A stretch of DNA of 64,000 bases from Anaerolineaceae bacterium. GTDB taxonomy: Bacteria > Chloroflexota > Anaerolineae > Anaerolineales > Anaerolineaceae. The stretch is from contig JAENZI010000002.1 of the NCBI GenBank assembly GCA_016841365.1, positions 62,001-126,000 on the forward strand, given 5' to 3'. Position numbers and translations under genes: made by a program. Each line of letters opens with the position of its first letter. The first letter of the stretch is position 1. The notes under the pieces were generated by a model. It worked only from the letters and a program-made list of their open reading frames with translations. It had not been told where the DNA came from and searched no databases. Below, piece after piece: positions 1-64,000 of the stretch.

Positions 1-2
1 AA

Positions 3-1379
3 CCAGAAGGGACGGTTGGAAGTGAAGCCTCTTTAACAGGCTTACCAGCAGGTTTGACGGTAGAGGATTGGGATCAGATCACACGGTCGATCGCTTCAAG
101 TTTCGACCAGCAGGCTTACTTGAAAGCCGCTAATGCGGATGCAGGTGATTATTTTGGCTATTCCGTTGCCATATCCGGGGACACCATTGTTGTCGGCGCA
201 CTTTATGAAGATGGTGAGGGTGACAACATCGCAGGTGATGCCGGTGCCGCCTACGTGTTTGTGCGGGAGGGGACGGCCTGGACCCAGCAGGCATACCTGA
301 AGGCGTCTAATGTGGATTTTGGTGATTATTTTGGCTATTCCGTTGCCATCTCCGGGGACACCATCGTGGTTGGCGCTTATGGTGAAGATGGAGATGGAAG
401 CAGCCAGGCCGATGACAGCGCAAATTATGCCGGTGCCGCCTACGTGTTTGTGCGTGAGGGGACGGACTGGACCCAGCAGGCCTACCTTAAAGCCTCGAAT
501 GTGGGTGGAGGTGATCAATTTGGCTATTCCGTTGCCGTCTCCGGGGACACCATTGTGGTTGGTGCACTTTATAAAGATGGTACCGGTGCCGCCTACGTGT
601 TTGTGCGAGAGGGGACGGCCTGGATCCAGCAGGCCTACCTGAAAGCCTCGATTGTGGATGGAGGTGATTATTTTGGCCGTGCTGTTGCCATATCCGGGGA
701 TACGCTTGTGGTTGGGGCTGATGGTGAAGATGGAAATAGAATCGACGGCGAGGAAGATGACAGCACGGCTAATTCTGGTGCCGCCTACGTGTTTGTGCGC
801 GAGGGGACGGCCTGGACCCAGCAGGCTTATCTTAAAGCCTCGAATGTGGATGAGGGTGATACTTTTGGTTATGCTGTTGCCATATCCGGGGACTCCATTT
901 TGGTTGGTGCACCTTATGAAGATGGTGAGGGTGACAACATCGCAAGTGATGCCGGTACCGCCTACGTGTTTGTACGTGAGGGGATGGACTGGACCCAGCA
1001 GGCTTACCTGAAAGCCTCGAATGTAGGTGCGGATGATTATTTTGGCCGTGCTGTTGCCATATCAGGGGACACCATTGTGCTTGGTGCACCTTTAGAAGAT
1101 GGTGAGGGTGACAACATCGCAGATCGTGCCGGTGCCGCCTACGTGTTTGTGCGTGAGGGAATGGACTGGACCCAGCAGGCTTACCTGAAAGCCTCGATTG
1201 TAGGTGAGGTTGATTTTTTTGGCCGCGCTGTTGCCTTATCCGGGGACACCGTTTTGGTTGGGGCTCCTGCTGAAGATGGAGATGGCACCAGCCCAGAGGA
1301 TGACAGCGCAACTGCTGCAGGCGCCGCCTACGTGTTCAGCAAACAACTTTTTAATTATTTGCCCCTTTTTATGCGCTAG
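3..1379 (+). CDS. FG-GAP-like repeat surface protein (5' end missing)
   Basis: The reading frame is open to the left edge, so this is the C-terminal part of a longer protein. It holds seven repeats of 51-64 residues. Each opens with QQAYLKA, continues with a glycine/aspartate segment and FGYSVAISGDTIVVGA, then an acidic EDG loop, and closes with GAAYVFVREGT and a Trp. FG-GAP repeats of this kind usually fold as beta-propeller blades that bind Ca2+ and lie on the cell surface; seven would make one full propeller. The chain ends in NYLPLFMR, a short hydrophobic/basic tail. A TTG at 54 could be read as a start, but it lies inside the open frame and has no good ribosome site. Ligand and exact role are unknown. 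Confidence 0.8.
   Translation, partial: PEGTVGSEASLTGLPAGLTVEDWDQITRSIASSFDQQAYLKAANADAGDYFGYSVAISGDTIVVGALYEDGEGDNIAGDAGAAYVFVREGTAWTQQAYLKASNVDFGDYFGYSVAISGDTIVVGAYGEDGDGSSQADDSANYAGAAYVFVREGTDWTQQAYLKASNVGGGDQFGYSVAVSGDTIVVGALYKDGTGAAYVFVREGTAWIQQAYLKASIVDGGDYFGRAVAISGDTLVVGADGEDGNRIDGEEDDSTANSGAAYVFVREGTAWTQQAYLKASNVDEGDTFGYAVAISGDSILVGAPYEDGEGDNIASDAGTAYVFVREGMDWTQQAYLKASNVGADDYFGRAVAISGDTIVLGAPLEDGEGDNIADRAGAAYVFVREGMDWTQQAYLKASIVGEVDFFGRAVALSGDTVLVGAPAEDGDGTSPEDDSATAAGAAYVFSKQLFNYLPLFMR
108..1340 (+). repeat. Seven tandem coding repeats, 153-192 bp units
   Basis: Units begin at about 108, 285, 474, 627, 819, 996 and 1173, each at the CAG CAG GC(t/c/a) TA codons. Nucleotide similarity between units is very high, and indels fall only in the acidic loop, in multiples of three. 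Such an array can gain or lose units by recombination. Long antisense frames inside it are a by-product of the repetition. Confidence 0.9.
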
Positions 1380-1591
1380 CCGAGCAAAAAGCGTTGCTTA
1401 TAATAGAGAATGCCTATTAACCAGGTTCAATTCTGTACACGAAGGGCATTTCCTAATATTTGTCTAAGCTGCAAAGGAAATATTCTTAAAATCAGGCTTC
1501 AAAACGTCGTTCTCGCCGGTCTTTATTACCCCCGAAGCGCAGTGGAGAGGAGCCTGACAAGGCGAGTTGGGGTTGACAACAGGTTTCCAGG

Positions 1592-2017
1592 CTATTGAGA
1601 TCCAATGGTCATTAGCCTTACATGGTCAGAAGACCATGCAAGAACGTTGTAAAATTTTCTCGAATTATCAACACAATCCGTTAGCGAAGGTCTCCTGACA
1701 GAGCGAGGGGGGTTATCGATAGACGCGGTTTTCGATTGGTCGAAGCAGGCCATTGCAGGCGCAAAATGAGGCTGGCTTTCACGGTAGGTGATCAAAACGA
1801 CCTCGCTTTGCTCAATCAGCGCGTCAATGCTGTGGCACACTGTCGGGATCCCCGCCGTGCGCTGGACATAAGGCAGCCGCTCTGGTTCGTCATCACCAAA
1901 CAGGTAGTGCACCTGGTAGCCCGGGAAGGCTTTTTCGATATTGAATAAGCTGCCAAAGAACTCTGCGTGTTTGCTCTGGCAGCCAAGGATGCCCAATTTT
2001 TTCACTATGATAATCAC
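1592..2017 (-). pseudogene. Gfo/Idh/MocA oxidoreductase remnant (frameshifted, truncated)
   Basis: The first ~105 residues look like the Rossmann domain of a Gfo/Idh/MocA dehydrogenase: a beta strand KKLGILGCQ, a middle part with the IDALIEQSEVVLITYRE pattern, and an ASIDNP segment where the family has an (E/D)KP motif. After IDNP the frame loses similarity. Removing one C from the run of six C (minus strand; G run at about 1707-1712) gives IDNPLALSGDLR, matching the usual DKPLALS, and then a stop. The C-terminal domain is absent. This supports a decayed gene with a homopolymer indel plus further damage. A functional short protein cannot be excluded but is unlikely. Confidence 0.6.
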
Positions 2018-2225
2018 CTTTAGATATATTAGAAAATGATAAGGACAGTATCGAGACCAATCATAGAATAGGGTGTGTATCTGTCAATCGATTTTATCAG
2101 GTGATGCATCTGGATAACAGGAAAATTAACTGAGAATTGGTTATTATTAAAAGGAAGAACCAGTTTGTTTGTTACGTAACCTGGAATAATTCAGTGAGTT
2201 TTTAGAGAAATAGCACAAAAGGGGG

Positions 2226-2247
2226 TGACAAATGTCATATTTTGTCA
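2226..2247. promoter_or_regulatory. Inverted repeat TGACAAA-N8-TTTGTCA
   Basis: Perfect 7-bp arms are separated by 8 bases, about 200 bp before the first gene of cluster A. ATGTCAT also occurs at 2232-2238 and again at 2294-2300. It could be an activator or repressor site; no clear -35/-10 pair could be assigned around it. Confidence 0.3.
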
Positions 2248-2350
2248 TGAGTTAGGCAAAAATGTCTTGCGGGCTAAAAATATCTATGATAAGATGTCAT
2301 TATTGTGAGGTAAATATCAGCTTAACGTTCATTTCCTCTTTCTTTTTTTA

Positions 2351-2364
2351 GGAAAACGTTTTCC
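2351..2364. promoter_or_regulatory. LacI-family-type operator palindrome
   Basis: GGAAAACGTTTTCC is a perfect 14-bp palindrome with the central CG typical of LacI-family operators and of CcpA cre-like sites. It lies 80 bp before the start of the cluster A binding protein. No LacI-family regulator is encoded in this window, so the regulator would be elsewhere. Confidence 0.55.
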
Positions 2365-2443
2365 ACGGGGTTGTGGGATGATTTGAACAGCGGTTGATTT
2401 TACCTGAGGCTTATCTAACACCAAATATCTGGAGGAAAGAATT

Positions 2444-3718
2444 ATGAAGAAGCTGTTGCTCGTATTGCTTGTATTAATTGTTGTCCTTCCACTTGCAGCT
2501 TGCCAGGGAGAACCTGCTGAAGTTGCTGAAGAAGTGGAAGAAGTAGCAGAGGAAGTCGGCGAAGAAGCCGAAGAAGTAGCCGAAGAGGTTGCTGAGGAAG
2601 TCGAAGAGGTTGTTGAGGAAGAAGTTGAAGACCTCGAACCGATCGTGATCGGTAGCATTCAAGACTTGTCCGGTCCTGCATCTATCCCCGGTCAGGCGAA
2701 CGCCTGGGGCGCTGAATATGCCGTTCAGGTGATCAACGAAAATGGCGGCATCAACGGCCGAATGCTCGAAATTATCACCCTGGACTGTAAAAATGATCTC
2801 AACGAAGGCATCAACGCCTATCGCAAGCTTGTTGACGAACATGAAGTCACCGCCATCATTGGTCCACCCCTTTCAAACCCTGCCTCTGGTTGGGTTGAGC
2901 TTTCTGAAGAAGACCAGGTACCGATCGTCGGGCACTTCATGGATGAGGTCTGCACAACTGATCCTGACACCGGCGAAGCCTATCCTTATATGTTCCTGGC
3001 AGAGCCGAGCTGCTCATCACAGTCCTTCGCGATCGCAAAATTTGCAATGGAAGAACTTGGGCTGACTAAATTCGCTACACTCTACAACACAGGTAACGCC
3101 TTTGCAGTTGCACATGCGAAACCCTTCATGGAATATGTTGTAGACAATGGCGGTGAAGTTGTTGGTGAAGAGACCTTTACCTGGGCTGACACCGATTATA
3201 GCGCTCAGGCGTTGAAGATCGTCCAAGCAGCCCCTGAAGCTGTTTTCCTCTCAGATTATGTTAACCAGGCTGCTCTGGCTTATGATTTCTTGCGAGACGC
3301 TGGTTATGAAGGCGTAATCCTCGGAGCGAATACACTTGCTTTGCCATTCCCGGATCTCGTCAAAAATGAGGTTTACGATCTCTATTACCTGCAGAACTAC
3401 GACATGCTGAATCCTGAAGCAGGTGGATATGAGTTGTTCACAACTCATATGGAAGATGTCGGTACTGACTATCCAAAATCCAATGCTGGCTTTGGCTGGG
3501 ATGCGGTTCAGGTGCTTGTGGCTGCTATGCGCAAGGCTGAGGACCCGACCAATGGACCTGAATTACGTGATCTGCTTGAGCAGACCGATGGCGTTGAACT
3601 TGCAGAACGCACAATCACCATTGACCCGGCGACCCATCGTCCCAGCAATATGGGGATGTACATCGCTGATTATGATGAAAATATGCAAATTCGCATTTTG
3701 ACCTACATCGAACCGTAA
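2444..3718 (+). CDS. Liv-type ABC transporter substrate-binding lipoprotein
   Basis: This is the extracytoplasmic solute receptor of the adjoining LivHMGF importer. Residues 1-20 form a lipoprotein signal peptide ending in LAAC, with Cys20 as the lipidated residue. Residues ~25-62 are an almost pure Glu/Val/Ala linker (repeated EEVEEVAEEV) that probably forms a helical or coiled stalk. The Peripla_BP_6 fold follows (IVIGSIQDLSGPASIPG; NENGGINGR; VTAIIGPPLSNPA). The length (424 aa) is normal allowing for the linker. The ATG follows a good GGAGG site. Family members bind branched amino acids, amides, urea, aromatic acids or other small polar compounds, so the ligand cannot be read from the sequence; neighbours point to the substrate of cluster A. 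Confidence 0.9.
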   Translation: MKKLLLVLLVLIVVLPLAACQGEPAEVAEEVEEVAEEVGEEAEEVAEEVAEEVEEVVEEEVEDLEPIVIGSIQDLSGPASIPGQANAWGAEYAVQVINENGGINGRMLEIITLDCKNDLNEGINAYRKLVDEHEVTAIIGPPLSNPASGWVELSEEDQVPIVGHFMDEVCTTDPDTGEAYPYMFLAEPSCSSQSFAIAKFAMEELGLTKFATLYNTGNAFAVAHAKPFMEYVVDNGGEVVGEETFTWADTDYSAQALKIVQAAPEAVFLSDYVNQAALAYDFLRDAGYEGVILGANTLALPFPDLVKNEVYDLYYLQNYDMLNPEAGGYELFTTHMEDVGTDYPKSNAGFGWDAVQVLVAAMRKAEDPTNGPELRDLLEQTDGVELAERTITIDPATHRPSNMGMYIADYDENMQIRILTYIEP

Positions 3719-3748
3719 ACAACAACCCCAATTATCAACCCCGAATCA

Positions 3749-3783
3749 AAAAGGGCGAGCGAAAATCTGGCTCGCCCTTTTTA
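3749..3783 (+). terminator. Intrinsic terminator after the binding-protein gene
   Basis: Stem GGGCGAGC / GCTCGCCC (3753-3760 and 3770-3777) with a 9-base loop, followed by TTTTTAT. Placed between the receptor gene and the permease genes, it probably lets only part of the transcripts continue, giving more receptor than membrane parts. Confidence 0.85.
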
Positions 3784-3795
3784 TAGGAGAGTACT

Positions 3796-4677
3796 ATGGC
3801 TCTGCAATTAACGATTAATGGCATATCTATCGGTGCAATTTATGCCCTGATTGCTGTTGGCTTCGCTGTTGTGTTCAACATCATGCGCTTCAGCAACTTT
3901 GCCCACGGCGGAATGATCAGCGCCTGCGCTTTTATCAGTTTCTTTTTTCAACGTGCCTTTGACCCACCGCCACCCTTTTTTGTTACAGTCCTTTTCTCAG
4001 CAGTATGTGGCATGGGGATCGCACTTTTAATAGATACACTTGGATATCGGCGGATAAGGTTGAAGAACAGCCCAAAAATCTATTATTTCTTAATGTCATT
4101 AACATTCGCAATTCTTATTGAGCAAATTCTGACAGTTTTCTTTGGTACCGATATTTATGGTTTCCCAAGTGTTTTTAAGAGTCAAACATTTGAGATTGGG
4201 TCAATGATCTTTAAAACAATGAATATTGTCATTCTTGCAGTATCAGTTGTTATTCTTGTTGCCCTGGTTTGGATGATCAATAAGACCAAGATTGGTCTGG
4301 CTATTCGTGCTGTGGCAATTAACGCCGATACCAGCCGCCTAATGGGCATCAACTCGAGTGTGATCGTCACTGTTATTTTCATTATTGCCGGGGTTTTAGC
4401 CGGTGTATCAGGTGTTTTCTTGGGTGTTCAATATGGTGTTTTCCCCTCTGTCGGCCCCAGTATGATGCTGAAGGGTTTTATCGCCTCGATCATTGGCGGG
4501 CTTGGCAGCCTGAGCGGCGCGATTTTCGCTGCGCTGGCACTTGGGTTGATTGAAATGTTCCTGACATTTTTTATTGGTGCTACCGAAGCAACTGTGATCT
4601 TATTCGGCATCATGCTTGCCTTCTTGTTCATCCGACCGCAAGGCATCATGGGCATCATCGTAGAAGATAAGGCATAG
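3796..4677 (+). CDS. livH: Liv-type ABC transporter permease (LivH family)
   Basis: A 293-residue integral membrane protein of the branched-chain amino-acid/amide type permease family, with about eight hydrophobic segments. It begins LQLTINGISIGAIYALIAVG, typical of LivH, and has the conserved GxLGSLSGAIF loop region (GGLGSLSGAIFAALALG) near the C-terminus. With LivM it forms the translocation pore. ATG at 3796 follows GGAGAG. The livM gene starts 10 bases after the stop. Identification of the family is secure; substrate is not. Confidence 0.9.
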   Translation: MALQLTINGISIGAIYALIAVGFAVVFNIMRFSNFAHGGMISACAFISFFFQRAFDPPPPFFVTVLFSAVCGMGIALLIDTLGYRRIRLKNSPKIYYFLMSLTFAILIEQILTVFFGTDIYGFPSVFKSQTFEIGSMIFKTMNIVILAVSVVILVALVWMINKTKIGLAIRAVAINADTSRLMGINSSVIVTVIFIIAGVLAGVSGVFLGVQYGVFPSVGPSMMLKGFIASIIGGLGSLSGAIFAALALGLIEMFLTFFIGATEATVILFGIMLAFLFIRPQGIMGIIVEDKA

Positions 4678-4687
4678 GGAGGAAATT

Positions 4688-5599
4688 ATGAGTGCATATC
4701 AAACAGGCTTGATTGTTCAAATCAGTATTACGATTATGACGGTAGTGGCTGTGTTTGCCATGACGGGTTTGGCAGGCATGTTCTCCCTCGGACAGGCAGC
4801 ATACATGGCAGTTGGTGCATATGTCACCTTTGTACTGAGTCGATTTCTGGATATTCCATACCCAATTACCGGAATAATTTCAATTTTAATATCCATCTTA
4901 TTATCCTGGATAATCGCCGTACCGACCCTTAAGTTACGGCGTGATTATTTTGCATTGATCACTGTGGGTTTTAGTCAGATGATCCTTGCATTAGTCCTTT
5001 TATTTGAGGATTTCACACGTGGATCAATTGGATTTTCGAAAATTCCACGCATGGATAATCTTCTTTTGGTTTCTTTGGTTGGCCTGGCGTTGATTATCTT
5101 CTGGATTAGAAACCTCAAGTACTCCCGCTTTGGTAGGATGTGCATCGCACTAAAGAACGATGAAATAGCTGCGCGCAGTTTTGGGATCGATGTTTATCAC
5201 CTAAAAATTAAAATATATGTGCTTGCTTCCGCGATTGCCAGTTTTGCTGGCATTCTGATGGCGTTACGAAATCGTGTGATCACGCCCGATTCTTTCGGTT
5301 GGGCACAATCCGCAGAAATGCAGATCTTCCTGTTCTTCGGGGGCACGAACAGCCTGACCGGTGCCATCCTGTCGGCAGGCGGACTGAAGTTGCTGCCCGA
5401 ATTTGTCCGTGATGTAACCTTGTTTGGGGTCAGCATGCAGGAATACCGCACGATCATTTACGCCATCCTGATCATCATCGTGATCAACTTCCGACCGCAG
5501 GGCATTTTGGGCGAAAAAGAAATTAATTTCAAGTGGCTAAAAAACCTGTATAGAAGATTCAAACAATCTATTTTAAAGAAGAATGAATCCTATGACTGA
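4688..5599 (+). CDS. livM: Liv-type ABC transporter permease (LivM family)
   Basis: A 303-residue membrane permease, partner of the upstream LivH-like protein. It has the MFSLGQAAYMAVGAYV segment and the loop GGTNSLTGAILSAGGL, which in this family contacts the ATPases. It ends in a basic cytoplasmic tail (KWLKNLYRRFKQSILKKN). A GGAGG lies just before the ATG. Its stop overlaps the start of livG, indicating translational coupling. Confidence 0.9.
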   Translation: MSAYQTGLIVQISITIMTVVAVFAMTGLAGMFSLGQAAYMAVGAYVTFVLSRFLDIPYPITGIISILISILLSWIIAVPTLKLRRDYFALITVGFSQMILALVLLFEDFTRGSIGFSKIPRMDNLLLVSLVGLALIIFWIRNLKYSRFGRMCIALKNDEIAARSFGIDVYHLKIKIYVLASAIASFAGILMALRNRVITPDSFGWAQSAEMQIFLFFGGTNSLTGAILSAGGLKLLPEFVRDVTLFGVSMQEYRTIIYAILIIIVINFRPQGILGEKEINFKWLKNLYRRFKQSILKKNESYD

Positions 5600-6365
5600 A
5601 CAAATATTAAAAACACACAATTTATCAAAAGCCTTTGGCGGTGTATGCGCCGTCAAAGATTTTAACATGGAGATCAATGCGGGGCGGATCCGCGGCATCA
5701 TCGGCCCAAATGGTGCCGGCAAGACGACCATCTTCAACTTGCTCTCAAGGATTTACAAGGAAGATGAAGGCACGATTGAATTTGCTGGTCAGGACGTCAC
5801 CTCAAAATCCCAAATCGAAGTCGCCCGGATGGGGCTTTCACGCACCTTCCAAAATACACGCTTATTTGTTGGTCTGAATGTGCTGGACAACGTGAAAGTT
5901 GCTCTGGACCATGACGGGAAGTACAGTCTGTTTTCGGCGCTGTTCAAGCTCCCCTTCAGAAACAAACAGGAGCGGATGATCAAAGAGAAAGCCATGAGCT
6001 GTCTGGAACTGCTCAACCTGGATGAGTTTGCGAAGCTGTCGCCATCCAATCTTTCTTACGGGTATCAGCGGCGTGTTGAAATTGCGCGTGCACTGGCAAA
6101 CGACCCTAAGGTATTGATGCTGGATGAGCCGGCAGCAGGCCTTAATCCCGAAGAGACCTCTATGTTGATGGATTTCATCAAGGATATCCAGGCAAAATAC
6201 CCGAACCTGGCAATTCTGGTGATTGAACACCGCATGGAACTGATCATGAATCTCTGCGACCATATTTATGTGCAGGATTCGGGCTTGACGATTGCTGAGG
6301 GGACCCCCGCTGAGATTCAGAGTAACCCGAAGGTTTTGGCGGCATACCTGGGTGAGGAGGAGTAA
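5592..6365 (+). CDS. livG: Liv-type ABC transporter ATPase (LivG family)
   Basis: One of the two ATPases of the importer. Walker A is GPNGAGKTT, the signature is LSYGYQRRVEIARAL (the LSYG variant usual in LivG), Walker B is VLMLDEPAAGLNPEE, and the switch His lies in VIEHRM. ATG at 5592 overlaps the livM stop by 8 bases and has AAGAAG 9 bases upstream; an ATG at 5583 would add three residues. The LivG-type C-terminal extension after the H-loop is present (AEGTPAEIQSNPKVLAAYLGEE). Confidence 0.9.
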   Translation: MTEQILKTHNLSKAFGGVCAVKDFNMEINAGRIRGIIGPNGAGKTTIFNLLSRIYKEDEGTIEFAGQDVTSKSQIEVARMGLSRTFQNTRLFVGLNVLDNVKVALDHDGKYSLFSALFKLPFRNKQERMIKEKAMSCLELLNLDEFAKLSPSNLSYGYQRRVEIARALANDPKVLMLDEPAAGLNPEETSMLMDFIKDIQAKYPNLAILVIEHRMELIMNLCDHIYVQDSGLTIAEGTPAEIQSNPKVLAAYLGEEE

Positions 6366-6368
6366 TCC

Positions 6369-7091
6369 ATGAATATATTAGACATTACAGGCCTCCGTGT
6401 TTGGTACGACAAGATCGAAGCCATTCACTGCGTGGACCTCAAGTTTGAAGAAGGAAAGATCACGGCCATCATCGGTTCCAATGGTGCTGGGAAAACAACC
6501 ATCATCAATGCTATTTCGGGCATGGTCAAGCGCGATGGGCAGCTGTTTTATAAGGGCAAACTGCTGACCGACAAAAGCCACAAAGTTGTGCGGGAGGGCA
6601 TTATTCAGGTGCCAGAAGGGCGCAGGGTTTTCGCTGGTTTGACCACAGAGGAGAACCTTTTATTGGGCGCCTACAGCCTTGAAAACCGAAAAGAAATCTC
6701 AGGACTGCTTCAACAGCAGTACGCTTTGTTCCCGCGTTTGGAAGAACGGAAAAAGCAAGATGCAGGCACCCTTTCGGGCGGCGAACAGCAGATGCTGGCG
6801 ATTGCCCGCGGGCTGATGGCAAAGCCTCAAGTGTTGATGCTGGATGAGCCTTCGCTTGGCTTGGCGCCAATCATCACCAATGATGTCTTTAATAAAATTA
6901 CAACCATCCGTGAACAGGGCATCACGGTTATTTTGGTTGAGCAGAATGCGAAAAAATCTCTGAGCATTTGTGATCATGCCTATGTGATTGAAAACGGTCA
7001 TGTCGTGATGGAAGGGTCGGGCGATGAGCTGCTTCACAATGAGAAGGTCGCCCACGCTTATCTCAGCACGACGGTTGATGAAATTGAATAA
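6369..7091 (+). CDS. livF: Liv-type ABC transporter ATPase (LivF family)
   Basis: The second ATPase of the importer, 240 aa. Walker A is GSNGAGKTT, followed by the LivF-typical VPEGRRVFAGLTTEENL stretch. The signature is LSGGEQQMLAIARGL, Walker B is VLMLDEPSLGLAP, and the H-loop is preceded by ILVEQNAKKSLSICDHAYV. It starts three bases after livG and completes a five-part importer. The next gene starts 22 bases downstream, so the catabolic genes very likely share the transcript. Confidence 0.9.
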   Translation: MNILDITGLRVWYDKIEAIHCVDLKFEEGKITAIIGSNGAGKTTIINAISGMVKRDGQLFYKGKLLTDKSHKVVREGIIQVPEGRRVFAGLTTEENLLLGAYSLENRKEISGLLQQQYALFPRLEERKKQDAGTLSGGEQQMLAIARGLMAKPQVLMLDEPSLGLAPIITNDVFNKITTIREQGITVILVEQNAKKSLSICDHAYVIENGHVVMEGSGDELLHNEKVAHAYLSTTVDEIE

Positions 7092-7113
7092 GGAAGTTAA
7101 GGAGTAATAAGTA

Positions 7114-7881
7114 ATGCAAATGAAACAACGACAAGTTGGTGAATTGACGGTATCTGTTTTTGATACACGTGAAGAGATGGGGAAGGCTGCTGCCGTTGAT
7201 GCGGCAGAGCGCATCAACCGGGTGATTGATGAAAATGGCGATGCAACAGTCGTTTTTGCGGCTGCCCCTTCGCAGAATGAGTTGCTGGCTGCTTTGAAGG
7301 AAGCAGATGTTGATTGGACAAAGGTTCGGGCGATGCACATGGATGAATATATCGGCTTGCCCGAAGACCATGAGGCTGGCTTTGGCAATTTTTTACGCCG
7401 TGCAATCTTTGATGACCTTCCGTTTAAAGCGGTTCACTTTCTCTATGGCAAGGATGACCCCGAGGCGATTTGTGCCCGTTACACCGAACTGCTCGAAAAA
7501 TATCCGCCAGATTTGGTGTTGTTAGGCGTTGGCGAAAACGGCCACCTGGCTTTCAATGACCCGGCAGTGGCTGACTTTGAGGACCCTAAGGCTGTCAAGA
7601 TTGTCGAACTGGATGATGTCTGCCGGATGCAGCAGGTCAATGATGGCTGCTTTGCGACTTTTGATGATGTGCCGGAAAAAGCCATCACCCTGACAATGAG
7701 CGCCATCTTGTCCATTGAAAATGCAGTCACTGTTGTGCCTGGGAAGACCAAAGCACAGGCTATCAAAAACATGCTGCACGGCGAGATCACAACAGATTGC
7801 CCTGCCAGCATCTTGCGTACCAAAGAAAATGCCGCTCTTTATCTGGATACGGACAGCGCGGCACTCGCGTTTACAGAATAA
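7114..7881 (+). CDS. NagB-like sugar-phosphate isomerase/deaminase family protein
   Basis: A 255-residue member of the glucosamine-6-phosphate deaminase / 6-phosphogluconolactonase superfamily. It keeps the NagB motifs HMDEYIGL (about residue 75, Asp of the active site) and GVGENGHLAFNDP (about 137, with the ring-opening His). NagB converts glucosamine-6-P to fructose-6-P and ammonia. No GlcNAc genes lie nearby. In this operon it may act on another amino or keto sugar derivative, or as a lactonase-like hydrolase. The start ATG AAA TG gives a choice of Met1 or Met3. Family call is firm, reaction is not. Confidence 0.75.
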   Translation: MQMKQRQVGELTVSVFDTREEMGKAAAVDAAERINRVIDENGDATVVFAAAPSQNELLAALKEADVDWTKVRAMHMDEYIGLPEDHEAGFGNFLRRAIFDDLPFKAVHFLYGKDDPEAICARYTELLEKYPPDLVLLGVGENGHLAFNDPAVADFEDPKAVKIVELDDVCRMQQVNDGCFATFDDVPEKAITLTMSAILSIENAVTVVPGKTKAQAIKNMLHGEITTDCPASILRTKENAALYLDTDSAALAFTE

Positions 7882-7901
7882 AACCACAAAAAGGACTGGA
7901 A

Positions 7902-8648
7902 ATGTATTCCTATCAAAAAACTGCAGATGAGATTGTCAATCAGGACCCTGAATTAGCCATCATCCCTGTTGGCTCGTTGGAGCAGCATGGACCGCAACTG
8001 CCCATCATGACCGATTGGGCGATTGCGAAAGCCATGGGAGAGGGTGTGGCAGAAAAGACAAACGGCTTTCTGATCCCGGCACTGCCCATCAGCACATGCC
8101 GTGAGCATATGGGTAAAAAGGGCAGCGTCTGGATGGAACCGCCCACGTTCTACCATATGATGAACGATATGATCATGTCTTTGAAAACACAGGGATTTAG
8201 GAAGGTATGCATCATCCAGTGTCATGGCGGCATATTTGTGATGACGCCCCTGGTGCGCGATCTGAATGCAAAAAACAACCCTGATCTGATGGTTGCCAAC
8301 ATCGATATGATGGTGATCTTCCAAAAGTTGTATCAGGAAGGGTTGGTGGAGACCAACACAGAACTGCATGCTGGTGAGCTGGAAACTTCGATGATCCTGG
8401 TGTTAGCACCAGAAACGGTTCACATGGATCGGGCGGTGGATTTTGTACCCAATGTGCCCCGTGCCTATCTCAGCTACGGCAGCATTTTCCGCGCTACCCC
8501 GTTAGGCATGTGGGGCGAACCCACACGAGCAACCAAAGAGAAGGGTGAAGCGGCTTTGAATCGTGCGGTCGAACTGGCTGTGGAGGAGATGCAGAACATC
8601 TATAGCTATATGGAAAAGAAAAAGAAATTCGGTTACAGCGAATTTTAA
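7902..8648 (+). CDS. Creatininase-family metal hydrolase, copy 1
   Basis: A 248-residue protein of the creatininase superfamily, starting MYSYQKTADEI at an ATG after AAGGA. Metal-site motifs are visible: GSLEQHGP (Glu and His ligands), a TD ligand in PIMTDWAIA, and HAGELETS. The usual GHGGN segment reads QCHGG, and the His after EQHGP is Gln here (PQLP). Family members hydrolyse creatinine or formamide-type amides, process mycofactocin peptide (MftE), or open a diketo-inositol ring (IolN). It is a close paralogue of the next gene. Cytoplasmic. The reaction here is inferred only from context. Confidence 0.8.
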   Translation: MYSYQKTADEIVNQDPELAIIPVGSLEQHGPQLPIMTDWAIAKAMGEGVAEKTNGFLIPALPISTCREHMGKKGSVWMEPPTFYHMMNDMIMSLKTQGFRKVCIIQCHGGIFVMTPLVRDLNAKNNPDLMVANIDMMVIFQKLYQEGLVETNTELHAGELETSMILVLAPETVHMDRAVDFVPNVPRAYLSYGSIFRATPLGMWGEPTRATKEKGEAALNRAVELAVEEMQNIYSYMEKKKKFGYSEF

Positions 8649-8799
8649 GGTCTGGGTAGAGCAGAGGCTTGGATGGATTAAACCGGTCAGGTATTTCCTT
8701 GCAACGCCCCCACCTAAATCAATAATTTTTTTATCTATGCAGTGATTGACACAAAACAAGCAGGCTTTTTGTGCAGTCACGCTTGAGAGGGTAAACACA

Positions 8800-9546
8800 A
8801 TGTATTCATATCAAATGACAGCAGACGATATCGTCAAACAAGACCCAGAACTGGCTATAATCCCGGTGGGGTCGCTTGAGCAGCATGGGCCGCACCTCCC
8901 GATCATGACCGATTGGGCAATTGCGGATGAGATGGGCAAGGGTGTGGCAGAAATGACCGGTGGATTCTTAATCCCTGCGCTGCCGATCAGCACTTGCCGT
9001 GAACACATGGGTAAAAAGGGAAGCGTGTGGATGGAACCGCTCACTTTTTATCAGATGATGAATGATATTATCATGTCCCTGAAAACACAGGGTTTTAAAA
9101 AGGTTTGTATTTTGCAGTGCCATGGCGGCATTTTCATTATGAAACCGCTTGTTCGTGACTTGAACGCAAAATACAACCCCGATTTGATGGTTGCGCATAT
9201 CGACTCGATGGATATCACGGCTGCATTGCGAGCCGAGGGGTTGCTTGAAACCACGACTGAGCTGCACGCTGGGGAATCGGAAGCCTCGAAGATGTTGGCA
9301 ATTGCGCCTGAGACCGTTCATATGGATCGGGTGGTGGATTATGTCCCCGAAGTGCCTCGTCCATATCTCAGTTATGGCAGCATTTTCAGGGCGACACCTG
9401 CCGGCTTGTGGGGTGAACCTTCTTTTGCCACCAAAGAAAAGGGCGAAGCAATCATGAAGCGGTCAGTCGAGTGGGCTGTCGAAGAAATGAATAATATTTT
9501 TGCCTACATGGAAAAGAAAGAAAAATTCGGCTACAGCTATTTTTAA
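8800..9546 (+). CDS. Creatininase-family metal hydrolase, copy 2
   Basis: Second tandem copy, 248 aa, alignable end to end without gaps to copy 1 and nearly identical over most stretches (MYSYQMTADDI; SLEQHGPHLPIMTDWAIA; HAGESEASK). It keeps the usual His after EQHGP but has HAGESEAS where copy 1 has HAGELETS. The 150 bases between the two copies hold no gene. GAGAGG lies 9-15 bases before the ATG. Duplication followed by divergence near the metal site suggests either two subunits of one enzyme or two related substrates. Confidence 0.8.
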   Translation: MYSYQMTADDIVKQDPELAIIPVGSLEQHGPHLPIMTDWAIADEMGKGVAEMTGGFLIPALPISTCREHMGKKGSVWMEPLTFYQMMNDIIMSLKTQGFKKVCILQCHGGIFIMKPLVRDLNAKYNPDLMVAHIDSMDITAALRAEGLLETTTELHAGESEASKMLAIAPETVHMDRVVDYVPEVPRPYLSYGSIFRATPAGLWGEPSFATKEKGEAIMKRSVEWAVEEMNNIFAYMEKKEKFGYSYF

Positions 9547-9571
9547 CTGATTTGTCGCAGGGAATTAAATT

Positions 9572-10588
9572 ATGGATGAAGCACAGTTGTTGCATATGAT
9601 CAGCACGCCGTCACAGCGGCTCGTTGATGACATCAAAAAGATTAATGGTGATATTCTCATTTTGGGTTGCGGTGGCAAAATCGGACCATCCCTGGCAATC
9701 ATGGCGAAACGTGCCATTGATGCAGCAGGTATCAACAAACGTGTCATCGGCGCATCACTGTTTGACTATGCCGGGGATGTTCAACGCATGCGGGATGCCG
9801 GGGTTGAGGTGATTGAAACGAATCTGTTTGACCCCGAGCAATTGGCTGCCTTGCCAGAAGTTGAGAATATCATTTACATGGTGGGGCGTAAGTTCGGCAC
9901 CTACAATGATCCCTCTATGACCTGGGCGATTAATGTACTGCTGCCCTTAAAAGTTTGCGAGCGTTTCCCACAGTCGAATTTTGTTGTGTTTTCAACTGGC
10001 AATGTTTACAGCTATGCGGATATTGCCAGCGGTGGCTCCTGTGAGACAGATCTGCCAGAGCCAGTCGGTGAATATGGGCAAACCTCCTTAGGGCGTGAGC
10101 GCGTTTTTGAGCATTATGCCAGCCTCAATGAGAACAAAGTCTTGTTGTTCCGGCTCAATTATTCCATTGACCTGCGGTATGGGGTGCTGTTTGATATTGC
10201 CAAAAACATCATGGAGGGCAACCCGATCAATCTTGGCATTGGCTATTTCAATTGCATCTGGCAGGGCGATGTGTGTGAATTCGCCCTGCGTGCCTTGCGT
10301 CACGTGAATAACCCGCCGGAAATTTTGAATGTTACCGGGCCAGAGAGCATCAGCATCGTATGGGCGGCAAATAAGATGGGTGAATTGTTAGGCAAAGCAC
10401 CCGTATTTTCGGAAGGCTCCCTTCCAAAAAAGGCATTATTTAGCAACACCACCAAGCTGACAAACCTGATGGGTTATCCGCACATGCCCTTGATGAAAAT
10501 GATGAAGATGGTCGCCGAATGGATCAAATCGGGTGGGAGCACGATCAATGCCCCGACACATTTTGAGGCAACTGACGGTAAGTATTAA
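9572..10588 (+). CDS. NAD-dependent epimerase/dehydratase-like protein, atypical active site
   Basis: 338 aa, extended-SDR fold: a Rossmann strand ILILGCGGKIGPSLA (about residues 29-43), then VFSTGNVYS where the active-site Ser/Thr normally lies. The catalytic Tyr-x-x-x-Lys reads YGQTS, so the lysine is missing. The C-terminal substrate domain is of normal size. Relatives are NDP-sugar epimerases and uronate dehydrogenases. With the Lys lost it may be a non-redox isomerase or binding protein, or use a nearby Arg (GRERVFE). It starts 25 bases after the hydrolase copy 2. Function unknown. Confidence 0.7.
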   Translation: MDEAQLLHMISTPSQRLVDDIKKINGDILILGCGGKIGPSLAIMAKRAIDAAGINKRVIGASLFDYAGDVQRMRDAGVEVIETNLFDPEQLAALPEVENIIYMVGRKFGTYNDPSMTWAINVLLPLKVCERFPQSNFVVFSTGNVYSYADIASGGSCETDLPEPVGEYGQTSLGRERVFEHYASLNENKVLLFRLNYSIDLRYGVLFDIAKNIMEGNPINLGIGYFNCIWQGDVCEFALRALRHVNNPPEILNVTGPESISIVWAANKMGELLGKAPVFSEGSLPKKALFSNTTKLTNLMGYPHMPLMKMMKMVAEWIKSGGSTINAPTHFEATDGKY

Positions 10589-10606
10589 TAAGAATGGGAA
10601 AGAGAT

Positions 10607-11419
10607 ATGGAAAACTTTAATTTGAGTGGCAAAGTTGCAGTGATAACGGGTGGGGCGGGTGTTTTATGCTCCACAATGGCACATGGCTTTGCAGATGCAG
10701 GGGCAAAAATTGCTGTATTGGATCTAGCTGAAGCGCAAGCACAAATTGTTGCCGATGCGATCAACGCCAAAGGGGGTGAAGCAATTGCGGTTGGGGTGAA
10801 TGTTCTCGATTTGGAGAGCTTACAGCATGCCCGCCAGGTGGTGCTGGATCACTTCGGTCGGGTGGATATTCTCGTCAATGGTGCAGGTGGTAATAAAGCT
10901 GCCGCCACAACCAGCCCGGACCTATCCTTTTTTGACCTGCCGCAAGAGGCGCTGCAATGGGTGCTCAACCTGAACCTGCTCGGCACCGTCTATCCCACTC
11001 AGGTTTTTGGAAAGGTGATGGCGGATCAAAAGGCGGGCTGCATTTTGAATATCTCTTCGATGGCTGCAATGACACCCCTCACCAACACGATTGCCTACAG
11101 TGCTGCCAAAGCAGCAGTATCGAACTTCACCCAGTGGATGAGCGTTCACTTTTGCCAATTGTATTCGCCCGAAATCCGTGTGAACGCACTTGCCCCCGGG
11201 TTCTTGCTCACACAACAGAACCAGTATCTTTTAGAAGACGAGGATGGCAACCGAACTGTCCGCGGGCAGAAGATCATTGACGGCACCCCCATGGGTCGCT
11301 ATGGTAAACCCGAAGAATTGGTCGGCGCAGCGATTTATCTTTGTTCAGACGCTGCCAGTTTTGTCACCGGAGTGGTTCTGCCTATTGATGGCGGATTCAG
11401 TGCATATTCAGGCGTTTAG
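10607..11419 (+). CDS. SDR oxidoreductase, D-mannonate oxidoreductase (fructuronate reductase) type
   Basis: 270 aa classical SDR. Cofactor motif ITGGAGVLCSTMA, then NGAGGN, catalytic Ser in NISSMAAMTPL and Tyr-x-x-x-Lys in AYSAAKAAV. It ends DGGFSAYSGV. This set (GVLC after TGGAG, AGGN, SAYSGV end) is that of the Bacillus-type SDR enzyme that reduces D-fructuronate to D-mannonate with NAD(P)H. Mannonate is dehydrated to KDG, and KDG kinase and KDPG aldolase are encoded further down, which fits. No mannonate dehydratase is present in the window. Annotated by pattern recall, so the substrate is likely but unproven. Confidence 0.7.
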   Translation: MENFNLSGKVAVITGGAGVLCSTMAHGFADAGAKIAVLDLAEAQAQIVADAINAKGGEAIAVGVNVLDLESLQHARQVVLDHFGRVDILVNGAGGNKAAATTSPDLSFFDLPQEALQWVLNLNLLGTVYPTQVFGKVMADQKAGCILNISSMAAMTPLTNTIAYSAAKAAVSNFTQWMSVHFCQLYSPEIRVNALAPGFLLTQQNQYLLEDEDGNRTVRGQKIIDGTPMGRYGKPEELVGAAIYLCSDAASFVTGVVLPIDGGFSAYSGV

Positions 11420-11454
11420 GTTTTATTGGTAAAAGAAGTGTTTTTCAAGGAGGA

Positions 11455-12531
11455 ATGATGAGTGAAAAAGTGAAGGTATTATTGGTCGGCGCAGCGTTTT
11501 CTGCGGATTTACATGCAGATGGCTATGCCCGTATCCCTGATCGGGTGGAGATCGTCGGGATTGTGGACAAGGCATTAGACCGTGTGCACGCCCTGGCAGA
11601 TAAATATGGTTTTGAAGGTTATAAAGCATACGATGATTACAAAACTGCCATCGCAGAAGCAGATTGCGATGTGGTGGATATTTGTCTGCCCAACTTTTTG
11701 CATCACCCGGTGGCGATGGCTGCCTTGAATAAAGGGCGGGATGTGATCAGCGAAAAACCATTGGCTACAAAGGTCGAAGATGCCCGGGAGATGGTCGAAA
11801 CAGCACAAAAACTTGGCAAGCACATTTATTATGCTGAAGATTGGTTGGGTTCGCCTGCGTTGCGAAAAGCACGGGAGTTGGTTGACTCTGGTGCGATTGG
11901 CGAATTGCAATTTGTGAGGGCACGCGAATGCCACAGCGGATCGCACAGCCCCTTTGCCCAGACGATTGAATTTTGCGGCGGCGGTGCAATGGTGCACCTG
12001 GGCGTGCATCCGGTCGGTTTTATGTTGGCATTGAAGAACAACCGCTGGAAGGAATTGGTTGCGCTGACATCAGGCGGCGGTGAGTCAAACCTTGTCCATA
12101 AAACAATGGAAGGCGAGGATTGGGCGGGTGCATTGATGCGCTTTGATGATGGCACCACAGCGGTGCTGGAGGCAAACTATGTCACACTTGGCGGGATGGA
12201 AGATAGTATCGACTTCTATGGCACCAAGGGCTGTCTGCATGTTGACCTGACTTTTTCCAGCGCCATTCAGGGTTTCAGCATTCCCGGGTTCGATTACACG
12301 GTTGAAAAAGCAGAAGTCACCACTGGCTGGTCAAAGCCTGCAGTTGATGAACGCTATAACCTCGGGTATGTTGCAGAAATTGAGCATTTTGTAGAGTGTG
12401 TTGCTGAGGACAAAGATGCGGATGTCGGTTTGCGAGGTGTGGACGGTTTGGAAACACTAGAGGTGATCAACCTGATCTACAAATCCAGCCGAGAGGGCAT
12501 TCGGATCACGAATAGCAAGTTGGAGAATTAG
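11455..12531 (+). CDS. Gfo/Idh/MocA family dehydrogenase
   Basis: 358 aa. N-terminal Rossmann domain (VKVLLVGAAFSADLHADGY) with the family's EKP motif (SEKPLATKVEDARE), then the alpha/beta C-terminal domain with GGGAMVHLGVHPVGF, where the His residues belong to the active site. Members oxidise or reduce hydroxyls of inositols, sugars and sugar acids with NAD(P). The ATG follows a strong AAGGAGG; ATG ATG gives a one-residue ambiguity. Three bases separate its stop from the next start. A damaged member of the same family lies at 1592-2017, perhaps a former part of this system. Confidence 0.85.
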   Translation: MMSEKVKVLLVGAAFSADLHADGYARIPDRVEIVGIVDKALDRVHALADKYGFEGYKAYDDYKTAIAEADCDVVDICLPNFLHHPVAMAALNKGRDVISEKPLATKVEDAREMVETAQKLGKHIYYAEDWLGSPALRKARELVDSGAIGELQFVRARECHSGSHSPFAQTIEFCGGGAMVHLGVHPVGFMLALKNNRWKELVALTSGGGESNLVHKTMEGEDWAGALMRFDDGTTAVLEANYVTLGGMEDSIDFYGTKGCLHVDLTFSSAIQGFSIPGFDYTVEKAEVTTGWSKPAVDERYNLGYVAEIEHFVECVAEDKDADVGLRGVDGLETLEVINLIYKSSREGIRITNSKLEN

Positions 12532-12534
12532 CCA

Positions 12535-15138
12535 ATGACTGCCAACGATATCAAAATTCCGGTGAAGTTGGGGGGGATCACATTCAAGAATCCCTTTTAT
12601 GTTGCATCCGGCCCAACAGTTAAATCTGTTAGGCAATTACAGCGTATTGAAGAGACCGGGTGGGCAGCAGCCAGCATCAAGTTGACAATTGACCCCGTCC
12701 CATACATCAATCGGAAACCTCGCTATGGCTTGTTTGAACACCAGCATGCGCTGGCTTTCACAGCCGAAAAACGGTTGACCTTTCCCGAAGGTCTGCGCCT
12801 GGTAGAAGAGGGCAAAAAAGTCCTCCATGATCTGATCCTGATGGCAAACATGACCTATGCCGGAGATGAAGGCGTTTCGGGCTGGGTCAATATGGCACGT
12901 CAATTCGAGTCAGCAGGGGCAGATATTATTGAGTTAAATATGTGCTGCCCAAACATGTCCTATAACCTCGAAGTGTCGGGGAAAGATGAAACCCAGATCA
13001 CGAAAAAGACGGGCGCCAGCATGGGGCAGCAGGCAGATGTCGCCGCTGAAATTGTTGCAGCAATCGCGGATGTGATCAATATCCCGCTATTCGTCAAATT
13101 GACGCCTGAGGGCGGGAAGATTGCCCGGGTTGCCCAATCATTGTATGCTGCTGGCGCGGATGCGGTGGGTTCGACCGGCAATCGTCTTGGAATTCCGCCG
13201 ATCAACCTGGAGCATCCCAACACGTCCAGTTACCATTTGCAGGATGAGATCAGCATTAGCTGCTATTCCAGCTCATGGCTCAAACCGCTGGCGCAGCGGG
13301 ATACTTATGAGATCCGCAAAACAAATGAGCCCGATCCCTTTATCACCGCGACAGGCGGCATCACCAACTGGCGTGATGCCGTGGAGATGATCCTGTGCGG
13401 CGGTAATTTGCTGGGGATTTGTTCTGAAACGCTAATCAACGGTTATGATATCGTGCATCCGATGATCAAAGGATTGCACGATTATATGGTGGAGCATCAA
13501 TATCAAAGTCTGGATGATTTCCGCGGCAGCATCGTTACCGAAGTGAAGACATCAGATGAGGTGACCCTGCACGATGGTTACGCCCGCATTGTCCAGCCGA
13601 ATTTGTCTGCGCCCTGCAAAGCCGTTTGCCCGCACCATGTGCCGGTTCAGGCATATGTTCAGAAGGTGGCAAAGGGCGAGTTTCGTGATGCCTTTGAGCT
13701 GATCACTGAGAAAAACCCCCTGCAGGACATCTGTGGGTTGGTATGCAGCGCACCCTGTGAGGATGTTTGCACCTTGGGGAAAGTCAGTCGTCCGGTTGAA
13801 ATCCGTGCTATCAAGCGGTTTGTACTGGAATATGGCCGTGAACAGGGCTGGCTAGAGGGCGGTCAGGCGGATAAGCCAAATGGGCACCGCGTGGCGGTGA
13901 TTGGTTCTGGTCCTGCGGGGCTGACCGCAGCGGTGACCCTGCGCAAGGCAGGTTACGAGGTAAGCATCTTTGAGCGCGAGAACGAACTTGGCGGCAATTT
14001 GCGTTTTGCTGTGCCTTCATTCAGGCTTGACCGTCAGCGCTTGCAAAATGAACTCGACCGCATTTTGGCTTATGGGATGGATGTACAGTTTGGTAAAGCG
14101 CTGGGGCGTGATTTCAGCCTTGAAGATCTGTTTGAGAATGGTTATGACGGCGTGTTTGTGGCTGTCGGCGCACAGGCGGATGAACCCCTGGGCATTGCCG
14201 GTGAGGACGCTAATGGTGTCATCAAAGCAAGTGCGCTGCTCAAATCCGTCAGCGAGGTTAAGGATATCACCTTGGGCGAAAGTGTCATTGTGGTTGGGGA
14301 GTCCTACAGTGCTTTGGATGCTGCCCAGACGGCAGTCCGTTTAGGTGCTGCCATAGTGACCCTGGCTTCAAAAGGCTTTTCAAAACGTAAAGGCACCTTA
14401 CAGGAACAACTCGTACAAGCTCGTGAAGAAGGCGTGCGCTTGCTTGAGGACGTGACAATTACGAAGATATTACAAGACGATGGGAAGGTGGCTGGGGTTG
14501 AATTGGTTAATTCCCTGGGCTTGACCATGCAAGCGGATTGTGACGCGGTCATTCTCGCTGGTGAATTGCATGTGGAAGAAAGCATCGGAGAATCGATCGT
14601 TAAGAACGGTAAGATCAAAGTTGACCGGAAAACGGGCGCAACTTCACAGCCGGGTGTGTATGCAGGCGGTGATGCTTCCCGGACCGGAAATATCATCTCG
14701 GCTATTGCCGCAGGAAAGCGCGGGGCAGTTTCGCTTGACCAGTATATTCGTAAAGAGACGGCAACCCTGACCTATACCCCTGATACCGTTGTGGTTGACA
14801 CCAACCAGGTATTACAGCGTGTTGGCTACCTGAAAGATTCTTCGCTTTCACCGGATACCATCACGATGAGCCCTGAAGAACGCGTCAAATCCTTTGATCC
14901 GTTTGAGCGCGTTCTTACTCAGGCAGAAGCTGTTGCGGAAGCCAGCCGCTGCTTGAATTGCGGATGTGGTGAGGGATGTCAGCTTTGCAAGACCATCTGC
15001 TGCGAGTTTGCCCCGGATATTGTTGCGCCGGACACGCTCGGCATAGACCCGAATTTATGCGTGGCATGCGGTATGTGCTATTTACGCTGCCCGCTTCAAA
15101 ATATAGAGATGGTAAATACCGATCTCAATAAAGATTAA
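12535..15138 (+). CDS. Dihydropyrimidine-dehydrogenase-like flavo-iron-sulfur fusion, permuted domain order
   Basis: 867 aa in three blocks. Residues 1-~330 are a dihydroorotate-dehydrogenase-type FMN barrel (PVKLGGITFKNPFYVASGP; NMCCPNMS at ~136; TATGGITNWRDA). Residues ~355-800 are a GltD/PreT-type block: a cysteine-rich Fe-S region (CKAVCPHHVPV, DICGLVCSAPCEDVC), then FAD and NAD(P) domains (GSGPAGLTAA at ~456; a second nucleotide motif at ~585). Residues ~805-860 hold two cysteine groups (CLNCGCGEGCQLCKTICC; CVACGMCYLRCP). Mammalian-type DPD has the GltD block first and the FMN barrel after it; here the barrel is first. Such enzymes move electrons between NAD(P)H and a ring double bond. 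The substrate is unknown. Confidence 0.8.
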   Translation: MTANDIKIPVKLGGITFKNPFYVASGPTVKSVRQLQRIEETGWAAASIKLTIDPVPYINRKPRYGLFEHQHALAFTAEKRLTFPEGLRLVEEGKKVLHDLILMANMTYAGDEGVSGWVNMARQFESAGADIIELNMCCPNMSYNLEVSGKDETQITKKTGASMGQQADVAAEIVAAIADVINIPLFVKLTPEGGKIARVAQSLYAAGADAVGSTGNRLGIPPINLEHPNTSSYHLQDEISISCYSSSWLKPLAQRDTYEIRKTNEPDPFITATGGITNWRDAVEMILCGGNLLGICSETLINGYDIVHPMIKGLHDYMVEHQYQSLDDFRGSIVTEVKTSDEVTLHDGYARIVQPNLSAPCKAVCPHHVPVQAYVQKVAKGEFRDAFELITEKNPLQDICGLVCSAPCEDVCTLGKVSRPVEIRAIKRFVLEYGREQGWLEGGQADKPNGHRVAVIGSGPAGLTAAVTLRKAGYEVSIFERENELGGNLRFAVPSFRLDRQRLQNELDRILAYGMDVQFGKALGRDFSLEDLFENGYDGVFVAVGAQADEPLGIAGEDANGVIKASALLKSVSEVKDITLGESVIVVGESYSALDAAQTAVRLGAAIVTLASKGFSKRKGTLQEQLVQAREEGVRLLEDVTITKILQDDGKVAGVELVNSLGLTMQADCDAVILAGELHVEESIGESIVKNGKIKVDRKTGATSQPGVYAGGDASRTGNIISAIAAGKRGAVSLDQYIRKETATLTYTPDTVVVDTNQVLQRVGYLKDSSLSPDTITMSPEERVKSFDPFERVLTQAEAVAEASRCLNCGCGEGCQLCKTICCEFAPDIVAPDTLGIDPNLCVACGMCYLRCPLQNIEMVNTDLNKD

Positions 15139-15151
15139 GGAGAAATACTTA

Positions 15152-16228
15152 ATGACACAAGCATCAAAGAAAATTAGACTTTCCGATCTCAAAGCTTTTT
15201 GTGCACAATCGTTGGTTAAAGCAGGCATGTCTGAGAAAGACGCCAGGATCACGGCTGAAGTGTTGGCTGAAACTGACGCTTATGGCACCCATTCACACGG
15301 CACGGTGAACCTTGCCAACTATGTCAAAAAAGCTAAAGCTGGCGGTTTAGATATTCAAGCTGAACCCGATGTCATCAGAGACGGTCCTGCGTTTGCGATT
15401 TTGGATGGTAGAAATGCGATGGGGATGGTCCCTGCTTACATGGGGATGGATCTTGCCTGCCAAAAAGCAAAAACCGCTGGTATCGGGATTGTGACCGTGC
15501 GCAACAGCACGCATTTTGGCGCGGCTGGATATTATGCCAACATGGCAGCACTGCGCGGCATGGTCGGTATTACGATGAGCAATGTGGACCCAAATATGAC
15601 TGTACCCGGTGCACGGGGTATGTTGATCGGCAATAATCCATTGGCTTATGCTGCACCCTCAAGTGAGAAACCCACGGTGTTTTTAGATATTGCGCTCAGT
15701 AATGTTGCCTCGCTGAAGGTCGTCAAAGCACGTAAAGAAGGCAAATCGATCCCCAGCACGTGGATTGTGGATAAAGATGGAGTCGCAACTTCCGATCCCA
15801 GCCACTACCCCGAAGAAGGCGCCATGCAGCCTATGGCAGCTCATAAGGGTTATGGATTGGCGGTGATGGTTGAAATGCTAACAGGCGGACTTTCGGGCGG
15901 TGCGATGAGCATGCTGGATAATATCGTCAGCTGGCTGTTCGAAATCGACGAGCCTAACCGGGTTTGCCACACCTTCATTGCGATTGATGTTGAGCAGTTT
16001 GTTGGAACGGACGCCTTTACAAAACGCATTGATGATATGGTCAAAGCCCTGCATGAGGCGCCCAAAGCCAAAGGTTCAGACAGAATCTACGTCCCGGGTG
16101 AGATGGAATGGGATAGATATGAAAAGGCTGAGGATGGATTGACGCTGCCGACAAATGTCGTTGAATCGCTTGAGGTTTTACACGAGATTTCAGGTGTTGA
16201 GATTAATTGGATTGTAGATGAGGACTGA
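15152..16228 (+). CDS. Malate/L-lactate dehydrogenase (LDH2) family oxidoreductase
   Basis: 358 aa, the NAD(P)-dependent family unrelated to classical MDH/LDH (members: ureidoglycolate dehydrogenase AllD, 2,3-diketogulonate reductase YiaK, delta-1-piperideine-2-carboxylate reductase). The two active-site histidines are visible in GTHSHGTVNL and VRNSTHFGAAGYY, and the cofactor loop in GNNPLAYAAPS. Its place between a DPD-like enzyme and KDPG aldolase suggests reduction or oxidation of a 2-keto/2-hydroxy acid. GGAG lies 9 bases before the ATG. Function class sure, substrate open. Confidence 0.85.
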   Translation: MTQASKKIRLSDLKAFCAQSLVKAGMSEKDARITAEVLAETDAYGTHSHGTVNLANYVKKAKAGGLDIQAEPDVIRDGPAFAILDGRNAMGMVPAYMGMDLACQKAKTAGIGIVTVRNSTHFGAAGYYANMAALRGMVGITMSNVDPNMTVPGARGMLIGNNPLAYAAPSSEKPTVFLDIALSNVASLKVVKARKEGKSIPSTWIVDKDGVATSDPSHYPEEGAMQPMAAHKGYGLAVMVEMLTGGLSGGAMSMLDNIVSWLFEIDEPNRVCHTFIAIDVEQFVGTDAFTKRIDDMVKALHEAPKAKGSDRIYVPGEMEWDRYEKAEDGLTLPTNVVESLEVLHEISGVEINWIVDED

Positions 16229-16235
16229 TCAGAAA

Positions 16236-17198
16236 ATGAACACATTAGAAAGAATTGGTTTAGCAGGGTTAGTACCGGTTGTTGTGATCAACGATGCAGA
16301 TGATGCTGTGCCAGCGGCAGAAGCCTTGCTGAAGGGCGGGTTGGATATCATGGAAATTACCATGCGCACCGATGCCGGCATTCAGGCGATTAAGAATGTG
16401 GCAGACGGTTGCCCAGAGATGCTGGTTGGCGCAGGAACTGTCTTGACCTTGGAAAAATGTCAGGAAGCGGTCGATGCTGGTGCAAAGTTTATTGTTTCAC
16501 CGGGCTTCAACGAAAAGATTGTTGCCTGGTGTGTTGAGAATGACGTTGCAGTCACCCCTGGTTGTGTGACACCCACCGAGATTGAAGCGGCACTGGCTTA
16601 CGGCATCAAAACGGTGAAGTTCTTCCCGGCAGGCACTTATGGCGGGATCCAGGCATGCAAGTCGCTCTATGGTCCGTATCGAGCGGCAGATGTGTCCTTT
16701 ATCCCCACAGGTGGGGTTGACAACAGTAACCTGCCTGACTTTGCTGATAAACCCTACATTCATGCTGTTGGCGGCAGTTGGTTATGCTCTTCATCGGCGA
16801 TTGCCAAACATGATTTTGATGCCATCACTGCGAGCGCCAGCACCGCGATTGATGTTCTGCTGGGGTTTGAAGTGGCACATATTGGGATCAATATGAATGA
16901 TAAGGACTCCTCACTGAGGGCGGCGGACAGCTTCAATAAGGCGTTTAACTTCCCTGTCAAAGAAGGGAATAGCTCGAATTTCGCTGGCACCGGGATTGAG
17001 ATTATGAACGCGCCTTACCTGGGTGCGAACGGACATATCGCGATCCGCACCAACAGCATTGCCCGTGCTATTCACTATTTGGGCAAACGCGGTTTTGAGG
17101 TGGATGAGACCACTGCAAAATTCAAAGATGGCAGAATGATTGCTGTCTATCTCAAAGATGAATTTGGCGGGTTTGCTGTCCATTTGTTGCAAAAGTAG
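16236..17198 (+). CDS. eda: KDPG/KHG aldolase with extra C-terminal VOC-like domain
   Basis: 320 aa. Residues 1-~205 are the class I aldolase that splits 2-keto-3-deoxy-6-phosphogluconate into pyruvate and glyceraldehyde-3-phosphate: Glu in MEITMRT, Schiff-base Lys in KTVKFFPAG, phosphate site in PTGGV. Ordinary Eda has ~205-215 residues. The remaining ~110 residues (from [12 protein letters not shown]) look like a glyoxalase/VOC module, and it ends with [13 protein letters not shown] at 16236 is preferred because GAGG lies 12 bases before it and the family starts at [13 protein letters not shown]; an ATG at 16218 would overlap the previous gene. Confidence 0.85.
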
Positions 17199-17229
17199 AA
17201 AAATTCAGATCAGAAAGGAATTTAAATCA

Positions 17230-18255
17230 ATGAGAGTTGTAACTTTTGGTGAAATCATGCTGCGTCTCAAGGCGCCTGGCTGTGAACGATTCTTCCAAAC
17301 GCCATTACTGGAAGCAACATTTGGCGGTGGTGAAGCCAATGTGGCTGTTTCATTGGCGAATTACGGGATGGATGCCGCATTTGTGACAGTGTTACCTGAA
17401 AACGTCTTGGGCGATGCCTGCTTGCAGGAGTTGCGGCGTTTTTCAGTGGATACCAGCAAGATCAAGCGTGGCCCCGGGCGGATGGGTGTTTATTTCTTGG
17501 AGGCGGGCGCCAATCAACTGCCCAGCAAGGTGGTCTATGACCGCAGTGATTCTGCGATATCCCTGGCAAAACCTGGTGATATTGACTGGGAAGACGCTTT
17601 TGATGGTGCCGATTGGTTCCATATCACCGGCATTACCCCCGCAATCTCTGCAAATGCGATGGCATTGGCCTTAGAATCCGTCAAAGCCGCCAAAGAAATG
17701 GGCTTAACGGTATCCTGCGATCTGAACTTCCGCAAGAAACTGTGGAAGTATGGCAAAAGCGCACCTGAAGTGATGTCTGAGCTGGTCAAGTTTGTGGATG
17801 TCGCCATTGCCAATGAGGAGGATTGTCAGAAATCACTGGGCATTAAAGCCGATGTTGATGTAGCGAGCGGTAAGCTTGAGCATGATAAGTATCGCGCCCT
17901 TTCGGATGCAGTGCTGAAAGCCTATCCTAACCTGAAAATGATTGGGATCACCCTGCGAGAAAGCGTGAGTGCGGACCACAATGACTGGTCTGCCTGCCTT
18001 AACGATCGTGAGAATTTTTACCTTAGCCGCAGATATGAAATCAAAGATATTGTCGACCGTGTAGGCGGCGGCGACTCCTTTGGCGGCGGTTTGATCTATG
18101 GCCTCAACACTTATGAAAGCAAGCAGGATGCACTTGAGTTTGCTGTGGCTGCAAGCTGCCTCAAACATTCGATCTCAGGTGACTTCAACCGTGTCAGCGT
18201 GGCAGATGTGGAAAAATTAATGGGCGGCGACGCCTCAGGACGCGTGCAGCGATAA
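17230..18255 (+). CDS. kdgK: 2-keto-3-deoxygluconate kinase (PfkB family)
   Basis: 341 aa ribokinase-family sugar kinase. It opens with [15 protein letters not shown] and [13 protein letters not shown] (substrate site), and has the catalytic Asp in [16 protein letters not shown], the variant usual in KDG kinases. It phosphorylates KDG to KDPG, which is the substrate of the aldolase encoded just upstream. ATG at 17230 follows AAAGGAATTT. It is the last gene of cluster A and is followed by a terminator. Confidence 0.85.
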
Positions 18256-18325
18256 TAATTGAAACCCAAAGTTAATACCAGAGCCTGTCATTTACCCCTC
18301 GATCTACCGGACAGGTTCGTCAAAG

Positions 18326-18367
18326 ACCCGGGATTATTGCATATGCAATTCTCCTGGGTTTTTATTT
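18326..18367 (+). terminator. Intrinsic terminator at the end of cluster A
   Basis: Outer stem CCCGGGA (18327-18333) with TCCTGGG (18352-18358), then TTTTTATTTT. The loop is itself the perfect palindrome ATTGCATATGCAAT (18336-18349), so the hairpin is long. It marks the end of the ~16-kb transcription unit. Confidence 0.8.
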
Positions 18368-18439
18368 TGCCTGATCCAAGGATAAAACCTTTTGATCACA
18401 ACCTAATAAAATGGATACAATTTACCGCTTGGCAAGGTG

Positions 18440-18474
18440 TATAGTATGATATACTATATGTATAGTAAACTATA
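18440..18474. promoter_or_regulatory. Double inverted repeat, likely XRE regulator operator
   Basis: TATAGTATGATATACTATA (18440-18458; 8-bp arms, 3-base spacer) is followed by TATAGTAAACTATA (18461-18474; 6-bp arms, 2-base spacer). The first overlaps a possible -10 TATGAT (18445-18450). It lies 20 bases before the XRE gene, as expected for an autoregulatory site. Confidence 0.6.
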
Positions 18475-18494
18475 TATTTATAGGATAATTTATT

Positions 18495-18719
18495 TTGAAA
18501 CTCGAAAATAATCTGCGGAAGTATCGGTTTGAACATAATGAGATCTCACAACAGGATCTTGCCAACGCCGTTGGGGTGACCCGGCTGACAATCCACTCCA
18601 TCGAGACAGGTAAGTTTAACCCCTCAACCCTATTGGCACTCAAAATTGCCGCTTATTTTAATGCCAGCCTTGAGGAGATCTTCTACTTAGTTGATGATGA
18701 GGAAAACGATGAAAAATAG
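18495..18719 (+). CDS. Small XRE-family transcriptional regulator
   Basis: 74 aa, almost entirely one helix-turn-helix domain: ISQQDLANAVGVTRLTIHSIETGKFNPS, then an ASLEEIFYL end typical of the 65-75-residue XRE regulators. The start is TTG (18495) with AGGATAA upstream; no ATG is available before the conserved region. It overlaps the following membrane-protein gene. Such small XRE proteins are often encoded next to a membrane protein of unknown role and bind their own promoter. Confidence 0.85.
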   Translation: MKLENNLRKYRFEHNEISQQDLANAVGVTRLTIHSIETGKFNPSTLLALKIAAYFNASLEEIFYLVDDEENDEK

Positions 18720-19593
18720 ACCCAAAAATCTTCAAATCCTGACAATTATCCTTGGTTTCCTTTCAGTTGCCGCGTTTGGGTTCATTATTTTCGTTCTCAC
18801 ACGGCTGCAGCCCAAAATGATTGCCTTCGAGCCGATTTCTGATCTTGAAGATGGTTTGTTGACCGGGGTGGGATTTGGTCTGTTATTGATCTTTATTTTT
18901 TTATTGTATTCGCTTTTACGAATTATCCGTTATGTGCGCCATAGCGAGAGACTCAAGTGGTTTCCGCTTGTTTTGATCGTTGTCAGCGTCATCGCTCTAT
19001 TATTTGTCTTCAGCGATATCGCACTGCTCAGTGATATTCACAAACAATACCGCGCCAATCTTTCTCAGCCTGAATGGGTTCTTGTTTATCCGATGATCGG
19101 ATTTCAAAGCCTGGTAATTCTTGTGCTGACATTCTTGCATGTTTCGGGATATTTTAAGCGGAAAAAGATTGACCGGGTTGCTAAAGATATTAACGTTTTC
19201 ATGGTGGTGCAGTATGTCGGTCTGATCTCTGGCGCGATGGGATTAGGGATGGCATGTTTAGGTTTTTTCTACCCCCACGGCTGGACGCTGACGGTGCATA
19301 CGGTAATAAGTGGTCTGACGATCATTTTCCCTTATGTTTTAGCCGTGATCTATTGGATATTCACGAAATTGCAGGAGAAAGACCGTGAATGGTGGGATGA
19401 AAAACAACTGCGTGATCTTGGAAAATCAGCGTTAGTGACATTAATCCTGGATACGATATTGATGATTACGGTCTTTGTTCTTAACTATCAGGTGCTTGAT
19501 GGGGTCGTCCACATGATCTGGCTGCCGTTGTATTTGTTTGCCTCCGTGTTTTTGTTTTCATTAGGCAACCTCATCTACAGCCAAACGACATAA
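18709..19593 (+). CDS. Integral membrane protein paired with XRE regulator
   Basis: 294 aa, about eight hydrophobic segments (for example LQILTIILGFLSVAAFGFII, GVGFGLLLIFIFLLY, WFPLVLIVVSVIALLFVF, MIWLPLYLFASVFLFSLG). No catalytic motif was recognised. ATG at 18709 is chosen because GAGG ends 6 bases before it; it overlaps the regulator stop. Earlier TTG/ATG codons from 18691 are possible. It may sense or respond to a membrane signal together with the regulator, but this is only inferred from the pairing. Confidence 0.65.
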   Translation: MKNRPKNLQILTIILGFLSVAAFGFIIFVLTRLQPKMIAFEPISDLEDGLLTGVGFGLLLIFIFLLYSLLRIIRYVRHSERLKWFPLVLIVVSVIALLFVFSDIALLSDIHKQYRANLSQPEWVLVYPMIGFQSLVILVLTFLHVSGYFKRKKIDRVAKDINVFMVVQYVGLISGAMGLGMACLGFFYPHGWTLTVHTVISGLTIIFPYVLAVIYWIFTKLQEKDREWWDEKQLRDLGKSALVTLILDTILMITVFVLNYQVLDGVVHMIWLPLYLFASVFLFSLGNLIYSQTT

Positions 19594-19653
19594 AACCCAT
19601 TCCTTACCTTTAAAAGCCATCTGCGATAAGTTGGTTTGTTTTATCGCTATTGT

Positions 19654-20577
19654 TTACAAATCAATCCCGCGTTGATCAAGGAAATCACACACCTGATCAA
19701 AGCTTGGAATGCCAGACCGGCCGCCTAAAAAGGTGCACTCAATCGCAGAAACAGCCGATGCAAACACGCACGTTCGTTTCAAATCCCATCCGCTGAGCAT
19801 GCCGAAAAGAAAAGCGCCATGGAAGACATCGCCGGCACCCGTGGTGTCGACCATATCAACCTCAAAAGCAGGCGTGTGGAAAGTTCCATCAACTGTAAAG
19901 CAATCGCTGCCATTTTCGCCCTGTGTAATCACTACGATCCTTGGGCCAAATGCTAAGGCAGCCTTGCCGGCAGCATGCAAGTCGCTTTCATCAGTGAGCG
20001 CCTGCGCGAAACCGTCGCCGCAAATCAGCACATCAGTCAGCCTGACAAGCTCGATCTTTTCGTCTGATAGGCTGGGTGCCGTAGTGGCACCGCCGTCGAG
20101 CATCACGCGTTTTCCCGCTTCTTGCATCCAGCGTGCCGCCGTGATGGATGCTTCAAGATAGTGCCCATCCAGCAGTAAGAATTCCGCTTCTGTGATATAT
20201 TCGCGATCAAGTTCTTCGGGGGTCACTGGGGCATCGTAAAAGTCTGTGCGCGTGTTGAAGATTCGGTGCCCTGACTTGCTATCCACATTAACGGATACAA
20301 CCTGGTTTTCCTTGCGGTCTCGATAAAGCACATGAGAAACATCCACGCCAAAGCTGATTAAGGATTTTAATTTTTGCACAGCAAACCAGTCATTACCGGC
20401 GGTGCTGATCAGACCAGTTTTAGCACCCAGTCTTGATGCGGCACACAATGCTGTGCTGCAGGGTCCGCCGCCATCAAAGGCCACATCTTCCAGCCGAATA
20501 GGGTGGTCCCAATCAGGTAGTTCCGATGCGTGGATCAGTATGTCAAATGTGCACAGTCCAATCCCGACAATATCCAT
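19654..20577 (-). CDS. PfkB-family carbohydrate kinase
   Basis: 307 aa from the preferred ATG (MDIVGIGLCTFDILI), with GAAGGA ~9 bases upstream; an in-frame start at 20601 would add eight residues. Substrate motif FDGGGPCSTALCAASRLGA; catalytic motif DTTGAGDVFHGAFLFG with the base Asp. A ribokinase-like enzyme for a sugar, nucleoside or sugar acid. It lies head-on to the XRE-membrane pair and downstream of the malic enzyme on the same strand. Substrate unknown. Confidence 0.8.
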   Translation of the reverse strand: MDIVGIGLCTFDILIHASELPDWDHPIRLEDVAFDGGGPCSTALCAASRLGAKTGLISTAGNDWFAVQKLKSLISFGVDVSHVLYRDRKENQVVSVNVDSKSGHRIFNTRTDFYDAPVTPEELDREYITEAEFLLLDGHYLEASITAARWMQEAGKRVMLDGGATTAPSLSDEKIELVRLTDVLICGDGFAQALTDESDLHAAGKAALAFGPRIVVITQGENGSDCFTVDGTFHTPAFEVDMVDTTGAGDVFHGAFLFGMLSGWDLKRTCVFASAVSAIECTFLGGRSGIPSFDQVCDFLDQRGIDL

Positions 20578-20649
20578 CTCTAAAAATCCTTCGTTGAACA
20601 ATGTCTGTCCTGCAAATCTTTTGCATTGAGATTAGTCAGTTGTCATTTA

Positions 20650-21942
20650 TTAAGCTTGTTTTGGTTTCTTGAGCAATCGATTTTCCAGTTGGGTGACATA
20701 TCCATCAAGGTCGAGGTCAATCCGTGCTACACCGCTTTCAATCGCCGCTTTGGCGACTGCCGGCGCTTCCCACAGGCAAACGCGTTTGTCTACGGGCTTT
20801 GGAACGATGTAATCCGGGCCGAATGAAAGGTGTTCCAATTGATATGCATCAAGCACTTCTTTGGGCACGGGTTGTTTAGCAAGCTCTGCCAGGGCTAATG
20901 AGGCGGCTAATTTCATCTCTTCATTGATGGTGCGAGCGCGTACATCCAGGGCACCTCTGAAGATGAACGGGAACCCGAGCACATTGTTGATTTGATTGGG
21001 ATAGTCCGAGCGGCCAGTGCCGACGATCGCATCCAGGCGTACCTCGCGCACCAACTCGTACTTGATTTCGGGGTCGGGGTTTGCCATCGGGAAAATGATG
21101 GGATCATGGCGCATGCGCTTGATCATTTCCTGGCTGACGATATTGCCGGCTGACAGGCCGATAAAGATATCTGCGCCTTCCATCGCCTGCGCCAGGCTGG
21201 CGGGTCTATCGCCTTTAGCGAACAGGGCTTTATCGGGCGTCATTTCTTCTTGCCTGCCGTGGTAAACCAATCCGTGTACGTCCACCAGCCAGATATTTTC
21301 GATGGGAACGCCCAGCCTGACCAGGTGTTTGGCGCAAGACATCGCTGCTGCACCAGCACCGGAGAAAACCACTTTGACTTCGTCAAATTTGCGTTGGGTG
21401 AGTTCCATTGCATTTAATAACGCTGCTCCCAGGATAATGGCTGTGCCGTGCTGATCATCATGAAACACGGGGATATCCAGCAGTTCTTTGAGCCTTGATT
21501 CAATATAAAAACACTCTGGCGATTTAATATCCTCAAGGTTGATTCCGCCGAAGGTGGGGGCGATCGCACGGGTTACTTCAATCACGGTATCGGGATCATG
21601 AGAATCGATCTCAATGTCAAACACATCAATATCTGCAAAGGCTTTGAACAGTACCCCTTTACCCTCCATCACGGGTTTGGCCGCCAAGGGGCCGCGGTCA
21701 CCCAGGCCGAGGATGGCGGTGCCGTTTGAGATCACAGCCACAAGGTTGCCCTTGGATGTGTATTGATAAGCCAGATCAGGATCCTGGGCAATCTCAAGCA
21801 CGGGATAGGCGACACCGGGGGTATAAGCTAACCCAAGGTCCAGTTGCGTGGCTAAGGGCTTGGTCGGTGTAACCGAGATCTTACCCGGGACCCCGTTCAA
21901 TTGGTGATAATCAAGCGCTGCTTGTTTGCTGATTTTGGTCAT
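20650..21942 (-). CDS. NAD(P)-dependent malic enzyme
   Basis: 430 aa, the short bacterial malic enzyme without the phosphotransacetylase domain. Motifs: the active-site Tyr in AYTPGVAYP, Lys and acidic residues in [20 protein letters not shown], metal site [23 protein letters not shown], nucleotide loop FSGAGAAA, and MANPDPEI. It oxidatively decarboxylates malate to pyruvate. The ATG at 21942 follows AAAGGAAA; an upstream in-frame start at 21984 lacks family similarity. Confidence 0.9.
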
Positions 21943-22032
21943 TGATGTTTTCCTTTCATGATCAGATGTTATGAAGTATATCAAACAAAACAGCCGCTTG
22001 AGATTGTCAGGCCAATTTTGGAATGCAAGAAT

Positions 22033-22089
22033 TATAGTAAACTAATAGCGTATCAGTCATTTTTTTGGAGCATTTAGTAGCATTTAGTA
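22033..22089. promoter_or_regulatory. Candidate regulatory region of the tryptophanase-like gene
   Basis: TATAGTAAACTA (22033-22044) repeats exactly 12 bases of the XRE operator at 18461-18472. It is followed by a perfect direct repeat of GCATTTAGTA (22070-22079 and 22080-22089), about 50 bases before the gene start. Role not established. Confidence 0.35.
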
Positions 22090-22135
22090 AAAACAAATAG
22101 AAACAAATTCGATCATCACAAAGAGAGGATAGGAT

Positions 22136-23512
22136 ATGACCATTCCGTTTATCGAACCTTTTAGGATCAAAGTTGTTGAGCCGATAAAAATGACTGATCG
22201 GGCAGAGAGGGTGGAGATATTAGATAAGGTGAAAAATAATCTCTTTAAAGTGCCAGCAGAGGATGTGTTTATTGACCTCCTGACTGATAGCGGCACCAAT
22301 GCCATGAGCGACAGGCAGTGGTCGGCGATGATGGTGGGGGATGAATCCTACGCCGGCGCTAAGAGTTTTTACAAGTTTGAGCAAGCCGTGAAGGATATCC
22401 TCGGGTTCCCGTATGTGCTGCCGACGCACCAGGGCCGGGCGGCAGAAGGGATGCTGTTCAGCAAGCTGGTGAAGGCGGGGCAATTTGTGCCGAATAACCG
22501 CCATTTTGATACCACCCATGCTAACGTCATGGCGCTTGGTGCCCACCCGATGGATTTTTCAGTGGATGCAGCAGAGGATTCTGCCATTGACCCGCCATTT
22601 AAGGGGAATATGGACCTCGAAAAACTGGAGGTGTTTATCAACGAGGTTGGTGCAGAGAATATCCCGCTTGGTATGCTGACGATTACGAACAACTCGGCGG
22701 CAGGCCAGCCGGTTTCGATGGATAACATCCGCAAGACGGCAGCGATGTATCATCGGTACGGTATTTTATTCATCATTGACGCATGCCGCTTTGCGGAGAA
22801 CGCATGGTTCATCAAGACGCGGGACGAAGCCTATGCCGGAAAGTCTATCCGCGAGATCGTGTTGGAGATGTTCTCCTATGCCGATGGTTGCACAATGAGC
22901 GCAAAGAAAGATGCGATCGTCAACATTGGCGGGTTCATTGGGCTGCGGGATGAAAAACTTAAACTAAGGATCTCGGAAAAATTGATCATCCACGAAGGCT
23001 TCATCACCTACGGCGGGCTTTCCGGCCGGGATCTTGAAGCGGTCGCCCAAGGCCTGTATGAAGGGGTTGACGAGGACTATTTGCGATACCGCGAAAGCCA
23101 TACGCGATACCTGGGGAAGGTGCTGCAGGATGCTGGTATGCACGTCTATCAACCGACAGGCGGTCACGCCGTGTATGTGGACGCAGGTAAGACCTTACCC
23201 CACATCCCCAAGGACCAGTTCCCAGGCGCTGCCTTGGCGAATATGATGTACGTTGAAGGTGGTGTGCGGACGGTTGAGATCGGGAGCTTAATGTTCGGGC
23301 ACAAGGACCCTGCCAGTGGGGAGATGGTGCTGGCTAAAAACGAGTTACTGCGTTTCGCCATCCCGCGGCGGGTGTATACCCGCAGTCACCTGGATTACGT
23401 GGGGGAGGTGGCGAAGGATTTGATGGCGCATGCGGATACGATCAGGGGGTTGCGAATCACGTGGGAGCCGGAATTGCTGCGGCACTTCCTGGCCGATTTG
23501 GAATGGGTGTAG
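22136..23512 (+). CDS. Tryptophanase / tyrosine phenol-lyase family beta-eliminating lyase
   Basis: 458 aa PLP enzyme. PTHQGRAAE (family: THQGRGAE), the PLP-ring Asp/Arg in IIDACRFAENAWF, and the Schiff-base lysine in MSAKKDAIVNIGGF (Lys257/258) are all present; PRRVYTRSH lies near the C-terminus. The enzymes cleave tryptophan to indole or tyrosine to phenol, plus pyruvate and ammonia. The MSAKKD form and the TWEPELLRHF end are tryptophanase-like while VNIGG and PRRVYT also occur in TPL, so the substrate is left open. GAGAGGAT precedes the ATG. Followed by a strong terminator. Confidence 0.85.
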   Translation: MTIPFIEPFRIKVVEPIKMTDRAERVEILDKVKNNLFKVPAEDVFIDLLTDSGTNAMSDRQWSAMMVGDESYAGAKSFYKFEQAVKDILGFPYVLPTHQGRAAEGMLFSKLVKAGQFVPNNRHFDTTHANVMALGAHPMDFSVDAAEDSAIDPPFKGNMDLEKLEVFINEVGAENIPLGMLTITNNSAAGQPVSMDNIRKTAAMYHRYGILFIIDACRFAENAWFIKTRDEAYAGKSIREIVLEMFSYADGCTMSAKKDAIVNIGGFIGLRDEKLKLRISEKLIIHEGFITYGGLSGRDLEAVAQGLYEGVDEDYLRYRESHTRYLGKVLQDAGMHVYQPTGGHAVYVDAGKTLPHIPKDQFPGAALANMMYVEGGVRTVEIGSLMFGHKDPASGEMVLAKNELLRFAIPRRVYTRSHLDYVGEVAKDLMAHADTIRGLRITWEPELLRHFLADLEWV

Positions 23513-23568
23513 GCAAAAATAGACTCCTGAACCAAAATCCACATCGATAGAATTTTTCTTAAGATCAT

Positions 23569-23608
23569 AATCCGAGCAACCCAGATAAGGAGGATTGCTC
23601 GGATTTTG
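23569..23608 (+). terminator. Intrinsic terminator after the tryptophanase-like gene
   Basis: Perfect 11-bp stem AATCCGAGCAA (23569-23579) / TTGCTCGGATT (23595-23605), 15-base loop, then TTG. Confidence 0.75.
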
Positions 23609-23693
23609 TCGTTCAAAATTACGATTAGTTTCAATATTGATTGCCACTGAAAATTTACTCTAATTTTCGAATTAACAAATTTCCCTGAAAGTA

Positions 23694-23722
23694 TTGACAA
23701 ATTATTAACATTTTGATAAACT
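23694..23722 (+). promoter_or_regulatory. Sigma-70-type promoter of cluster B
   Basis: A perfect -35 TTGACA (23694-23699), a 17-base spacer, and -10 TAAACT (23717-23722), about 65 bases before the DeoR start. Confidence 0.65.
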
Positions 23723-23744
23723 TGAATTGTCAATTGGAAATAAA

Positions 23745-23765
23745 TAGCAAAAATATATTTTGCTA
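23745..23765. promoter_or_regulatory. Inverted repeat, likely DeoR operator
   Basis: Perfect 8-bp arms TAGCAAAA / TTTTGCTA with a 5-base AT spacer, between the promoter and the DeoR gene. The position downstream of the -10 fits repression by the adjacent regulator. Confidence 0.6.
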
Positions 23766-23787
23766 AATTTATCAAACGAATAATTTT

Positions 23788-24552
23788 ATGATCCCAGAAG
23801 AGCGTCAAGCCTTAATTTTAAAAAAACTAAACGAGAACCGCTTTGTTCAGGTGTCTGAGTTAGCAAAGGAGTTCCAGGTTACTACTGTGACCATTCGTCA
23901 GGATCTTGACAAAATTGAGGCTGATGGGTTGTGTATCCGAAAACATGGCGGTGCGTTGAAAGTAAACCCCGGTGTTGCCACTGAAACGCCTTATTACATC
24001 AAGCGCCACGAGATGACGAATGAAAAAGAGCGGATTGCGCTTGAGGCACTGAAATTGATTGGGGATGGTGACACCTTTATCCTGGATGCTGGGTCAACAA
24101 CTTATGCGCTTGCGCTATTACTGAGCAATAAAGCACAAATCACGGTTGTCACCAATGATCTCAAGATAGCGGTGAAGTTGGCAGAAGACCCGAAAATTAA
24201 ATTGGTCTGTACCGGTGGCATTGCTCGAAATTACGTTTATTCATTGCAAGGATCAATTGCTGAACATGTGATCAACGAAATTACTGTTGACAAGACATTT
24301 ATGGGTGCTGATGCCATTCATCATAATGGTGTGATTTCAAATGTAAATGTTGAAGAGGTTCAGCTAAAAAAATCAATAATAGAGGCAGCAGATCAATTAA
24401 TTCTTTTGGCTGATTCATCAAAATTCACAAAATCAGGTTTTTATAAAGTTTGCGATATTGATCAGGTTGATCTGGTGATTACAGATAGTGGCATATCGAA
24501 GGAATCCAGAGATTTGCTGGAGTCCCGTGGTGTCAAATACATAGTTGTATAA
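23788..24552 (+). CDS. DeoR-family sugar-operon regulator
   Basis: 254 aa. N-terminal winged helix MIPEERQALILKKLNENRFV followed by VSELAKEFQVTTVTIRQDLDKIE and the IRKHGGA end of the DNA-binding domain; C-terminal DeoRC sensor with DAGSTTYALALLL and VVTNDLKIA (phosphate-sugar binding loops) and LLADSSKF. DeoR proteins usually repress and are released by a phosphorylated sugar. It heads cluster B and probably senses the product of the FGGY kinase at 30609-32141. Confidence 0.9.
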   Translation: MIPEERQALILKKLNENRFVQVSELAKEFQVTTVTIRQDLDKIEADGLCIRKHGGALKVNPGVATETPYYIKRHEMTNEKERIALEALKLIGDGDTFILDAGSTTYALALLLSNKAQITVVTNDLKIAVKLAEDPKIKLVCTGGIARNYVYSLQGSIAEHVINEITVDKTFMGADAIHHNGVISNVNVEEVQLKKSIIEAADQLILLADSSKFTKSGFYKVCDIDQVDLVITDSGISKESRDLLESRGVKYIVV

Positions 24553-24588
24553 AAACGAAACAATGCGTTTTGCATCATTTCGTTTATT
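24553..24588 (+). terminator. Hairpin after the DeoR gene
   Basis: AAACGAAA / TTTCGTTT outer stem and ATGC / GCAT inner stem with small bulges, then TTATT. It would separate regulator transcription from the transport operon, or let part of it read through. Confidence 0.5.
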
Positions 24589-24706
24589 ACCGGAGACCAA
24601 TCTTGAACACGAGCAAATATCTTAGAGAGAGGAGCATTATCGAAACATTCAATAAGATTTTTAGACTTTGATTTACAAAACTAATTACAAAACCAAGGAG
24701 AATAAA

Positions 24707-25756
24707 ATGAAGAACCGATTAATTACCGTACTCGCATTGATTTTGATTGCCTCGCTGTTTGTGGCATGCTCACCCAGTGTGGAAGAACCCGTTGACGAGG
24801 GCCCAGCAGTAGAAGAACCCGCTGAAGATGAAACCTTCACCTTCGGGACAGTTGTTAAGTCCATTGCTTTCAACTGGTTCCTGCGCCTTGAAAAAGGTGT
24901 GCTGGAATATGGTGAAGCATCCGGAAATACAGCTTTCATGGAAGGCCCTTCACAGGCAGATTCCGCAGCCCAGGTGCAAATCATTGAGAGTCTGATTGCT
25001 CAGGGCGTGGATGGCATTTGCAACGTTCCTTACGGTGTGCCAGAAAATGAACCTGCCCAGAAGAAAGCCATGGACGCAGGCATTTGGGTTGTTACGCATG
25101 AGGCTTCTACAGCCAGCGGCGACTCATTACACTTTGATGTGGAACCCTTCAATAACTGTGCTTATGGCGAAGAGATCATGAAAGAAATGGCTTCTCGCAT
25201 GGGCGAAGAAGGGCAATATGTCCAATTTGTTGGGTCTCTGACCAATGCAACCCACAATGAGTGGACCGATTGTGCTAAAGCCTACCAGGAAGAAAACTAT
25301 CCCAATATGGAATTCATTGGGAAGTTTGAATCCAAAGAGGACCAGGAAGTTGGCTATAACATTTTCAAAGACCTGCTAGACACCTATCCCAATATTAAAG
25401 GTATGCAGGGCTCAGCCGCTGGCGATGTTGTTGCTGCCGGCCGCGCTATTGAAGAAGCTGGCCTGAATGATCAGATTGCCGTCGTTGGCACAAGCATCAA
25501 ATCCTATGCTGGTGAATTACTCGAAACCGGTGCAGTCGATCTGGCGATGGGTTGGGACCCAGCCCAATCAGGTTATGTTTGTAACGTAGTTCTCGAGCTG
25601 CTTGCTAAGGGCGAAGAGATCACCCCCGGTATGGACTTGGGTGTTCCCGGTTATGAGAACATCATCATTGAAGAAGGCGTGAATGGCGCGCAAGTGATTT
25701 ATGGTAACGCCTGGATTAAGTTTGACGCCACCAATATGGATGATTACGATTTCTAA
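24707..25756 (+). CDS. Ribose-type ABC transporter substrate-binding lipoprotein
   Basis: 349 aa from the ATG after AAGGAG; an upstream start at 24668 is not supported. Signal peptide with lipobox LFVAC, then a short Glu/Pro/Val linker (VEEPVDEGPAVEEP). The Peripla_BP_4 fold follows, with AAQVQIIESLIAQGVDGICNVPYG and the hinge region AIEEAGLNDQIAVVGT. It delivers a sugar or sugar-like ligand (the family includes ribose, galactose and AI-2 receptors) to the permeases encoded downstream. Confidence 0.9.
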   Translation: MKNRLITVLALILIASLFVACSPSVEEPVDEGPAVEEPAEDETFTFGTVVKSIAFNWFLRLEKGVLEYGEASGNTAFMEGPSQADSAAQVQIIESLIAQGVDGICNVPYGVPENEPAQKKAMDAGIWVVTHEASTASGDSLHFDVEPFNNCAYGEEIMKEMASRMGEEGQYVQFVGSLTNATHNEWTDCAKAYQEENYPNMEFIGKFESKEDQEVGYNIFKDLLDTYPNIKGMQGSAAGDVVAAGRAIEEAGLNDQIAVVGTSIKSYAGELLETGAVDLAMGWDPAQSGYVCNVVLELLAKGEEITPGMDLGVPGYENIIIEEGVNGAQVIYGNAWIKFDATNMDDYDF

Positions 25757-25778
25757 ATCTGTATAAGATAGATAGATT

Positions 25779-25805
25779 GAGCGGCTGGCAATTTGCCAGC
25801 CGCTC
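25779..25805. terminator. Strong hairpin without U-tract between binding protein and ATPase genes
   Basis: Perfect 11-bp stem GAGCGGCTGGC / GCCAGCCGCTC with an AATTT loop. No T-run follows, so it more likely protects or processes mRNA ends, favouring the binding-protein message, than terminates fully. Confidence 0.6.
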
Positions 25806-25849
25806 ATTAAACTGATACCCCACAACGTAATGAAACGAAGGAAAATTTG

Positions 25850-27376
25850 ATGGAAGAGGAATTACTCAGAGTTGAAGGTATTACAAAACGGTTTGGTGGT
25901 GTCACCGCTTTAGATGATGTAAGTTTTTCCATCAACAAAGGTGAATCGCTAACGCTTGTCGGGCAAAACGGTTCTGGCAAGTCAACGATGATTAAAATTA
26001 TCTCTGGTGTTTATACGCCGGATGAAGGTGACATCTACATTGATGGAAAACATTATGGAAAAATGTCGCCGCTTCAATCCATTCAAGCGGGCATCCAGGT
26101 CATTTATCAGGATTTTTCACTGTTCCCAAACCTGACTGTTGCTGAAAATATTGCACTGAATGATTTGATCATCTCTGGTGCAAAAACGGTCAATTGGAAT
26201 GAAGTTAAAGATTTTGCCCGTGAAGGACTTAGAAAGATCAATGTCGATATCCCACTGGCTGCTCTTGTTCAGGACTTATCAACAGCAGACCGACAATTAA
26301 TCGCCATATCAAAAGCGATCCTGGCTGATGCGAAGTTGATTATTATGGATGAGCCCACGACGGCTTTGACACAAAATGAGGTCAAAGCGCTGTTCAAGGT
26401 TATCCATGATCTTAATCAGCAGGGTATTGCAACAATTTTTGTGAGTCATAAGCTGACAGAAGTGCGCGAAATTGGCGAACGTACGATCATCTTGAGAAAT
26501 GGCCAGAAAATTCTTGACCAGGACGCAACGGAACTGGATATTAAGACAATCGAATATCAAATGACAGGGCGTCATATTGACAGAAGTTCGATTCAATACA
26601 GCGAACCAAAAGAAGATGAAGTCATTTTTGAAGTAAAAGATTTTAACCTATCGCATGGCTTTTTTGATGTTTCATTTAAATTATACAAAAATGAAGTTCT
26701 TGGTATAACAGGTTTGCTTGGTTCAGGACGAACCGAATTGGCATTATCATTATTTGGTCAAAAGCCAGCGGACTCCGGAACAATTATCCTTGAAGGTAAG
26801 GAAATTAAAATCAACAGTATTTTTGATGCGACATCAAACGGCATTGGATTTGTGCCGGAGGATCGCCTTAAGGAAGGTTTGTTTTTACCGCAGACGATCA
26901 ATAATAACATCGCCGCGAAGATCATTGATTCACTGAAGAACAAACTGGGATTTCTTGATCAAAAGAAGAAGATGGATTTGGCTGGTGAATGGATCGAGCG
27001 GTTGGATGTTAAAACGCCGCACGGTGAACTGCCTGCATCGAGTTTATCTGGTGGGAATCAGCAGCGTTTGGTTTTGGCGAAGTGGTTGGCGTTTAATCCC
27101 AAGGTATTGATTCTTAATGGGCCTACAGTTGGCGTGGATGTGGGTTCTAAGGCTGCAATTCATGATTTGATTCGGAATCTTGCTAAAGAAGGTATGGGAA
27201 TTATATTGATGTCCGATGATATTCCCGAATTAATGCACACCTGCAACCGGATTTTACTCATGCATCGCGGAAGAATTGTAGAAGAATTCGATCGTGAATC
27301 GACCAACGAAGATGACCTGAATACAAAATTGATTGCAGATGATAGGGATGAGAATCAGAAACGGCAGGTTGAATAA
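25850..27376 (+). CDS. Ribose-type ABC transporter double ATPase
   Basis: 508 aa with two nucleotide-binding domains. Domain 1: Walker A GQNGSGKST, signature LSTADRQLIAIS, Walker B LIIMDEPTTALTQNE. Domain 2: degenerate Walker A GLLGSGRTEL, good signature LSGGNQQRLVLAKWL, but Walker B reads LILNGPTVGVDVG with Asn-Gly in place of Asp-Glu, so it probably cannot hydrolyse ATP. A dead second site is known in this family. ATG at 25850 follows GAAGGA. Confidence 0.9.
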   Translation: MEEELLRVEGITKRFGGVTALDDVSFSINKGESLTLVGQNGSGKSTMIKIISGVYTPDEGDIYIDGKHYGKMSPLQSIQAGIQVIYQDFSLFPNLTVAENIALNDLIISGAKTVNWNEVKDFAREGLRKINVDIPLAALVQDLSTADRQLIAISKAILADAKLIIMDEPTTALTQNEVKALFKVIHDLNQQGIATIFVSHKLTEVREIGERTIILRNGQKILDQDATELDIKTIEYQMTGRHIDRSSIQYSEPKEDEVIFEVKDFNLSHGFFDVSFKLYKNEVLGITGLLGSGRTELALSLFGQKPADSGTIILEGKEIKINSIFDATSNGIGFVPEDRLKEGLFLPQTINNNIAAKIIDSLKNKLGFLDQKKKMDLAGEWIERLDVKTPHGELPASSLSGGNQQRLVLAKWLAFNPKVLILNGPTVGVDVGSKAAIHDLIRNLAKEGMGIILMSDDIPELMHTCNRILLMHRGRIVEEFDRESTNEDDLNTKLIADDRDENQKRQVE

Positions 27377-27378
27377 CG

Positions 27379-28398
27379 ATGAAGAAACTCTTAAAAACAA
27401 ACGAATTTCTTGTTTTATTGATTATTGCTGCCCTCAGTCTTGTAGTGGGCTTGATTAACCCCAACTTTTTCACGGTTGCCTCACTCTTTGACTTGGTCCG
27501 GTCTTCAAACGTTTATATTATTTTAGCGTTTGCTTTATTGCCGGTGGTCATTTTAGGTGGTGTGGATATCTCTTTCATTGCGATTGCAGCGGTTGCTTCT
27601 TACTCTACGCACATGTTCCTTATTGCCCGGGGTTATGAAGGTGGGTTGTTCGTTTATTTTGTGATGGGCTGTACGATTGGTGCTTTGGCAGGCTTGCTGA
27701 ATGGGCTCATTATCACAACCTTTAAACTCAAGGTTTTTGATGTTTCACTGGCAACGCAAACAATGTGGTACGGATTTACTTTGTTTTTCATCGGTGCGAC
27801 ATCAAATTTTGACATGCCTGAAGGCGTTGTTGGATACTACTCCTCATTCATTGCTACTGTGACAGACGAAGTAACCGGAGTGACCGGTTTGCATGTTTCA
27901 ACGATTTATGTGGTTGTGATCGGTGTGTTTCTGTGGTGGTTCTTGAAGTACACCATGATCGGACGAGGGATTTATGCCATTGGTGGTAATCCTGAAGTTG
28001 CTGAACGGACTGGTTTTAATATTAAGAAGATCACATTAATTGTTTTCGTGATGATGGGGTTATTGTCTGGTTTTGCTGGCATTGTCCAAAGCGGGCTTAG
28101 CAGGAACTTCAACCCAACATTATTTATTGGTCAAAATCTGAGTGTTCTTGCTTCCGTTATCATCGGCGGTGCTGCGATTAAAGGCGGGCGCGGCACAGTC
28201 ATTGGAACAGTATTAGGTGTTGTTCTAACGCAGATCATCCGACGGGCACTTGTACTGACAGAAATCCCTGCGGAGTGGCAAAATTTTGTCATCGGTTTGA
28301 TCTTAATCATATTCACAGCTATTCCGGCTATTAGAGAAAAACGTCTTGAAAAAGTTGGCCGTACGACTGACTTAATCGAAGCGACTGTTGAGGAATGA
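27379..28398 (+). CDS. Ribose-type ABC transporter permease 1
   Basis: 339 aa, about nine to ten hydrophobic segments, BPD_transp_2 (RbsC-like) family. Typical signs are GVDISFIAIAAVASY and the EAA-like loop IGRGIYAIGGNPEVAERTGF; the C-terminal GGAAIKGGRGTVIGTVLG segment is also conserved. It starts 2 bases after the ATPase stop and overlaps the next permease at its end. Confidence 0.9.
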   Translation: MKKLLKTNEFLVLLIIAALSLVVGLINPNFFTVASLFDLVRSSNVYIILAFALLPVVILGGVDISFIAIAAVASYSTHMFLIARGYEGGLFVYFVMGCTIGALAGLLNGLIITTFKLKVFDVSLATQTMWYGFTLFFIGATSNFDMPEGVVGYYSSFIATVTDEVTGVTGLHVSTIYVVVIGVFLWWFLKYTMIGRGIYAIGGNPEVAERTGFNIKKITLIVFVMMGLLSGFAGIVQSGLSRNFNPTLFIGQNLSVLASVIIGGAAIKGGRGTVIGTVLGVVLTQIIRRALVLTEIPAEWQNFVIGLILIIFTAIPAIREKRLEKVGRTTDLIEATVEE

Positions 28399-28402
28399 TC
28401 TA

Positions 28403-29479
28403 ATGAAAAAGATAAAAGACATATTCCGAAATTCTATTAAAAATACAAAGGTTGATCAGCAATCTTTGCTGCTGCTAATTATTTTTGTGATCGTCATGGT
28501 ATTCTTTTCGATCGTCAACACGGATAAGGGATTTATTTCTGCCCGTTCCGTAACTTCTATGGCCGTTCAGTTGGCAGAAATTGGTATCCTCGCCGTTGCG
28601 ATGATGGTCACTATCTTAATTGGCGGGATCAATCTTTCGATAAACGCAACAGCCAATCTCGGTGTTGTCTTATCGGGTTACTTCTTGTTCTTGATGTATC
28701 CACCACCAGAAACTGGCGGCATTGCAGCAATATTTACACAGATCACAATGCCGGATAATCCCGCAAGTTGGGTTTTGATTGTTGCGATGATTATCCCCCT
28801 GATTGTTGGTGTCATTTCAGGCATTCTCAACGGATATTTGGTCGGCTACATTGGTGTTCCGCCTATCTTGGCAACATTAGGAACATTATCGCTTTTCACT
28901 GGTATTGCCGCTGGTTTAACAAAAGGGCGAACGATCACGGGCTTTCCGGATCAATTTGCAGCGATTGCCAATGGGTCTTTTCTCAAGATCCCGATCCCTT
29001 TCTTACTTTTCCTCTTAATCACTGTGATTACCTATATCATTTTGAATCACACAACATTAGGTTTTAAAATGCGGATGGTTGGGACGAATGTGACAGCATC
29101 AGAATTTTCTGGGATCAATAATAAAGCGGTCATCATGAAGACGTATATTATTAGTGGTGTTTTAGCATCGGTGGCTGGCATTATTATTATGAGCCGTACG
29201 ATGTCTGCCGCTTATGAGTATGGGGCGACAACATACGTTCTATTAACCATTTTAATTACCGTGCTTGCAGGAATCCAAAATGGGTTTGGCAATGTGATCA
29301 ATATTTTCATATCTATGTTGATCTTACAGGCGCTTTCAACGGGTTTCCAAATGATGCTTCAGGGCGTTCGAGGGAGCACATTTTTCAAAGATTTCTCTTG
29401 GGGCGTCTTGTTGATTGTGATTTTCGTGATCAATTACTTGGTTCGTAGAAGAAAATCAAAAGCAACGGGTAATAATTAG
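28403..29479 (+). CDS. Ribose-type ABC transporter permease 2
   Basis: 358 aa RbsC-like permease. GGINLSINATANLGVV, the GYLVGYIGVPPILATLGT segment and GFKMRMVGTNVTASEFSGI mark the family. It likely pairs with permease 1 as a heterodimer, since both are different sequences in one operon. ATG at 28403 has GAGGA 8 bases upstream; a TTG at 28388 would overlap the previous gene more. Confidence 0.9.
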   Translation: MKKIKDIFRNSIKNTKVDQQSLLLLIIFVIVMVFFSIVNTDKGFISARSVTSMAVQLAEIGILAVAMMVTILIGGINLSINATANLGVVLSGYFLFLMYPPPETGGIAAIFTQITMPDNPASWVLIVAMIIPLIVGVISGILNGYLVGYIGVPPILATLGTLSLFTGIAAGLTKGRTITGFPDQFAAIANGSFLKIPIPFLLFLLITVITYIILNHTTLGFKMRMVGTNVTASEFSGINNKAVIMKTYIISGVLASVAGIIIMSRTMSAAYEYGATTYVLLTILITVLAGIQNGFGNVINIFISMLILQALSTGFQMMLQGVRGSTFFKDFSWGVLLIVIFVINYLVRRRKSKATGNN

Positions 29480-29518
29480 AAAGTCAAAAATAATAAAATT
29501 ATTTTGAGGAGTTAGGTA

Positions 29519-30586
29519 ATGGATAAAAGATGGAATCAGCTTGGTGAGTTATTAGTAAACTATTCGATGAAGGTCCAACCAGGCGAAAAAGTAATGATTG
29601 CGATGATTGAAACCGAGTCTTATCCTCTGATGCATGCCATCTATGAGCATGTGATCAAAGCAGGAGGATATCCGCAGGTTCAATTTTTGTCCGAAGAATT
29701 AAATCGATTGGCATTGGAGTTTGGATCAGAAGAACAGTACGGCTGGGTTCCTGACATAGAAATGTATGGTATGGAGTGGGCGGATGTCTATTTTGGTTTG
29801 CGCGGTGCTCACAACTTAAACACATTTTGGGATGTGCCCTCGGATAAACTTCAAGCACTTCGCAAAGCGATGGGCAAAGTCTCATCAGCACGATGGGAAA
29901 AGACACGCTGGTGTTTGCTACGGGTTCCCAACGATGCCTTAGCACATCAGGCAGAAGTTGACCTTAACACGATCATGGATATGTGGTTCAACTCGTGCCT
30001 TTTGGATTGGCCAAAAGTGAGCCAGGAATGGCAAGGTTGGGCTGATAAGCTAAACAAGGGTAAGGAAGTCCATGTGATTGGTAAAGGAACAGATTTAACC
30101 CTATCGGTTGAGGGCAGGACGTGGGATGTCGCACGCGGAATTGGCAACATGCCCGATGGCGAAATCGCCACATCCCCAGTCACCAGTTCGGTAAATGGAC
30201 ACATTTACTTTGATTTCCCGGGTGTATTAGGTGGTCGTTTGGTTGAAGACATAAGGCTTGAATTTAACCACGGCAAACTTGTGAGTGCAACCTCATCCAC
30301 CAATCAGGATTTTCTCCAAGCTGTCTTAAACACCGATCCGGGTGCCAGCAAGATTGGTGAATTTGCCCTCGGAACCAATCCGGAAGTGACTCACTTCTGT
30401 AAGGATATTCTTATTGACGAGAAAATTGGCGGCACAATGCATATTGCCATGGGACGTGCATATCCTCGAACTGGCGGCAAAAACCAATCCGCAATTCACT
30501 GGGACATAATCAAAGATCTGCGTGAGGAAGGCCAAATTTTCCTTGATGATCAGTTGATTTTTGAAAACGGAAAAATTTTACTCTAA
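29519..30586 (+). CDS. M29-family aminopeptidase-type metalloprotein
   Basis: 355 aa, matching the AmpS/PepS/aminopeptidase T family. Metal ligands are visible: Glu in NMPDGEIATSP, Glu in IGEFALGTNP, and His/Asp in SAIHWD, with the conserved DEKIGGTMHIAMGRAYPRTGG segment. Family members remove N-terminal residues from peptides in the cytoplasm. Here it stands between sugar-permease and sugar-kinase genes with no peptide-uptake gene nearby, so it may act on an amino-acyl or amide-linked sugar compound. Start ATG follows GAGGAG. Fold call sure, substrate open. Confidence 0.85.
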   Translation: MDKRWNQLGELLVNYSMKVQPGEKVMIAMIETESYPLMHAIYEHVIKAGGYPQVQFLSEELNRLALEFGSEEQYGWVPDIEMYGMEWADVYFGLRGAHNLNTFWDVPSDKLQALRKAMGKVSSARWEKTRWCLLRVPNDALAHQAEVDLNTIMDMWFNSCLLDWPKVSQEWQGWADKLNKGKEVHVIGKGTDLTLSVEGRTWDVARGIGNMPDGEIATSPVTSSVNGHIYFDFPGVLGGRLVEDIRLEFNHGKLVSATSSTNQDFLQAVLNTDPGASKIGEFALGTNPEVTHFCKDILIDEKIGGTMHIAMGRAYPRTGGKNQSAIHWDIIKDLREEGQIFLDDQLIFENGKILL

Positions 30587-30608
30587 GGGCATTGGATAGA
30601 GTTTATCT

Positions 30609-32141
30609 ATGAATGAATCTTATTTATTGGGCGTTGATATCGGCACCTATTCCTCCAAAGGTGTTTTGGTGTCATTGTCTGGAGAAGTGGTCGCCTCGCA
30701 CGTTGTTCCACATGAGTTGTCGATGCCAAAACCGGGTCATTTCGAACATGACGCGGATGGGGTCTGGTGGCATGATTTTGTGGAAATCTCGAAGGCAATC
30801 CTCCACAAATCAGAAATTGACCCCAAACAGATCCTGTCAATCGGCGTGAGTGCAATCGGGTCTTGTGTGTTGCCCATCGATAAAGACGGCAAGCCGCTGC
30901 GTCCTGGAATTCTATACGGGATTGATACGCGGGCTATGGATGAGATCGCTTACCTTCAAGATGTTATCTCAAAATCTGATGATCCCGATTATGATGGCGT
31001 AAAATTGACATCGCAGGCAAGCGGGCCCAAGATCCTTTGGATCCGAAATAACGAGCCCGAAATCTATGAAAAGACAAGGTGGTTCCTGACCAGCGAGTCC
31101 TATATTGTTTATCGACTTACAGGTGTTCCAAGCATTGACATCTACACTGCCGGCGGATACGCCCCCATTTTTAATTCCAAGACAATCAGCTGGAAAAAAG
31201 AAATGGAGGAACATGTTACTGAGATTGACCGTCTGCCAGATTTTTACTGGTCACATGAAGTCGTGGGGGAGGTAACGGATGAAGCGGCACGGATAACGGG
31301 GCTAGCAAAAGGCACACCTGTGATTGCCGGAACAACCGATGCGGCCTCTGAAGCAATTAGCGCCGGTTTGGCTTACGTCGGCGATATGATGATCATGTTT
31401 GGCAGCACGATATTTTTCATCCAGAAGACTGAAAAACTCGTCAAACCAGAAAAATTTTGGGCTTCAAACTTTCTGAGTGAAGGCACGTATGGTTTTCTGG
31501 GGGGGATGTCTGCTGCTGGAAGTCTGACGCGCTGGTTTTTGAATGAATTTGGCTGGCCTGAACAGCAACAAGAAGACCAGGGTGGCCCGAATGCTTATGC
31601 CGCCCTGGCACAGTTGGCTGAAAAGTCAGTCCCTGGCGCGCATGGATTGGTCGCTTTGCCTTATTTTGAGGGGGAACGGACACCAATTCATGACGCTAAG
31701 GCGAAGGGTGTTCTGTTTGGATTAAGTCTTAAACACACTCGGGCTGATATTTACCGGGCGATATTAGAATCTGTAGCTTATGGCATCAAACACAACATTG
31801 ATGAAATGAGGAACGAAGGCGTAGAAGCTCAGCGGATTCTGGCTGTGGGTGGCGGCACAAAGAACCTGGTTTGGATGCAAATTGTCTCGGATGTGTCCGG
31901 GATTTCATTGAATATTCCGGAACAAAATATTGGTGCAAGTTATGGGGATGCCTTTATGGCAGGTATGGGCGTCGGAATATTTAAGGATTATTCAGATGTT
32001 TCACGATGGGTCAATATGAAACACATTATTAAACCTCGTGCAGAGACTAAAGAAATTTATGATGCACAGTATGAAATTTTTCGAGACCTTTATACTCAGA
32101 CCAAGCCTTTGATGCACCGCTTGGCCGATCGTGAACGATAA
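30609..32141 (+). CDS. FGGY-family carbohydrate kinase (xylulokinase-like)
   Basis: 510 aa, usual length. N-terminal phosphate motif GVDIGTYSSKGVLV, substrate segment HFEHDADGVWWHDF, ATP-site signature GGGTKNLVWMQIVSDVSG. FGGY kinases act on xylulose, gluconate, glycerol, ribulose, erythritol and similar. It would phosphorylate the sugar brought in by the upstream transporter. Gap to the M29 gene is 22 bases. Confidence 0.9.
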   Translation: MNESYLLGVDIGTYSSKGVLVSLSGEVVASHVVPHELSMPKPGHFEHDADGVWWHDFVEISKAILHKSEIDPKQILSIGVSAIGSCVLPIDKDGKPLRPGILYGIDTRAMDEIAYLQDVISKSDDPDYDGVKLTSQASGPKILWIRNNEPEIYEKTRWFLTSESYIVYRLTGVPSIDIYTAGGYAPIFNSKTISWKKEMEEHVTEIDRLPDFYWSHEVVGEVTDEAARITGLAKGTPVIAGTTDAASEAISAGLAYVGDMMIMFGSTIFFIQKTEKLVKPEKFWASNFLSEGTYGFLGGMSAAGSLTRWFLNEFGWPEQQQEDQGGPNAYAALAQLAEKSVPGAHGLVALPYFEGERTPIHDAKAKGVLFGLSLKHTRADIYRAILESVAYGIKHNIDEMRNEGVEAQRILAVGGGTKNLVWMQIVSDVSGISLNIPEQNIGASYGDAFMAGMGVGIFKDYSDVSRWVNMKHIIKPRAETKEIYDAQYEIFRDLYTQTKPLMHRLADRER

Positions 32142-32168
32142 TATTAATAACAATTCTGAAAGGAAATT

Positions 32169-32978
32169 ATGATGAAACTTTGGACGGAAGACGTATTTGG
32201 AACGGATAAACCAATTATTGCGATGTGTCATTTTAATGCCCTGCCTGGTGATCCTGCGTATGATCCAAAAACGGGAATGAAGGAAGTTATAGAATGGGCT
32301 CGAAAAGATTTTCTTGCCCTTCAAAACGGGGGCGTGGATTCGGTGATGTTTTCAAATGAATTTAGCTTGCCATATTTGACAGATGTGCAACCTGTCACTG
32401 TTGCTGCCATGGGGCGGATTATTGGTGAATTGATGCATGAAATTCGCATCCCGTTTGGCGTAAATGTCTTGTGGGACCCCAAAAGATCGCTTGACCTGGC
32501 CGCAGCGACTGGCGCTAAATTTGTGCGTGAAATTTTTTCAGGCGTTTACGCCTCAGACTTTGGGTTGTGGAATACCAATGCAGGCGCATCGGTTCGCCAT
32601 CAACACGCAGTCAATGCTGAAGGCGTGAAACTTCTCTTTAATATTGTCCCCGAAGCAGCGGTTTACCTTGGCGAACGTGATGTTGTCCAGGTAGCCAAAT
32701 CAACCGTGTTTAATCATAAGCCAGATGGACTCTGTGTTTCAGGGCTGACAGCTGGTGTTGAAACGGATGCATCCGTTTTGAAAATGGTGAAAAATGTTGT
32801 GCCCGAAACGGTTGTTTTTGCAAACACCGGCGTACGGCCAGAAAATGTCGAAGAACAATTGCAATATGCTGATGGTGCGATCGTTGGAACGACATTTAAA
32901 AAGAACGGAAAATTCGAGAACCATGTGGACGAGGACCGAGTTAGAGACTTTATGGAGAAGGTTAAGAGAATTCGGTAA
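32169..32978 (+). CDS. BtpA/SgcQ-family TIM-barrel protein
   Basis: 269 aa. IIAMCHFNALPGDPAY near the start, GVDSVMFSNEFSLPY, IPFGVNVLWDPKRSLDLAAATGAKFVRE and a terminal DGAIVGTTFKKNG are typical of the BtpA family. BtpA was tied to photosystem I accumulation in cyanobacteria; SgcQ belongs to an E. coli sugar operon. The enzyme activity is not established. ATG ATG start after AAAGGAA. It is the last gene of cluster B, suggesting a role on the phosphorylated sugar. Confidence 0.85.
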   Translation: MMKLWTEDVFGTDKPIIAMCHFNALPGDPAYDPKTGMKEVIEWARKDFLALQNGGVDSVMFSNEFSLPYLTDVQPVTVAAMGRIIGELMHEIRIPFGVNVLWDPKRSLDLAAATGAKFVREIFSGVYASDFGLWNTNAGASVRHQHAVNAEGVKLLFNIVPEAAVYLGERDVVQVAKSTVFNHKPDGLCVSGLTAGVETDASVLKMVKNVVPETVVFANTGVRPENVEEQLQYADGAIVGTTFKKNGKFENHVDEDRVRDFMEKVKRIR

Positions 32979-33436
32979 ATCCCCATCAACTTAATTATTG
33001 GTTTTTAATAGAGGTTGGAAGTTGAACAGGTTCATCAGAGGCTGCTGAAAAGGCAGCCTTTGAACTTTTTCTATCGGTTTAGAAAAGGATTGTTCTTGTA
33101 AGGATAATTAGAAGACTGTGCGTAACGATATATTTTACTTTTTAAGTATGGGGAAATATTTGGTTTATCAATCTTTATTGTGTAAAGGCATTAGACCTAT
33201 CTAGTTTGAGTTGATTATCTAACTTATTCTGTTTGTTCAACAATCTTTGCTAATTCATAAAAGACGATATTCACCACAACAACAAATTGTTTGTTGGCGA
33301 GAGCCTCAAAGTATCAATCATCTAATTATTGTACTATTACTTATGTGGCCATCCAGAAACGATGATATACAGACAGCAGTCTTCAACCTTTGTATAATTA
33401 GAATAATTTTAGTCACATATATTTACTGGAGGACAA
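32979..33436 (+). other. Gene-free AT-rich interval after cluster B
   Basis: About 450 bases without a credible gene; a 66-codon frame at 33247-33447 has no ribosome site or family features. It holds a hairpin at 33039-33059 and a TATAAT at 33393-33398 that may be the -10 of the next gene, though no -35 was seen. Confidence 0.6.
33039..33065 (+). terminator. Probable terminator of cluster B
   Basis: Stem AGGCTGC / GCAGCCT with a 7-base loop, then TTGAACTTTTT. The U-run is interrupted, so strength is uncertain. Confidence 0.5.
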
Positions 33437-33964
33437 ATGTCAATTAATTCAGAGATCCTTATACCCATATTAAAAAAAGGTATTGATCAGGTGGCGATCT
33501 TGGTGCCTGATCTGATGCGCGCCGTGGAACAATATTATGAAAAATTTGGTATTGGGCCCTGGCATATTTATACTTATAAAAAACCTTTGGTGAACAAAAT
33601 GACCTACTATGGAAAGCCAGCGGATTATCAAATGCGCATTGGCTTATCCTACATTGGGTCCATGAGAATAGAATTGATTCAACCGCTTGGGGGAGAATCC
33701 ATATATTCGGATTTTATTAAGAAGCATGGATATGGCGTTCATCATTTTGGGATTGTCGTGGAAGATATTAACGAGGCCATTCGCCAGGCCAAGGAAGCAG
33801 GTTATCAGGTGATCATGGATGGTTCGGGATTTGGTTTAGACGGGGATGGCCATTACGCTTATCTTGACACAGAGGAGCGCTTAGGCGTGACCCTGGAATT
33901 GATCAGCCGCCCCGAAAAGCGGGTTGAACCTGAAATGATTTACCCGCCTGAAGGATTGGGTTAA
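33437..33964 (+). CDS. VOC (glyoxalase-fold) family protein
   Basis: 175 aa. Two beta-alpha-beta-beta-beta modules with possible metal ligands in IDQVAILVPDL, IELIQPLGG, YGVHHFGIVV and GVTLELISR, an arrangement like methylmalonyl-CoA epimerase and lactoylglutathione lyase. ATG follows GGAGG. It stands alone between cluster B and the tRNA genes. The reaction cannot be named from the sequence. Confidence 0.75.
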   Translation: MSINSEILIPILKKGIDQVAILVPDLMRAVEQYYEKFGIGPWHIYTYKKPLVNKMTYYGKPADYQMRIGLSYIGSMRIELIQPLGGESIYSDFIKKHGYGVHHFGIVVEDINEAIRQAKEAGYQVIMDGSGFGLDGDGHYAYLDTEERLGVTLELISRPEKRVEPEMIYPPEGLG

Positions 33965-34071
33965 TTGTCGGGTTATTCATAGTTGGACACGAACTGGACT
34001 GAAAGGCAAAATTTGAACACGAACCGGACACCTATTATTGAATCCTTGTCTTGTCTTTTTGATGTTCTGGG

Positions 34072-34100
34072 TTGACTTATCATTGCCCATGTGTTAAAAT
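34072..34100 (+). promoter_or_regulatory. Promoter of the tRNA genes
   Basis: -35 TTGACT (34072-34077), 17-base spacer, -10 TAAAAT (34095-34100), 30 bases before tRNA-Gly. Confidence 0.7.
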
Positions 34101-34129
34101 CCTTTTCACGAAAGTACGAGAGAGAGAAT

Positions 34130-34201
<72 letters not shown>

Positions 34202-34268
34202 CTTTACAAGATCGATGGGCTGATATCAGATGGCCGTATCGGCCGCAGGTATCAGCTTTATTATTCCC

Positions 34269-34340
34269 GGCGACGTAGCCAAGTTGGTAAGGCAAGGGTC
34301 TGCAAAACCCCGATCACGGGTTCGAGTCCCGTCGTCGCCT
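34269..34340 (+). tRNA. tRNA-Cys (anticodon GCA)
   Basis: 72 bases: acceptor GGCGACG/CGTCGCC, D-arm GCC/GGC, anticodon loop CTGCAAA with GCA at 34302-34304, T-loop TTCGAGT in a CGGG/CCCG stem. The first anticodon-stem pair is an A-C mismatch. CCA is not encoded. It lies 67 bases after tRNA-Gly and probably shares its transcript. Confidence 0.93.
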
Positions 34341-34346
34341 CTAAAT

Positions 34347-34376
34347 AAAAACACCCCGCCAACCGGGGTGTTTTTT
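34347..34376 (+). terminator. Terminator after tRNA-Cys
   Basis: ACACCCCG (34351-34358) / CGGGGTGT (34364-34371), 5-base loop, then a T-run. Confidence 0.85.
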
Positions 34377-34429
34377 GATCTCGGGTTCGGGCTCGAAGAG
34401 GGCTGCGCACTCCCGTGGTCATTTCTAGG

Positions 34430-34466
34430 AACAACACCCCACAAAACGGGGTGTTGTTATTTTTTC
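34430..34466 (+). terminator. Second terminator-like hairpin
   Basis: AACAACACCCC (34430-34440) / GGGGTGTTGTT (34448-34458), 7-base loop, then ATTTTTTC. It repeats the ACACCCC core of the hairpin 80 bases upstream, perhaps a back-up stop for the tRNA transcript. Confidence 0.75.
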
Positions 34467-34556
34467 TTTCTTTTGTGCTTTATACAAACTGCGATAGGCC
34501 AGGTCCCTAATATAGGCATAATGCCGGACTTCTTCATCCAAATTCCTAAAGGCAAT

Positions 34557-34608
34557 TTCCCAATTACTAATCACCAATCACTAATCACCATTCCCTATTC
34601 ACCAATCT
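34557..34608. repeat. Low-complexity stretch built on AATCAC/ACCAATC
   Basis: Imperfect tandem copies of CAATCACTAATCAC-like 7-14-mers before the TetR gene. The whole interval 34377-34691 has no credible gene. Confidence 0.6.
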
Positions 34609-34650
34609 CTCCCTTGCACTAATTTCTCGCCTATGGTATATTTCTAAATA

Positions 34651-34666
34651 CCGACCGATCGGTCGG
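34651..34666. promoter_or_regulatory. TetR-family operator
   Basis: CCGACCGATCGGTCGG is a perfect 16-bp palindrome ending 25 bases before the TetR gene. The form (ACCGAC-CGGTCGG) matches operators of TetR-family regulators of the fatty-acid/efflux type. Autoregulation is likely. Confidence 0.75.
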
Positions 34667-34691
34667 ATTTATTTGTAAGTTTTCCGTTATT

Positions 34692-35294
34692 ATGACCCAT
34701 TATTCCAAAGGCGTAGAAACACGCCAAATCATCCTCAGCACTTCTTTAGATTTATTTTCTAAGAACGGCTATGACGCTGCCAGTGTGGCTGAAATTTGTC
34801 AGCAGGCACAGGTCAGCAAAGGCGCATTCTATCACCATTTCCCATCCAAGCAGGCATTGTTCTTGGCCTTGATGGCCACCTGGTTGGAAGGCGTGGAAGG
34901 TGCGCTTCAGCAAGCAGGGGCGTCGGCAGCCAGTGTTCCGGAGGCGTTGGAAAATATGGCCGGGATGACCGGCAGCATATTTGAGGCCTTGGAATCCGGA
35001 TTCCCAATTTTGCTCGAGTTCTGGCGCCAGGCAAGCCGCAGCCCAGAAATTTGGCGAAGAGCAGTAGCCCCTTACCATCGCTATCTGGATTTCTTCGCTG
35101 ACCTGATCAGAAAAGGGGTTGAAGAAGGCTCCTTTGACGAAGGGCTGGACCCCGATGCTACGTCTCGATTGCTGATGGCAGTCGCGATGGGGTTACTGCT
35201 GCAGGCGTCATTTGACCCTGAAAACGCTGACTGGCAGGAGATTACCCGTTCTGGTATCAATTTGATTTTAAGTGGCTTGAGGAGAATAGAATGA
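34692..35294 (+). CDS. TetR-family transcriptional regulator
   Basis: 200 aa. N-terminal HTH with ETRQIILSTSLDLFSKNGYDAASV, EICQQAQVSKGAFYHHFPSK and QALFLALM, the standard TetR pattern. The ligand domain (residues ~65-200) is not specific. It shares an ATGA stop/start overlap with the following oxidoreductase gene, which is probably its target. Confidence 0.9.
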   Translation: MTHYSKGVETRQIILSTSLDLFSKNGYDAASVAEICQQAQVSKGAFYHHFPSKQALFLALMATWLEGVEGALQQAGASAASVPEALENMAGMTGSIFEALESGFPILLEFWRQASRSPEIWRRAVAPYHRYLDFFADLIRKGVEEGSFDEGLDPDATSRLLMAVAMGLLLQASFDPENADWQEITRSGINLILSGLRRIE

Positions 35295-36292
35295 ATTTAG
35301 TTACTGGTGGGGCTGGGCATTTAGGGAATGTATTGGTGCGGGAACTTGTCAGTCAGGGTGAGGATGTCCGGGTGTTGATTCTGCCCGGTGAGGATACGAA
35401 ATCCTTGGAGGGGCTATCGGTGGAGATGGTTGAGGGCAATGTTTTGGAACTTGATTCGCTGATTTCTGCGATGAAGGATGTGGAAGTTGTTTTTCACATG
35501 GCATCGTTGGTCTCCATTACCGAAAGCAACACAGATCTGTTGTACGAGGTGAATGTTGGGGGCACACAGAACGTGATTGATGCGGTCAAGCAGACTGGCG
35601 TCAAAAAATTGATTTATACCAGTTCGATCCATGCGCTCGAGCGGCCGCCAAAGGGAGTGTCGATTGACGAGAATCTGCGGTTTGATCCCGAAAACCCGGC
35701 TGGCCCCTATGACCGCACCAAGGCAGAGGCATCAATTTTGGTGCAGCAGGCTGCAGCGGACGGTATCGATGCGGTGATCGTGTGCCCGACCGGCGTGGTG
35801 GGCCCGTATGATTACCGTCACTCTGAAATGGGTGAGTTGATCCTCTCATGGATGCGCAAGCCGGTTAACTTCCTGGTGAAAGGCGCTTTTGATTTTGTCG
35901 ATGTGAGGGATGTGGCTCGCGGGCATATTTTAGCCCGGGATCGAGGCAAGAGTGGTGAGACATACATCCTGGGCGGTGAGCGCATCGAGTTGAAGTTGCT
36001 TCATGGTTTGGTTCAAAAAGTAACCGGCAAAAAGAAGAAACCGATCACTTTCCCATTGCCGATTGTTCTGGTTGTTGCACCGATTGCAGAGCTGTATTAC
36101 AAGATCACTAAGACCAAGCCGCTTGTTACGCGTTATTCACTTGAAACGATCGTGAGCAACTCTGAGATCAGCTCAGATAAAGCAAAAGCGGAGCTTGGGT
36201 ATCGTCCGATCCGATTGGCAAAATCCATCGCTGATACTGTGCGCTGGTGGCTGCAGAACCTTAGGTTTACTAAACGTAGTCTTCGCTCTTAA
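35291..36292 (+). CDS. NAD-dependent epimerase/dehydratase (dihydroflavonol-reductase-like)
   Basis: 333 aa extended SDR. Cofactor motif VTGGAGHLGNVLV, active-site Ser in YTSSIHAL and Tyr-x-x-x-Lys in YDRTKAE. The C-terminal half (YILGGERIEL and a PITFPLPIVLVVAPIAELYY membrane-like stretch) resembles the dihydroflavonol-4-reductase/3-beta-HSD-like group. Co-transcribed with TetR through a 4-base overlap. Substrate unknown. Confidence 0.85.
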   Translation: MNLVTGGAGHLGNVLVRELVSQGEDVRVLILPGEDTKSLEGLSVEMVEGNVLELDSLISAMKDVEVVFHMASLVSITESNTDLLYEVNVGGTQNVIDAVKQTGVKKLIYTSSIHALERPPKGVSIDENLRFDPENPAGPYDRTKAEASILVQQAAADGIDAVIVCPTGVVGPYDYRHSEMGELILSWMRKPVNFLVKGAFDFVDVRDVARGHILARDRGKSGETYILGGERIELKLLHGLVQKVTGKKKKPITFPLPIVLVVAPIAELYYKITKTKPLVTRYSLETIVSNSEISSDKAKAELGYRPIRLAKSIADTVRWWLQNLRFTKRSLRS

Positions 36293-36317
36293 AAGCAAAA
36301 AAGACGTTCAACATAAC

Positions 36318-36346
36318 AAAAAGAAGGTGAAACTCACCTTCTTTTT
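36318..36346. terminator. Bidirectional terminator between convergent genes
   Basis: AGAAGGTGA / TCACCTTCT (36322-36330, 36334-36342) with an AAC loop, flanked by A-run and T-run, so it can stop both the epimerase (+) and mutM (-) transcripts. Confidence 0.85.
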
Positions 36347-36378
36347 ATTTTTGAAAAATAGAAACAGATAAATGAGAA

Positions 36379-37221
36379 CTAAGGGGTGCGTTTCTGGCAA
36401 GTGGGGCAGAAGTGCGTGCCGCGCTGGCCGACAGTAATTTTTTGGATTGGTGTGCCGCAATTCGGGCAGGGGACACCTTCACGCTGGTAAACATTAAAGT
36501 GGTTTTGAAATTCTCCGCCGCGATAAACCCAATCCACACTTGCACCAAAGCGCCGGATGCCCTCTTGCAGCGTGGTCTGGATGGCGGCGTGCAACGTTGC
36601 AGCTTCTTGCTTGGTGAGCGAATCAGATTGCCTGAGCGGGTGGATTTTGGCTCTGAATAGACTTTCATCGGTGTAAATATTGCCTAACCCGGCAATGAAG
36701 TGTTGGTCCATCAGCAGAGGTTTGATCTGCCGGCTATGGCTTTGGAGCATTTCGTATAGTATTTCTGAAGTAAAGCGCTCGCTCAACGGTTCCGGCCCAA
36801 GGCTGCCAAAGATCTGTTCAGCATCCTCTACAACCCACATTCTGCCAAATTTTCGGATATTGCTAAATACCAAGCGCCAGCCGCTGACAAGGTTGATGAT
36901 TACCCGGTCATGTGCTTCAACGGGGATGGGCGAGTGATCTGCGTTCAAGCAGGGTTCCATACGCATATCACCCGACATCCGCAGGTGGCCAATCAAATGC
37001 CCTTCGTTGAGTGGGAAGTGTAAGAATTTTCCTCGTCTGCGGACATCAGCAATCGTTTTATCGACCAGCATCAGCTTGAATAGCGTTGGATGGGGTGCCG
37101 CGATGATTCGGTCCCATTGAACATCGACCGACTTAATCACCTGCCCTGGGACGGGGAGCTGATTGTCACTGCCATCTCGTAGCCTGCGGACAATGGTTTC
37201 AACTTCTGGTAATTCAGGCAT
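36379..37221 (-). CDS. mutM: Formamidopyrimidine-DNA glycosylase
   Basis: 280 aa. It begins MPELPEVETIVRRL, with Pro2 as the nucleophile and Glu3; RRRGKFLHF holds the conserved DNA-binding Lys. The C-terminal zinc finger has the four cysteines CPNC...FCPTC and GQRGTHF with the catalytic-loop Arg. Removes 8-oxoguanine and opened purines from DNA. Length and motifs are complete. Alone in its transcription unit. Confidence 0.95.
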   Translation of the reverse strand: MPELPEVETIVRRLRDGSDNQLPVPGQVIKSVDVQWDRIIAAPHPTLFKLMLVDKTIADVRRRGKFLHFPLNEGHLIGHLRMSGDMRMEPCLNADHSPIPVEAHDRVIINLVSGWRLVFSNIRKFGRMWVVEDAEQIFGSLGPEPLSERFTSEILYEMLQSHSRQIKPLLMDQHFIAGLGNIYTDESLFRAKIHPLRQSDSLTKQEAATLHAAIQTTLQEGIRRFGASVDWVYRGGEFQNHFNVYQREGVPCPNCGTPIQKITVGQRGTHFCPTCQKRTP

Positions 37222-37331
37222 AAAATTTGAGTGCTCCTTCTGTGCACACTTGGCGTTGATCAGATTTTATTTATTAGTGATTTGGTTGACGGATTTGGAT
37301 TTTCGCTGCCTTCAATACTGTTCGCTCAGAA

Positions 37332-38009
37332 TTATGCTTCGACCTTCAGGGTGATTTGATCCCCCAAGGTTGGGCCGATCACAATCTCTTCGGCCACATC
37401 GTGAACCTGGAGCCGCATCGTCTTGTCATAAGGTGTGCGTGAAAGTAATGTAATTTTTGCTCCTGGCCGCAAGCCGCATTTGCCTAAATATCGCAGCACC
37501 TGTGGATCTTCGTGTGGAACGCGTACAATCTGCCCGTTTTTTCCAACATCGAGGTTGTTCAATGAAATCTGCACAATTTCGGGCATGTGTAATTCTGCAT
37601 TGGGGATGGGGTCACCGTGCGGGTCAAACTCAGGATGGCCGAGCGCCGCATCCATTCGCTTTTCAAGCAGGGGGGACATGGCGTGTTCCAATATTTCAGC
37701 TTCCTGATGAACCTCGTCCCAGGTATAGCCTAATTTCATTACCAGGTAATGTTCAATCAGGCGGTGGCGCCTGAGCATTTTCAGGGCAGCCTGTCTGCCG
37801 GCCTCTGTCAGCTCAACGCCATGGTGTTTTTGATAGATGACATAAGGCGGATCAGTTTTTGATAACTTCTGGAGCATATTCGTGACCGATGCGGCTGAAA
37901 TGCCCAGGACTTCTGCCAGTTGGCTGGTGGAAGCTTTTCCGCCAGAACGGGTGAGTTCGAAAATTCGTTTCAAATAATCCTGAATATTGTGACTTAACGT
38001 TTCGGACAT
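37332..38009 (-). CDS. DtxR/MntR-family metal-dependent repressor
   Basis: 225 aa. N-terminal winged helix (QDYLKRIFELTRSGGKASTS; LAEVLGISAASVTNMLQKL), dimer domain with metal-ligand pattern EHYLV, EAEILEHAMS and HPEFDPHGDPIP, and a C-terminal FeoA/SH3-like domain (~150-225). It represses metal uptake when loaded with Fe or Mn. AAGGAG precedes the ATG, and a matching operator lies 33 bases upstream. Confidence 0.9.
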   Translation of the reverse strand: MSETLSHNIQDYLKRIFELTRSGGKASTSQLAEVLGISAASVTNMLQKLSKTDPPYVIYQKHHGVELTEAGRQAALKMLRRHRLIEHYLVMKLGYTWDEVHQEAEILEHAMSPLLEKRMDAALGHPEFDPHGDPIPNAELHMPEIVQISLNNLDVGKNGQIVRVPHEDPQVLRYLGKCGLRPGAKITLLSRTPYDKTMRLQVHDVAEEIVIGPTLGDQITLKVEA

Positions 38010-38041
38010 CGTGACTCCTTGTGAGAAGTCTAAATAATAAA

Positions 38042-38055
38042 TTAGGTTTACCTAA
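38042..38055. promoter_or_regulatory. DtxR/MntR-type operator
   Basis: TTAGGTTTACCTAA is a perfect 6-2-6 inverted repeat that resembles DtxR/IdeR iron boxes and MntR sites. It sits just upstream of the repressor gene on its promoter side. Confidence 0.7.
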
Positions 38056-38105
38056 ATCATCATAGCATAATTGATGTCCCCCGTCAAACTACAGCGGAAA
38101 GATAA

Positions 38106-38139
38106 AACCCCTGAACATAAGTTTTATGCTGCAGGGGTT
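38106..38139 (-). terminator. Terminator of the MFS gene
   Basis: AACCCCTG (38106-38113) / CAGGGGTT (38132-38139); on the minus strand it is followed by TTTATC. Confidence 0.65.
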
Positions 38140-38166
38140 ATTATTTAATCCGATTTATTGGGAATT

Positions 38167-39480
38167 TCAAGCGCTTGGTTCCTGGAAGGATTGTTGCAGT
38201 TGATTGCTCTGTGCATTTGCTTCTGCATCATCTTTGCCGAGCTTGATGATCGCCGGGACGAAAAACCCGCCGACACCTGCAATGATGGTCAATATACCGC
38301 CGATGATGAACCACAGCTGGTTGGTTGTGGCATCGGCAACAGGGCCGGCAATTGCTAACCCGATCGGGCTGGCAAGGCTGGCGCCGGTGTGCAAGAGGCT
38401 GAAAACCCTGCCCTGCAGATCTGGCTCAACTTTGGCCTGCATTACAGCGAAGAGCGGTCCATTGACAATCGGGTTGAGGAAACCGAAGATGGCAATCCCG
38501 ATGACACCAAGGATATACATATTGGATGGTGCCAGACCCACCATCAGGATTGCCCCGCCGGAAATGGTGAGTGCGATAATGGATGTCAGGACGCGGTTTT
38601 TGAACCCTCCCCAGGCGCTCAATAGAAAACCGCCGAGGATCACGCCTAAACCGAATGCTGAATTAATGAAGCCCAGTTCATAAGCCCCTTTACCAAAATG
38701 TTCGGTGACAACCAAGGGCAGAAGCGAAAACGCCGGGTTGATCAACAGATTGACCAGCATCGCCAGGAAAATAATCGCCATCAAACCAGTCCAGTTAGTG
38801 ACATATTTCCAACCTTCAACCAGGTCCTGGATAATGGTGGGTTTGATGATGCCCCCATTCCCATCTTTGACCCCTTTGCGTTCAGGTTGCGGAATGGTGA
38901 AGAACAGCAGTGGAATCACAGCCAGGAGCGCTGTGGAAACATCGATGAACAAAACGCCCTGGATGGGCATTGTTGCGATTAAGAAAGCGCCAATTGCGGG
39001 TCCGGCAATATTCATGATGCCCTGCAATGCCTGGTTTGCACCCGCAACTCGAGAAAGGTGTTGCTTTGGCACCATCAGGGTTGTTGATGCGGTCATGGCT
39101 GCCCATTGAAATTGACCGCAGGCAGACCGGATGAACATCACCACGAATATGTGCCAGATCTGGGCAATATCCAGCATAAAGAGGATGGCGACCAGCAATG
39201 TGAAAAGAGCGGTGATGCTGTCAAATATGGCCATCACGGCTTTTCGATTCCAGCGGTCAACTAATGCGCCGGCGAATGGGGCAATGAGAATGCTCGGTAA
39301 CACCTGCATTAAGGTCCCCATGGCGAGGATCGTGGCGGAACCTGTTTGTTCGGTCAGATACCATACGAAGGCAAAGCCGACCAGATGGCTGCCAAGCACA
39401 GAAAAGGATTGGCCAAACCAAATGGTGAAGAACCTAAATTGCCATTTTTTATTTGTTTCAGTCTGGATTGCTTCGGTCAT
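38167..39480 (-). CDS. MFS transporter (MFS_3 / DHA3-like exporter)
   Basis: 437 aa, 12 membrane segments. Start MTEAIQTETNKKW with AAGGAA 6 bases upstream. It shows the motif-A-like loop GALVDRWNRKAVM between TM2 and TM3 and a second-half LGGFLLSAWGGFKNR. Relatives export enterobactin, macrolides and other drugs. It lies directly upstream of the metal repressor on the same strand, so a metal- or siderophore-linked role is possible but unproven. Confidence 0.85.
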   Translation of the reverse strand: MTEAIQTETNKKWQFRFFTIWFGQSFSVLGSHLVGFAFVWYLTEQTGSATILAMGTLMQVLPSILIAPFAGALVDRWNRKAVMAIFDSITALFTLLVAILFMLDIAQIWHIFVVMFIRSACGQFQWAAMTASTTLMVPKQHLSRVAGANQALQGIMNIAGPAIGAFLIATMPIQGVLFIDVSTALLAVIPLLFFTIPQPERKGVKDGNGGIIKPTIIQDLVEGWKYVTNWTGLMAIIFLAMLVNLLINPAFSLLPLVVTEHFGKGAYELGFINSAFGLGVILGGFLLSAWGGFKNRVLTSIIALTISGGAILMVGLAPSNMYILGVIGIAIFGFLNPIVNGPLFAVMQAKVEPDLQGRVFSLLHTGASLASPIGLAIAGPVADATTNQLWFIIGGILTIIAGVGGFFVPAIIKLGKDDAEANAQSNQLQQSFQEPSA

Positions 39481-39713
39481 CGGAATTCCTTGGGTGTAGG
39501 GGAGCATCCCAGTTCATATATCAGGAGTCTGGTTTACTGATGATTTCGATTATTGATTGATCTCAGTATTTGAATTAATGCGTGGGCATTGATCATTATG
39601 GAATGAAGAATAAAATGCCTGGCTGAAAGGAACTTGGGGACGGATTTACGGCAGGCTGAATCCGTGCACGTTGGAATTTGTTTGCCTTGGGTCTACAAAT
39701 TATTACCCACGGA

Positions 39714-40115
39714 TTATTCGAGAAACACCTCGACATGCTCGCCATCTTCTTCATCGAATATATCCACGATTTGCCCGACTTCGCCTGAGTTCAGCCAAGA
39801 ATTCAGGTCTTCCATGTTAAGACCTTCGATTTCAGGAGCGAAACGAGCACCCATCCGGATACCAGAATTGATCAGGGTGACAGGAAGGCGGACATTGACC
39901 CTGGCTTTTCCGGAATCAGTGTCGGTGATCAGAACACGTAAATAGCGGGGTTTCTTTCCGGTGGGGATGCCGCTGGGGGCTGTGGGCGGATGGGATGCCG
40001 GCTCGCTCAGATCATCAAGCGCTTCGATCAGGCGTGCGCCTTCGGCAGCGGAAATCTTTCCTTCCTGGATCATCATCAATATTCGCATGCGTTCTTCTGT
40101 TGAGGCCATCGTCAT
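39714..40115 (-). CDS. SHOCT-like domain protein coupled to DUF2089
   Basis: 133 aa. Residues 5-32 form a SHOCT/YvlB-N-like helix pair (EERMRILMMIQEGKISAAEG), a Pro-rich linker follows, then a conserved C-terminal domain (YLRVLITDTDSGKARVNVRL, GQIVDIFDEEDGEHVEVFLE) related to anti-sigma or envelope-stress proteins of the LiaX/YvlB type. The ATG overlaps the DUF2089 stop (ATGA). Probably works with DUF2089 as a regulatory pair; the exact role is unknown. Confidence 0.75.
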   Translation of the reverse strand: MTMASTEERMRILMMIQEGKISAAEGARLIEALDDLSEPASHPPTAPSGIPTGKKPRYLRVLITDTDSGKARVNVRLPVTLINSGIRMGARFAPEIEGLNMEDLNSWLNSGEVGQIVDIFDEEDGEHVEVFLE

Positions 40116-40519
40116 TCACCTTTCTTGGATTCAACTTCCAGGCCTTGTAAGAGTTGTTGTGCCTGGAGGGGTGTGATTTTCCCTTGTTCGAGCTCATCAA
40201 GGATGCGCCGCCTGTCTTCTGGGGAGAGGGTGGGTTCTTCATCTTTGCCGGGTTCGTAGCCCAATGCTCGGATGACATCATAGAGCCGGTTGCGCAGGGT
40301 GGGATAGGATAGGTTAAGTTCCTCTTCCATCCGGTTAAAGCGGCCTTCACAGCGGACAAATGTCAGCACGAATTTGATTTGCTCTTCGGTCAGGTCAGAG
40401 AAGGGCCCCGAATTGGGTTGAAAATGCCCTTCGACGGATGTGTCGCAGCGCGGGCAGAAAAACCGGGTGACATAGATCTCTGATTGGCAAATTGGACATT
40501 TTTCTGGCAATTTTCGCAT
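40112..40519 (-). CDS. DUF2089 family regulator
   Basis: 135 aa. Zinc ribbon with CPIC and CPRC at the start, then an HTH of sigma-70 region 4 type (MEEELNLSYPTLRNRLYDVI), and a SHOCT-like C-terminal helix pair (DELEQGKITPLQAQQLL). The C-terminal pair resembles the N-terminus of the next protein, which suggests the two bind each other. A palindrome lies 56 bases upstream. Confidence 0.8.
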   Translation of the reverse strand: MRKLPEKCPICQSEIYVTRFFCPRCDTSVEGHFQPNSGPFSDLTEEQIKFVLTFVRCEGRFNRMEEELNLSYPTLRNRLYDVIRALGYEPGKDEEPTLSPEDRRRILDELEQGKITPLQAQQLLQGLEVESKKGE

Positions 40520-40931
40520 ACTGCGCTCCTTTTCTAACCGTATCCCGTTGATAAATTAGAAATTTATGATATACTTGTTCTTAGAACAACAGGATGAAAA
40601 TTTTATTCATTCTTTCAGAACAAATATTATATTTAGGTGTTTTGAATAGTAATTATTGAACATATTCTAACACGAACTTTGATTTTGTCAATAGCAATAT
40701 TGACTTTTTTTATTTAAATTCCTACATGGCTAAATAATATTTATCTAAAAATTGTAAAAACTAAAATGTAACACAGAAATATTAATATTTTTAGTGATAT
40801 ATTAGATTGACGAAATTAATGAAGTGAATTAATTAAGATTTTACAAAGTGCAATCAGTGTTACCAATTTGTGTTAAAATTTTAGATGTATGAATAAGCTG
40901 ATTTTTTGTAGAAATGAGGAGAAACATTAAT
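40520..40931. other. Divergent AT-rich regulatory region
   Basis: About 410 bases between DUF2089 (-) and OsmC (+) with no gene. It holds a 15-bp inverted repeat (40575-40589), a third copy of AGAACAA (40617-40623) and a TAAAAT (40874-40879) before osmC. The middle part is very AT-rich. Confidence 0.6.
40575..40589. promoter_or_regulatory. Inverted repeat TTGTTCTTAGAACAA
   Basis: Perfect 7-bp arms around one base. On the minus strand TTGTTC could also serve as -35 with TAAATT as -10 (17-base spacer) for the DUF2089 operon, so a bound regulator would block the promoter. Confidence 0.5.
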
Positions 40932-41363
40932 ATGCTCAGTACAATTAAGGTAAATGGCACCTGGAAGGGCGGTTACCGCGTTGATGTTCAGGGTGAAGAT
41001 CACAAATTAATCATTGACCAGCCAGAAGCTGGTGGCGGCAAGAACGAAGGCCCCAATCCATTAGAAGTTGTTCTTTTTGCGCAGGCTGGTTGTTTGGGCA
41101 CCATTGCGGCCATCATCGCTCGACAGGAGCGGATTGAATTACGAGGGTTCGAAATTAATATGGAAGGTGACCTGGATAAAGCCTTCTTAATGGGCAAAAC
41201 AACAGAAGGCCGCGCCGGTTTCACTGAGATCCGTGCAGAAGTCTTTATCGATGCCGATATGACTGATGAGGAAAAGCAAGCTTTTTTCGAGCGAGTGGAT
41301 GCTCGCTGCCCTGTTTCGGATAATTTGATCGACAATACAAAAGTTGTTTTTAAAGTAAAATAA
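40932..41363 (+). CDS. OsmC-family peroxidase-like protein
   Basis: 143 aa. The two conserved cysteines are in AQAGCLGT and DARCPVSDNL. OsmC proteins reduce organic hydroperoxides through this pair; the YhfA-like group is less defined. ATG at 40932 has AGGAG about 10 bases upstream; the in-frame ATG at 40914 overlaps that site. Followed by a terminator. Confidence 0.85.
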   Translation: MLSTIKVNGTWKGGYRVDVQGEDHKLIIDQPEAGGGKNEGPNPLEVVLFAQAGCLGTIAAIIARQERIELRGFEINMEGDLDKAFLMGKTTEGRAGFTEIRAEVFIDADMTDEEKQAFFERVDARCPVSDNLIDNTKVVFKVK

Positions 41364-41384
41364 CTTTTCATTTACTTTTCAATA

Positions 41385-41416
41385 ACAGGCCATGCGAAGG
41401 TGGCCTGTTTTGTTTA
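41385..41416 (+). terminator. Terminator after osmC-like gene
   Basis: AACAGGCCA / TGGCCTGTT stem (41385-41393, 41402-41410) with an 8-base loop, then TTGTTT. Confidence 0.8.
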
Positions 41417-41492
41417 ATGGATTACCTGCTTGTTTAAGGAAAATATTGGTAAGTTGGTATAATGTTAGAAACCAGACCAAATGAGAGGATTT

Positions 41493-43043
41493 ATGCCAAA
41501 ACAAATTGTTGAATGCATTCCCAACTTTTCTGAAGCACGACGTGAGCCGGTTGTTGCAGAAATTATTCAGCAGATTGATTCGGTTAGCGGAGTCACCATT
41601 TTAGACCGCCATTCGGACATTGATCACAACCGGACGGTGGTCACCTTCGTCGGCTCGCCGGATGCGGTGGAAGAAGCGGCGTTTTCTGCCATACAAAAAG
41701 CAGCGGAACTGATCGATCTTGATCAGCATCAGGGCGAGCACCCGCGGATTGGGGCGACGGATGTTGTGCCCTTTGTGCCGATTTCAGGCGTGACGATGGT
41801 TGAGTGCGTGGAGATGGCACGGCGGCTCGGAAAGCGTGTGGGAGAAACCCTGCAGATCCCGGTTTATCTGTATGAGGATGCTGCCACACGGCCGGACCGG
41901 ATCAATTTAGAAGACATCCGCCGGGGTCAGTATGAGGTGTTGAAGAAAGAGATCGGGGTCAATCCTGATCGTAAGCCTGATTTTGGCCCTTCAAAGCTGA
42001 CTGGGGCAGGCGCAACCGTTATTGGCGCACGGCAACCGCTGATTGCATTCAATGTTTACCTGACGACGGATGATGTTTCGATTGCAAACAAGATCGCCAG
42101 GGCCATCCGGCATTCTTCTGGCGGTCTGCGGTATGTTAAATCAATGGGGGTGTTGGTTGAAGGCCGTGCCCAGGTTTCGATGAATTTGACTAATTTCAGG
42201 CGCACATCCATGTCCCGGGTCGTTGAGATGATCCGGCGTGAGGCGGTGCGATATGGCGTGCAGGTGCATCACTCAGAGCTGGTGGGTCTCATCCCCAACG
42301 AGGCGCTGGTGGATGCGGCTGTGTGGTATATGCAAATGGACCAGTTCGAACCGGAACAGGTTTTGGAAACACGCTTATTTGACGAGTCGACCAAGTCTGG
42401 TAATGGACCGTCGGAAACGAAAGCCCCGACATTTTTAGATGCCCTGGCTTCGGCTGAACCGACACCAGGCGGCGGATCCGCTTCGGCTCATGGTGGTGCC
42501 ATGGCGGCTTCACTGGTTGCCATGGTAGGACGGGTGACGGTGGGCAAGAAGCGGTATGCCGATGTAGAAGCGGAGATGTGGCCGATCATTGATGAGGCAT
42601 TGGCTTTAAAGGCGTGGATGGAAGAGGCTGTGGCGAAAGATGCTGAAGCCTTTGATACCTATATGGAAGCTAGGCGTTTGCCCAGGGACACCGAGCAGCA
42701 AAAAGAAGAACGCATCAAAGCGATACAGGCGGCATCGATCACTGCGGCAAATGTGCCATTGATGGTAGCGCAAAAGGCGCTAAGAATTTTAGAATTGGCA
42801 CTGAAGGTGGTTGAGTTAGGCAACATCAACGCCATTTCAGACGCAGGCGCAGGTGCAGCCTTTGCAAAGGCTGCTATCGAAGGTGCGGGGCTGAATGTTC
42901 GCATCAATCTGCTGGGTTTAGAAAAAGAATCGGAACCCTCCAGGATGATCAATGAGCTGAAAGATTACGAAAAACAGGCTGAAAAACTGAACCAGGCTAT
43001 CCGTCAGACACTAACAGAACGGGGTGGCTTGAACCTGCCCTGA
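41493..43043 (+). CDS. ftcD: Bifunctional glutamate formiminotransferase / formimino-THF cyclodeaminase
   Basis: 516 aa. Residues 1-~305: formiminotransferase (MPKQIVECIPNFSE; HPRIGATDVVPF with the catalytic His). Residues ~315-510: cyclodeaminase, all-helical (PGGGSASAHGGAMAASL; INAISDAGAGAAF). It moves the formimino group from formiminoglutamate to tetrahydrofolate and then makes methenyl-THF and ammonia, the last steps of histidine breakdown. The fused form is known in animals and some bacteria. GAGAGG precedes ATG 41493. No other hut genes are near. Confidence 0.93.
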   Translation: MPKQIVECIPNFSEARREPVVAEIIQQIDSVSGVTILDRHSDIDHNRTVVTFVGSPDAVEEAAFSAIQKAAELIDLDQHQGEHPRIGATDVVPFVPISGVTMVECVEMARRLGKRVGETLQIPVYLYEDAATRPDRINLEDIRRGQYEVLKKEIGVNPDRKPDFGPSKLTGAGATVIGARQPLIAFNVYLTTDDVSIANKIARAIRHSSGGLRYVKSMGVLVEGRAQVSMNLTNFRRTSMSRVVEMIRREAVRYGVQVHHSELVGLIPNEALVDAAVWYMQMDQFEPEQVLETRLFDESTKSGNGPSETKAPTFLDALASAEPTPGGGSASAHGGAMAASLVAMVGRVTVGKKRYADVEAEMWPIIDEALALKAWMEEAVAKDAEAFDTYMEARRLPRDTEQQKEERIKAIQAASITAANVPLMVAQKALRILELALKVVELGNINAISDAGAGAAFAKAAIEGAGLNVRINLLGLEKESEPSRMINELKDYEKQAEKLNQAIRQTLTERGGLNLP

Positions 43044-43048
43044 GATCG

Positions 43049-44125
43049 ATGAAAAAATTACTGGTTGTACTCCTTTTACTTACCTGGTTGATCCTGGGTT
43101 TGATTGGCTGTCAAACGCAGGCAGAACCAACGCATCAACCTGAAGAGGTGCGGCTTGACCACACAGCAACAGACGCAGTAGTGGAGGTCGAAACGCCCAT
43201 CAGACCCAGCGCAACGATTGCCAATACGGAGATTGTAATCCCATCCCCAACGGTAACACCTACAATGGAAACTGCATCTACCGAGCAAGAGTTGCCAACG
43301 GGCTTGGATTGCGGTGAGACGTTCTGCCAGGCACCATGGGCTGGCTTATTAGCACGACCAATACAGCCAGAAGGAAGAAATACCATAGACCTCACTTATC
43401 CCTATGCCAACACTAAGAACGGGCAGTTGGATCCACATCATGGTGTTGAATTTCCTAATCCCTTTGGCACCCATGTGCTGGCTGCAGGCTCGGGTGAAGT
43501 TGTGTATGCAGGTGAAGACAGCCTGACGGTGCTTGGCCCTTATACTGGTTTTTACGGCAACGTCCTCATCCTTCGGCACGAAGGCTTGTATGGCGGTGAA
43601 GATGTTTTTACACTCTATGCGCATCTCTCAAGCCTTGAAGTTGAGATTGCGCAGCAGGTAGAGATAGGTGATCTAATCGGAAAAGTCGGGCAAAGCGGTG
43701 CGGCTGATGGACCGCATTTGCATTTCGAGGTTCGCCTGGGGGTCAATGATTATGCTCATACCCTCAACCCGATGTTATGGTTTGCGCCCTTTGTTTCAGT
43801 TGAAAGTGCCGCTAACGCGACATTAGCGGGTTTGATCCTTGACCCCTATGGACAGCCTCTTTCTGATTATTCACTTTCGCTGGAAAAACTTGATGCGGAA
43901 GGGAATCCTGTTGCGCATTATTATCCGTTAACCTACACGCCCTCTGCCATCAACGCTCACCCGGTTTTGGGTGAGAACTTTGTAATGCCCGATATACCGG
44001 CTGGTGACTATCGTTTAGCCTTTGTGTATGGCGGATTGTACGAAGTCTTCTTCACATTGGAACCTGGGGCTTTAGGTTTTATTTCATTGCAGACTTCTTT
44101 TACGCCCACTGAAGAATCAGATTGA
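43049..44125 (+). CDS. M23 peptidase-domain lipoprotein, altered zinc ligand
   Basis: 358 aa. Lipoprotein signal ending in GLIGC, then a Thr/Pro/Glu linker to ~95, then the LytM/M23 fold (~120-230): HHGVEF where the family has H-x-G-x-D, and the intact GPHLHFEVR. The Asp ligand is replaced by Glu. The C-terminal ~100 residues (LAGLILDPYGQPLSDYSLSL) form a carboxypeptidase-regulatory-like beta domain. M23 enzymes cut peptidoglycan cross-bridges; with Glu it may be weak or act as a scaffold. It follows ftcD by 5 bases. Confidence 0.85.
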   Translation: MKKLLVVLLLLTWLILGLIGCQTQAEPTHQPEEVRLDHTATDAVVEVETPIRPSATIANTEIVIPSPTVTPTMETASTEQELPTGLDCGETFCQAPWAGLLARPIQPEGRNTIDLTYPYANTKNGQLDPHHGVEFPNPFGTHVLAAGSGEVVYAGEDSLTVLGPYTGFYGNVLILRHEGLYGGEDVFTLYAHLSSLEVEIAQQVEIGDLIGKVGQSGAADGPHLHFEVRLGVNDYAHTLNPMLWFAPFVSVESAANATLAGLILDPYGQPLSDYSLSLEKLDAEGNPVAHYYPLTYTPSAINAHPVLGENFVMPDIPAGDYRLAFVYGGLYEVFFTLEPGALGFISLQTSFTPTEESD

Positions 44126-44145
44126 AATGATTTCGAGGTAAATGG

Positions 44146-44691
44146 ATGAAAAACATTGTGATTGCATCGAAGAACCCTGTGAAAGCTGACGCCGTGTTGA
44201 ACGGCTTTGAGGGCATGTTTCCTGATGTAGAATTCAGGATCTGCACCATCTCGGTGCCATCCGGTGTTTCTGATCAGCCGATGACGGATCTGGAAGCGCG
44301 GCAGGGGGCAAAAAACCGGGCAGCAAACGCACAAAAAAGCATGCCGGATGCGCATTATTGGGTAGGCGTTGAGGGTGGCTGTGATTACCTGGATGGGGAT
44401 TTGGTGGCTTTTGCCTGGATCGTGATCCTTGGCGAAGGGAACGCCGGCAGTGCCCGTACAGCCCTTTTTCGGCTGCCGAAGAAGGTGCAAAACCTGGTTG
44501 AATCAGGGATGGAATTGGGCGATGCGGATGACCAGGTGTTTGGCAAAACGAATTCAAAACAAAAATCTGGCGCTGTGGGTTTATTGACTCAGGATGTCGT
44601 CACCCGGACGACACTATACGAGCAAGCTGTTGTGCTTGCCATGATCCCTTTTAAAAACCCTGATCTTTATGCAAATGGTCAGGCTTTTTAG
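44146..44691 (+). CDS. DUF84 inosine/xanthosine triphosphatase (YjjX family)
   Basis: 181 aa. Opening IVIASKNPVKADAVLNGF, VPSGVSDQPMTDLEARQGA with the conserved acid, and VGVEGGCDY. The family hydrolyses ITP/XTP to keep damaged purine nucleotides out of nucleic acids. Start ATG 20 bases after the M23 gene. Confidence 0.85.
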   Translation: MKNIVIASKNPVKADAVLNGFEGMFPDVEFRICTISVPSGVSDQPMTDLEARQGAKNRAANAQKSMPDAHYWVGVEGGCDYLDGDLVAFAWIVILGEGNAGSARTALFRLPKKVQNLVESGMELGDADDQVFGKTNSKQKSGAVGLLTQDVVTRTTLYEQAVVLAMIPFKNPDLYANGQAF

Positions 44692-44737
44692 CTAAATCTG
44701 AAGAAGGTTACAATCTATCCGGGTTTTTCAACCTCAA

Positions 44738-45835
44738 CTAATTTTCAAGATCATATTCCATGATTTGGGGCACGCCGTTGAGCTGAACAATAACATCGAT
44801 CATTTCATAGCTCTCGACACCGTCTTTGGTTAAGACGACGGAGAGGATCGCAGAATAATTGGGCGGGAAAAGGAAATTATCGAAGACAAAATTACCCATG
44901 CTGTAGGCGATCAGACCCCCATTGTAGGTTTCGAGCCTTTGCAGCACATGAGGATGGCTGCCGATGACGAGTGAAGCACCGCTATCGATGGCCAGATGGG
45001 CAATCCTTTGCTGCCCATCGGATACACGTTGTGCGATCTCGTAGCCATTATGCACCAGTACGATCACCAGATCCGCATTTTCTTTTGCTTGGCTGACTGA
45101 ATCGCGCACACGTGCCTCGTGTGCCCAGGCGATGCCTGGTTTTCGCTCACCTGCTTCCCACAGGGTGTAGTCGTAATCGGTGGGCGGAATGTCTGCAAAC
45201 GCAAGAAAAGCCAACCGCAGTCCGTTGATCTCTCGATATACCGGGGCATATGCCTGGGATGCATCCAATCCTGCGCCGACAAATGCCACCTGGCTGGTTG
45301 ACAGGGTATCCAAAGTATCTTCCAAACCAGGTGCACCGTAATCCAGCGTATGGTTGTTTGCCAGGCTGACAACATCAAACCCGGCAAGCGCTATGGACTT
45401 ACCTGCGGGAAGTGGCGCTCTGAAGGCGTATGTTTTTTCTTCCGCAATCCCGCCATCTGTAATCGGGCATTCTAAATTCCCAACGGTGATGTCGGCAGAC
45501 GATAGGGTCTCTGCAGTGAATTGAAACGGCGCGGTTAACCCCTCTGAAAGGATTATTTCGCCTATTGTCCTGCCCAGCATAATATCCCCAACTGCCATCA
45601 GCGTCACCTGTCCGCTGGCTGGCGATGTCAATGTTGGCATCAAGCTTGGTTCAGGTGAAGGTGGGAGTGTAGGTGTAGATGTGTTGGCGGGAACAAGGGT
45701 CTGCGTGGCGGTCGGTGTTGGATCAACAAATTGGATGGTTGGTGTGTGAGGAACAGGTTGATCAGCGTTAACAACCTGACAGGCGGAAAGCAAGCATAAG
45801 GAAAGGGATAATACTGTTAAGATGGTCTTTTTCAT
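44738..45835 (-). CDS. CapA-family (PGA_cap) lipoprotein
   Basis: 365 aa from the ATG of MKKTILTVLSLSLCLLSACQ, a lipoprotein signal with the LLSAC box; an upstream ATG at 45868 would put 11 polar residues before it. A Thr/Pro linker runs to ~75. The metallophosphatase-like CapA domain has VGDIMLGRTIGE, LANNHTLDYG, VLVHNGYE and GSHPHVLQ. CapA takes part in poly-gamma-glutamate capsule formation in Bacillus; in other phyla its role is open. Outward-facing enzyme. Confidence 0.85.
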   Translation of the reverse strand: MKKTILTVLSLSLCLLSACQVVNADQPVPHTPTIQFVDPTPTATQTLVPANTSTPTLPPSPEPSLMPTLTSPASGQVTLMAVGDIMLGRTIGEIILSEGLTAPFQFTAETLSSADITVGNLECPITDGGIAEEKTYAFRAPLPAGKSIALAGFDVVSLANNHTLDYGAPGLEDTLDTLSTSQVAFVGAGLDASQAYAPVYREINGLRLAFLAFADIPPTDYDYTLWEAGERKPGIAWAHEARVRDSVSQAKENADLVIVLVHNGYEIAQRVSDGQQRIAHLAIDSGASLVIGSHPHVLQRLETYNGGLIAYSMGNFVFDNFLFPPNYSAILSVVLTKDGVESYEMIDVIVQLNGVPQIMEYDLEN

Positions 45836-45924
45836 CAATGATTGAACTTGCAAATGAGTATTTCGCATACTGGTGTAGAAACAGTTTGCGATTCTGCGGG
45901 TGATACCGAAGCGTTTTTTGCTAT

Positions 45925-46323
45925 CTATTTGCGGCGCCTTAGCATGAGGATCAGCAATCCCAGGATGAACCCGCCTAACACCATTAGCAGGGCATCCTGG
46001 CGCTCGTTGCGGTCTTCAAAGAAAACAAAGGCTTCTGTTCCACCCAGGGTAGAGACAGGTTTTTTTGCTTTGGGAATAGTCGGTGTTGGCGTTTTCTCCG
46101 GCGCTGGTTTGCCCCGGTCTTGCGTGCCAAGCGTGATGAATGGCAATAGAGCCGCCAGTTTGGTCTCGTTGATGCCGGAAACTTCAATAAGTTCATGCAG
46201 ATCGGCATAGGGGCGCTTTTCGATGATCTGGGCAGCTAAGCCTGTCCCAATCCCGCGAATGGATAACAGTTCATCCATGGAGGCTTTGTTGATGTCAACC
46301 AGTGTTTGCTTCCTGTCAGCCAT
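45925..46323 (-). CDS. Helix-hairpin-helix protein with C-terminal membrane anchor
   Basis: 132 aa. Residues 8-65 form a ComEA-type HhH pair (VDINKASMDELLSIRGIGTG; ELIEVSGINETKLAALLP), residues ~70-105 a Pro/Thr/Lys linker, and residues ~112-128 a single membrane segment ending in RRRK. ComEA has its anchor at the N-terminus; here the order is reversed, which with no signal peptide and a basic tail suggests a tail-anchored protein with the DNA-binding part inside the cell. Function not known. Confidence 0.75.
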   Translation of the reverse strand: MADRKQTLVDINKASMDELLSIRGIGTGLAAQIIEKRPYADLHELIEVSGINETKLAALLPFITLGTQDRGKPAPEKTPTPTIPKAKKPVSTLGGTEAFVFFEDRNERQDALLMVLGGFILGLLILMLRRRK

Positions 46324-46525
46324 AGTTCACTCCTGCCTGTTTGTTGTTGGTTTTATTACGTCGCACTTGAATAATATTAGTATAACTTGATTGTCAGCCA
46401 AATTCAATTGATTATTGTGAGGCCGGAAAGGTGATTGGTAAAATTTCTTCGGAAAACTTGGGATTAATGATAAGATAACAGGTATTATTGGCTACCTTTA
46501 TGGGTATTTTTAGATTTGGAGAACA

Positions 46526-47803
46526 ATGTTGGATATTACTAAAAAAGATCGTTTGACTGCATTATTAAAATCAGAACTTGTGCCTGCGCTCGGTTGCACA
46601 GAACCTATTGCGATTGCCTTTACAGCCGCAAAAGCACGTGAAATGCTGGATGAGGATGTCGCCCGGGTTATTGTACGATGCAGTTCGAATATCATCAAAA
46701 ATGCAAAGAGTGTTTATGTCCCAAGAACAAATGGTTTAAAGGGCATCGCTGCTGCTGCTCTGATAGGCATTTATGGTGGTGACGCAAGTTTGGGTTTAGA
46801 GGTTTTGAGCTCAGTCACGGATGAAGCCATTCAGAAAGTGGACCAAATTTTAAGTTCTGGGGTATGCGAAGTTGTTCAGTTGGAGTCGCAAAATAATTTA
46901 GATATCATTGTCGAACTAGAAGGTGATAACGGGCATACATCTTCTGCTCGTGTAACGGGAGAGCACACAAACCTCACCCTGTTAGCGAAAGACGGTCAGG
47001 TAATTTTTAACAAAGATATGACTGTATTATCAGTTGATGAACCTGCTGTTAGCCTGCATGATATCTCATTTGACGATTTACTTGAGTATGCACAGACGGT
47101 TGATTTATCGGAAGTCGAACACATCATCTCCCGACAGATTGATTACAATACAAAAATATCAGCAGAGGGTCTTGAAAAGGATTATGGCATCAATGCGGGT
47201 TCAACCGCCTTAAATCTTTTAGGGGATAATGTGGATGGACGCGCGGTTGCACTGCCTGCTGCTGGTTCAGATGCCAGGATGGGCGGATCCGAACTACCCG
47301 TCATCATCAATTCAGGAAGCGGAAACCAGGGATTAACGGCATCTTTGCCGATTGTTGAATACGCAAAATCACTGGGTACATCGAAGGATACTTTGTTTCG
47401 GGCACTGGTATTAAGTAATCTGGTTGCCATTTACCAGAGAAGCAAAATCGGGCGGCTGTCTGCCTATTGTGGTGTTGTCAATGCCGCTGCAGGCGCTGCT
47501 GCCGGTCTGACATTTATGCGAAATGGCGATGAGCAGCAGATTGGCTACGCAGTTGAATATGTTCTGGGGACGTTGAGTGGAATGATATGCGATGGCGCGA
47601 AAGCGTCGTGTGCCTCAAAAATCGCCTCGAGTGTCCAATGCGCCTTAATGGGGTCAAAATTAAGTTTGAGTGACCATCACTTTTTATCTGGTGATGGCAT
47701 TATTAAATCTTCGACGGGAGAGACGATCGAGAGCGTAGCAAAACTCGGAAGAGAAGGGATGCAGGAAACAGATAAATTGATCTTGAAAATTATGCTTGGC
47801 TAA
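46526..47803 (+). CDS. cyuA: L-cysteine desulfidase (CyuA / UPF0597 family)
   Basis: 425 aa. Opens with LLKSELVPALGCTEPIAIAF, contains GSGNQGLTASLPIVEYAKSLG and, near the end, CGVVNAAAGAAAGL, MICDGAKASCASKI. These are the cysteines that hold the [4Fe-4S] cluster. The family splits L-cysteine into pyruvate, ammonia and sulfide and is related to the alpha chain of iron-sulfur serine dehydratase. Stands alone with ~200 bases upstream. Confidence 0.88.
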   Translation: MLDITKKDRLTALLKSELVPALGCTEPIAIAFTAAKAREMLDEDVARVIVRCSSNIIKNAKSVYVPRTNGLKGIAAAALIGIYGGDASLGLEVLSSVTDEAIQKVDQILSSGVCEVVQLESQNNLDIIVELEGDNGHTSSARVTGEHTNLTLLAKDGQVIFNKDMTVLSVDEPAVSLHDISFDDLLEYAQTVDLSEVEHIISRQIDYNTKISAEGLEKDYGINAGSTALNLLGDNVDGRAVALPAAGSDARMGGSELPVIINSGSGNQGLTASLPIVEYAKSLGTSKDTLFRALVLSNLVAIYQRSKIGRLSAYCGVVNAAAGAAAGLTFMRNGDEQQIGYAVEYVLGTLSGMICDGAKASCASKIASSVQCALMGSKLSLSDHHFLSGDGIIKSSTGETIESVAKLGREGMQETDKLILKIMLG

Positions 47804-47953
47804 TTTGTCAGTGCCATAGGCGAAAATCAATCAATTTGGTGTGATTGGTTATTCGTGATACGAGCCCTGCACATGATGATGCAAACATTGATCGAATCGC
47901 GTAAAATAATTAATACAACTTGATAATTTTTATTCGTATGAAAGGAGCTTGTC

Positions 47954-48967
47954 ATGGACGATCGTAAACAAGTCGTTAAGGATTTTATTGAAAACCGAAC
48001 ACCATCCAGGGTGCCGATCGGTTTTTGGTATCACTTTGTCCCTCCACGAGATCATCACCTTGGTTTGAAGGACCCCAAAGTGGTTGAAGATGTGATTCGT
48101 GGGCAGAAAGCTTATATTGATCAATTGGAGCCTGATTTTGTGAAGATCATGTCTGATGGCTTTTTTGGTCATCCCGGTGTTTTTGAAAACAGCATCGAGA
48201 CGGTTGAGGATCTAAAAAAGGTCAAATCTGTTGGTGAAAACCATCCATGGATGACAGAGCAGATCGCTTATGTGAACGAAATTTGTGATTATGTTGATGG
48301 CAAAATTCTGACCTTTTACAACATCTTTTCGCCATTGCAGTTCATTCGGATCAAGTTTGAAGAATATGAAGAAGATTTCGAGAAATTTACCCGGCTGTTC
48401 TTTGAAGATCCCCAGGTGATGGTTGATGCCGCCAGAGAAATCGAAAAAGATCTAAAGATTTTGGTTGATAAGTTGTTCACAGAAACAAAGATCGATGGGG
48501 TTTACTATAGCGTCCAAAGTGTGCAGGGCGAGCAGGCTGATGATGAATTCCACAAGAAATTTGTAGAGTCGTTAGATGTAGACACGATGGAGCACATAAA
48601 GCAGTACAGCGACAATATTATGTTGCACATTTGTGGCTACGGACATTACACCAATGATCTTAAACGGTATGTCGACTATCCGGCGAAGATCATTAACTGG
48701 GCGACGGCTACTGAAAATGTCACCCTGAGCGAAGGTAAACAGATTTTTGACGGGAAGCCTGTCTTGGGCGGGTTTGACAATAACTTTGAATCATCGATCT
48801 TGTTTAATGGCACCGATGAAGAATTAGAGGATTATGTCAATAATATCCTTGATGATGCGGGAACGAAGGGTGTTGCTTTAGGTGCTGATTGCACCATTGA
48901 CCTTTCGATTGACTTGAATCGGCTAAAGAAAATAAGAGAAATTGCTCGCGCTTACAACGAAAAATAA
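47954..48967 (+). CDS. Uroporphyrinogen decarboxylase-family protein
   Basis: 337 aa TIM-barrel protein of the URO-D superfamily (DDRKQVVKDFIENRTPSRVPIG; ends LGADCTIDLSIDLNRLKKI). True HemE has PVWxMRQAGRY near the start; this lacks it. The family also includes corrinoid methyltransferases such as MtaA, so a methyl- or one-carbon-transfer role is likelier than heme synthesis. AAAGGAG precedes the ATG. No corrinoid protein is near. Lies 150 bases after the cysteine desulfidase. Confidence 0.8.
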   Translation: MDDRKQVVKDFIENRTPSRVPIGFWYHFVPPRDHHLGLKDPKVVEDVIRGQKAYIDQLEPDFVKIMSDGFFGHPGVFENSIETVEDLKKVKSVGENHPWMTEQIAYVNEICDYVDGKILTFYNIFSPLQFIRIKFEEYEEDFEKFTRLFFEDPQVMVDAAREIEKDLKILVDKLFTETKIDGVYYSVQSVQGEQADDEFHKKFVESLDVDTMEHIKQYSDNIMLHICGYGHYTNDLKRYVDYPAKIINWATATENVTLSEGKQIFDGKPVLGGFDNNFESSILFNGTDEELEDYVNNILDDAGTKGVALGADCTIDLSIDLNRLKKIREIARAYNEK

Positions 48968-49101
48968 TTGATAAATATCTATTTTGGAGGGTGAAAATGG
49001 AGTTGTATCATTTTTGCCCTTCAAATCTTTAATGACTATGTTCGTGAAATTACACAAAAGAAAAACTTTTAGGTGCAAATTTAAAGAAACATAATGATCA
49101 T

Positions 49102-49563
49102 ATGTTGATTGATGAGACAAGCCAAAAACTGCCATTCTGGCAGGTAAAAACCCTTGACGAGATGACCCTGGAGGAATGGGAGTCATTATGTGATGGGTGT
49201 GGTAAATGCTGCCTGCATAAGATTGAAGATGAGGACACAGGCGAGGTTTTCTTTTCCAATATCGCCTGCCGCTTGTTGGACTTAAACACTTGCCGATGTA
49301 AGAATTATCAAAACCGCTCAGAAGAAGTGCCTGACTGCATCCCGCTAACAGCAAAGATGGTGCATGAAATCAGCTGGCTGCCCAGGTCTTGCGCTTACCG
49401 CCGGTTGGCTGAGGGTCGAGGGCTGGCCAGATGGCACCCCCTGATTTCAGGAAGCTGCAGAACTGTTATTGAAGCCGGAATCTCGATTTGTGGGCGGGTG
49501 ATCGCTGAAGAAGAAGTTGACCTCTCAGAACTTGGCGAATATCTTGTGGATTGGTTTGATTGA
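49102..49563 (+). CDS. YcgN-family cysteine-cluster protein (UPF0260)
   Basis: 153 aa. FWQVKTLDEMTLEEWESLCD, DGCGKCC, ACRLLDLNTCRC, SWLPRSCAYRR and WHPLISG match this small family (~150 aa) with a conserved cysteine set that probably binds iron. Known from Proteobacteria, where its function is unknown. The start ATG at 49102 follows only a weak ribosome site. Presence in this organism may reflect transfer. Confidence 0.85.
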   Translation: MLIDETSQKLPFWQVKTLDEMTLEEWESLCDGCGKCCLHKIEDEDTGEVFFSNIACRLLDLNTCRCKNYQNRSEEVPDCIPLTAKMVHEISWLPRSCAYRRLAEGRGLARWHPLISGSCRTVIEAGISICGRVIAEEEVDLSELGEYLVDWFD

Positions 49564-49699
49564 TGTTGTAATTTGCAGTGAGCCTTGAAAATTATCGGGA
49601 AAAATTTTCCGAGTGGAACGAAAAAAGGCATAGGTTTAAGGTATACTTAGATTGTCCTAAGTGTTAAGCAGGTTTCAGTTTTTTGGATTAGGCGTGCGT

Positions 49700-50062
49700 A
49701 TGGAAAACATAGAAATCCCTGAAAATCAAAATATCGGAAAAGACCAAATGCTGCTTGCAGTCGTTCAGGGGCAGGATGCAAATACAGCCATCGATGCTTT
49801 GCTTGAAAGCGGTTTTGGCGTTACACGATTGCCAAGCGTGGGAGGGTTTTTAGGACGCAAAAGCTCAACATTGTTGATTGGTGTAAACGAGAATATGGCT
49901 GAGGAAGCCATAAAAATTCTTGATAAGACGTGCCGAAAACGGGTCGCTTTTATTGCCGTACCTATGGAGAATTCGCCATTGCCAATGCCTTCTCCTACAC
50001 CAATCACTGTCGGCGGCGCAAGTATCTTTTCACTTGAAGTTGAACACTATGAGGAATTTTGA
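49700..50062 (+). CDS. DarA/PII-like cyclic-di-AMP receptor family protein, copy 1
   Basis: 120 aa. The PII-like fold of the DUF970 family: MLLAVVQGQDANTAIDALLE, then GVTRLPSVGGFLGRKSSTLL and LIGVNEN, close to DarA/PstA of Bacillus and Staphylococcus, where it binds cyclic-di-AMP. A Pro-rich insertion (PLPMPSPTP) near the C-terminus replaces the usual loop. ATG at 49700; a GTG at 49661 is possible. Next gene follows one base after the stop and encodes a paralogue. Confidence 0.8.
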   Translation: MENIEIPENQNIGKDQMLLAVVQGQDANTAIDALLESGFGVTRLPSVGGFLGRKSSTLLIGVNENMAEEAIKILDKTCRKRVAFIAVPMENSPLPMPSPTPITVGGASIFSLEVEHYEEF

Positions 50063-50063
50063 G

Positions 50064-50330
50064 ATGAAACTGATCATAGCAATTATTAAAGATGAAGATA
50101 ATGATGCAGTCTCAAGGGCTTTGACGAAACAGGGCTTTCGCGTCACCCTCACAGCTTCAACCGGAGGTTTCTTACGCAGCGGACGCAGCACATTGCTGAT
50201 TGGTGTGGATGATGATAAGGTTGAAAGCGCGTTAGACATCATTCGCGAGAACTGCAAAAAAACCGATCAAGCGAAGGAGAGCCGGGCAACCATTTTTGTC
50301 TTGAAGGTTGACCAATTTACGCAATTGTAG
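50064..50330 (+). CDS. DarA/PII-like cyclic-di-AMP receptor family protein, copy 2
   Basis: 88 aa. KLIIAIIKDEDNDAVSRALT, RVTLTASTGGFLRSGRSTLL and LIGVDDDKVESALDII match the same DUF970 family; the TGGFLRSG loop is the part that contacts the dinucleotide in DarA. Shorter than copy 1 and without its insertion. AGGA of TATGAGGAATTTTG precedes the ATG at 50064. Two tandem copies suggest a heteromer or split roles. Confidence 0.8.
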   Translation: MKLIIAIIKDEDNDAVSRALTKQGFRVTLTASTGGFLRSGRSTLLIGVDDDKVESALDIIRENCKKTDQAKESRATIFVLKVDQFTQL

Positions 50331-50454
50331 CAATCCCTCTCACCCTAAATCAGAATGGTCATGCACAGCTGATTGTGAAAATGTGTAATATTTTTCTGCA
50401 AATTTTTATGTTTGTTGATTTCCCAATTATTAATCAAATAGATAGGAGATGATC

Positions 50455-51132
50455 ATGGATTTTGGACTTTCTTTCAGTTTTATTTTTGAGGATGCGGATT
50501 GGTTTAAGAAAATTGCCATTGCGGCACTGGTTAGCTTAATCCCGATTGTAGGCCCATTTGTCGTAGCAGGATGGGGATTGCAGGTGACCAAGAACGTGAT
50601 TGACGGCAAATTACGCAATGCCCTGCCCGATCTTGATTTTGGGGCAGATCTTGGGCGCGGGTTTATGTCATTCTTGATCGGATTTATTTACAGCCTGCCA
50701 GGGATGATCGTAATGGGCATAGCCGTGTTGCCATTTGTCTTTGCTGACGGTGTAAATGAGGAATGGGTGAGACTTATCCTGATCCTTGTTGGCGTAGGCC
50801 TGGTACTGATCGGTATCTTGTTTGCGATTTTGATTTCATTACTGACTGTGGTCGGGATTGCAAATTACATTGCCAAAGGCCGGTTTGGTGCAGCTTTCAA
50901 CCTCAAAGAGGTTTTTGGAATGCTCAAAAAATCATTTGGTTCCTGGCTGCTGGTCTTCCTTGGCGAGATTCTGACCATGAGCATCATTGCCCCCCTGGGT
51001 ACTGTTGTTTGTTTCATTGGCGTCTTTCTGACCACAGCTTTTGCTATTGCGGTTTATTCGCACATGATCGGGCAAGCGTATAATCAGTCGCAACCAGCGA
51101 CACCGGTTTTGGGCGAGATGGAAACGCTCTAA
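50455..51132 (+). CDS. DUF4013 membrane protein
   Basis: 225 aa. About five hydrophobic segments (KIAIAALVSLIPIVGPFVVA; FLIGFIYSLPGMIVMG; LILILVGVGLVLIGILFAIL) and the conserved PDLDFGADLGRGF after the first two, as in DUF4013. ATG at 50455 has AGGAG six bases upstream; ATG 50449 is too close. Function unknown; such proteins often serve as small membrane scaffolds. Confidence 0.8.
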   Translation: MDFGLSFSFIFEDADWFKKIAIAALVSLIPIVGPFVVAGWGLQVTKNVIDGKLRNALPDLDFGADLGRGFMSFLIGFIYSLPGMIVMGIAVLPFVFADGVNEEWVRLILILVGVGLVLIGILFAILISLLTVVGIANYIAKGRFGAAFNLKEVFGMLKKSFGSWLLVFLGEILTMSIIAPLGTVVCFIGVFLTTAFAIAVYSHMIGQAYNQSQPATPVLGEMETL

Positions 51133-51144
51133 TCTTAAAAGAAT

Positions 51145-51174
51145 AAAAAAGAGCCGCAAAAGCGGCTCTTTTTT
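51145..51174. terminator. Bidirectional terminator
   Basis: GAGCCGC / GCGGCTC stem (51151-51157, 51162-51168) with an AAAA loop, flanked by A-run and T-run, between the convergent DUF4013 and AMMECR1 genes. Confidence 0.88.
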
Positions 51175-51189
51175 GTTAATCTTCAGGTG

Positions 51190-51759
51190 TTACTCGTGGA
51201 ATTCTTCAACTTGATAGATGGATACATCCAATGGCTTTTTACGCCACACATCTGCCCGTGAACCCATTTTCAGGCTGAGGTGGGAAAGGAATTGGGCTGG
51301 ATCGTGGAGCTTCTCCCAAACTTGGGGAAGAAACGTGGCTTTGCGAAAGCCATCCTGCAACACCACACCGTCGATTTTCGGTCTGATTTTTTCAATCAAT
51401 TCCTCTGGTGTTTCATAGTGAAGTGGTGTCCTTGGTGTTAGAACGGACACTTCGATTTTTATCGTGGGCAATTCTTCCGGTCTGACCCTCGGAAATCGGG
51501 GATCCTGGAGCGCGGCTGCCACGGCATGTTCTTGAACATCAAGTGCCAGCGGTTGGTAGGCTTCCAGCGTGCCGATGCAGCCTCTCAATCGTTCTTGAAT
51601 AGTGAGGGTGACAAATGATGCCCCATTTTCATTAAGTCTCTGCGGCAGAGATGATAGATCAATGGTTGGGAGTGGCTCTGCCCGCACCGACATTTCGAGA
51701 GCGTCACGTGCGATGTTTAGCAGCAGGGATTTCTCATCCTGGCTTAGTGTGTGACCCAT
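51190..51759 (-). CDS. AMMECR1-domain protein
   Basis: 189 aa from ATG 51759. The central LRGCIGTLE and PRFPRVRPEELP segments define the AMMECR1 fold (also AmmeMemoRadiSam protein A). The cysteine in RGCIG is probably catalytic or structural, but activity is unknown. Its ATG overlaps the flavin reductase stop by one base (TAATG); a GTG at 51780 would overlap more. Confidence 0.88.
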   Translation of the reverse strand: MGHTLSQDEKSLLLNIARDALEMSVRAEPLPTIDLSSLPQRLNENGASFVTLTIQERLRGCIGTLEAYQPLALDVQEHAVAAALQDPRFPRVRPEELPTIKIEVSVLTPRTPLHYETPEELIEKIRPKIDGVVLQDGFRKATFLPQVWEKLHDPAQFLSHLSLKMGSRADVWRKKPLDVSIYQVEEFHE

Positions 51760-52253
51760 TACTTGACTAATTTCCTCCACTTGCGATTGAAATAGAGCAG
51801 GGGGTCGCGTCCATCAGCGTCTTTTTTGAAGTCGAGCACCTCGCCTAAGAAAACCGTTGTGCCCCCCACATCAAAGGAATTAACTACTTTACAATCCAGA
51901 AAAGCCAACCCGCCTTTGATGAGGGGTGCGCCAGTGATCATCTCGAAGGTCTCAACACCCTCAAAGCGGGGCTGTTCTGTTTCGATCTGGCCGGCGAAAC
52001 GTTTGGCTAATGCAACCTGGGTTGTATCCAGAATGGTTACTGCGAAAGCGCCGCCTTCTTTGACAAGGTGTTGCGTGCGTGTATGTTGATTGAGCGCTAC
52101 CAATACGGTAGGCGGGGTAAGAGCAATGGAGTTAAAGCTATTGGCCGTCATCCCGTGCACTTGTCCCTGATGATTGCCAGTGACGATCGCGACGCCTGTG
52201 ATCCAGGATCGCATCGTTTCTTTTAAGAGTTCAGCATTAATTTTATGATTCAT
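51759..52253 (-). CDS. Flavin reductase-like domain protein
   Basis: 164 aa. Split-barrel FMN-binding fold with ITGVAIVTGNHQGQVHGMTA, SFNSIALTPPTVLVALNQ and GGLAFLDCKVV, as in NAD(P)H:FMN oxidoreductases such as HpaC. Start ATG 52253 after AAAGGAAA. Coupled to the AMMECR1 gene. Reduces FMN or stores it for a partner monooxygenase; partner not seen. Confidence 0.85.
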   Translation of the reverse strand: MNHKINAELLKETMRSWITGVAIVTGNHQGQVHGMTANSFNSIALTPPTVLVALNQHTRTQHLVKEGGAFAVTILDTTQVALAKRFAGQIETEQPRFEGVETFEMITGAPLIKGGLAFLDCKVVNSFDVGGTTVFLGEVLDFKKDADGRDPLLYFNRKWRKLVK

Positions 52254-52369
52254 TGATTTCCTTTCATTAAATTTGTTATACTTTGTGAAGGCATTCACGT
52301 CAAGAAACCGGCGGTTTTCAGGTGAGATCACTCTGTCAAAAATTGGAGAATTAAGGTAAGATTTTAACA

Positions 52370-53224
52370 ATGGAAAATTTTGATTCATCTGAAAATATTT
52401 CAAGCGAAGAAAATTTTCACCCTGTTGATGCTGAACGTAGTAGGGAGAAACCGCCAAAAGAGCCGAAACCCCGGAGTTTTAATTTTTGGCGCGGTTTGAC
52501 AACCGCTTTGGGAGCGGCGTTCATTGTTGCCACTTTGTTCACATTGTGGATGCCTGGCAGCCTAATCGAAAGCGGATTGGAAGCTCGCATGGCACAGGCC
52601 CTGGAGTCAGCCTCGGTGGAAGGTGCTGCCCCTGCGCGGACACCGGATGCGACCGCCCAGGCGAAATCGAACCGCATAGGGATTGTTGCCGGGCATTATG
52701 GATCTGATTCAGGTGCCGTTTGTTCGAATGGGCTCACTGAAGTGGAAATGAACCTGAAGATTGCCACCCTGGCTCAGAAGACGCTTTCAGACAGAGGTTA
52801 TCAGGTAGATTTGCTTGAGGAGAACGACACGCGTTTGAATGGCTACCAGGCAGCTCTGCTTGTTTCCATTCACCTGGATTCCTGCGAATATGTCAACGAC
52901 CAGGCGACGGGGTTTAAGGTGGCAACAGCCTTGTCAGTACAAAATGTCGCCAATGGACAGCGTCTGGTGAGTTGTCTTTCCTCCCGGTATGGCGAGATCA
53001 CGGCTTTACCCTACCACGCCGGATCAGTCACAGATGATATGACTTATTACCACGCCTTCAATGAAATCGACCCATCCACAACAGCCGCAATCATTGAGGC
53101 AGGATTTATGAACATGGATTACCGGTTTATGACTGAAGAGACGGATAAGATTGCCGAGGGAATTGCGGCTGGCATTTTGTGTTACATGAACAACGAAGCG
53201 ATCCAAACCAATCAGGGTCCATAA
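52370..53224 (+). CDS. N-acetylmuramoyl-L-alanine amidase (Amidase_3) with membrane anchor
   Basis: 284 aa. Polar N-terminus, membrane segment at ~44-64 (TALGAAFIVATLFTLW), then the Amidase_3 zinc domain: VAGHYGSDSGA (His), GLTEVEMNLK (Glu), LVSIHLDSC (His) and the catalytic Glu in IIEAGFMNMD. It cleaves between MurNAc and L-Ala outside the membrane. It heads a three-gene run with two L,D-transpeptidases (1-base gap, then an overlap). Confidence 0.9.
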   Translation: MENFDSSENISSEENFHPVDAERSREKPPKEPKPRSFNFWRGLTTALGAAFIVATLFTLWMPGSLIESGLEARMAQALESASVEGAAPARTPDATAQAKSNRIGIVAGHYGSDSGAVCSNGLTEVEMNLKIATLAQKTLSDRGYQVDLLEENDTRLNGYQAALLVSIHLDSCEYVNDQATGFKVATALSVQNVANGQRLVSCLSSRYGEITALPYHAGSVTDDMTYYHAFNEIDPSTTAAIIEAGFMNMDYRFMTEETDKIAEGIAAGILCYMNNEAIQTNQGP

Positions 53225-53225
53225 T

Positions 53226-54239
53226 ATGAACACTTATTCGAATCCGATCCTTCTTACTGAGGCTAAAAATGCCCTCCGCCGCGGTGACCGCCAAGAAGCG
53301 GTCCGCCTTGCGAAGATGGTTGTGGCTCGTGACCCGCGGAATGTTGAAGGCTGGCTGCTTTTAGGAGGTCTTTCAACTCCCAAAGATAGCCTGATTTACA
53401 TCCGCAAAGCACATGCGCTTGCCCCGCAAGATCAACGGGTGACTAAGGCTTTAGCCTGGGCTTATGGCCGTTTTGAACCTTCATCCGTGAAGCTTTCACT
53501 GGAAGACACCCAGGAAATTGTCGCAATTGTTTTGGATGAAGAATTTCCTACCAGGATGCCACCCGTTGTGGAAAAACGCTATCCTGTATGGGCGGCAGCA
53601 TTGGTTTTCATTCTTGCTCTGGCTTTATTATTCCTTGGGATGGATTTAATCCCCCCAAATTTTGTGCGGGCTGTTGAACAGGCTGGGCCGATGAATGAAG
53701 AGAACCTGCCTAAGCCTACACTGACGCCTACCATCACCCCGACGCCGACAAAGACACCCACGCCAACACCAACAGCCACACCAACGGTCACACCGACTGC
53801 CACAAACTCACCAACCAATACACCCACCGAGACCTCAGAACCCACTGAATCGGCGCGGGTTATGCTCATCACTGATGTGGGAAACGACGAACGTTGGATT
53901 GATATTGACCTCTCATCACAGCAATTATTTGCTTATGAAGGTGATCGGTTGGTACGTTCGTTTGTGGTTTCAACCGGCACCTGGCAAACCCCGACACCAA
54001 TCGGACGTTACAACGTGTGGATTAAATTGCGTTACACGGATATGTCTGGCCCGGGATATTACTTACCGGATGTGCCCTATACAATGTACTTTTACCATGG
54101 CTATGGGATCCACGGCACTTACTGGCATAGCAATTTTGGAACCCCGATGAGTCACGGCTGTGTCAATATGGTCACCGAAGAAGCAGGGTGGCTGTATGAC
54201 TGGTCTCATGTAGGAATTGTTGTCAACGTTCATGACTGA
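53226..54239 (+). CDS. L,D-transpeptidase with TPR-like N-domain and Thr-Pro stalk
   Basis: 337 aa. Residues ~5-95 look TPR-like (EAKNALRRGDRQEAVRLAKM). A membrane segment is at ~118-138 and a Thr/Pro-repeat stalk at ~158-195. The YkuD domain at the C-terminus has HGTYWHSNFGTPMSHGCVNM with the His and Cys of the active site. The enzyme makes 3-3 cross-links or attaches proteins to peptidoglycan. The TPR-like part lies inside the cell by topology. Confidence 0.9.
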   Translation: MNTYSNPILLTEAKNALRRGDRQEAVRLAKMVVARDPRNVEGWLLLGGLSTPKDSLIYIRKAHALAPQDQRVTKALAWAYGRFEPSSVKLSLEDTQEIVAIVLDEEFPTRMPPVVEKRYPVWAAALVFILALALLFLGMDLIPPNFVRAVEQAGPMNEENLPKPTLTPTITPTPTKTPTPTPTATPTVTPTATNSPTNTPTETSEPTESARVMLITDVGNDERWIDIDLSSQQLFAYEGDRLVRSFVVSTGTWQTPTPIGRYNVWIKLRYTDMSGPGYYLPDVPYTMYFYHGYGIHGTYWHSNFGTPMSHGCVNMVTEEAGWLYDWSHVGIVVNVHD

Positions 54240-55299
54240 ACTCCCATTTGTCGAAAAATTTAAACATAAACTGACCAGACGGGAATTTTTGAGCTATTTA
54301 AGTTTGGGTTTTATGGGGATGATGCTGCCTGCAGATCTCGTTTTAGGCGTCCAGTGGATTGGGAATCAGAAACAGAGGAAAGATCTGTTAGGTCGTGTGA
54401 CACAATGGGGGGTTAGGCTGTACCAGTCGGCGCACTTTGATGCTGATGTTGTGGACGAAATGCCTTTGGATAGCCTGTGGCGGATCACCGACATGGTTGT
54501 GACCGATGATGAGACTTCTGCCAACCGGATCTGGTATGAATTGAATGGCAAGGGTTATGCTCACTCACGGTTTGTTCAGCCAGTCAAGCAGCATCTGAAT
54601 GAGACAGATACGATCATCCCCGCTGATGGCTGTTTGGGCGAAATCACCATGCCATTTGTTGATGCTTATAATAGCATGAAACCCGGCCGCAGGATTGCTT
54701 ACCGTTTTTATTACGCATCTACCTTTTGGGTGCTGCAAAGGCTGGTCGACCCCGAATTGGGCGTATGGTACGAACTACTGGATGATAAGTATTACCGGGC
54801 TTTCTATGTGCCGGCGCACGCCATCCGGCTTGTTCCCGCTGAGGAACTGACACCGCTTTCACCGAATATTCCGGCTGATGATAAGTTGCTGCTGGTAGAT
54901 CTGGCGACCCAGATTCTGTCTGCCTATGAGGGTGACCGTGTGGTGTTTAAGTCCAAGATATCAAGCGGCGTAAGGCTCAGGGAGGGTGGTTTTGCGACCC
55001 CCAAAGGGCAATACCGAACCATCCGTAAACGCCCCTGCCGCCACATGGATAACCCTGCGAATGCGTATGGCAGCGGATTTGATCTGCCCGGTGTGCCGTG
55101 GGTGAGTTATTTCACGTCAGACGGCGTCGCGTTTCATGGAACGTACTGGCACAATGATTTTGGCGTACCTCACAGTCATGGCTGCATCAATATGCCGCCC
55201 CAAGCAGCAAAATGGGTCTATCGCTGGTCAACGCCCTCGGTTCCCCATGATCATTATTTTTATGCGGGCACCAATGGCACCCGGGTGATCGTTACCTAA
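54232..55299 (+). CDS. L,D-transpeptidase with Tat-like signal
   Basis: 355 aa. N-terminus has TRREFLSYLSLGFMGMM, a twin-arginine-like signal. Middle part contains two SH3-like or wall-binding segments, and the C-terminus the YkuD motif HGTYWHNDFGVPHSHGCINM with His and Cys. The ATG overlaps the upstream stop by 8 bases. Different N-terminus from its neighbour, so the two enzymes sit differently in the envelope. Confidence 0.88.
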   Translation: MTELPFVEKFKHKLTRREFLSYLSLGFMGMMLPADLVLGVQWIGNQKQRKDLLGRVTQWGVRLYQSAHFDADVVDEMPLDSLWRITDMVVTDDETSANRIWYELNGKGYAHSRFVQPVKQHLNETDTIIPADGCLGEITMPFVDAYNSMKPGRRIAYRFYYASTFWVLQRLVDPELGVWYELLDDKYYRAFYVPAHAIRLVPAEELTPLSPNIPADDKLLLVDLATQILSAYEGDRVVFKSKISSGVRLREGGFATPKGQYRTIRKRPCRHMDNPANAYGSGFDLPGVPWVSYFTSDGVAFHGTYWHNDFGVPHSHGCINMPPQAAKWVYRWSTPSVPHDHYFYAGTNGTRVIVT

Positions 55300-55396
55300 T
55301 CCCGTTATCCTCAATTAAATAAATAATTAACCAGAATCTAATAACTATTGGATATATTTCTTGTATAGAATAAATTAATGGTATTTGGAGGATTGT

Positions 55397-55822
55397 TTGC
55401 CAAACAAAGCAGTTTTTGAAGGTCTAGTTTACGACGAATATGGTCATCCTGTAGAGACAGGTTGGATCGGCAGTGAACCCTGCTACATCGTTGATGATCA
55501 GGGATTTAAGCGGCACATCCCGGCGGAGGAGGTTGACCGCCAGGTTTGGCAGCATATGCAAGGGCAGATTGAGGGGAATGAAGATCTGCTTTCTGCGAAA
55601 GCCGCAGAGATGCTGGGTCAGGATGATATCTTCACCATGGCCGCGATCCAGAATCAGCTTAAAAACATGGATGCACAATTTGAGCAATTGGCACAAACAG
55701 GTATCCCTGAAGAAACCCGATTGTATATGGGCATGATTGGATTCAGAATCATCATATCCATTCATGGCGAAGTTTTAGAAATTGTTCAGCCCGGGATTGT
55801 AGATGACACCGGGGATGAATAA
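55397..55822 (+). CDS. Conserved hypothetical protein
   Basis: 141 aa, start TTG 55397 with GGAGG 5 bases upstream (a TTG at 55385 would contain that site). Opens PNKAVFEGLVYDEYGHPVET, acidic throughout, with a helical middle and IGFRIIISIHGEVLEIVQP at the end. No membrane segment or known motif. Follows the transpeptidases by ~100 bases and precedes a thioredoxin gene. Not recognised. Confidence 0.65.
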   Translation: MPNKAVFEGLVYDEYGHPVETGWIGSEPCYIVDDQGFKRHIPAEEVDRQVWQHMQGQIEGNEDLLSAKAAEMLGQDDIFTMAAIQNQLKNMDAQFEQLAQTGIPEETRLYMGMIGFRIIISIHGEVLEIVQPGIVDDTGDE

Positions 55823-55871
55823 AGTTTTCACTTGGCAGAATTAATGTAAAATAGAGTTAAGGAGAACTTTT

Positions 55872-56702
55872 ATGGTCCCGGATTTCATCATCCACGTGGA
55901 TGAGTCGGATTTTCAATATGAGGTGCTGCAATATTCTACCCAGGTGCCTGTGGTCGTCGACTTTTGGGCACCGTGGTGCGTGCCGTGTAGAGTGTTGGGC
56001 CCTAAACTTGAAGCGCTCGCCCGAGAAGGGCAGGGCAGTTTTAGGCTGGCAAAGCTAAACGTGGATGAGAATGAGCGGTTGGCAAAACATTATAAAATCC
56101 GCAATATTCCAGCCGTCAAAGCCTTCGTGGACGGACAAATTGCCTCCGAGTTTTCAGGCGTGCTTTCAGATGACAACCTGAGGGCTTTTGTCCGCAGGCT
56201 ATCGCCAGATCCGGGCGATCTTTTGCTTGCAAAAGGGCGGAGTTTGCTTGACCTTGATGAACATGCTGAGGCTGAGGATGCCTTCAGGGAATTTCTCTCA
56301 TCCCATCCAGATCATCCTGTGGCCTTGCTGGGTTTGGTCAGAGCATTACTTCTCCAGGGGAAGGAGCGCGAACCCGTGCTGCTTTTGAGGAATTTCCCTG
56401 CCAGCGCTGAGTATCAGGCTGCACAGGCGTTGAAAGCCGTTGCCCAAGCTTTTGTAGAATTTGGAGAACAATCACCAGATCACGATGACCCGCTCGAAGC
56501 CGCCTTTGTCAACGGCATCCGGCTTGCCAAACGCGGCAATGTATTGGCGGCGATGGATGGCTTCTTAGATATCTTGCGCAAAGACAGGCATTTCCGTGAT
56601 GACCAGGTTAAGGATATCTTTGTGGGGTTACTGGCGTTGATTGGTGAGAACCACCCTGAGGCGCGTCAATATCGGCAAGACCTTTCTTCAGCGCTATTTT
56701 AA
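55872..56702 (+). CDS. Thioredoxin-TPR protein (CnoX/YbbN-like)
   Basis: 276 aa. Residues 1-~110 are a thioredoxin domain with active site WAPWCVPCRVLGP, and residues ~115-276 are TPR-type helices (SLLDLDEHAEAEDAFREF). This architecture is that of CnoX/YbbN, a holdase that works with GroEL. E. coli CnoX lacks the first cysteine (SQHC), whereas the CxxC here is intact, so it may have redox activity as well. Ribosome site AAGGAG. Confidence 0.88.
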   Translation: MVPDFIIHVDESDFQYEVLQYSTQVPVVVDFWAPWCVPCRVLGPKLEALAREGQGSFRLAKLNVDENERLAKHYKIRNIPAVKAFVDGQIASEFSGVLSDDNLRAFVRRLSPDPGDLLLAKGRSLLDLDEHAEAEDAFREFLSSHPDHPVALLGLVRALLLQGKEREPVLLLRNFPASAEYQAAQALKAVAQAFVEFGEQSPDHDDPLEAAFVNGIRLAKRGNVLAAMDGFLDILRKDRHFRDDQVKDIFVGLLALIGENHPEARQYRQDLSSALF

Positions 56703-56721
56703 AATCAGCCGGTTAGCTGGT

Positions 56722-57102
56722 CTAAGCTGTATCTTTTCTCCAAAAAGTTGCACAATCCGCTTTATCTTCAATATTGAATTGAATGATCTTCTCCAGCAGT
56801 TTATAATCAATCGGCTTATCCCAAGGGAAGCGGATGAGCATCTTGCTGTGCTCATAACCAGACTTCACAATTTCGTCAGAAAAATGCAGGATTCCTGCTT
56901 GTTCGGGGGATGCAGGCAGGTGATGCATGGCAGTGCTGAAACCGATGATAAATGTGCCGTGATCGGTGAACATGGGTTGATTCCATGCGATCCTTGGTTT
57001 CAGGTTTGGGAATTTCTTCAGCACCCACGCCAGCACTTCTTCAGTTCGTTCTCGATGTTGCGGGTTGTCAATTTTTGCCAAAAACGCTTTAAAGGCTTCC
57101 AT
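56722..57102 (-). CDS. DUF1801 family protein (1)
   Basis: 126 aa. VLAWVLKKFPNLKPRIAWNQPMF, then SKMLIRFPWDKPID, as in the YdhG/DUF1801 fold (frataxin-like). One of three DUF1801-type genes in this region. Function unknown; Bacillus YdhG is linked to iron. Confidence 0.82.
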   Translation of the reverse strand: MEAFKAFLAKIDNPQHRERTEEVLAWVLKKFPNLKPRIAWNQPMFTDHGTFIIGFSTAMHHLPASPEQAGILHFSDEIVKSGYEHSKMLIRFPWDKPIDYKLLEKIIQFNIEDKADCATFWRKDTA

Positions 57103-57151
57103 ATTTTCTCCATTTGGATCATTTCAATAGAGCACTGAGAAAAACCGGTTG

Positions 57152-57718
57152 TTAAATAGCCAGTCGCCCTCTGAATCCGCGTGAGGCATAATAGGATTCT
57201 GCGCCGTTATGGTAAACAAAAATAGTGTCGTAACGCCGGTCGCAATACAGGGCGCCGCCCAGCGCTCGAATATCCTCGGGGGTTTTCACCCAGCTGGATG
57301 TCTTTGTGTCAAATTCTCCAAGCGTTTGCAGTTCACGGTATTGGGCTTCGGTCAGGATCTCAATCCCCATTTCGGCAGCCATATCCATGGCGCTGTTTTC
57401 TGGTTTGTGTTTTTGCCTGGCTTCTAACGCTTCCCGATCGTAACACAGGCTTCTGCGTCCCTTTGGGCTTTCAGCCGAACAATCATAGAAAATATATTCG
57501 TTTGATTGTTCGTCATAGGCAATGACATCCGGTTCGCCCCCCGTTTTTTCCATTTGCTGGAGTGACCAGAGCTTGTCGTGGCTGGTTTCGAGCTTTGCCT
57601 GAACATCCTCCCAATCAAGCCCTTCATGGCGGTGCATATTTTTCTCAAATCGTGATTTCAGGGTTTTGAGTAGTTCATCCAGTTGATTTTGGGTGATTTT
57701 CTTTGTATTATCGTTCAT
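57152..57718 (-). CDS. DUF4256 family protein
   Basis: 188 aa. Patterns include GLDWEDVQAKL, GGEPDVIAYDEQSNEYIFYD, CSAESPKGRRSLCYDREAL and a GALYCDRRYDTIFVYHNGAE segment typical of DUF4256. Cytoplasmic, soluble, function unknown. GGAG precedes the ATG on the minus strand. Confidence 0.85.
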   Translation of the reverse strand: MNDNTKKITQNQLDELLKTLKSRFEKNMHRHEGLDWEDVQAKLETSHDKLWSLQQMEKTGGEPDVIAYDEQSNEYIFYDCSAESPKGRRSLCYDREALEARQKHKPENSAMDMAAEMGIEILTEAQYRELQTLGEFDTKTSSWVKTPEDIRALGGALYCDRRYDTIFVYHNGAESYYASRGFRGRLAI

Positions 57719-58092
57719 CAGGAATCTCCTTGTAAATAATACTATTTATATCCGAATTATACTATACAAATTGATCACATTCAAAATGCTGGTTTTTTAG
57801 AAAACTATAAAGAGTTGTCACAGTTTGAAGGGAAAATACCGAGTTGCCTCAAGGTCCATTATTAATTTCAAAATTCATCTTTCCCCCTGGTTTCATTACA
57901 GGATTAAGGGAAATCGAAATAGTGAAAATGAAGGACCGTGGATAAATTTATTAAAACCCATCTCGCTGACAGTATCTTCAATTTTTAATCGGTAAATCGG
58001 CGTGTATTGATAATCGTGCTGTGGTTATTTGGCGGACAAAAATTTGACTACATGGAAAATAGAAAATTTTGGACGAGCGGGGAACTTATCAA
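57719..58092. other. Gene-free interval
   Basis: About 370 AT-rich bases between two minus-strand genes. No gene, RNA fold or clear repeat was seen; the promoter of the DUF4256 gene should lie in the left part. Confidence 0.6.
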
Positions 58093-58503
58093 CTAAGCGT
58101 GATTCCCGGTGTCAGCACACCATTGTGCAATTTCTGCGATAAGGTCTAAAGGGATCGGTTTCTCGTAGGGGAACTGAACCGCACCCTTACTGGTTTTGTA
58201 TTCCTTCAACCGATTCGCAAAATGAGCGATTGCATCAGGACCAGGATACAAACCGACGTGGCTTTTTTGTGCTGCAAAATGGATGATGTTGTGCATTTTC
58301 CAGAATGTCGGCATGCGATATGAGATGCGTTCCTGCGTATCCGGCAATACGCTGCGAAGGGTGTCTCGGATCTGATTTAAGATGGGTTGCACCGCCTCAG
58401 GCTGCTCGGCGATGTACTCGTCAATGATCGTTACCGGCGCATTACAAGCGTGAGTCTGATCCTGATTCTCGAATTCACGTCCACATTTTGAGCATTTCCA
58501 CAT
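58093..58503 (-). CDS. DUF1801 family protein (2) with N-terminal zinc finger
   Basis: 136 aa. Residues 1-20 contain CSKCGREF and a distal His-x-Cys (THAC), a small zinc-finger-like module. The DUF1801 fold follows (LPDTQERISYRMPTFWKMHN, VGLYPGPDAI, FPYEKPIPLDLI). The gene ends head-to-tail next to DUF1905. Confidence 0.82.
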   Translation of the reverse strand: MWKCSKCGREFENQDQTHACNAPVTIIDEYIAEQPEAVQPILNQIRDTLRSVLPDTQERISYRMPTFWKMHNIIHFAAQKSHVGLYPGPDAIAHFANRLKEYKTSKGAVQFPYEKPIPLDLIAEIAQWCADTGNHA

Positions 58504-58510
58504 GATGTTT

Positions 58511-58798
58511 TCACCTTTCTCTTTCGGTGATGGTCACCTTTACACCTTCACCTGCTTGTTTACCAATTTTTGCGCGGATATCTTTTCGCAGCCCGATAAT
58601 ATAACAAATGCTGCCATCCTCATGCTTGATGCCCATGTTGACGACGCTGCCATCATAGGGTTCACCATCAAATGTTGCATGAACTTTGACTCTGCCTTTC
58701 CCAAATTCATCTTTGATATCAAACGGGATCTCAATGTAAGCACCGTCAATATCAGGAACCTTTTTGATCAACGCTTCAAAAGCGTATATTTTATTCAT
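58511..58798 (-). CDS. DUF1905 family protein
   Basis: 95 aa. [20 protein letters not shown] and [18 protein letters not shown] are the family pattern. A small beta-rich protein of unknown function, often next to DUF1801 genes, and sometimes fused to YdeI-like domains. ATG ATG gives a one-codon choice (58801 or 58798); the second has better spacing to GGAA. Confidence 0.82.
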
Positions 58799-58847
58799 CA
58801 TTTATTCCGAATAGATTTGTGATCTGCTTGAAGTGAGAATGAGCAGG

Positions 58848-59306
58848 TTAATTGCGATTCATCGATTTTTCGTAAATGCCGATATACTCATCAACGGTCA
58901 TTTGCTGAACCAATTCAGCAATCAGGTCGTATGGGATGTGGTCAGGATTCTTTAAGCGAATGCAGCTTTTACCCATATCGAGCTTGGTCGGCACTTGTTC
59001 AGCGTATTCTTTCACAAACCATGCTTCTAATTTCGGGTCTCCGTAAAGACCCATGTGGTACAGCGCAACATAATTCTTTTGAGATGCCAGGGCTAAGAAG
59101 GGGAGCGGTTCACCTTTTTTGGCGTGATATCCCTCAGGGTACCTTGAAAGCGGTACAACGAAACCGATCATGCCGTAAGATAATTGCTCCTCAAATCCTT
59201 CCGGCAGGTTGGATAGTATAACCTCGCGTAATCTTGCTACGACAGGTTTTCTATCTTCAGGCAGGGCTTCGAGATATTCTTCAACTGAATTAACATCGTA
59301 TTGCAT
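58848..59306 (-). CDS. DUF1801 family protein (3)
   Basis: 152 aa. SVEEYLEALPEDRKPVVARL, EEQLSYGMIGFVVPLSRYP, KNYVALYHMGLYGDP and KLDMGKSCIRLKN, the larger DUF1801 type. It heads the DUF1801/DUF1905 run on the minus strand. Confidence 0.85.
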   Translation of the reverse strand: MQYDVNSVEEYLEALPEDRKPVVARLREVILSNLPEGFEEQLSYGMIGFVVPLSRYPEGYHAKKGEPLPFLALASQKNYVALYHMGLYGDPKLEAWFVKEYAEQVPTKLDMGKSCIRLKNPDHIPYDLIAELVQQMTVDEYIGIYEKSMNRN

Positions 59307-59444
59307 CTCAGTCTTTCCTTTCCTCCCAGAGCTTTTAATGCTCTTCTATTTTTATTTCTCAGTGTACTTGATACAGCGTCGTTAAGCAGCTAAGAGGATT
59401 TGTGAAAAAAGCATTCGTAACGCCAAAATCCGGCATTTCTGTTA

Positions 59445-60455
59445 TCAGGGTCTTCTATGTGTAACTATTCCAATATTGGATGCAGTGTCGGGGGTATGAG
59501 GTTGATCGGCGAAGTATTGTTTGACCGCAAATTTGTAGGAATCTAAAAGAAAACGGTTCGCTTGTTTACAAATTTCAGCTTTAGGGCACATCTGCTCAAA
59601 CGCATGATAACAACCTTTGAAGATTTTAAAATGAACCGGAACACTTGCCTTCTTCAAGTTGTTCACATACTCAATTATCTCATCTCTGAAGGGTTCTAAA
59701 TCTCCAACAAAGGTCGCTGTCGGTGGAAGACCACTGTAATCATTTGATCGGGCAGGAGCGGCATAGGCTGGCACATTGGGTGTGTTAAATAGCTCACCCA
59801 AATACAATTGCCAGGCATTGGCGTTGGATTTCGAATTCCAAACAGGGGCATTATTGTCTTTTGCGGATTCAGTCTCCATCCGGTCATCCAACATGGGGTA
59901 GAGCGGCATCTGAAATGAGATGGCAACCTCACCCTGATCTCTTGCGAAAAGCGATAGGGCGGCCGCCAACCCGCCGCCAGCGCTGTCACCGCCCACCATC
60001 AGTTGATCCTCCCTGATCCCCAGTTCCTTTGCATGTTTTTTCATCCATAGAAGGGCTAAATAGCTGTCTTCGAGCGCTGCTGGGTAGGGCGCTTCGACGG
60101 AGAGCCGATAATCGGGCGCGATGACCACACAATTGCTTGCATCAATCAGTCTGCTTGCCCTACCGCTTACTTGTTCGGGTGTGCCGAGCGCGTACCCGCC
60201 ACCGTGCATCCAAAGCACACCAGGAACATTTTCTGCAGGTTTTTTGGATGTATAGATGCAAATGCGTAATTTTGAACCGTCTTTTCGGGGAATCCACTTC
60301 TCGAGGAAGTTAAGTGAAGGATTTTTTCTCCTCAATCGAAATTTTAGTTTGCCAAATAAGCGTAATCTGGTTTTTGTAAAGGTTGGGTTTACAATCTGAA
60401 ATAATCTTCCAGTTGCTCTAAGGTCTTTATCAATCCTGTTGAAATTAAATTTCAT
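59445..60455 (-). CDS. Alpha/beta hydrolase, hormone-sensitive-lipase family
   Basis: 336 aa. Oxyanion motif HGGGYALG, nucleophile in GGDSAGGGLAA, Asp in FVGDLEPFRDE and His in KGCYHAFE. These are the bacterial HSL esterases, which act on short-chain esters. No secretion signal, so cytoplasmic. Alone on its strand with ~40 bases to the next gene. Confidence 0.88.
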   Translation of the reverse strand: MKFNFNRIDKDLRATGRLFQIVNPTFTKTRLRLFGKLKFRLRRKNPSLNFLEKWIPRKDGSKLRICIYTSKKPAENVPGVLWMHGGGYALGTPEQVSGRASRLIDASNCVVIAPDYRLSVEAPYPAALEDSYLALLWMKKHAKELGIREDQLMVGGDSAGGGLAAALSLFARDQGEVAISFQMPLYPMLDDRMETESAKDNNAPVWNSKSNANAWQLYLGELFNTPNVPAYAAPARSNDYSGLPPTATFVGDLEPFRDEIIEYVNNLKKASVPVHFKIFKGCYHAFEQMCPKAEICKQANRFLLDSYKFAVKQYFADQPHTPDTASNIGIVTHRRP

Positions 60456-60497
60456 TTTTAAGATATACCCTGATTCTTTTCGGGATGAGTAGCAGTG

Positions 60498-61316
60498 TTA
60501 TGGTAAATTAAAAGCCTTTACATGATTGTATAAATCCTCTGCGGTTTTGACACTTTGTTCCATTGTCTCCCCCAAGCATTTGAAAATCAAATTCACGCGT
60601 TTGCTATAATCATAAGGTTTTATCGTAAATTCATCAATCATCGTAATTGCTTTTTTCTCGTTGAGACAATATTCCTCATTCATCGCAAATAATACCTGGT
60701 TCATGCAAGAGACCATTCGAAAGAGATGACCTGCTTCATAGTATTTGTCAGGCTTATTGGCATATGTCTTTGCAAGGTTTAAGGAAAATTCTGCCTCAAA
60801 AGAGAAATAATTGATAATCGCTTTTTTCATGGCAGACGGGTAGGCTTCAGCCCTGGTTTTTAATTGAGTAAACGCTTCTGTCTTTGCGTAGAGCACTCTT
60901 GAGGTAGCTAATTCACCTCGATACATTGCACTAATAAATGCATGGGGATGCCCGGCATGATAATTTGTCGTAATGATGCCATGTTCGCATTGTTCTATTA
61001 CTTCTTTTACTCGACTGATGTCTCTGAAGATCAAATCAACATGAAAGCCATTTATGATCAGCCATCCACCGGTATTGACCCATTTACCCCAGGAGCCAAC
61101 TGGACCAATTAAGTCTTCTCGATTTTCATCATCTAAATCAGCAGCGATTTTGCTCAGTGTCTTATTGTCAAAAGGTTCTGAATAATAAATCCCAATATCG
61201 ATATCAGAATCCTCGGCATGTGTCCCTCTCGCCCTGGAACCGCCAAGCACAATGCCTTCAATGTTCTCAATATTTGAAAAGTTGTTCTGTACTTTCTCTA
61301 AGATATTGTCTATCAA
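60498..61316 (-). CDS. Nucleotidyltransferase-domain protein
   Basis: 272 aa. N-terminal pol-beta-type motif GGSRARGTHAEDSDIDIGI (G-S-x-x-x-G and D-x-D), then a helical C-terminal half like the aminoglycoside nucleotidyltransferase-related DUF4037 group. It could modify a small molecule or be the toxin of a toxin-antitoxin pair, but it is much longer than MNT-type toxins and has no HEPN neighbour. Confidence 0.75.
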   Translation of the reverse strand: MIDNILEKVQNNFSNIENIEGIVLGGSRARGTHAEDSDIDIGIYYSEPFDNKTLSKIAADLDDENREDLIGPVGSWGKWVNTGGWLIINGFHVDLIFRDISRVKEVIEQCEHGIITTNYHAGHPHAFISAMYRGELATSRVLYAKTEAFTQLKTRAEAYPSAMKKAIINYFSFEAEFSLNLAKTYANKPDKYYEAGHLFRMVSCMNQVLFAMNEEYCLNEKKAITMIDEFTIKPYDYSKRVNLIFKCLGETMEQSVKTAEDLYNHVKAFNLP

Positions 61317-61510
61317 TTTTCACTTATCCCAAGATCAGTATTTCGATCAGTGTTCCAGTACAAGGAATACGATTAAGAAAGATTTACTGTGATTTGTCTT
61401 GATTCTATCCCTTCATTGTCTTCTCACGATGAAAATTACTGCAAGGTTGCCCGACTTGGGAAACAAATTTCAACTGCCTGATGTCTGGCTGATCGAACCG
61501 CCGGAGGAGA

Positions 61511-62227
61511 CTAATTTTTAATCGCGCTCATGACAATTAGCGCAAGCTCATTATTGGTGTCGGCATTCAAAAATTCCACATCGTTAAAATCGAGATTTTC
61601 CTTTGCCCATTTTGCCCACGATCCCCAAATCTTTTTTGGTTCTTCCATCTCATAACAAGCGGTGATCTCGACAATACCGGTCTTTTCCCAAAGATGCCGC
61701 CACCAATCCTTGCTGTGGAAGTTGAACATTTCATCTTCCCAATATTCCTCAAGTGTTTCGGGATAGCCTTTATCAAATTCTCTCGTGAAACCTGGAGTCA
61801 CGATGCCAAATTGACCACCGGTCTTGACTAACTTCGAGTACGTGCAGGGAAAGTACAATTCATCCGTGCCATAATACTGGTAGCTGTCTATGGATATTGC
61901 CACGTCGAAGAATCCATCAGCATAAGGCAGAGCGTGTGCTTCTGCATGGATAGGAAACACCAGATCGGCTACGCCGGCTTCTTCAACGCGTTTGATGTTT
62001 TCTGATGCGCTGATCCACAGATCGTTGGCAAATACCGTTACGCCAAATTCCTTCGCCAGAAAGATTGAAGTGATGCCCTTTCCACAACCCATATCCAGAA
62101 CCTTCATTCCCGGTTTCAATTCCATGTGCTCGCACAATTCCTCAAGCAGCCACAGCGGATTGGGTCCCATCCAGTTCTCACTGACCCAGTTTTTATCGTA
62201 TTTTTCTGTTCTCGAGTATATTTTCAT
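61511..62227 (-). CDS. SAM-dependent methyltransferase
   Basis: 238 aa class I fold. SAM motif I VLDMGCGKGITSIFLA, then FANDLW, HAEAHALPYADGFFDV and the aromatic IDSYQYYG. Related to small-molecule or cyclopropane-type methyltransferases. It starts 4 bases after the rRNA methyltransferase gene and is likely co-transcribed. Substrate unknown. Confidence 0.85.
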   Translation of the reverse strand: MKIYSRTEKYDKNWVSENWMGPNPLWLLEELCEHMELKPGMKVLDMGCGKGITSIFLAKEFGVTVFANDLWISASENIKRVEEAGVADLVFPIHAEAHALPYADGFFDVAISIDSYQYYGTDELYFPCTYSKLVKTGGQFGIVTPGFTREFDKGYPETLEEYWEDEMFNFHSKDWWRHLWEKTGIVEITACYEMEEPKKIWGSWAKWAKENLDFNDVEFLNADTNNELALIVMSAIKN

Positions 62228-62231
62228 GCTT

Positions 62232-63470
62232 TCACTCTTGTATCCTTGACATTATTACCACAGTCTCAATGTGCGCAGTATGAGGGAACTGATCAAAGGG
62301 CGTGACGGATACCAAGCGGTAACCCTTGTGGATGATCTTTCTCACGTCACGAGCAAGTGTAGCCGGGTCACAGGAGATGTAGGCGATCTGTTCGGGAAGC
62401 ATTTTACCTATGGCATCATGCACATCAGGTGCTAATCCAGAACGCGGCGGGTCGGCGATCAAAACATCCATGTTCATATTCAGGCTTGGCATGACGGCTT
62501 CCGCTTCGGCTTCATACAGTACGACATTGTCAAAATCATCCAGGTTGATGGTGAAATCGTGGCAGGCTGACCCGGAACTCTCAACTGCAGTGAGATGTCC
62601 CACGTGTGGCGCAACAAATGCGCTAAACAGTCCTGCGCCAGCATATAGTTCAATCACCCGGGAATCCTTTTCGAGCCTGAGATTTTCTCCCAGATGGGTG
62701 ACCATTTTCTCAGCAATAGGGATATTGACCTGGAAAAAGGACCGAGAGGATACCTGGAAATCCCGGTCGAAAAGCGTATAGGTCAGGTGGTCATCACCCG
62801 CCAGCACCGTCAGGTTTGCGTCGGGAGGCGTGTAAACAGCAGAGATCGGCAGGTCGACGCTGAATTCGGGTGCTTCGGCGCCTTCACCTTCAAGGACCAG
62901 CATCAGCGAGCCATAGGAATCGTAGCGGATGCCTAAACGATTGATATCGCAATCTTCGCCAAGGTCAATTTGCGGCCACAAGGTGTTGATTGGTTCCTCA
63001 GGCAAGTGGCACTCATGCACCGGCATCAGGTGCTCACCATCGGCGTGGATGTAGCCCAATTCTGATTTGGGGCCGAGATGGAATTGCACCGTATTGCGAT
63101 AGTTCCAGGGATTGGGCGAGGGGACAATGGGTTGGATCGGCGGATTTTCTATCTTCCCGATGCGGACAAGTTGATCTCGCAGGATGGATTCCTTCAAGGT
63201 TAGTTGTTTCGTATAGGTTAGGTTTTGATACTGGCAGCCCCCACAGTCGCCAAAGTGCATACAGCGCGGGGGAATGCGGTCCGGGGAAGGTTGGATGATC
63301 TCAACTAGCCAGCCTCTGGCGTAGCGTTTCTTTTCATCTACAATCTCAATGCGGACGAGCTCGCCAGGCAGAACAAATGGGACGAAAACAGCACGCCCAT
63401 CGGGCAGGCGGCCCATACAGTCACCGCCAAACACCATCTTGTCCATTGTGATTTCGAATATATCCGTCAT
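62232..63470 (-). CDS. 23S rRNA (uracil-5-)-methyltransferase, RlmD/RumA family
   Basis: 412 aa. N-terminal TRAM domain (residues 1-~55), iron-sulfur cysteines in RCMHFGDCGGCQYQ, SAM domain with IELYAGAGLFSAF, and C-terminal LIADPPRSGL and ISCDPATLARDV with the catalytic cysteine. Methylates a uridine in 23S rRNA (or another RNA; RlmD, RlmCD and TrmA cannot be told apart here). ATG 63470 has AGG about six bases upstream. Confidence 0.9.
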   Translation of the reverse strand: MTDIFEITMDKMVFGGDCMGRLPDGRAVFVPFVLPGELVRIEIVDEKKRYARGWLVEIIQPSPDRIPPRCMHFGDCGGCQYQNLTYTKQLTLKESILRDQLVRIGKIENPPIQPIVPSPNPWNYRNTVQFHLGPKSELGYIHADGEHLMPVHECHLPEEPINTLWPQIDLGEDCDINRLGIRYDSYGSLMLVLEGEGAEAPEFSVDLPISAVYTPPDANLTVLAGDDHLTYTLFDRDFQVSSRSFFQVNIPIAEKMVTHLGENLRLEKDSRVIELYAGAGLFSAFVAPHVGHLTAVESSGSACHDFTINLDDFDNVVLYEAEAEAVMPSLNMNMDVLIADPPRSGLAPDVHDAIGKMLPEQIAYISCDPATLARDVRKIIHKGYRLVSVTPFDQFPHTAHIETVVIMSRIQE

Positions 63471-63516
63471 AATCAACCTGCTTCATTAAGTATTTTTAGT
63501 GATTCTACTTGTTAAA

Positions 63517-63549
63517 AGAATACCCGGCCACCCTAATTGATGACCGGGC
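63517..63549 (-). terminator. Terminator of the class-V aminotransferase gene
   Basis: CCCGGCCA (63523-63530) / TGACCGGG (63541-63548), one G-U pair; on the minus strand followed by TATTCTTTT. Confidence 0.6.
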
Positions 63550-63573
63550 ATTTCGTCATTTCATTTTCTGCGT

Positions 63574-64000
63574 TTACATCGTCTTGAGGAAGGTTTCAAA
63601 GGCTTCCAGCAGTTCGTCAATGTGGTGCATTTGGGTTTCACCCATGTGTGCAATGCGGAAGGTCTTATTCTTCAAGTCACCATAACCATTGGCGATGCGC
63701 ATACCCCTATCGAGCAGGTATTTGTTCAGGGCGGCAATATCCACCCCGCGCAGGTTCTTGATGGTTGAAACCGTCTTTGAGCGGTAACCTTCGGCAGCCA
63801 GAGGCTCCATGCCGTTTTCCTTAGCCCAGGCTTGAACCCGCTCTGCCATCGCCGCATGATGTGCATAGCGGTCATCCAAACCTTCTGCCAGCATGTGATC
63901 CAGCTGGACATCGAGCGCCCAGATCAGGGACATGGTTGGCGTCATGGCGGTGGAGTTCTTGACGCGATGCTTTTCCATCCGCAGCAGGTCAAAATACCAG
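63574..64000 (-). CDS. Class-V aminotransferase, C-terminal part (cut by window edge)
   Basis: The frame is open to the right edge (WYFDLLRMEKHRVKNSTAMT continues from before the ATG at 63978), so only the last ~142 residues are present. The fragment has MEKHRVKNSTAMTPTMSLIW and ends FRIAHMGETQMHHIDELLEA, as in serine-pyruvate or alanine-glyoxylate aminotransferases of the serine/phosphoserine type. The PLP lysine lies outside the window. Confidence 0.8.
   Translation of the reverse strand, partial: WYFDLLRMEKHRVKNSTAMTPTMSLIWALDVQLDHMLAEGLDDRYAHHAAMAERVQAWAKENGMEPLAAEGYRSKTVSTIKNLRGVDIAALNKYLLDRGMRIANGYGDLKNKTFRIAHMGETQMHHIDELLEAFETFLKTM

Follow-up and report, generated by a model that had tools for sequence, protein, structure and literature searches.

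A candidate ring-opening catabolic operon in an Anaerolineaceae bacterium with a conserved Gfo/Idh and DPD-like gene pair and a probable KDG/KDPG end

The gene cluster at 2444-18255 of the window (the whole 64,000-nt stretch of contig JAENZI010000002.1 that was analysed) raises the question of which compound it takes up, and how the carbon of that compound would reach 2-keto-3-deoxygluconate (KDG). The initial annotation had described 15 genes running in one direction with short gaps, and this holds: 15 open genes among the window ORFs, all on the + strand, span these positions with intergenic gaps of -17 to 151 nt. Families are backed by Pfam or NCBIfam for 13 of them, and the LivM and LivF names come from gene order and tblastn matches to loci L013 and L018-L021, not from a family scan. 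The start codons of the two creatininase-type genes are placed here at 7902 and 8800, correcting the initial annotation, and that of the sugar kinase is probably 17230, compared with 17140 in the listed ORF.

2351..2364, strand not given: perfect 14-bp palindrome GGAAAACGTTTTCC, ~80 nt before livK
2444..3718, +: LivK-type (HAAT) solute-binding lipoprotein (PF13458, 193 bits)
3796..4677, +: LivH-type permease (PF02653, 122 bits)
4688..5599, +: LivM-type permease (ORF; 42-70% identity to L013, L018-L021)
5583..6365, +: LivG-type ATPase (PF00005 and PF12399 above cut-off)
6369..7091, +: LivF-type ATPase (ORF; 53-67% identity to L013, L018-L021)
7114..7881, +: NagB-like protein, phosphate loop replaced by AAAPSQ (PF01182, 83 bits)
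7902..8648, +: creatininase-type hydrolase A (PF02633, 181 bits)
8800..9546, +: creatininase-type hydrolase B, tandem copy (PF02633, 178 bits)
9572..10588, +: extended-SDR protein, distant NAD epimerase/dehydratase fold (PF01370, 30 bits, E 4e-7)
10607..11419, +: SDR, D-mannonate oxidoreductase subfamily (NF006132, 380 bits, above the cut-off of 281)
11455..12531, +: Gfo/Idh-type dehydrogenase (PF01408/PF22725 above cut-off)
12535..15138, +: DPD/YgfK-like flavo-iron-sulfur fusion (PF01180, PF14691 and PF07992 above cut-off)
15152..16228, +: LDH2-family 2-hydroxyacid/2-oxoacid oxidoreductase (PF02615, 375 bits)
16218..17198, +: KDPG/KHG aldolase (PF01081, 217 bits; TIGR01182, 226 bits, above the cut-off of 156)
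17230..18255, +: PfkB sugar kinase, probable KDG kinase (PF00294, 94 bits)
18322..18363, +: hairpin resembling a terminator, with a U-rich tail, downstream of the last gene (fold of 18270-18375)

The last two genes agree with the initial annotation, which had the operon ending in a KDG kinase and a KDPG aldolase, the kinase assignment being a probable one. The aldolase falls narrowly short of PRK05718 (230 of 241 bits) and carries an additional C-terminal ~110 aa without a Pfam match. Since the kinase scores below the cut-offs of all KDG kinase models (207, 114 and 57 bits to NF041332, NF040938 and NF052444, with cut-offs of 440, 400 and 400), KDG is proposed as its substrate from its neighbours and from NF041633, to which it scores 503 bits over the kinase half, with a cut-off of 700 set for the whole fusion; it is 78% identical to its L018 orthologue. 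The extended-SDR protein gave no NCBIfam match at E 0.001, and its orthologues are found in 4 of 18 related loci (L018-L021).

A mannonate or altronate dehydratase had been reported missing from the window, with the suggestion of an unusual step to KDG. The absence is confirmed and extends to the source genome (98% complete), where none of the families searched for this step, UxuA, IlvD/Edd, UxaA/GarD and KduI, was found; the sole MR/MLE match is an enolase (679 bits). These genome-wide results strengthen the case for an unusual step, and with none of these families found the ordinary hexuronate route is weakened. Neither did the source genome contain an OngC-type protein (PF14031), and a SelA/DgaE-type ammonia-lyase was rejected as a candidate because the only protein of the SelA family scores as a genuine SelA (531 bits). 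In the L013 genome, for which completeness is not given, UxuA, IlvD/Edd and UxaA were likewise not found, and its better MR/MLE match falls under every listed cut-off. Clostridia hosting the operon often carry UxuA, UxaA or other MR/MLE proteins, which counts against the explanation we favour below.

Hydrolases A and B belong to the creatininase superfamily (the PF02633 cut-off is 31.3 bits) and, being 79% identical in amino acids and 75% in nucleotides, are by sequence a local tandem duplication; two copies occur only in the window and in none of the 18 related loci. Residues E27, H29, D38, H108 and E159, which we take to be the metal ligands, are invariant in all 17 aligned creatininase-type proteins (L026/L027 were left out of the creatininase-type alignments; L021, included in another alignment, is absent from this 17-row one). 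The initial annotation had linked these enzymes to IolN, and this link fails: A and B score 82 and 77 bits to the IolN model NF041098 (cut-off 245), and a separate protein scoring 506 bits as IolN is encoded on a different contig of the source genome, with Zn-type alcohol dehydrogenases likewise outside the operon. They also fall below the cut-offs for creatininase (TIGR04448; 103 and 99 bits, cut-off 235) and MftE (TIGR03964; 93 and 89 bits, cut-off 172). In the creatininase-family tree, which had been proposed as a check, both are placed outside an IolN clade of seven rows and six proteins with a support of 100. The tree has 43 rows, with fewer distinct proteins because the L003/L006 and L004/L069 pairs each hold an identical protein, and includes no reference protein above the TIGR04448 cut-off; none was found in the 251 genomes searched. 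An inositol identity as IolN was therefore ruled out for A and B by cut-offs and tree. A structure model of hydrolase B (pLDDT 89.1) has creatininase-family structures 3lub, 3a6g and 3no4 among its top solved matches. Foldseek also related the creatininase-type model weakly to IlvD (E 4e-4, TM 0.36), a match that was set aside.

The Gfo/Idh-type dehydrogenase carries EKPLA and HLGxH in 16 of 16 aligned copies, the latter in place of the usual Gfo/Idh motif DxGxH, and scores 102 bits to the IolG model (cut-off 355). Its neighbour is a fusion of a DHODH-like FMN barrel, Fer4_20, FAD/NAD and C-terminal Fe-S domains, with PF00037 slightly short of its cut-off (20.1 of 21.1). This DPD-like enzyme lies below the cut-offs of both YgfK (TIGR03315; 211 of 835 bits) and PreA (174 of 335 bits). 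When aligned with pig DPD, it has the equivalent of active-site Cys671 (invariant in 25 of 25 proteins, as is ELNMCCPNMS); among N609, E611, N668, N736 and T737, presumably the pyrimidine-binding residues, only the N668 equivalent is kept. Pyrimidine reduction was ruled out as its function by these lost pocket residues. The second Rossmann motif, GxGxxA, is eroded to GESYSA in the protein of the window and is eroded in 7 of the 25 aligned proteins by counts taken by eye; this bears on the electron donor and speaks against the favoured explanation.

The NagB-like protein scores below every listed NagB cut-off (130 of 528 bits for the best model and 121 of 237 for TIGR00502), and its AlphaFold2 model (pLDDT 92.8) has NagB structures as best matches. 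All 14 NagB-like proteins have AAAPSQ in place of the phosphate loop, and the operon protein retains the Arg and Lys equivalents of NagB. The closest solved relatives of the LivK-type protein are annotated as amino-acid/amide binders, and its ligand appears to be of the HAAT type; all six aligned homologues share the motif GHFMDE. The idea of the initial annotation that ammonia is lost through the NagB-like gene gains slight support from the altered phosphate site and the amino-acid/amide-type importer.

Gene order had been named as a check on the operon, and the core is indeed kept together elsewhere. The creatininase-type (Cre), Gfo and DPD genes are consecutive in 15 of 18 related loci, most of which have record titles naming Clostridia, and the NagB-like gene directly precedes Cre in 13; these counts come from tblastn, as ORF calling picked antisense ORFs in some loci. 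Contig ends truncate loci L012, L026 and L027, of which the last two are pieces of one isolate. The four core proteins share 44-76% amino acid identity in records titled Clostridia and Chloroflexi, an order that is, judged from these comparisons, kept beyond chance. The sequence fetched for L010, L022, L023 and L024 showed no NagB-like gene (for L010 and L022 it includes little upstream DNA), and L023 has the hydrolase without the remaining core genes. In all eight further genomes Gfo lies directly upstream of DPD, and in six of these clusters an Amidohydro_3 protein follows the pair (four Pfam-scanned, two by tblastn); there was no Amidohydro_3 match in the first 18 loci and no Cre match in the eight further clusters (E 1e-15). 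The Gfo and DPD-like pair is the most constant part, with an exchangeable family of neighbouring hydrolase. In L018 the orthologues of the KDG kinase (KDGK) and aldolase (Eda) are found within the cluster or next to it, as they are in L013, where the end of the locus truncates the kinase; L019-L021 carry a more distant kinase and aldolase. Neither KDGK nor Eda nor LDH2 was seen in the sequence fetched for the Amidohydro_3 clusters, so KDG may not be the end point of the core in every genome; the SDR is present in four of these six clusters. Carriers include Anaerotruncus colihominis DSM 17241 and Thermoclostridium caenicola DSM 19027, and herbivore gut samples are named in the titles of 6 of the 18 related records.

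Gene content, conservation and the constant Gfo and DPD-like pair beside a metal hydrolase, creatininase-type or Amidohydro_3, are the firm part of the picture as read from the sequences. The best reading of this arrangement, by analogy, would be the reduce-then-hydrolyse ring logic of YgfK/SsnA and PydA/PydB. We tentatively propose, at somewhat below an even chance, a probably anaerobic, horizontally spread catabolic operon in which a ring is oxidised, reduced and hydrolysed and the carbon leaves as KDG. The Liv/HAAT importer would take up a small and polar cyclic compound that may contain nitrogen, and the Gfo/Idh enzyme would turn a ring hydroxyl into a ketone, after which a neighbouring group is lost to leave a conjugated C=C. 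The flavo-Fe-S enzyme could then saturate this bond and make the CH2 of KDG, and if the CH2 is made by reduction no sugar-acid dehydratase is required. Ring opening by the creatininase-type hydrolase may pull the unfavourable reduction. The NagB-like protein might isomerise the unphosphorylated product, free ammonia from it or both, SDR and LDH2 would set the C5 and C2 oxidation states to give KDG, and kinase and aldolase would yield pyruvate and glyceraldehyde 3-phosphate. Counted against this scheme are an elimination without an assigned enzyme, an extended SDR and second hydrolase without a step, the kinase scores under every KDG kinase cut-off, the four loci in which no NagB-like gene was seen, and L023 with the hydrolase only. 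A more specific form, of which we are still less sure, has the Gfo/Idh and DPD/YgfK-like enzymes reductively deoxygenate a cyclitol- or amino-sugar-like ring whose opening gives KDG without a dehydratase, in a pathway that moved between phyla and drew hydrolases from two unrelated families.

Known systems resemble this proposal in part. The Thermotoga-type inositol pathway uses IolN and shares with the operon a creatininase-superfamily hydrolase, a Gfo/Idh dehydrogenase and a hexuronate-type SDR, but the operon hydrolases are of another clade and no Zn-alcohol dehydrogenase of the IolM type is encoded in the operon. The reductive pyrimidine pathway of PreTA/DPD with dihydropyrimidinase has PreA/PreT-like domains, the Cys and Asn668 and the logic of a reductase plus cyclic amidohydrolase in common; the DPD-like enzyme of the operon differs in having no equivalents of Asn609, Glu611, Asn736 and Thr737 and in falling short of the PreA cut-off, and the operon encodes no dihydropyrimidinase. 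In the reductive uric acid pathway of E. coli, which is anaerobic and, like the operon, sets a flavo-Fe-S reductase beside a metal-dependent hydrolase, hydrolysis by SsnA is considered to pull the YgfK reduction (PMC12507026). The operon differs in the flavoenzyme subfamily, the usually creatininase-type hydrolase, the constant Gfo/Idh partner and the sugar-acid finish, and no purine genes were seen in it.

Three other explanations were weighed. In an IolN-like inositol or deoxy-cyclitol route, Gfo and SDR would each oxidise a ring hydroxyl, the creatininase-type enzyme would split a 1,3-diketone to a 5-keto acid, and SDR/LDH2 would adjust this to KDG (directly from, for example, quercitol), with the DPD-like enzyme only balancing electrons. 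The shared superfamily, the sub-threshold IolG score and the herbivore gut titles are consistent with this route, and a deoxy-cyclitol would account for the absent dehydratase. We nevertheless regard it as unlikely, given hydrolases outside the IolN clade, a separate genomic IolN with Zn-type alcohol dehydrogenases, an importer of the amino-acid/amide type and a NagB-like protein left without a role; mere electron balancing would not explain why the DPD-like enzyme is so constant.

Improbable to a similar degree is the import of an aminohexuronate or N-acylated amino sugar acid, on which the creatininase-type or Amidohydro_3 enzyme would act as amidase, the NagB-like protein would deaminate a 2-amino uronate to fructuronate or tagaturonate, and the SDR would reduce this before an unrecognised step to KDG. 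A precedent exists in the marine ong pathway for oxidised chitin, which converts an amino sugar acid into KDG, freeing ammonia, and then uses KdgK (PMC9537276), and the operon shares a probable KDG kinase with it; the kept Arg and Lys without a phosphate loop and an SDR above the D-mannonate oxidoreductase cut-off also fit. Yet the operon lacks the PLP enzyme OngC, the RidA protein and the SSS transporter described there, no PF14031 protein and only a true SelA were found in the genome, Gfo and DPD-like enzymes get no clear role, and 4 of 18 loci showed no NagB-like gene. More doubtful still are two modules sharing a transcript, where Gfo, DPD and hydrolase degrade an N-heterocycle or non-sugar ring and SDR, LDH2, Eda and KDGK form an ordinary sugar-acid route. 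The Amidohydro_3 stretches without KDGK, Eda and LDH2 point this way, as does the opposite direction of SDR-LDH2-Eda-KDGK in L013. Against such a split, none of the usual dehydratases on which an ordinary KDG route relies were found in the source and L013 genomes, both modules are present in the window, in L013 and in L018 (and L019-L021 have the more distant kinase and aldolase), and the SDR is found in Amidohydro_3 clusters as well.

Among the matches listed in the literature searched, which covered few subscription papers, the cluster was not described. The initial annotation's view of an undescribed catabolic operon accordingly stands in its conserved core and KDG/KDPG end, and not in the IolN identity of its hydrolases. 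An Fe-S flavoenzyme survey (PMC7371122) treats Oxidored_FMN proteins, and its main text contains no mention of creatininase, Gfo, DHO, dihydropyrimidine or YgfK. Riboflavin degradation was set aside as a parallel, its gene set being different in the available text (PMC12934955). If the proposed reduction and ring opening are correct, they would mean that gut and other anaerobic bacteria have a further, reductive way of opening sugar-like rings, explain the KDG/KDPG end of the Entner-Doudoroff route in genomes without a known dehydratase, and call for new names for subfamilies now automatically called creatininase, GlcN6P deaminase, dihydropyrimidine dehydrogenase and inositol dehydrogenase. 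The two named carriers make the pathway testable.

Putative signals flank the operon. The region 18270-18375 folds at -36.9 kcal/mol (z -5.27; 0 of 200 shuffles equally stable) and holds a second hairpin besides the terminator-like one. Upstream, the palindrome may be a LacI-family-type operator. It occurs once in the window with 0 mismatches; at up to 2 mismatches the chance expectation is 0.34, and 29 of 100 shuffles contained at least one copy. A shorter form, G.AAACGTTT.C, precedes operon genes in L012, L019 and L020 and occurs twice adjoining a LacI-type gene in L011, which makes 4 of 18 related loci, and it is found once more in the source genome, away from the operon (L061).

The initial annotation had described 2444-18255 as 15 genes running in one direction with short gaps, and this was borne out: all lie on the + strand, with intergenic gaps of -17 to 151 nt, within contig C19 of a 2.86 Mb genome that is 98% complete. 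The operon and its flanking signals are as follows, LivM and LivF being named from gene order and tblastn only.

2351-2364: perfect palindrome of LacI-operator type, about 80 nt upstream of the first gene
2444-18255 (+): in order, five Liv-type importer genes, NagB-like, two creatininase-type hydrolases, extended SDR, SDR, Gfo/Idh enzyme, DPD-like fusion, LDH2-type, C-terminally extended KDPG aldolase, PfkB kinase
18322-18363: hairpin with a U-rich tail, 3' of the last gene

The stretch 18270-18375 around the hairpin has a folding z of -5.3 against 200 shuffles. No description of this cluster was found in the literature searched (for some queries, among the best-ranked matches only).

Searching one-per-species genomes with the second hydrolase gave 18 related loci, titled mostly as Clostridia; a single Chloroflexi MAG (L013) is among them, and the title of L023 alone says no more than "bacterium". 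When the gene order was sought in these loci, as had been proposed, hydrolase, Gfo/Idh and DPD-like genes proved to be consecutive in 15 of 18 (tblastn); of the exceptions, L012 and L026 run off the contig and L023 has the hydrolase only. The NagB-like gene stands immediately upstream of the hydrolase in 13/18, and Liv genes adjoin in five (L013, L018-L021). Every gene type of the window operon is present in L018, and the fetched stretch of L013 has all except the extended SDR, its kinase being truncated where the locus ends. The hydrolase is duplicated in the window operon and in none of the 18 loci. Of 301 genomes sampled from the window's own phylum, two match at 1e-40, one being the window genome and the other matching at 36%, and the one same-genus genome examined gave no match. 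This sporadic presence, together with 57-76% identity in most of the other loci, points to a probable history of horizontal transfer.

Cluster composition varies around this core. Loci L022 and L024, where no NagB-like gene was seen, have genes for a D-2-hydroxyacid dehydrogenase and an FGGY gluconokinase-like protein, and a malic-enzyme-like gene is additional in L011, L014, L016, L017 and L025 (by clustering, with family calls for L014 and L011). A search for the DHODH-like domain within the order of A. colihominis was positive in 9 of 295 genomes, and eight of these were fetched (all except A. colihominis). The Gfo/Idh gene is immediately upstream of the DPD-like gene in 8/8, followed downstream by an Amidohydro_3 protein in six (L097-L100, L102, L103), with an SDR between the latter two in L097, L098, L099 and L103. 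L101 has Gfo/Idh and DPD-like genes only, and in L104 a NagB-like gene precedes Gfo/Idh, a second DPD-like copy is present and no hydrolase was seen. The L104 copies lie at 3532-5943 and 13274-15889, one with NagB-like and Gfo/Idh genes and the other with neither. At E 1e-15, creatininase-type matches were found in none of these eight loci and Amidohydro_3 matches in none of the first 18. Thus, what stays constant is the Gfo/Idh plus DPD-like pair, and hydrolases from unrelated metal-dependent families can take each other's place.

Aligned to pig DPD (residue numbers counted from the alignment), the DPD-like protein retains Asn668 and Cys671 and has lost Asn609, Glu611, Asn736 and Thr737; apart from the cysteine, these are pyrimidine-binding residues in DPD. 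Its ELNMCCPNMS segment is invariant in 25/25 proteins. Of these, 18 have an intact NAD(P)-type GxGxxA motif, and in the other seven, the window copy among them, it is eroded, which suggests that the electron donor may differ in some. The Gfo/Idh proteins keep EKPLA, with H replacing the D of the usual DxGxH motif in 16/16. The NagB-like protein has the NagB fold, its phosphate loop reads AAAPSQ in 14/14, and it retains the equivalents of the Arg and Lys that contact phosphate in NagB. The binding protein is of the HAAT family, with a GHFMDE segment invariant in 6/6.

The suggested link of the hydrolases to IolN did not hold as family membership. Their scores are far under the IolN, creatininase and MftE cut-offs, and in a 43-row tree, which contains no proven creatininase or MftE, the operon proteins form with one relative (L008) a clade of support 100, separate from the IolN clade (also 100) that includes the genome's own IolN (C16:27323-28243, 506 bits, cut-off 245). 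No protein over the creatininase cut-off was found in 251 genomes, and the AlphaFold2 hydrolase model (pLDDT 89) best matches creatininase-family structures. The IolN of contig C16 (L065:7288-8250) adjoins two Zn-type alcohol dehydrogenases, both under the IolM cut-off, and with them is a separate inositol-route candidate.

Lacking a mannonate or altronate dehydratase in the window, the initial annotation had allowed for an unusual step to 2-keto-3-deoxygluconate (KDG), and this idea is strengthened: no UxuA, IlvD/Edd, UxaA/GarD or KduI was found in the window genome. Its sole MR/MLE_C match is enolase (679 bits, cut-off 300), the SelA family is represented by SelA alone (531 bits), and no OngC-type PF14031 protein was found; the same models are positive in 2 to 14 of 14 control genomes. 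The missing IlvD/Edd also suggests that the organism may be unable to make branched-chain amino acids. UxuA, IlvD/Edd and UxaA were likewise not found in the L013 genome, where the better of two MR/MLE matches scores highest to Ala-Glu epimerase, under every listed cut-off. Counter to this, UxuA is present in 6/14 genomes examined, UxaA in 4/8, IlvD/Edd in 3/8 and some MR/MLE_C match, enolases included, in 11/14, so an ordinary dehydratase could serve in those hosts.

Gene content, conservation, residue changes and the dehydratase families not found are observations; for all reactions we infer a route by analogy. In this route, a ketone would be formed on the ring by the Gfo/Idh enzyme and a conjugated bond saturated by the DPD-like enzyme, a step that would provide the CH2 group of KDG; ring opening would fall to the hydrolase, and the NagB-like, SDR and LDH2 enzymes would finish the product to KDG. 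The nearest working parallel is found in the reductive degradation of uric acid (PMC12507026): YgfK yields product from yanthine only with the hydrolase SsnA and NAD(P)H, and the authors liken this to PydA and PydB and mention NADH and ferredoxin variants. Conversion of an amino sugar acid to KDG with ammonia loss has a precedent in the ong pathway (PMC9537276).

The upstream palindrome is only a putative operator of LacI-family type, since the window operon has no LacI gene as a neighbour. Its shorter form, G.AAACGTTT.C, has five occurrences in 4/18 related loci and none in eight others; in L019 and L020 it directly precedes the liv genes, and a gene of LacI type (assigned by family call in L020 and by clustering in L019) is close by. 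It occurs once more in the window genome, upstream of a second tandem creatininase-family pair (L061:7932-11505; contig C1, about 45.9-49.5 kb), which follows a LacI-type gene, has a luciferase-like gene (both by eye) and belongs to a different cluster type. In L013, the region separating the liv genes from a divergent IclR/KdgR-like gene holds a direct repeat, TAGGAAACGGTTAAAT, in two copies spaced by 25 bases, about 198-223 bases upstream of livK; these are possible regulator sites.

Right after the terminator, a small XRE-type helix-turn-helix frame was read by eye at about 18490-18700 (+), and 19654-21984 (-) holds a PfkB kinase and a malic-enzyme-like gene (the latter by eye). At 1592-2017 (-), upstream of the operon, lies a near-copy, truncated, of a short Gfo-like gene whose complete form (286 aa, PF01408) is located just upstream of the window (C19:60434-61291; L062:10435-11292), with an FG-GAP-repeat gene between them; a short Gfo-like cluster adjoins the operon in L010 and L018-L021.
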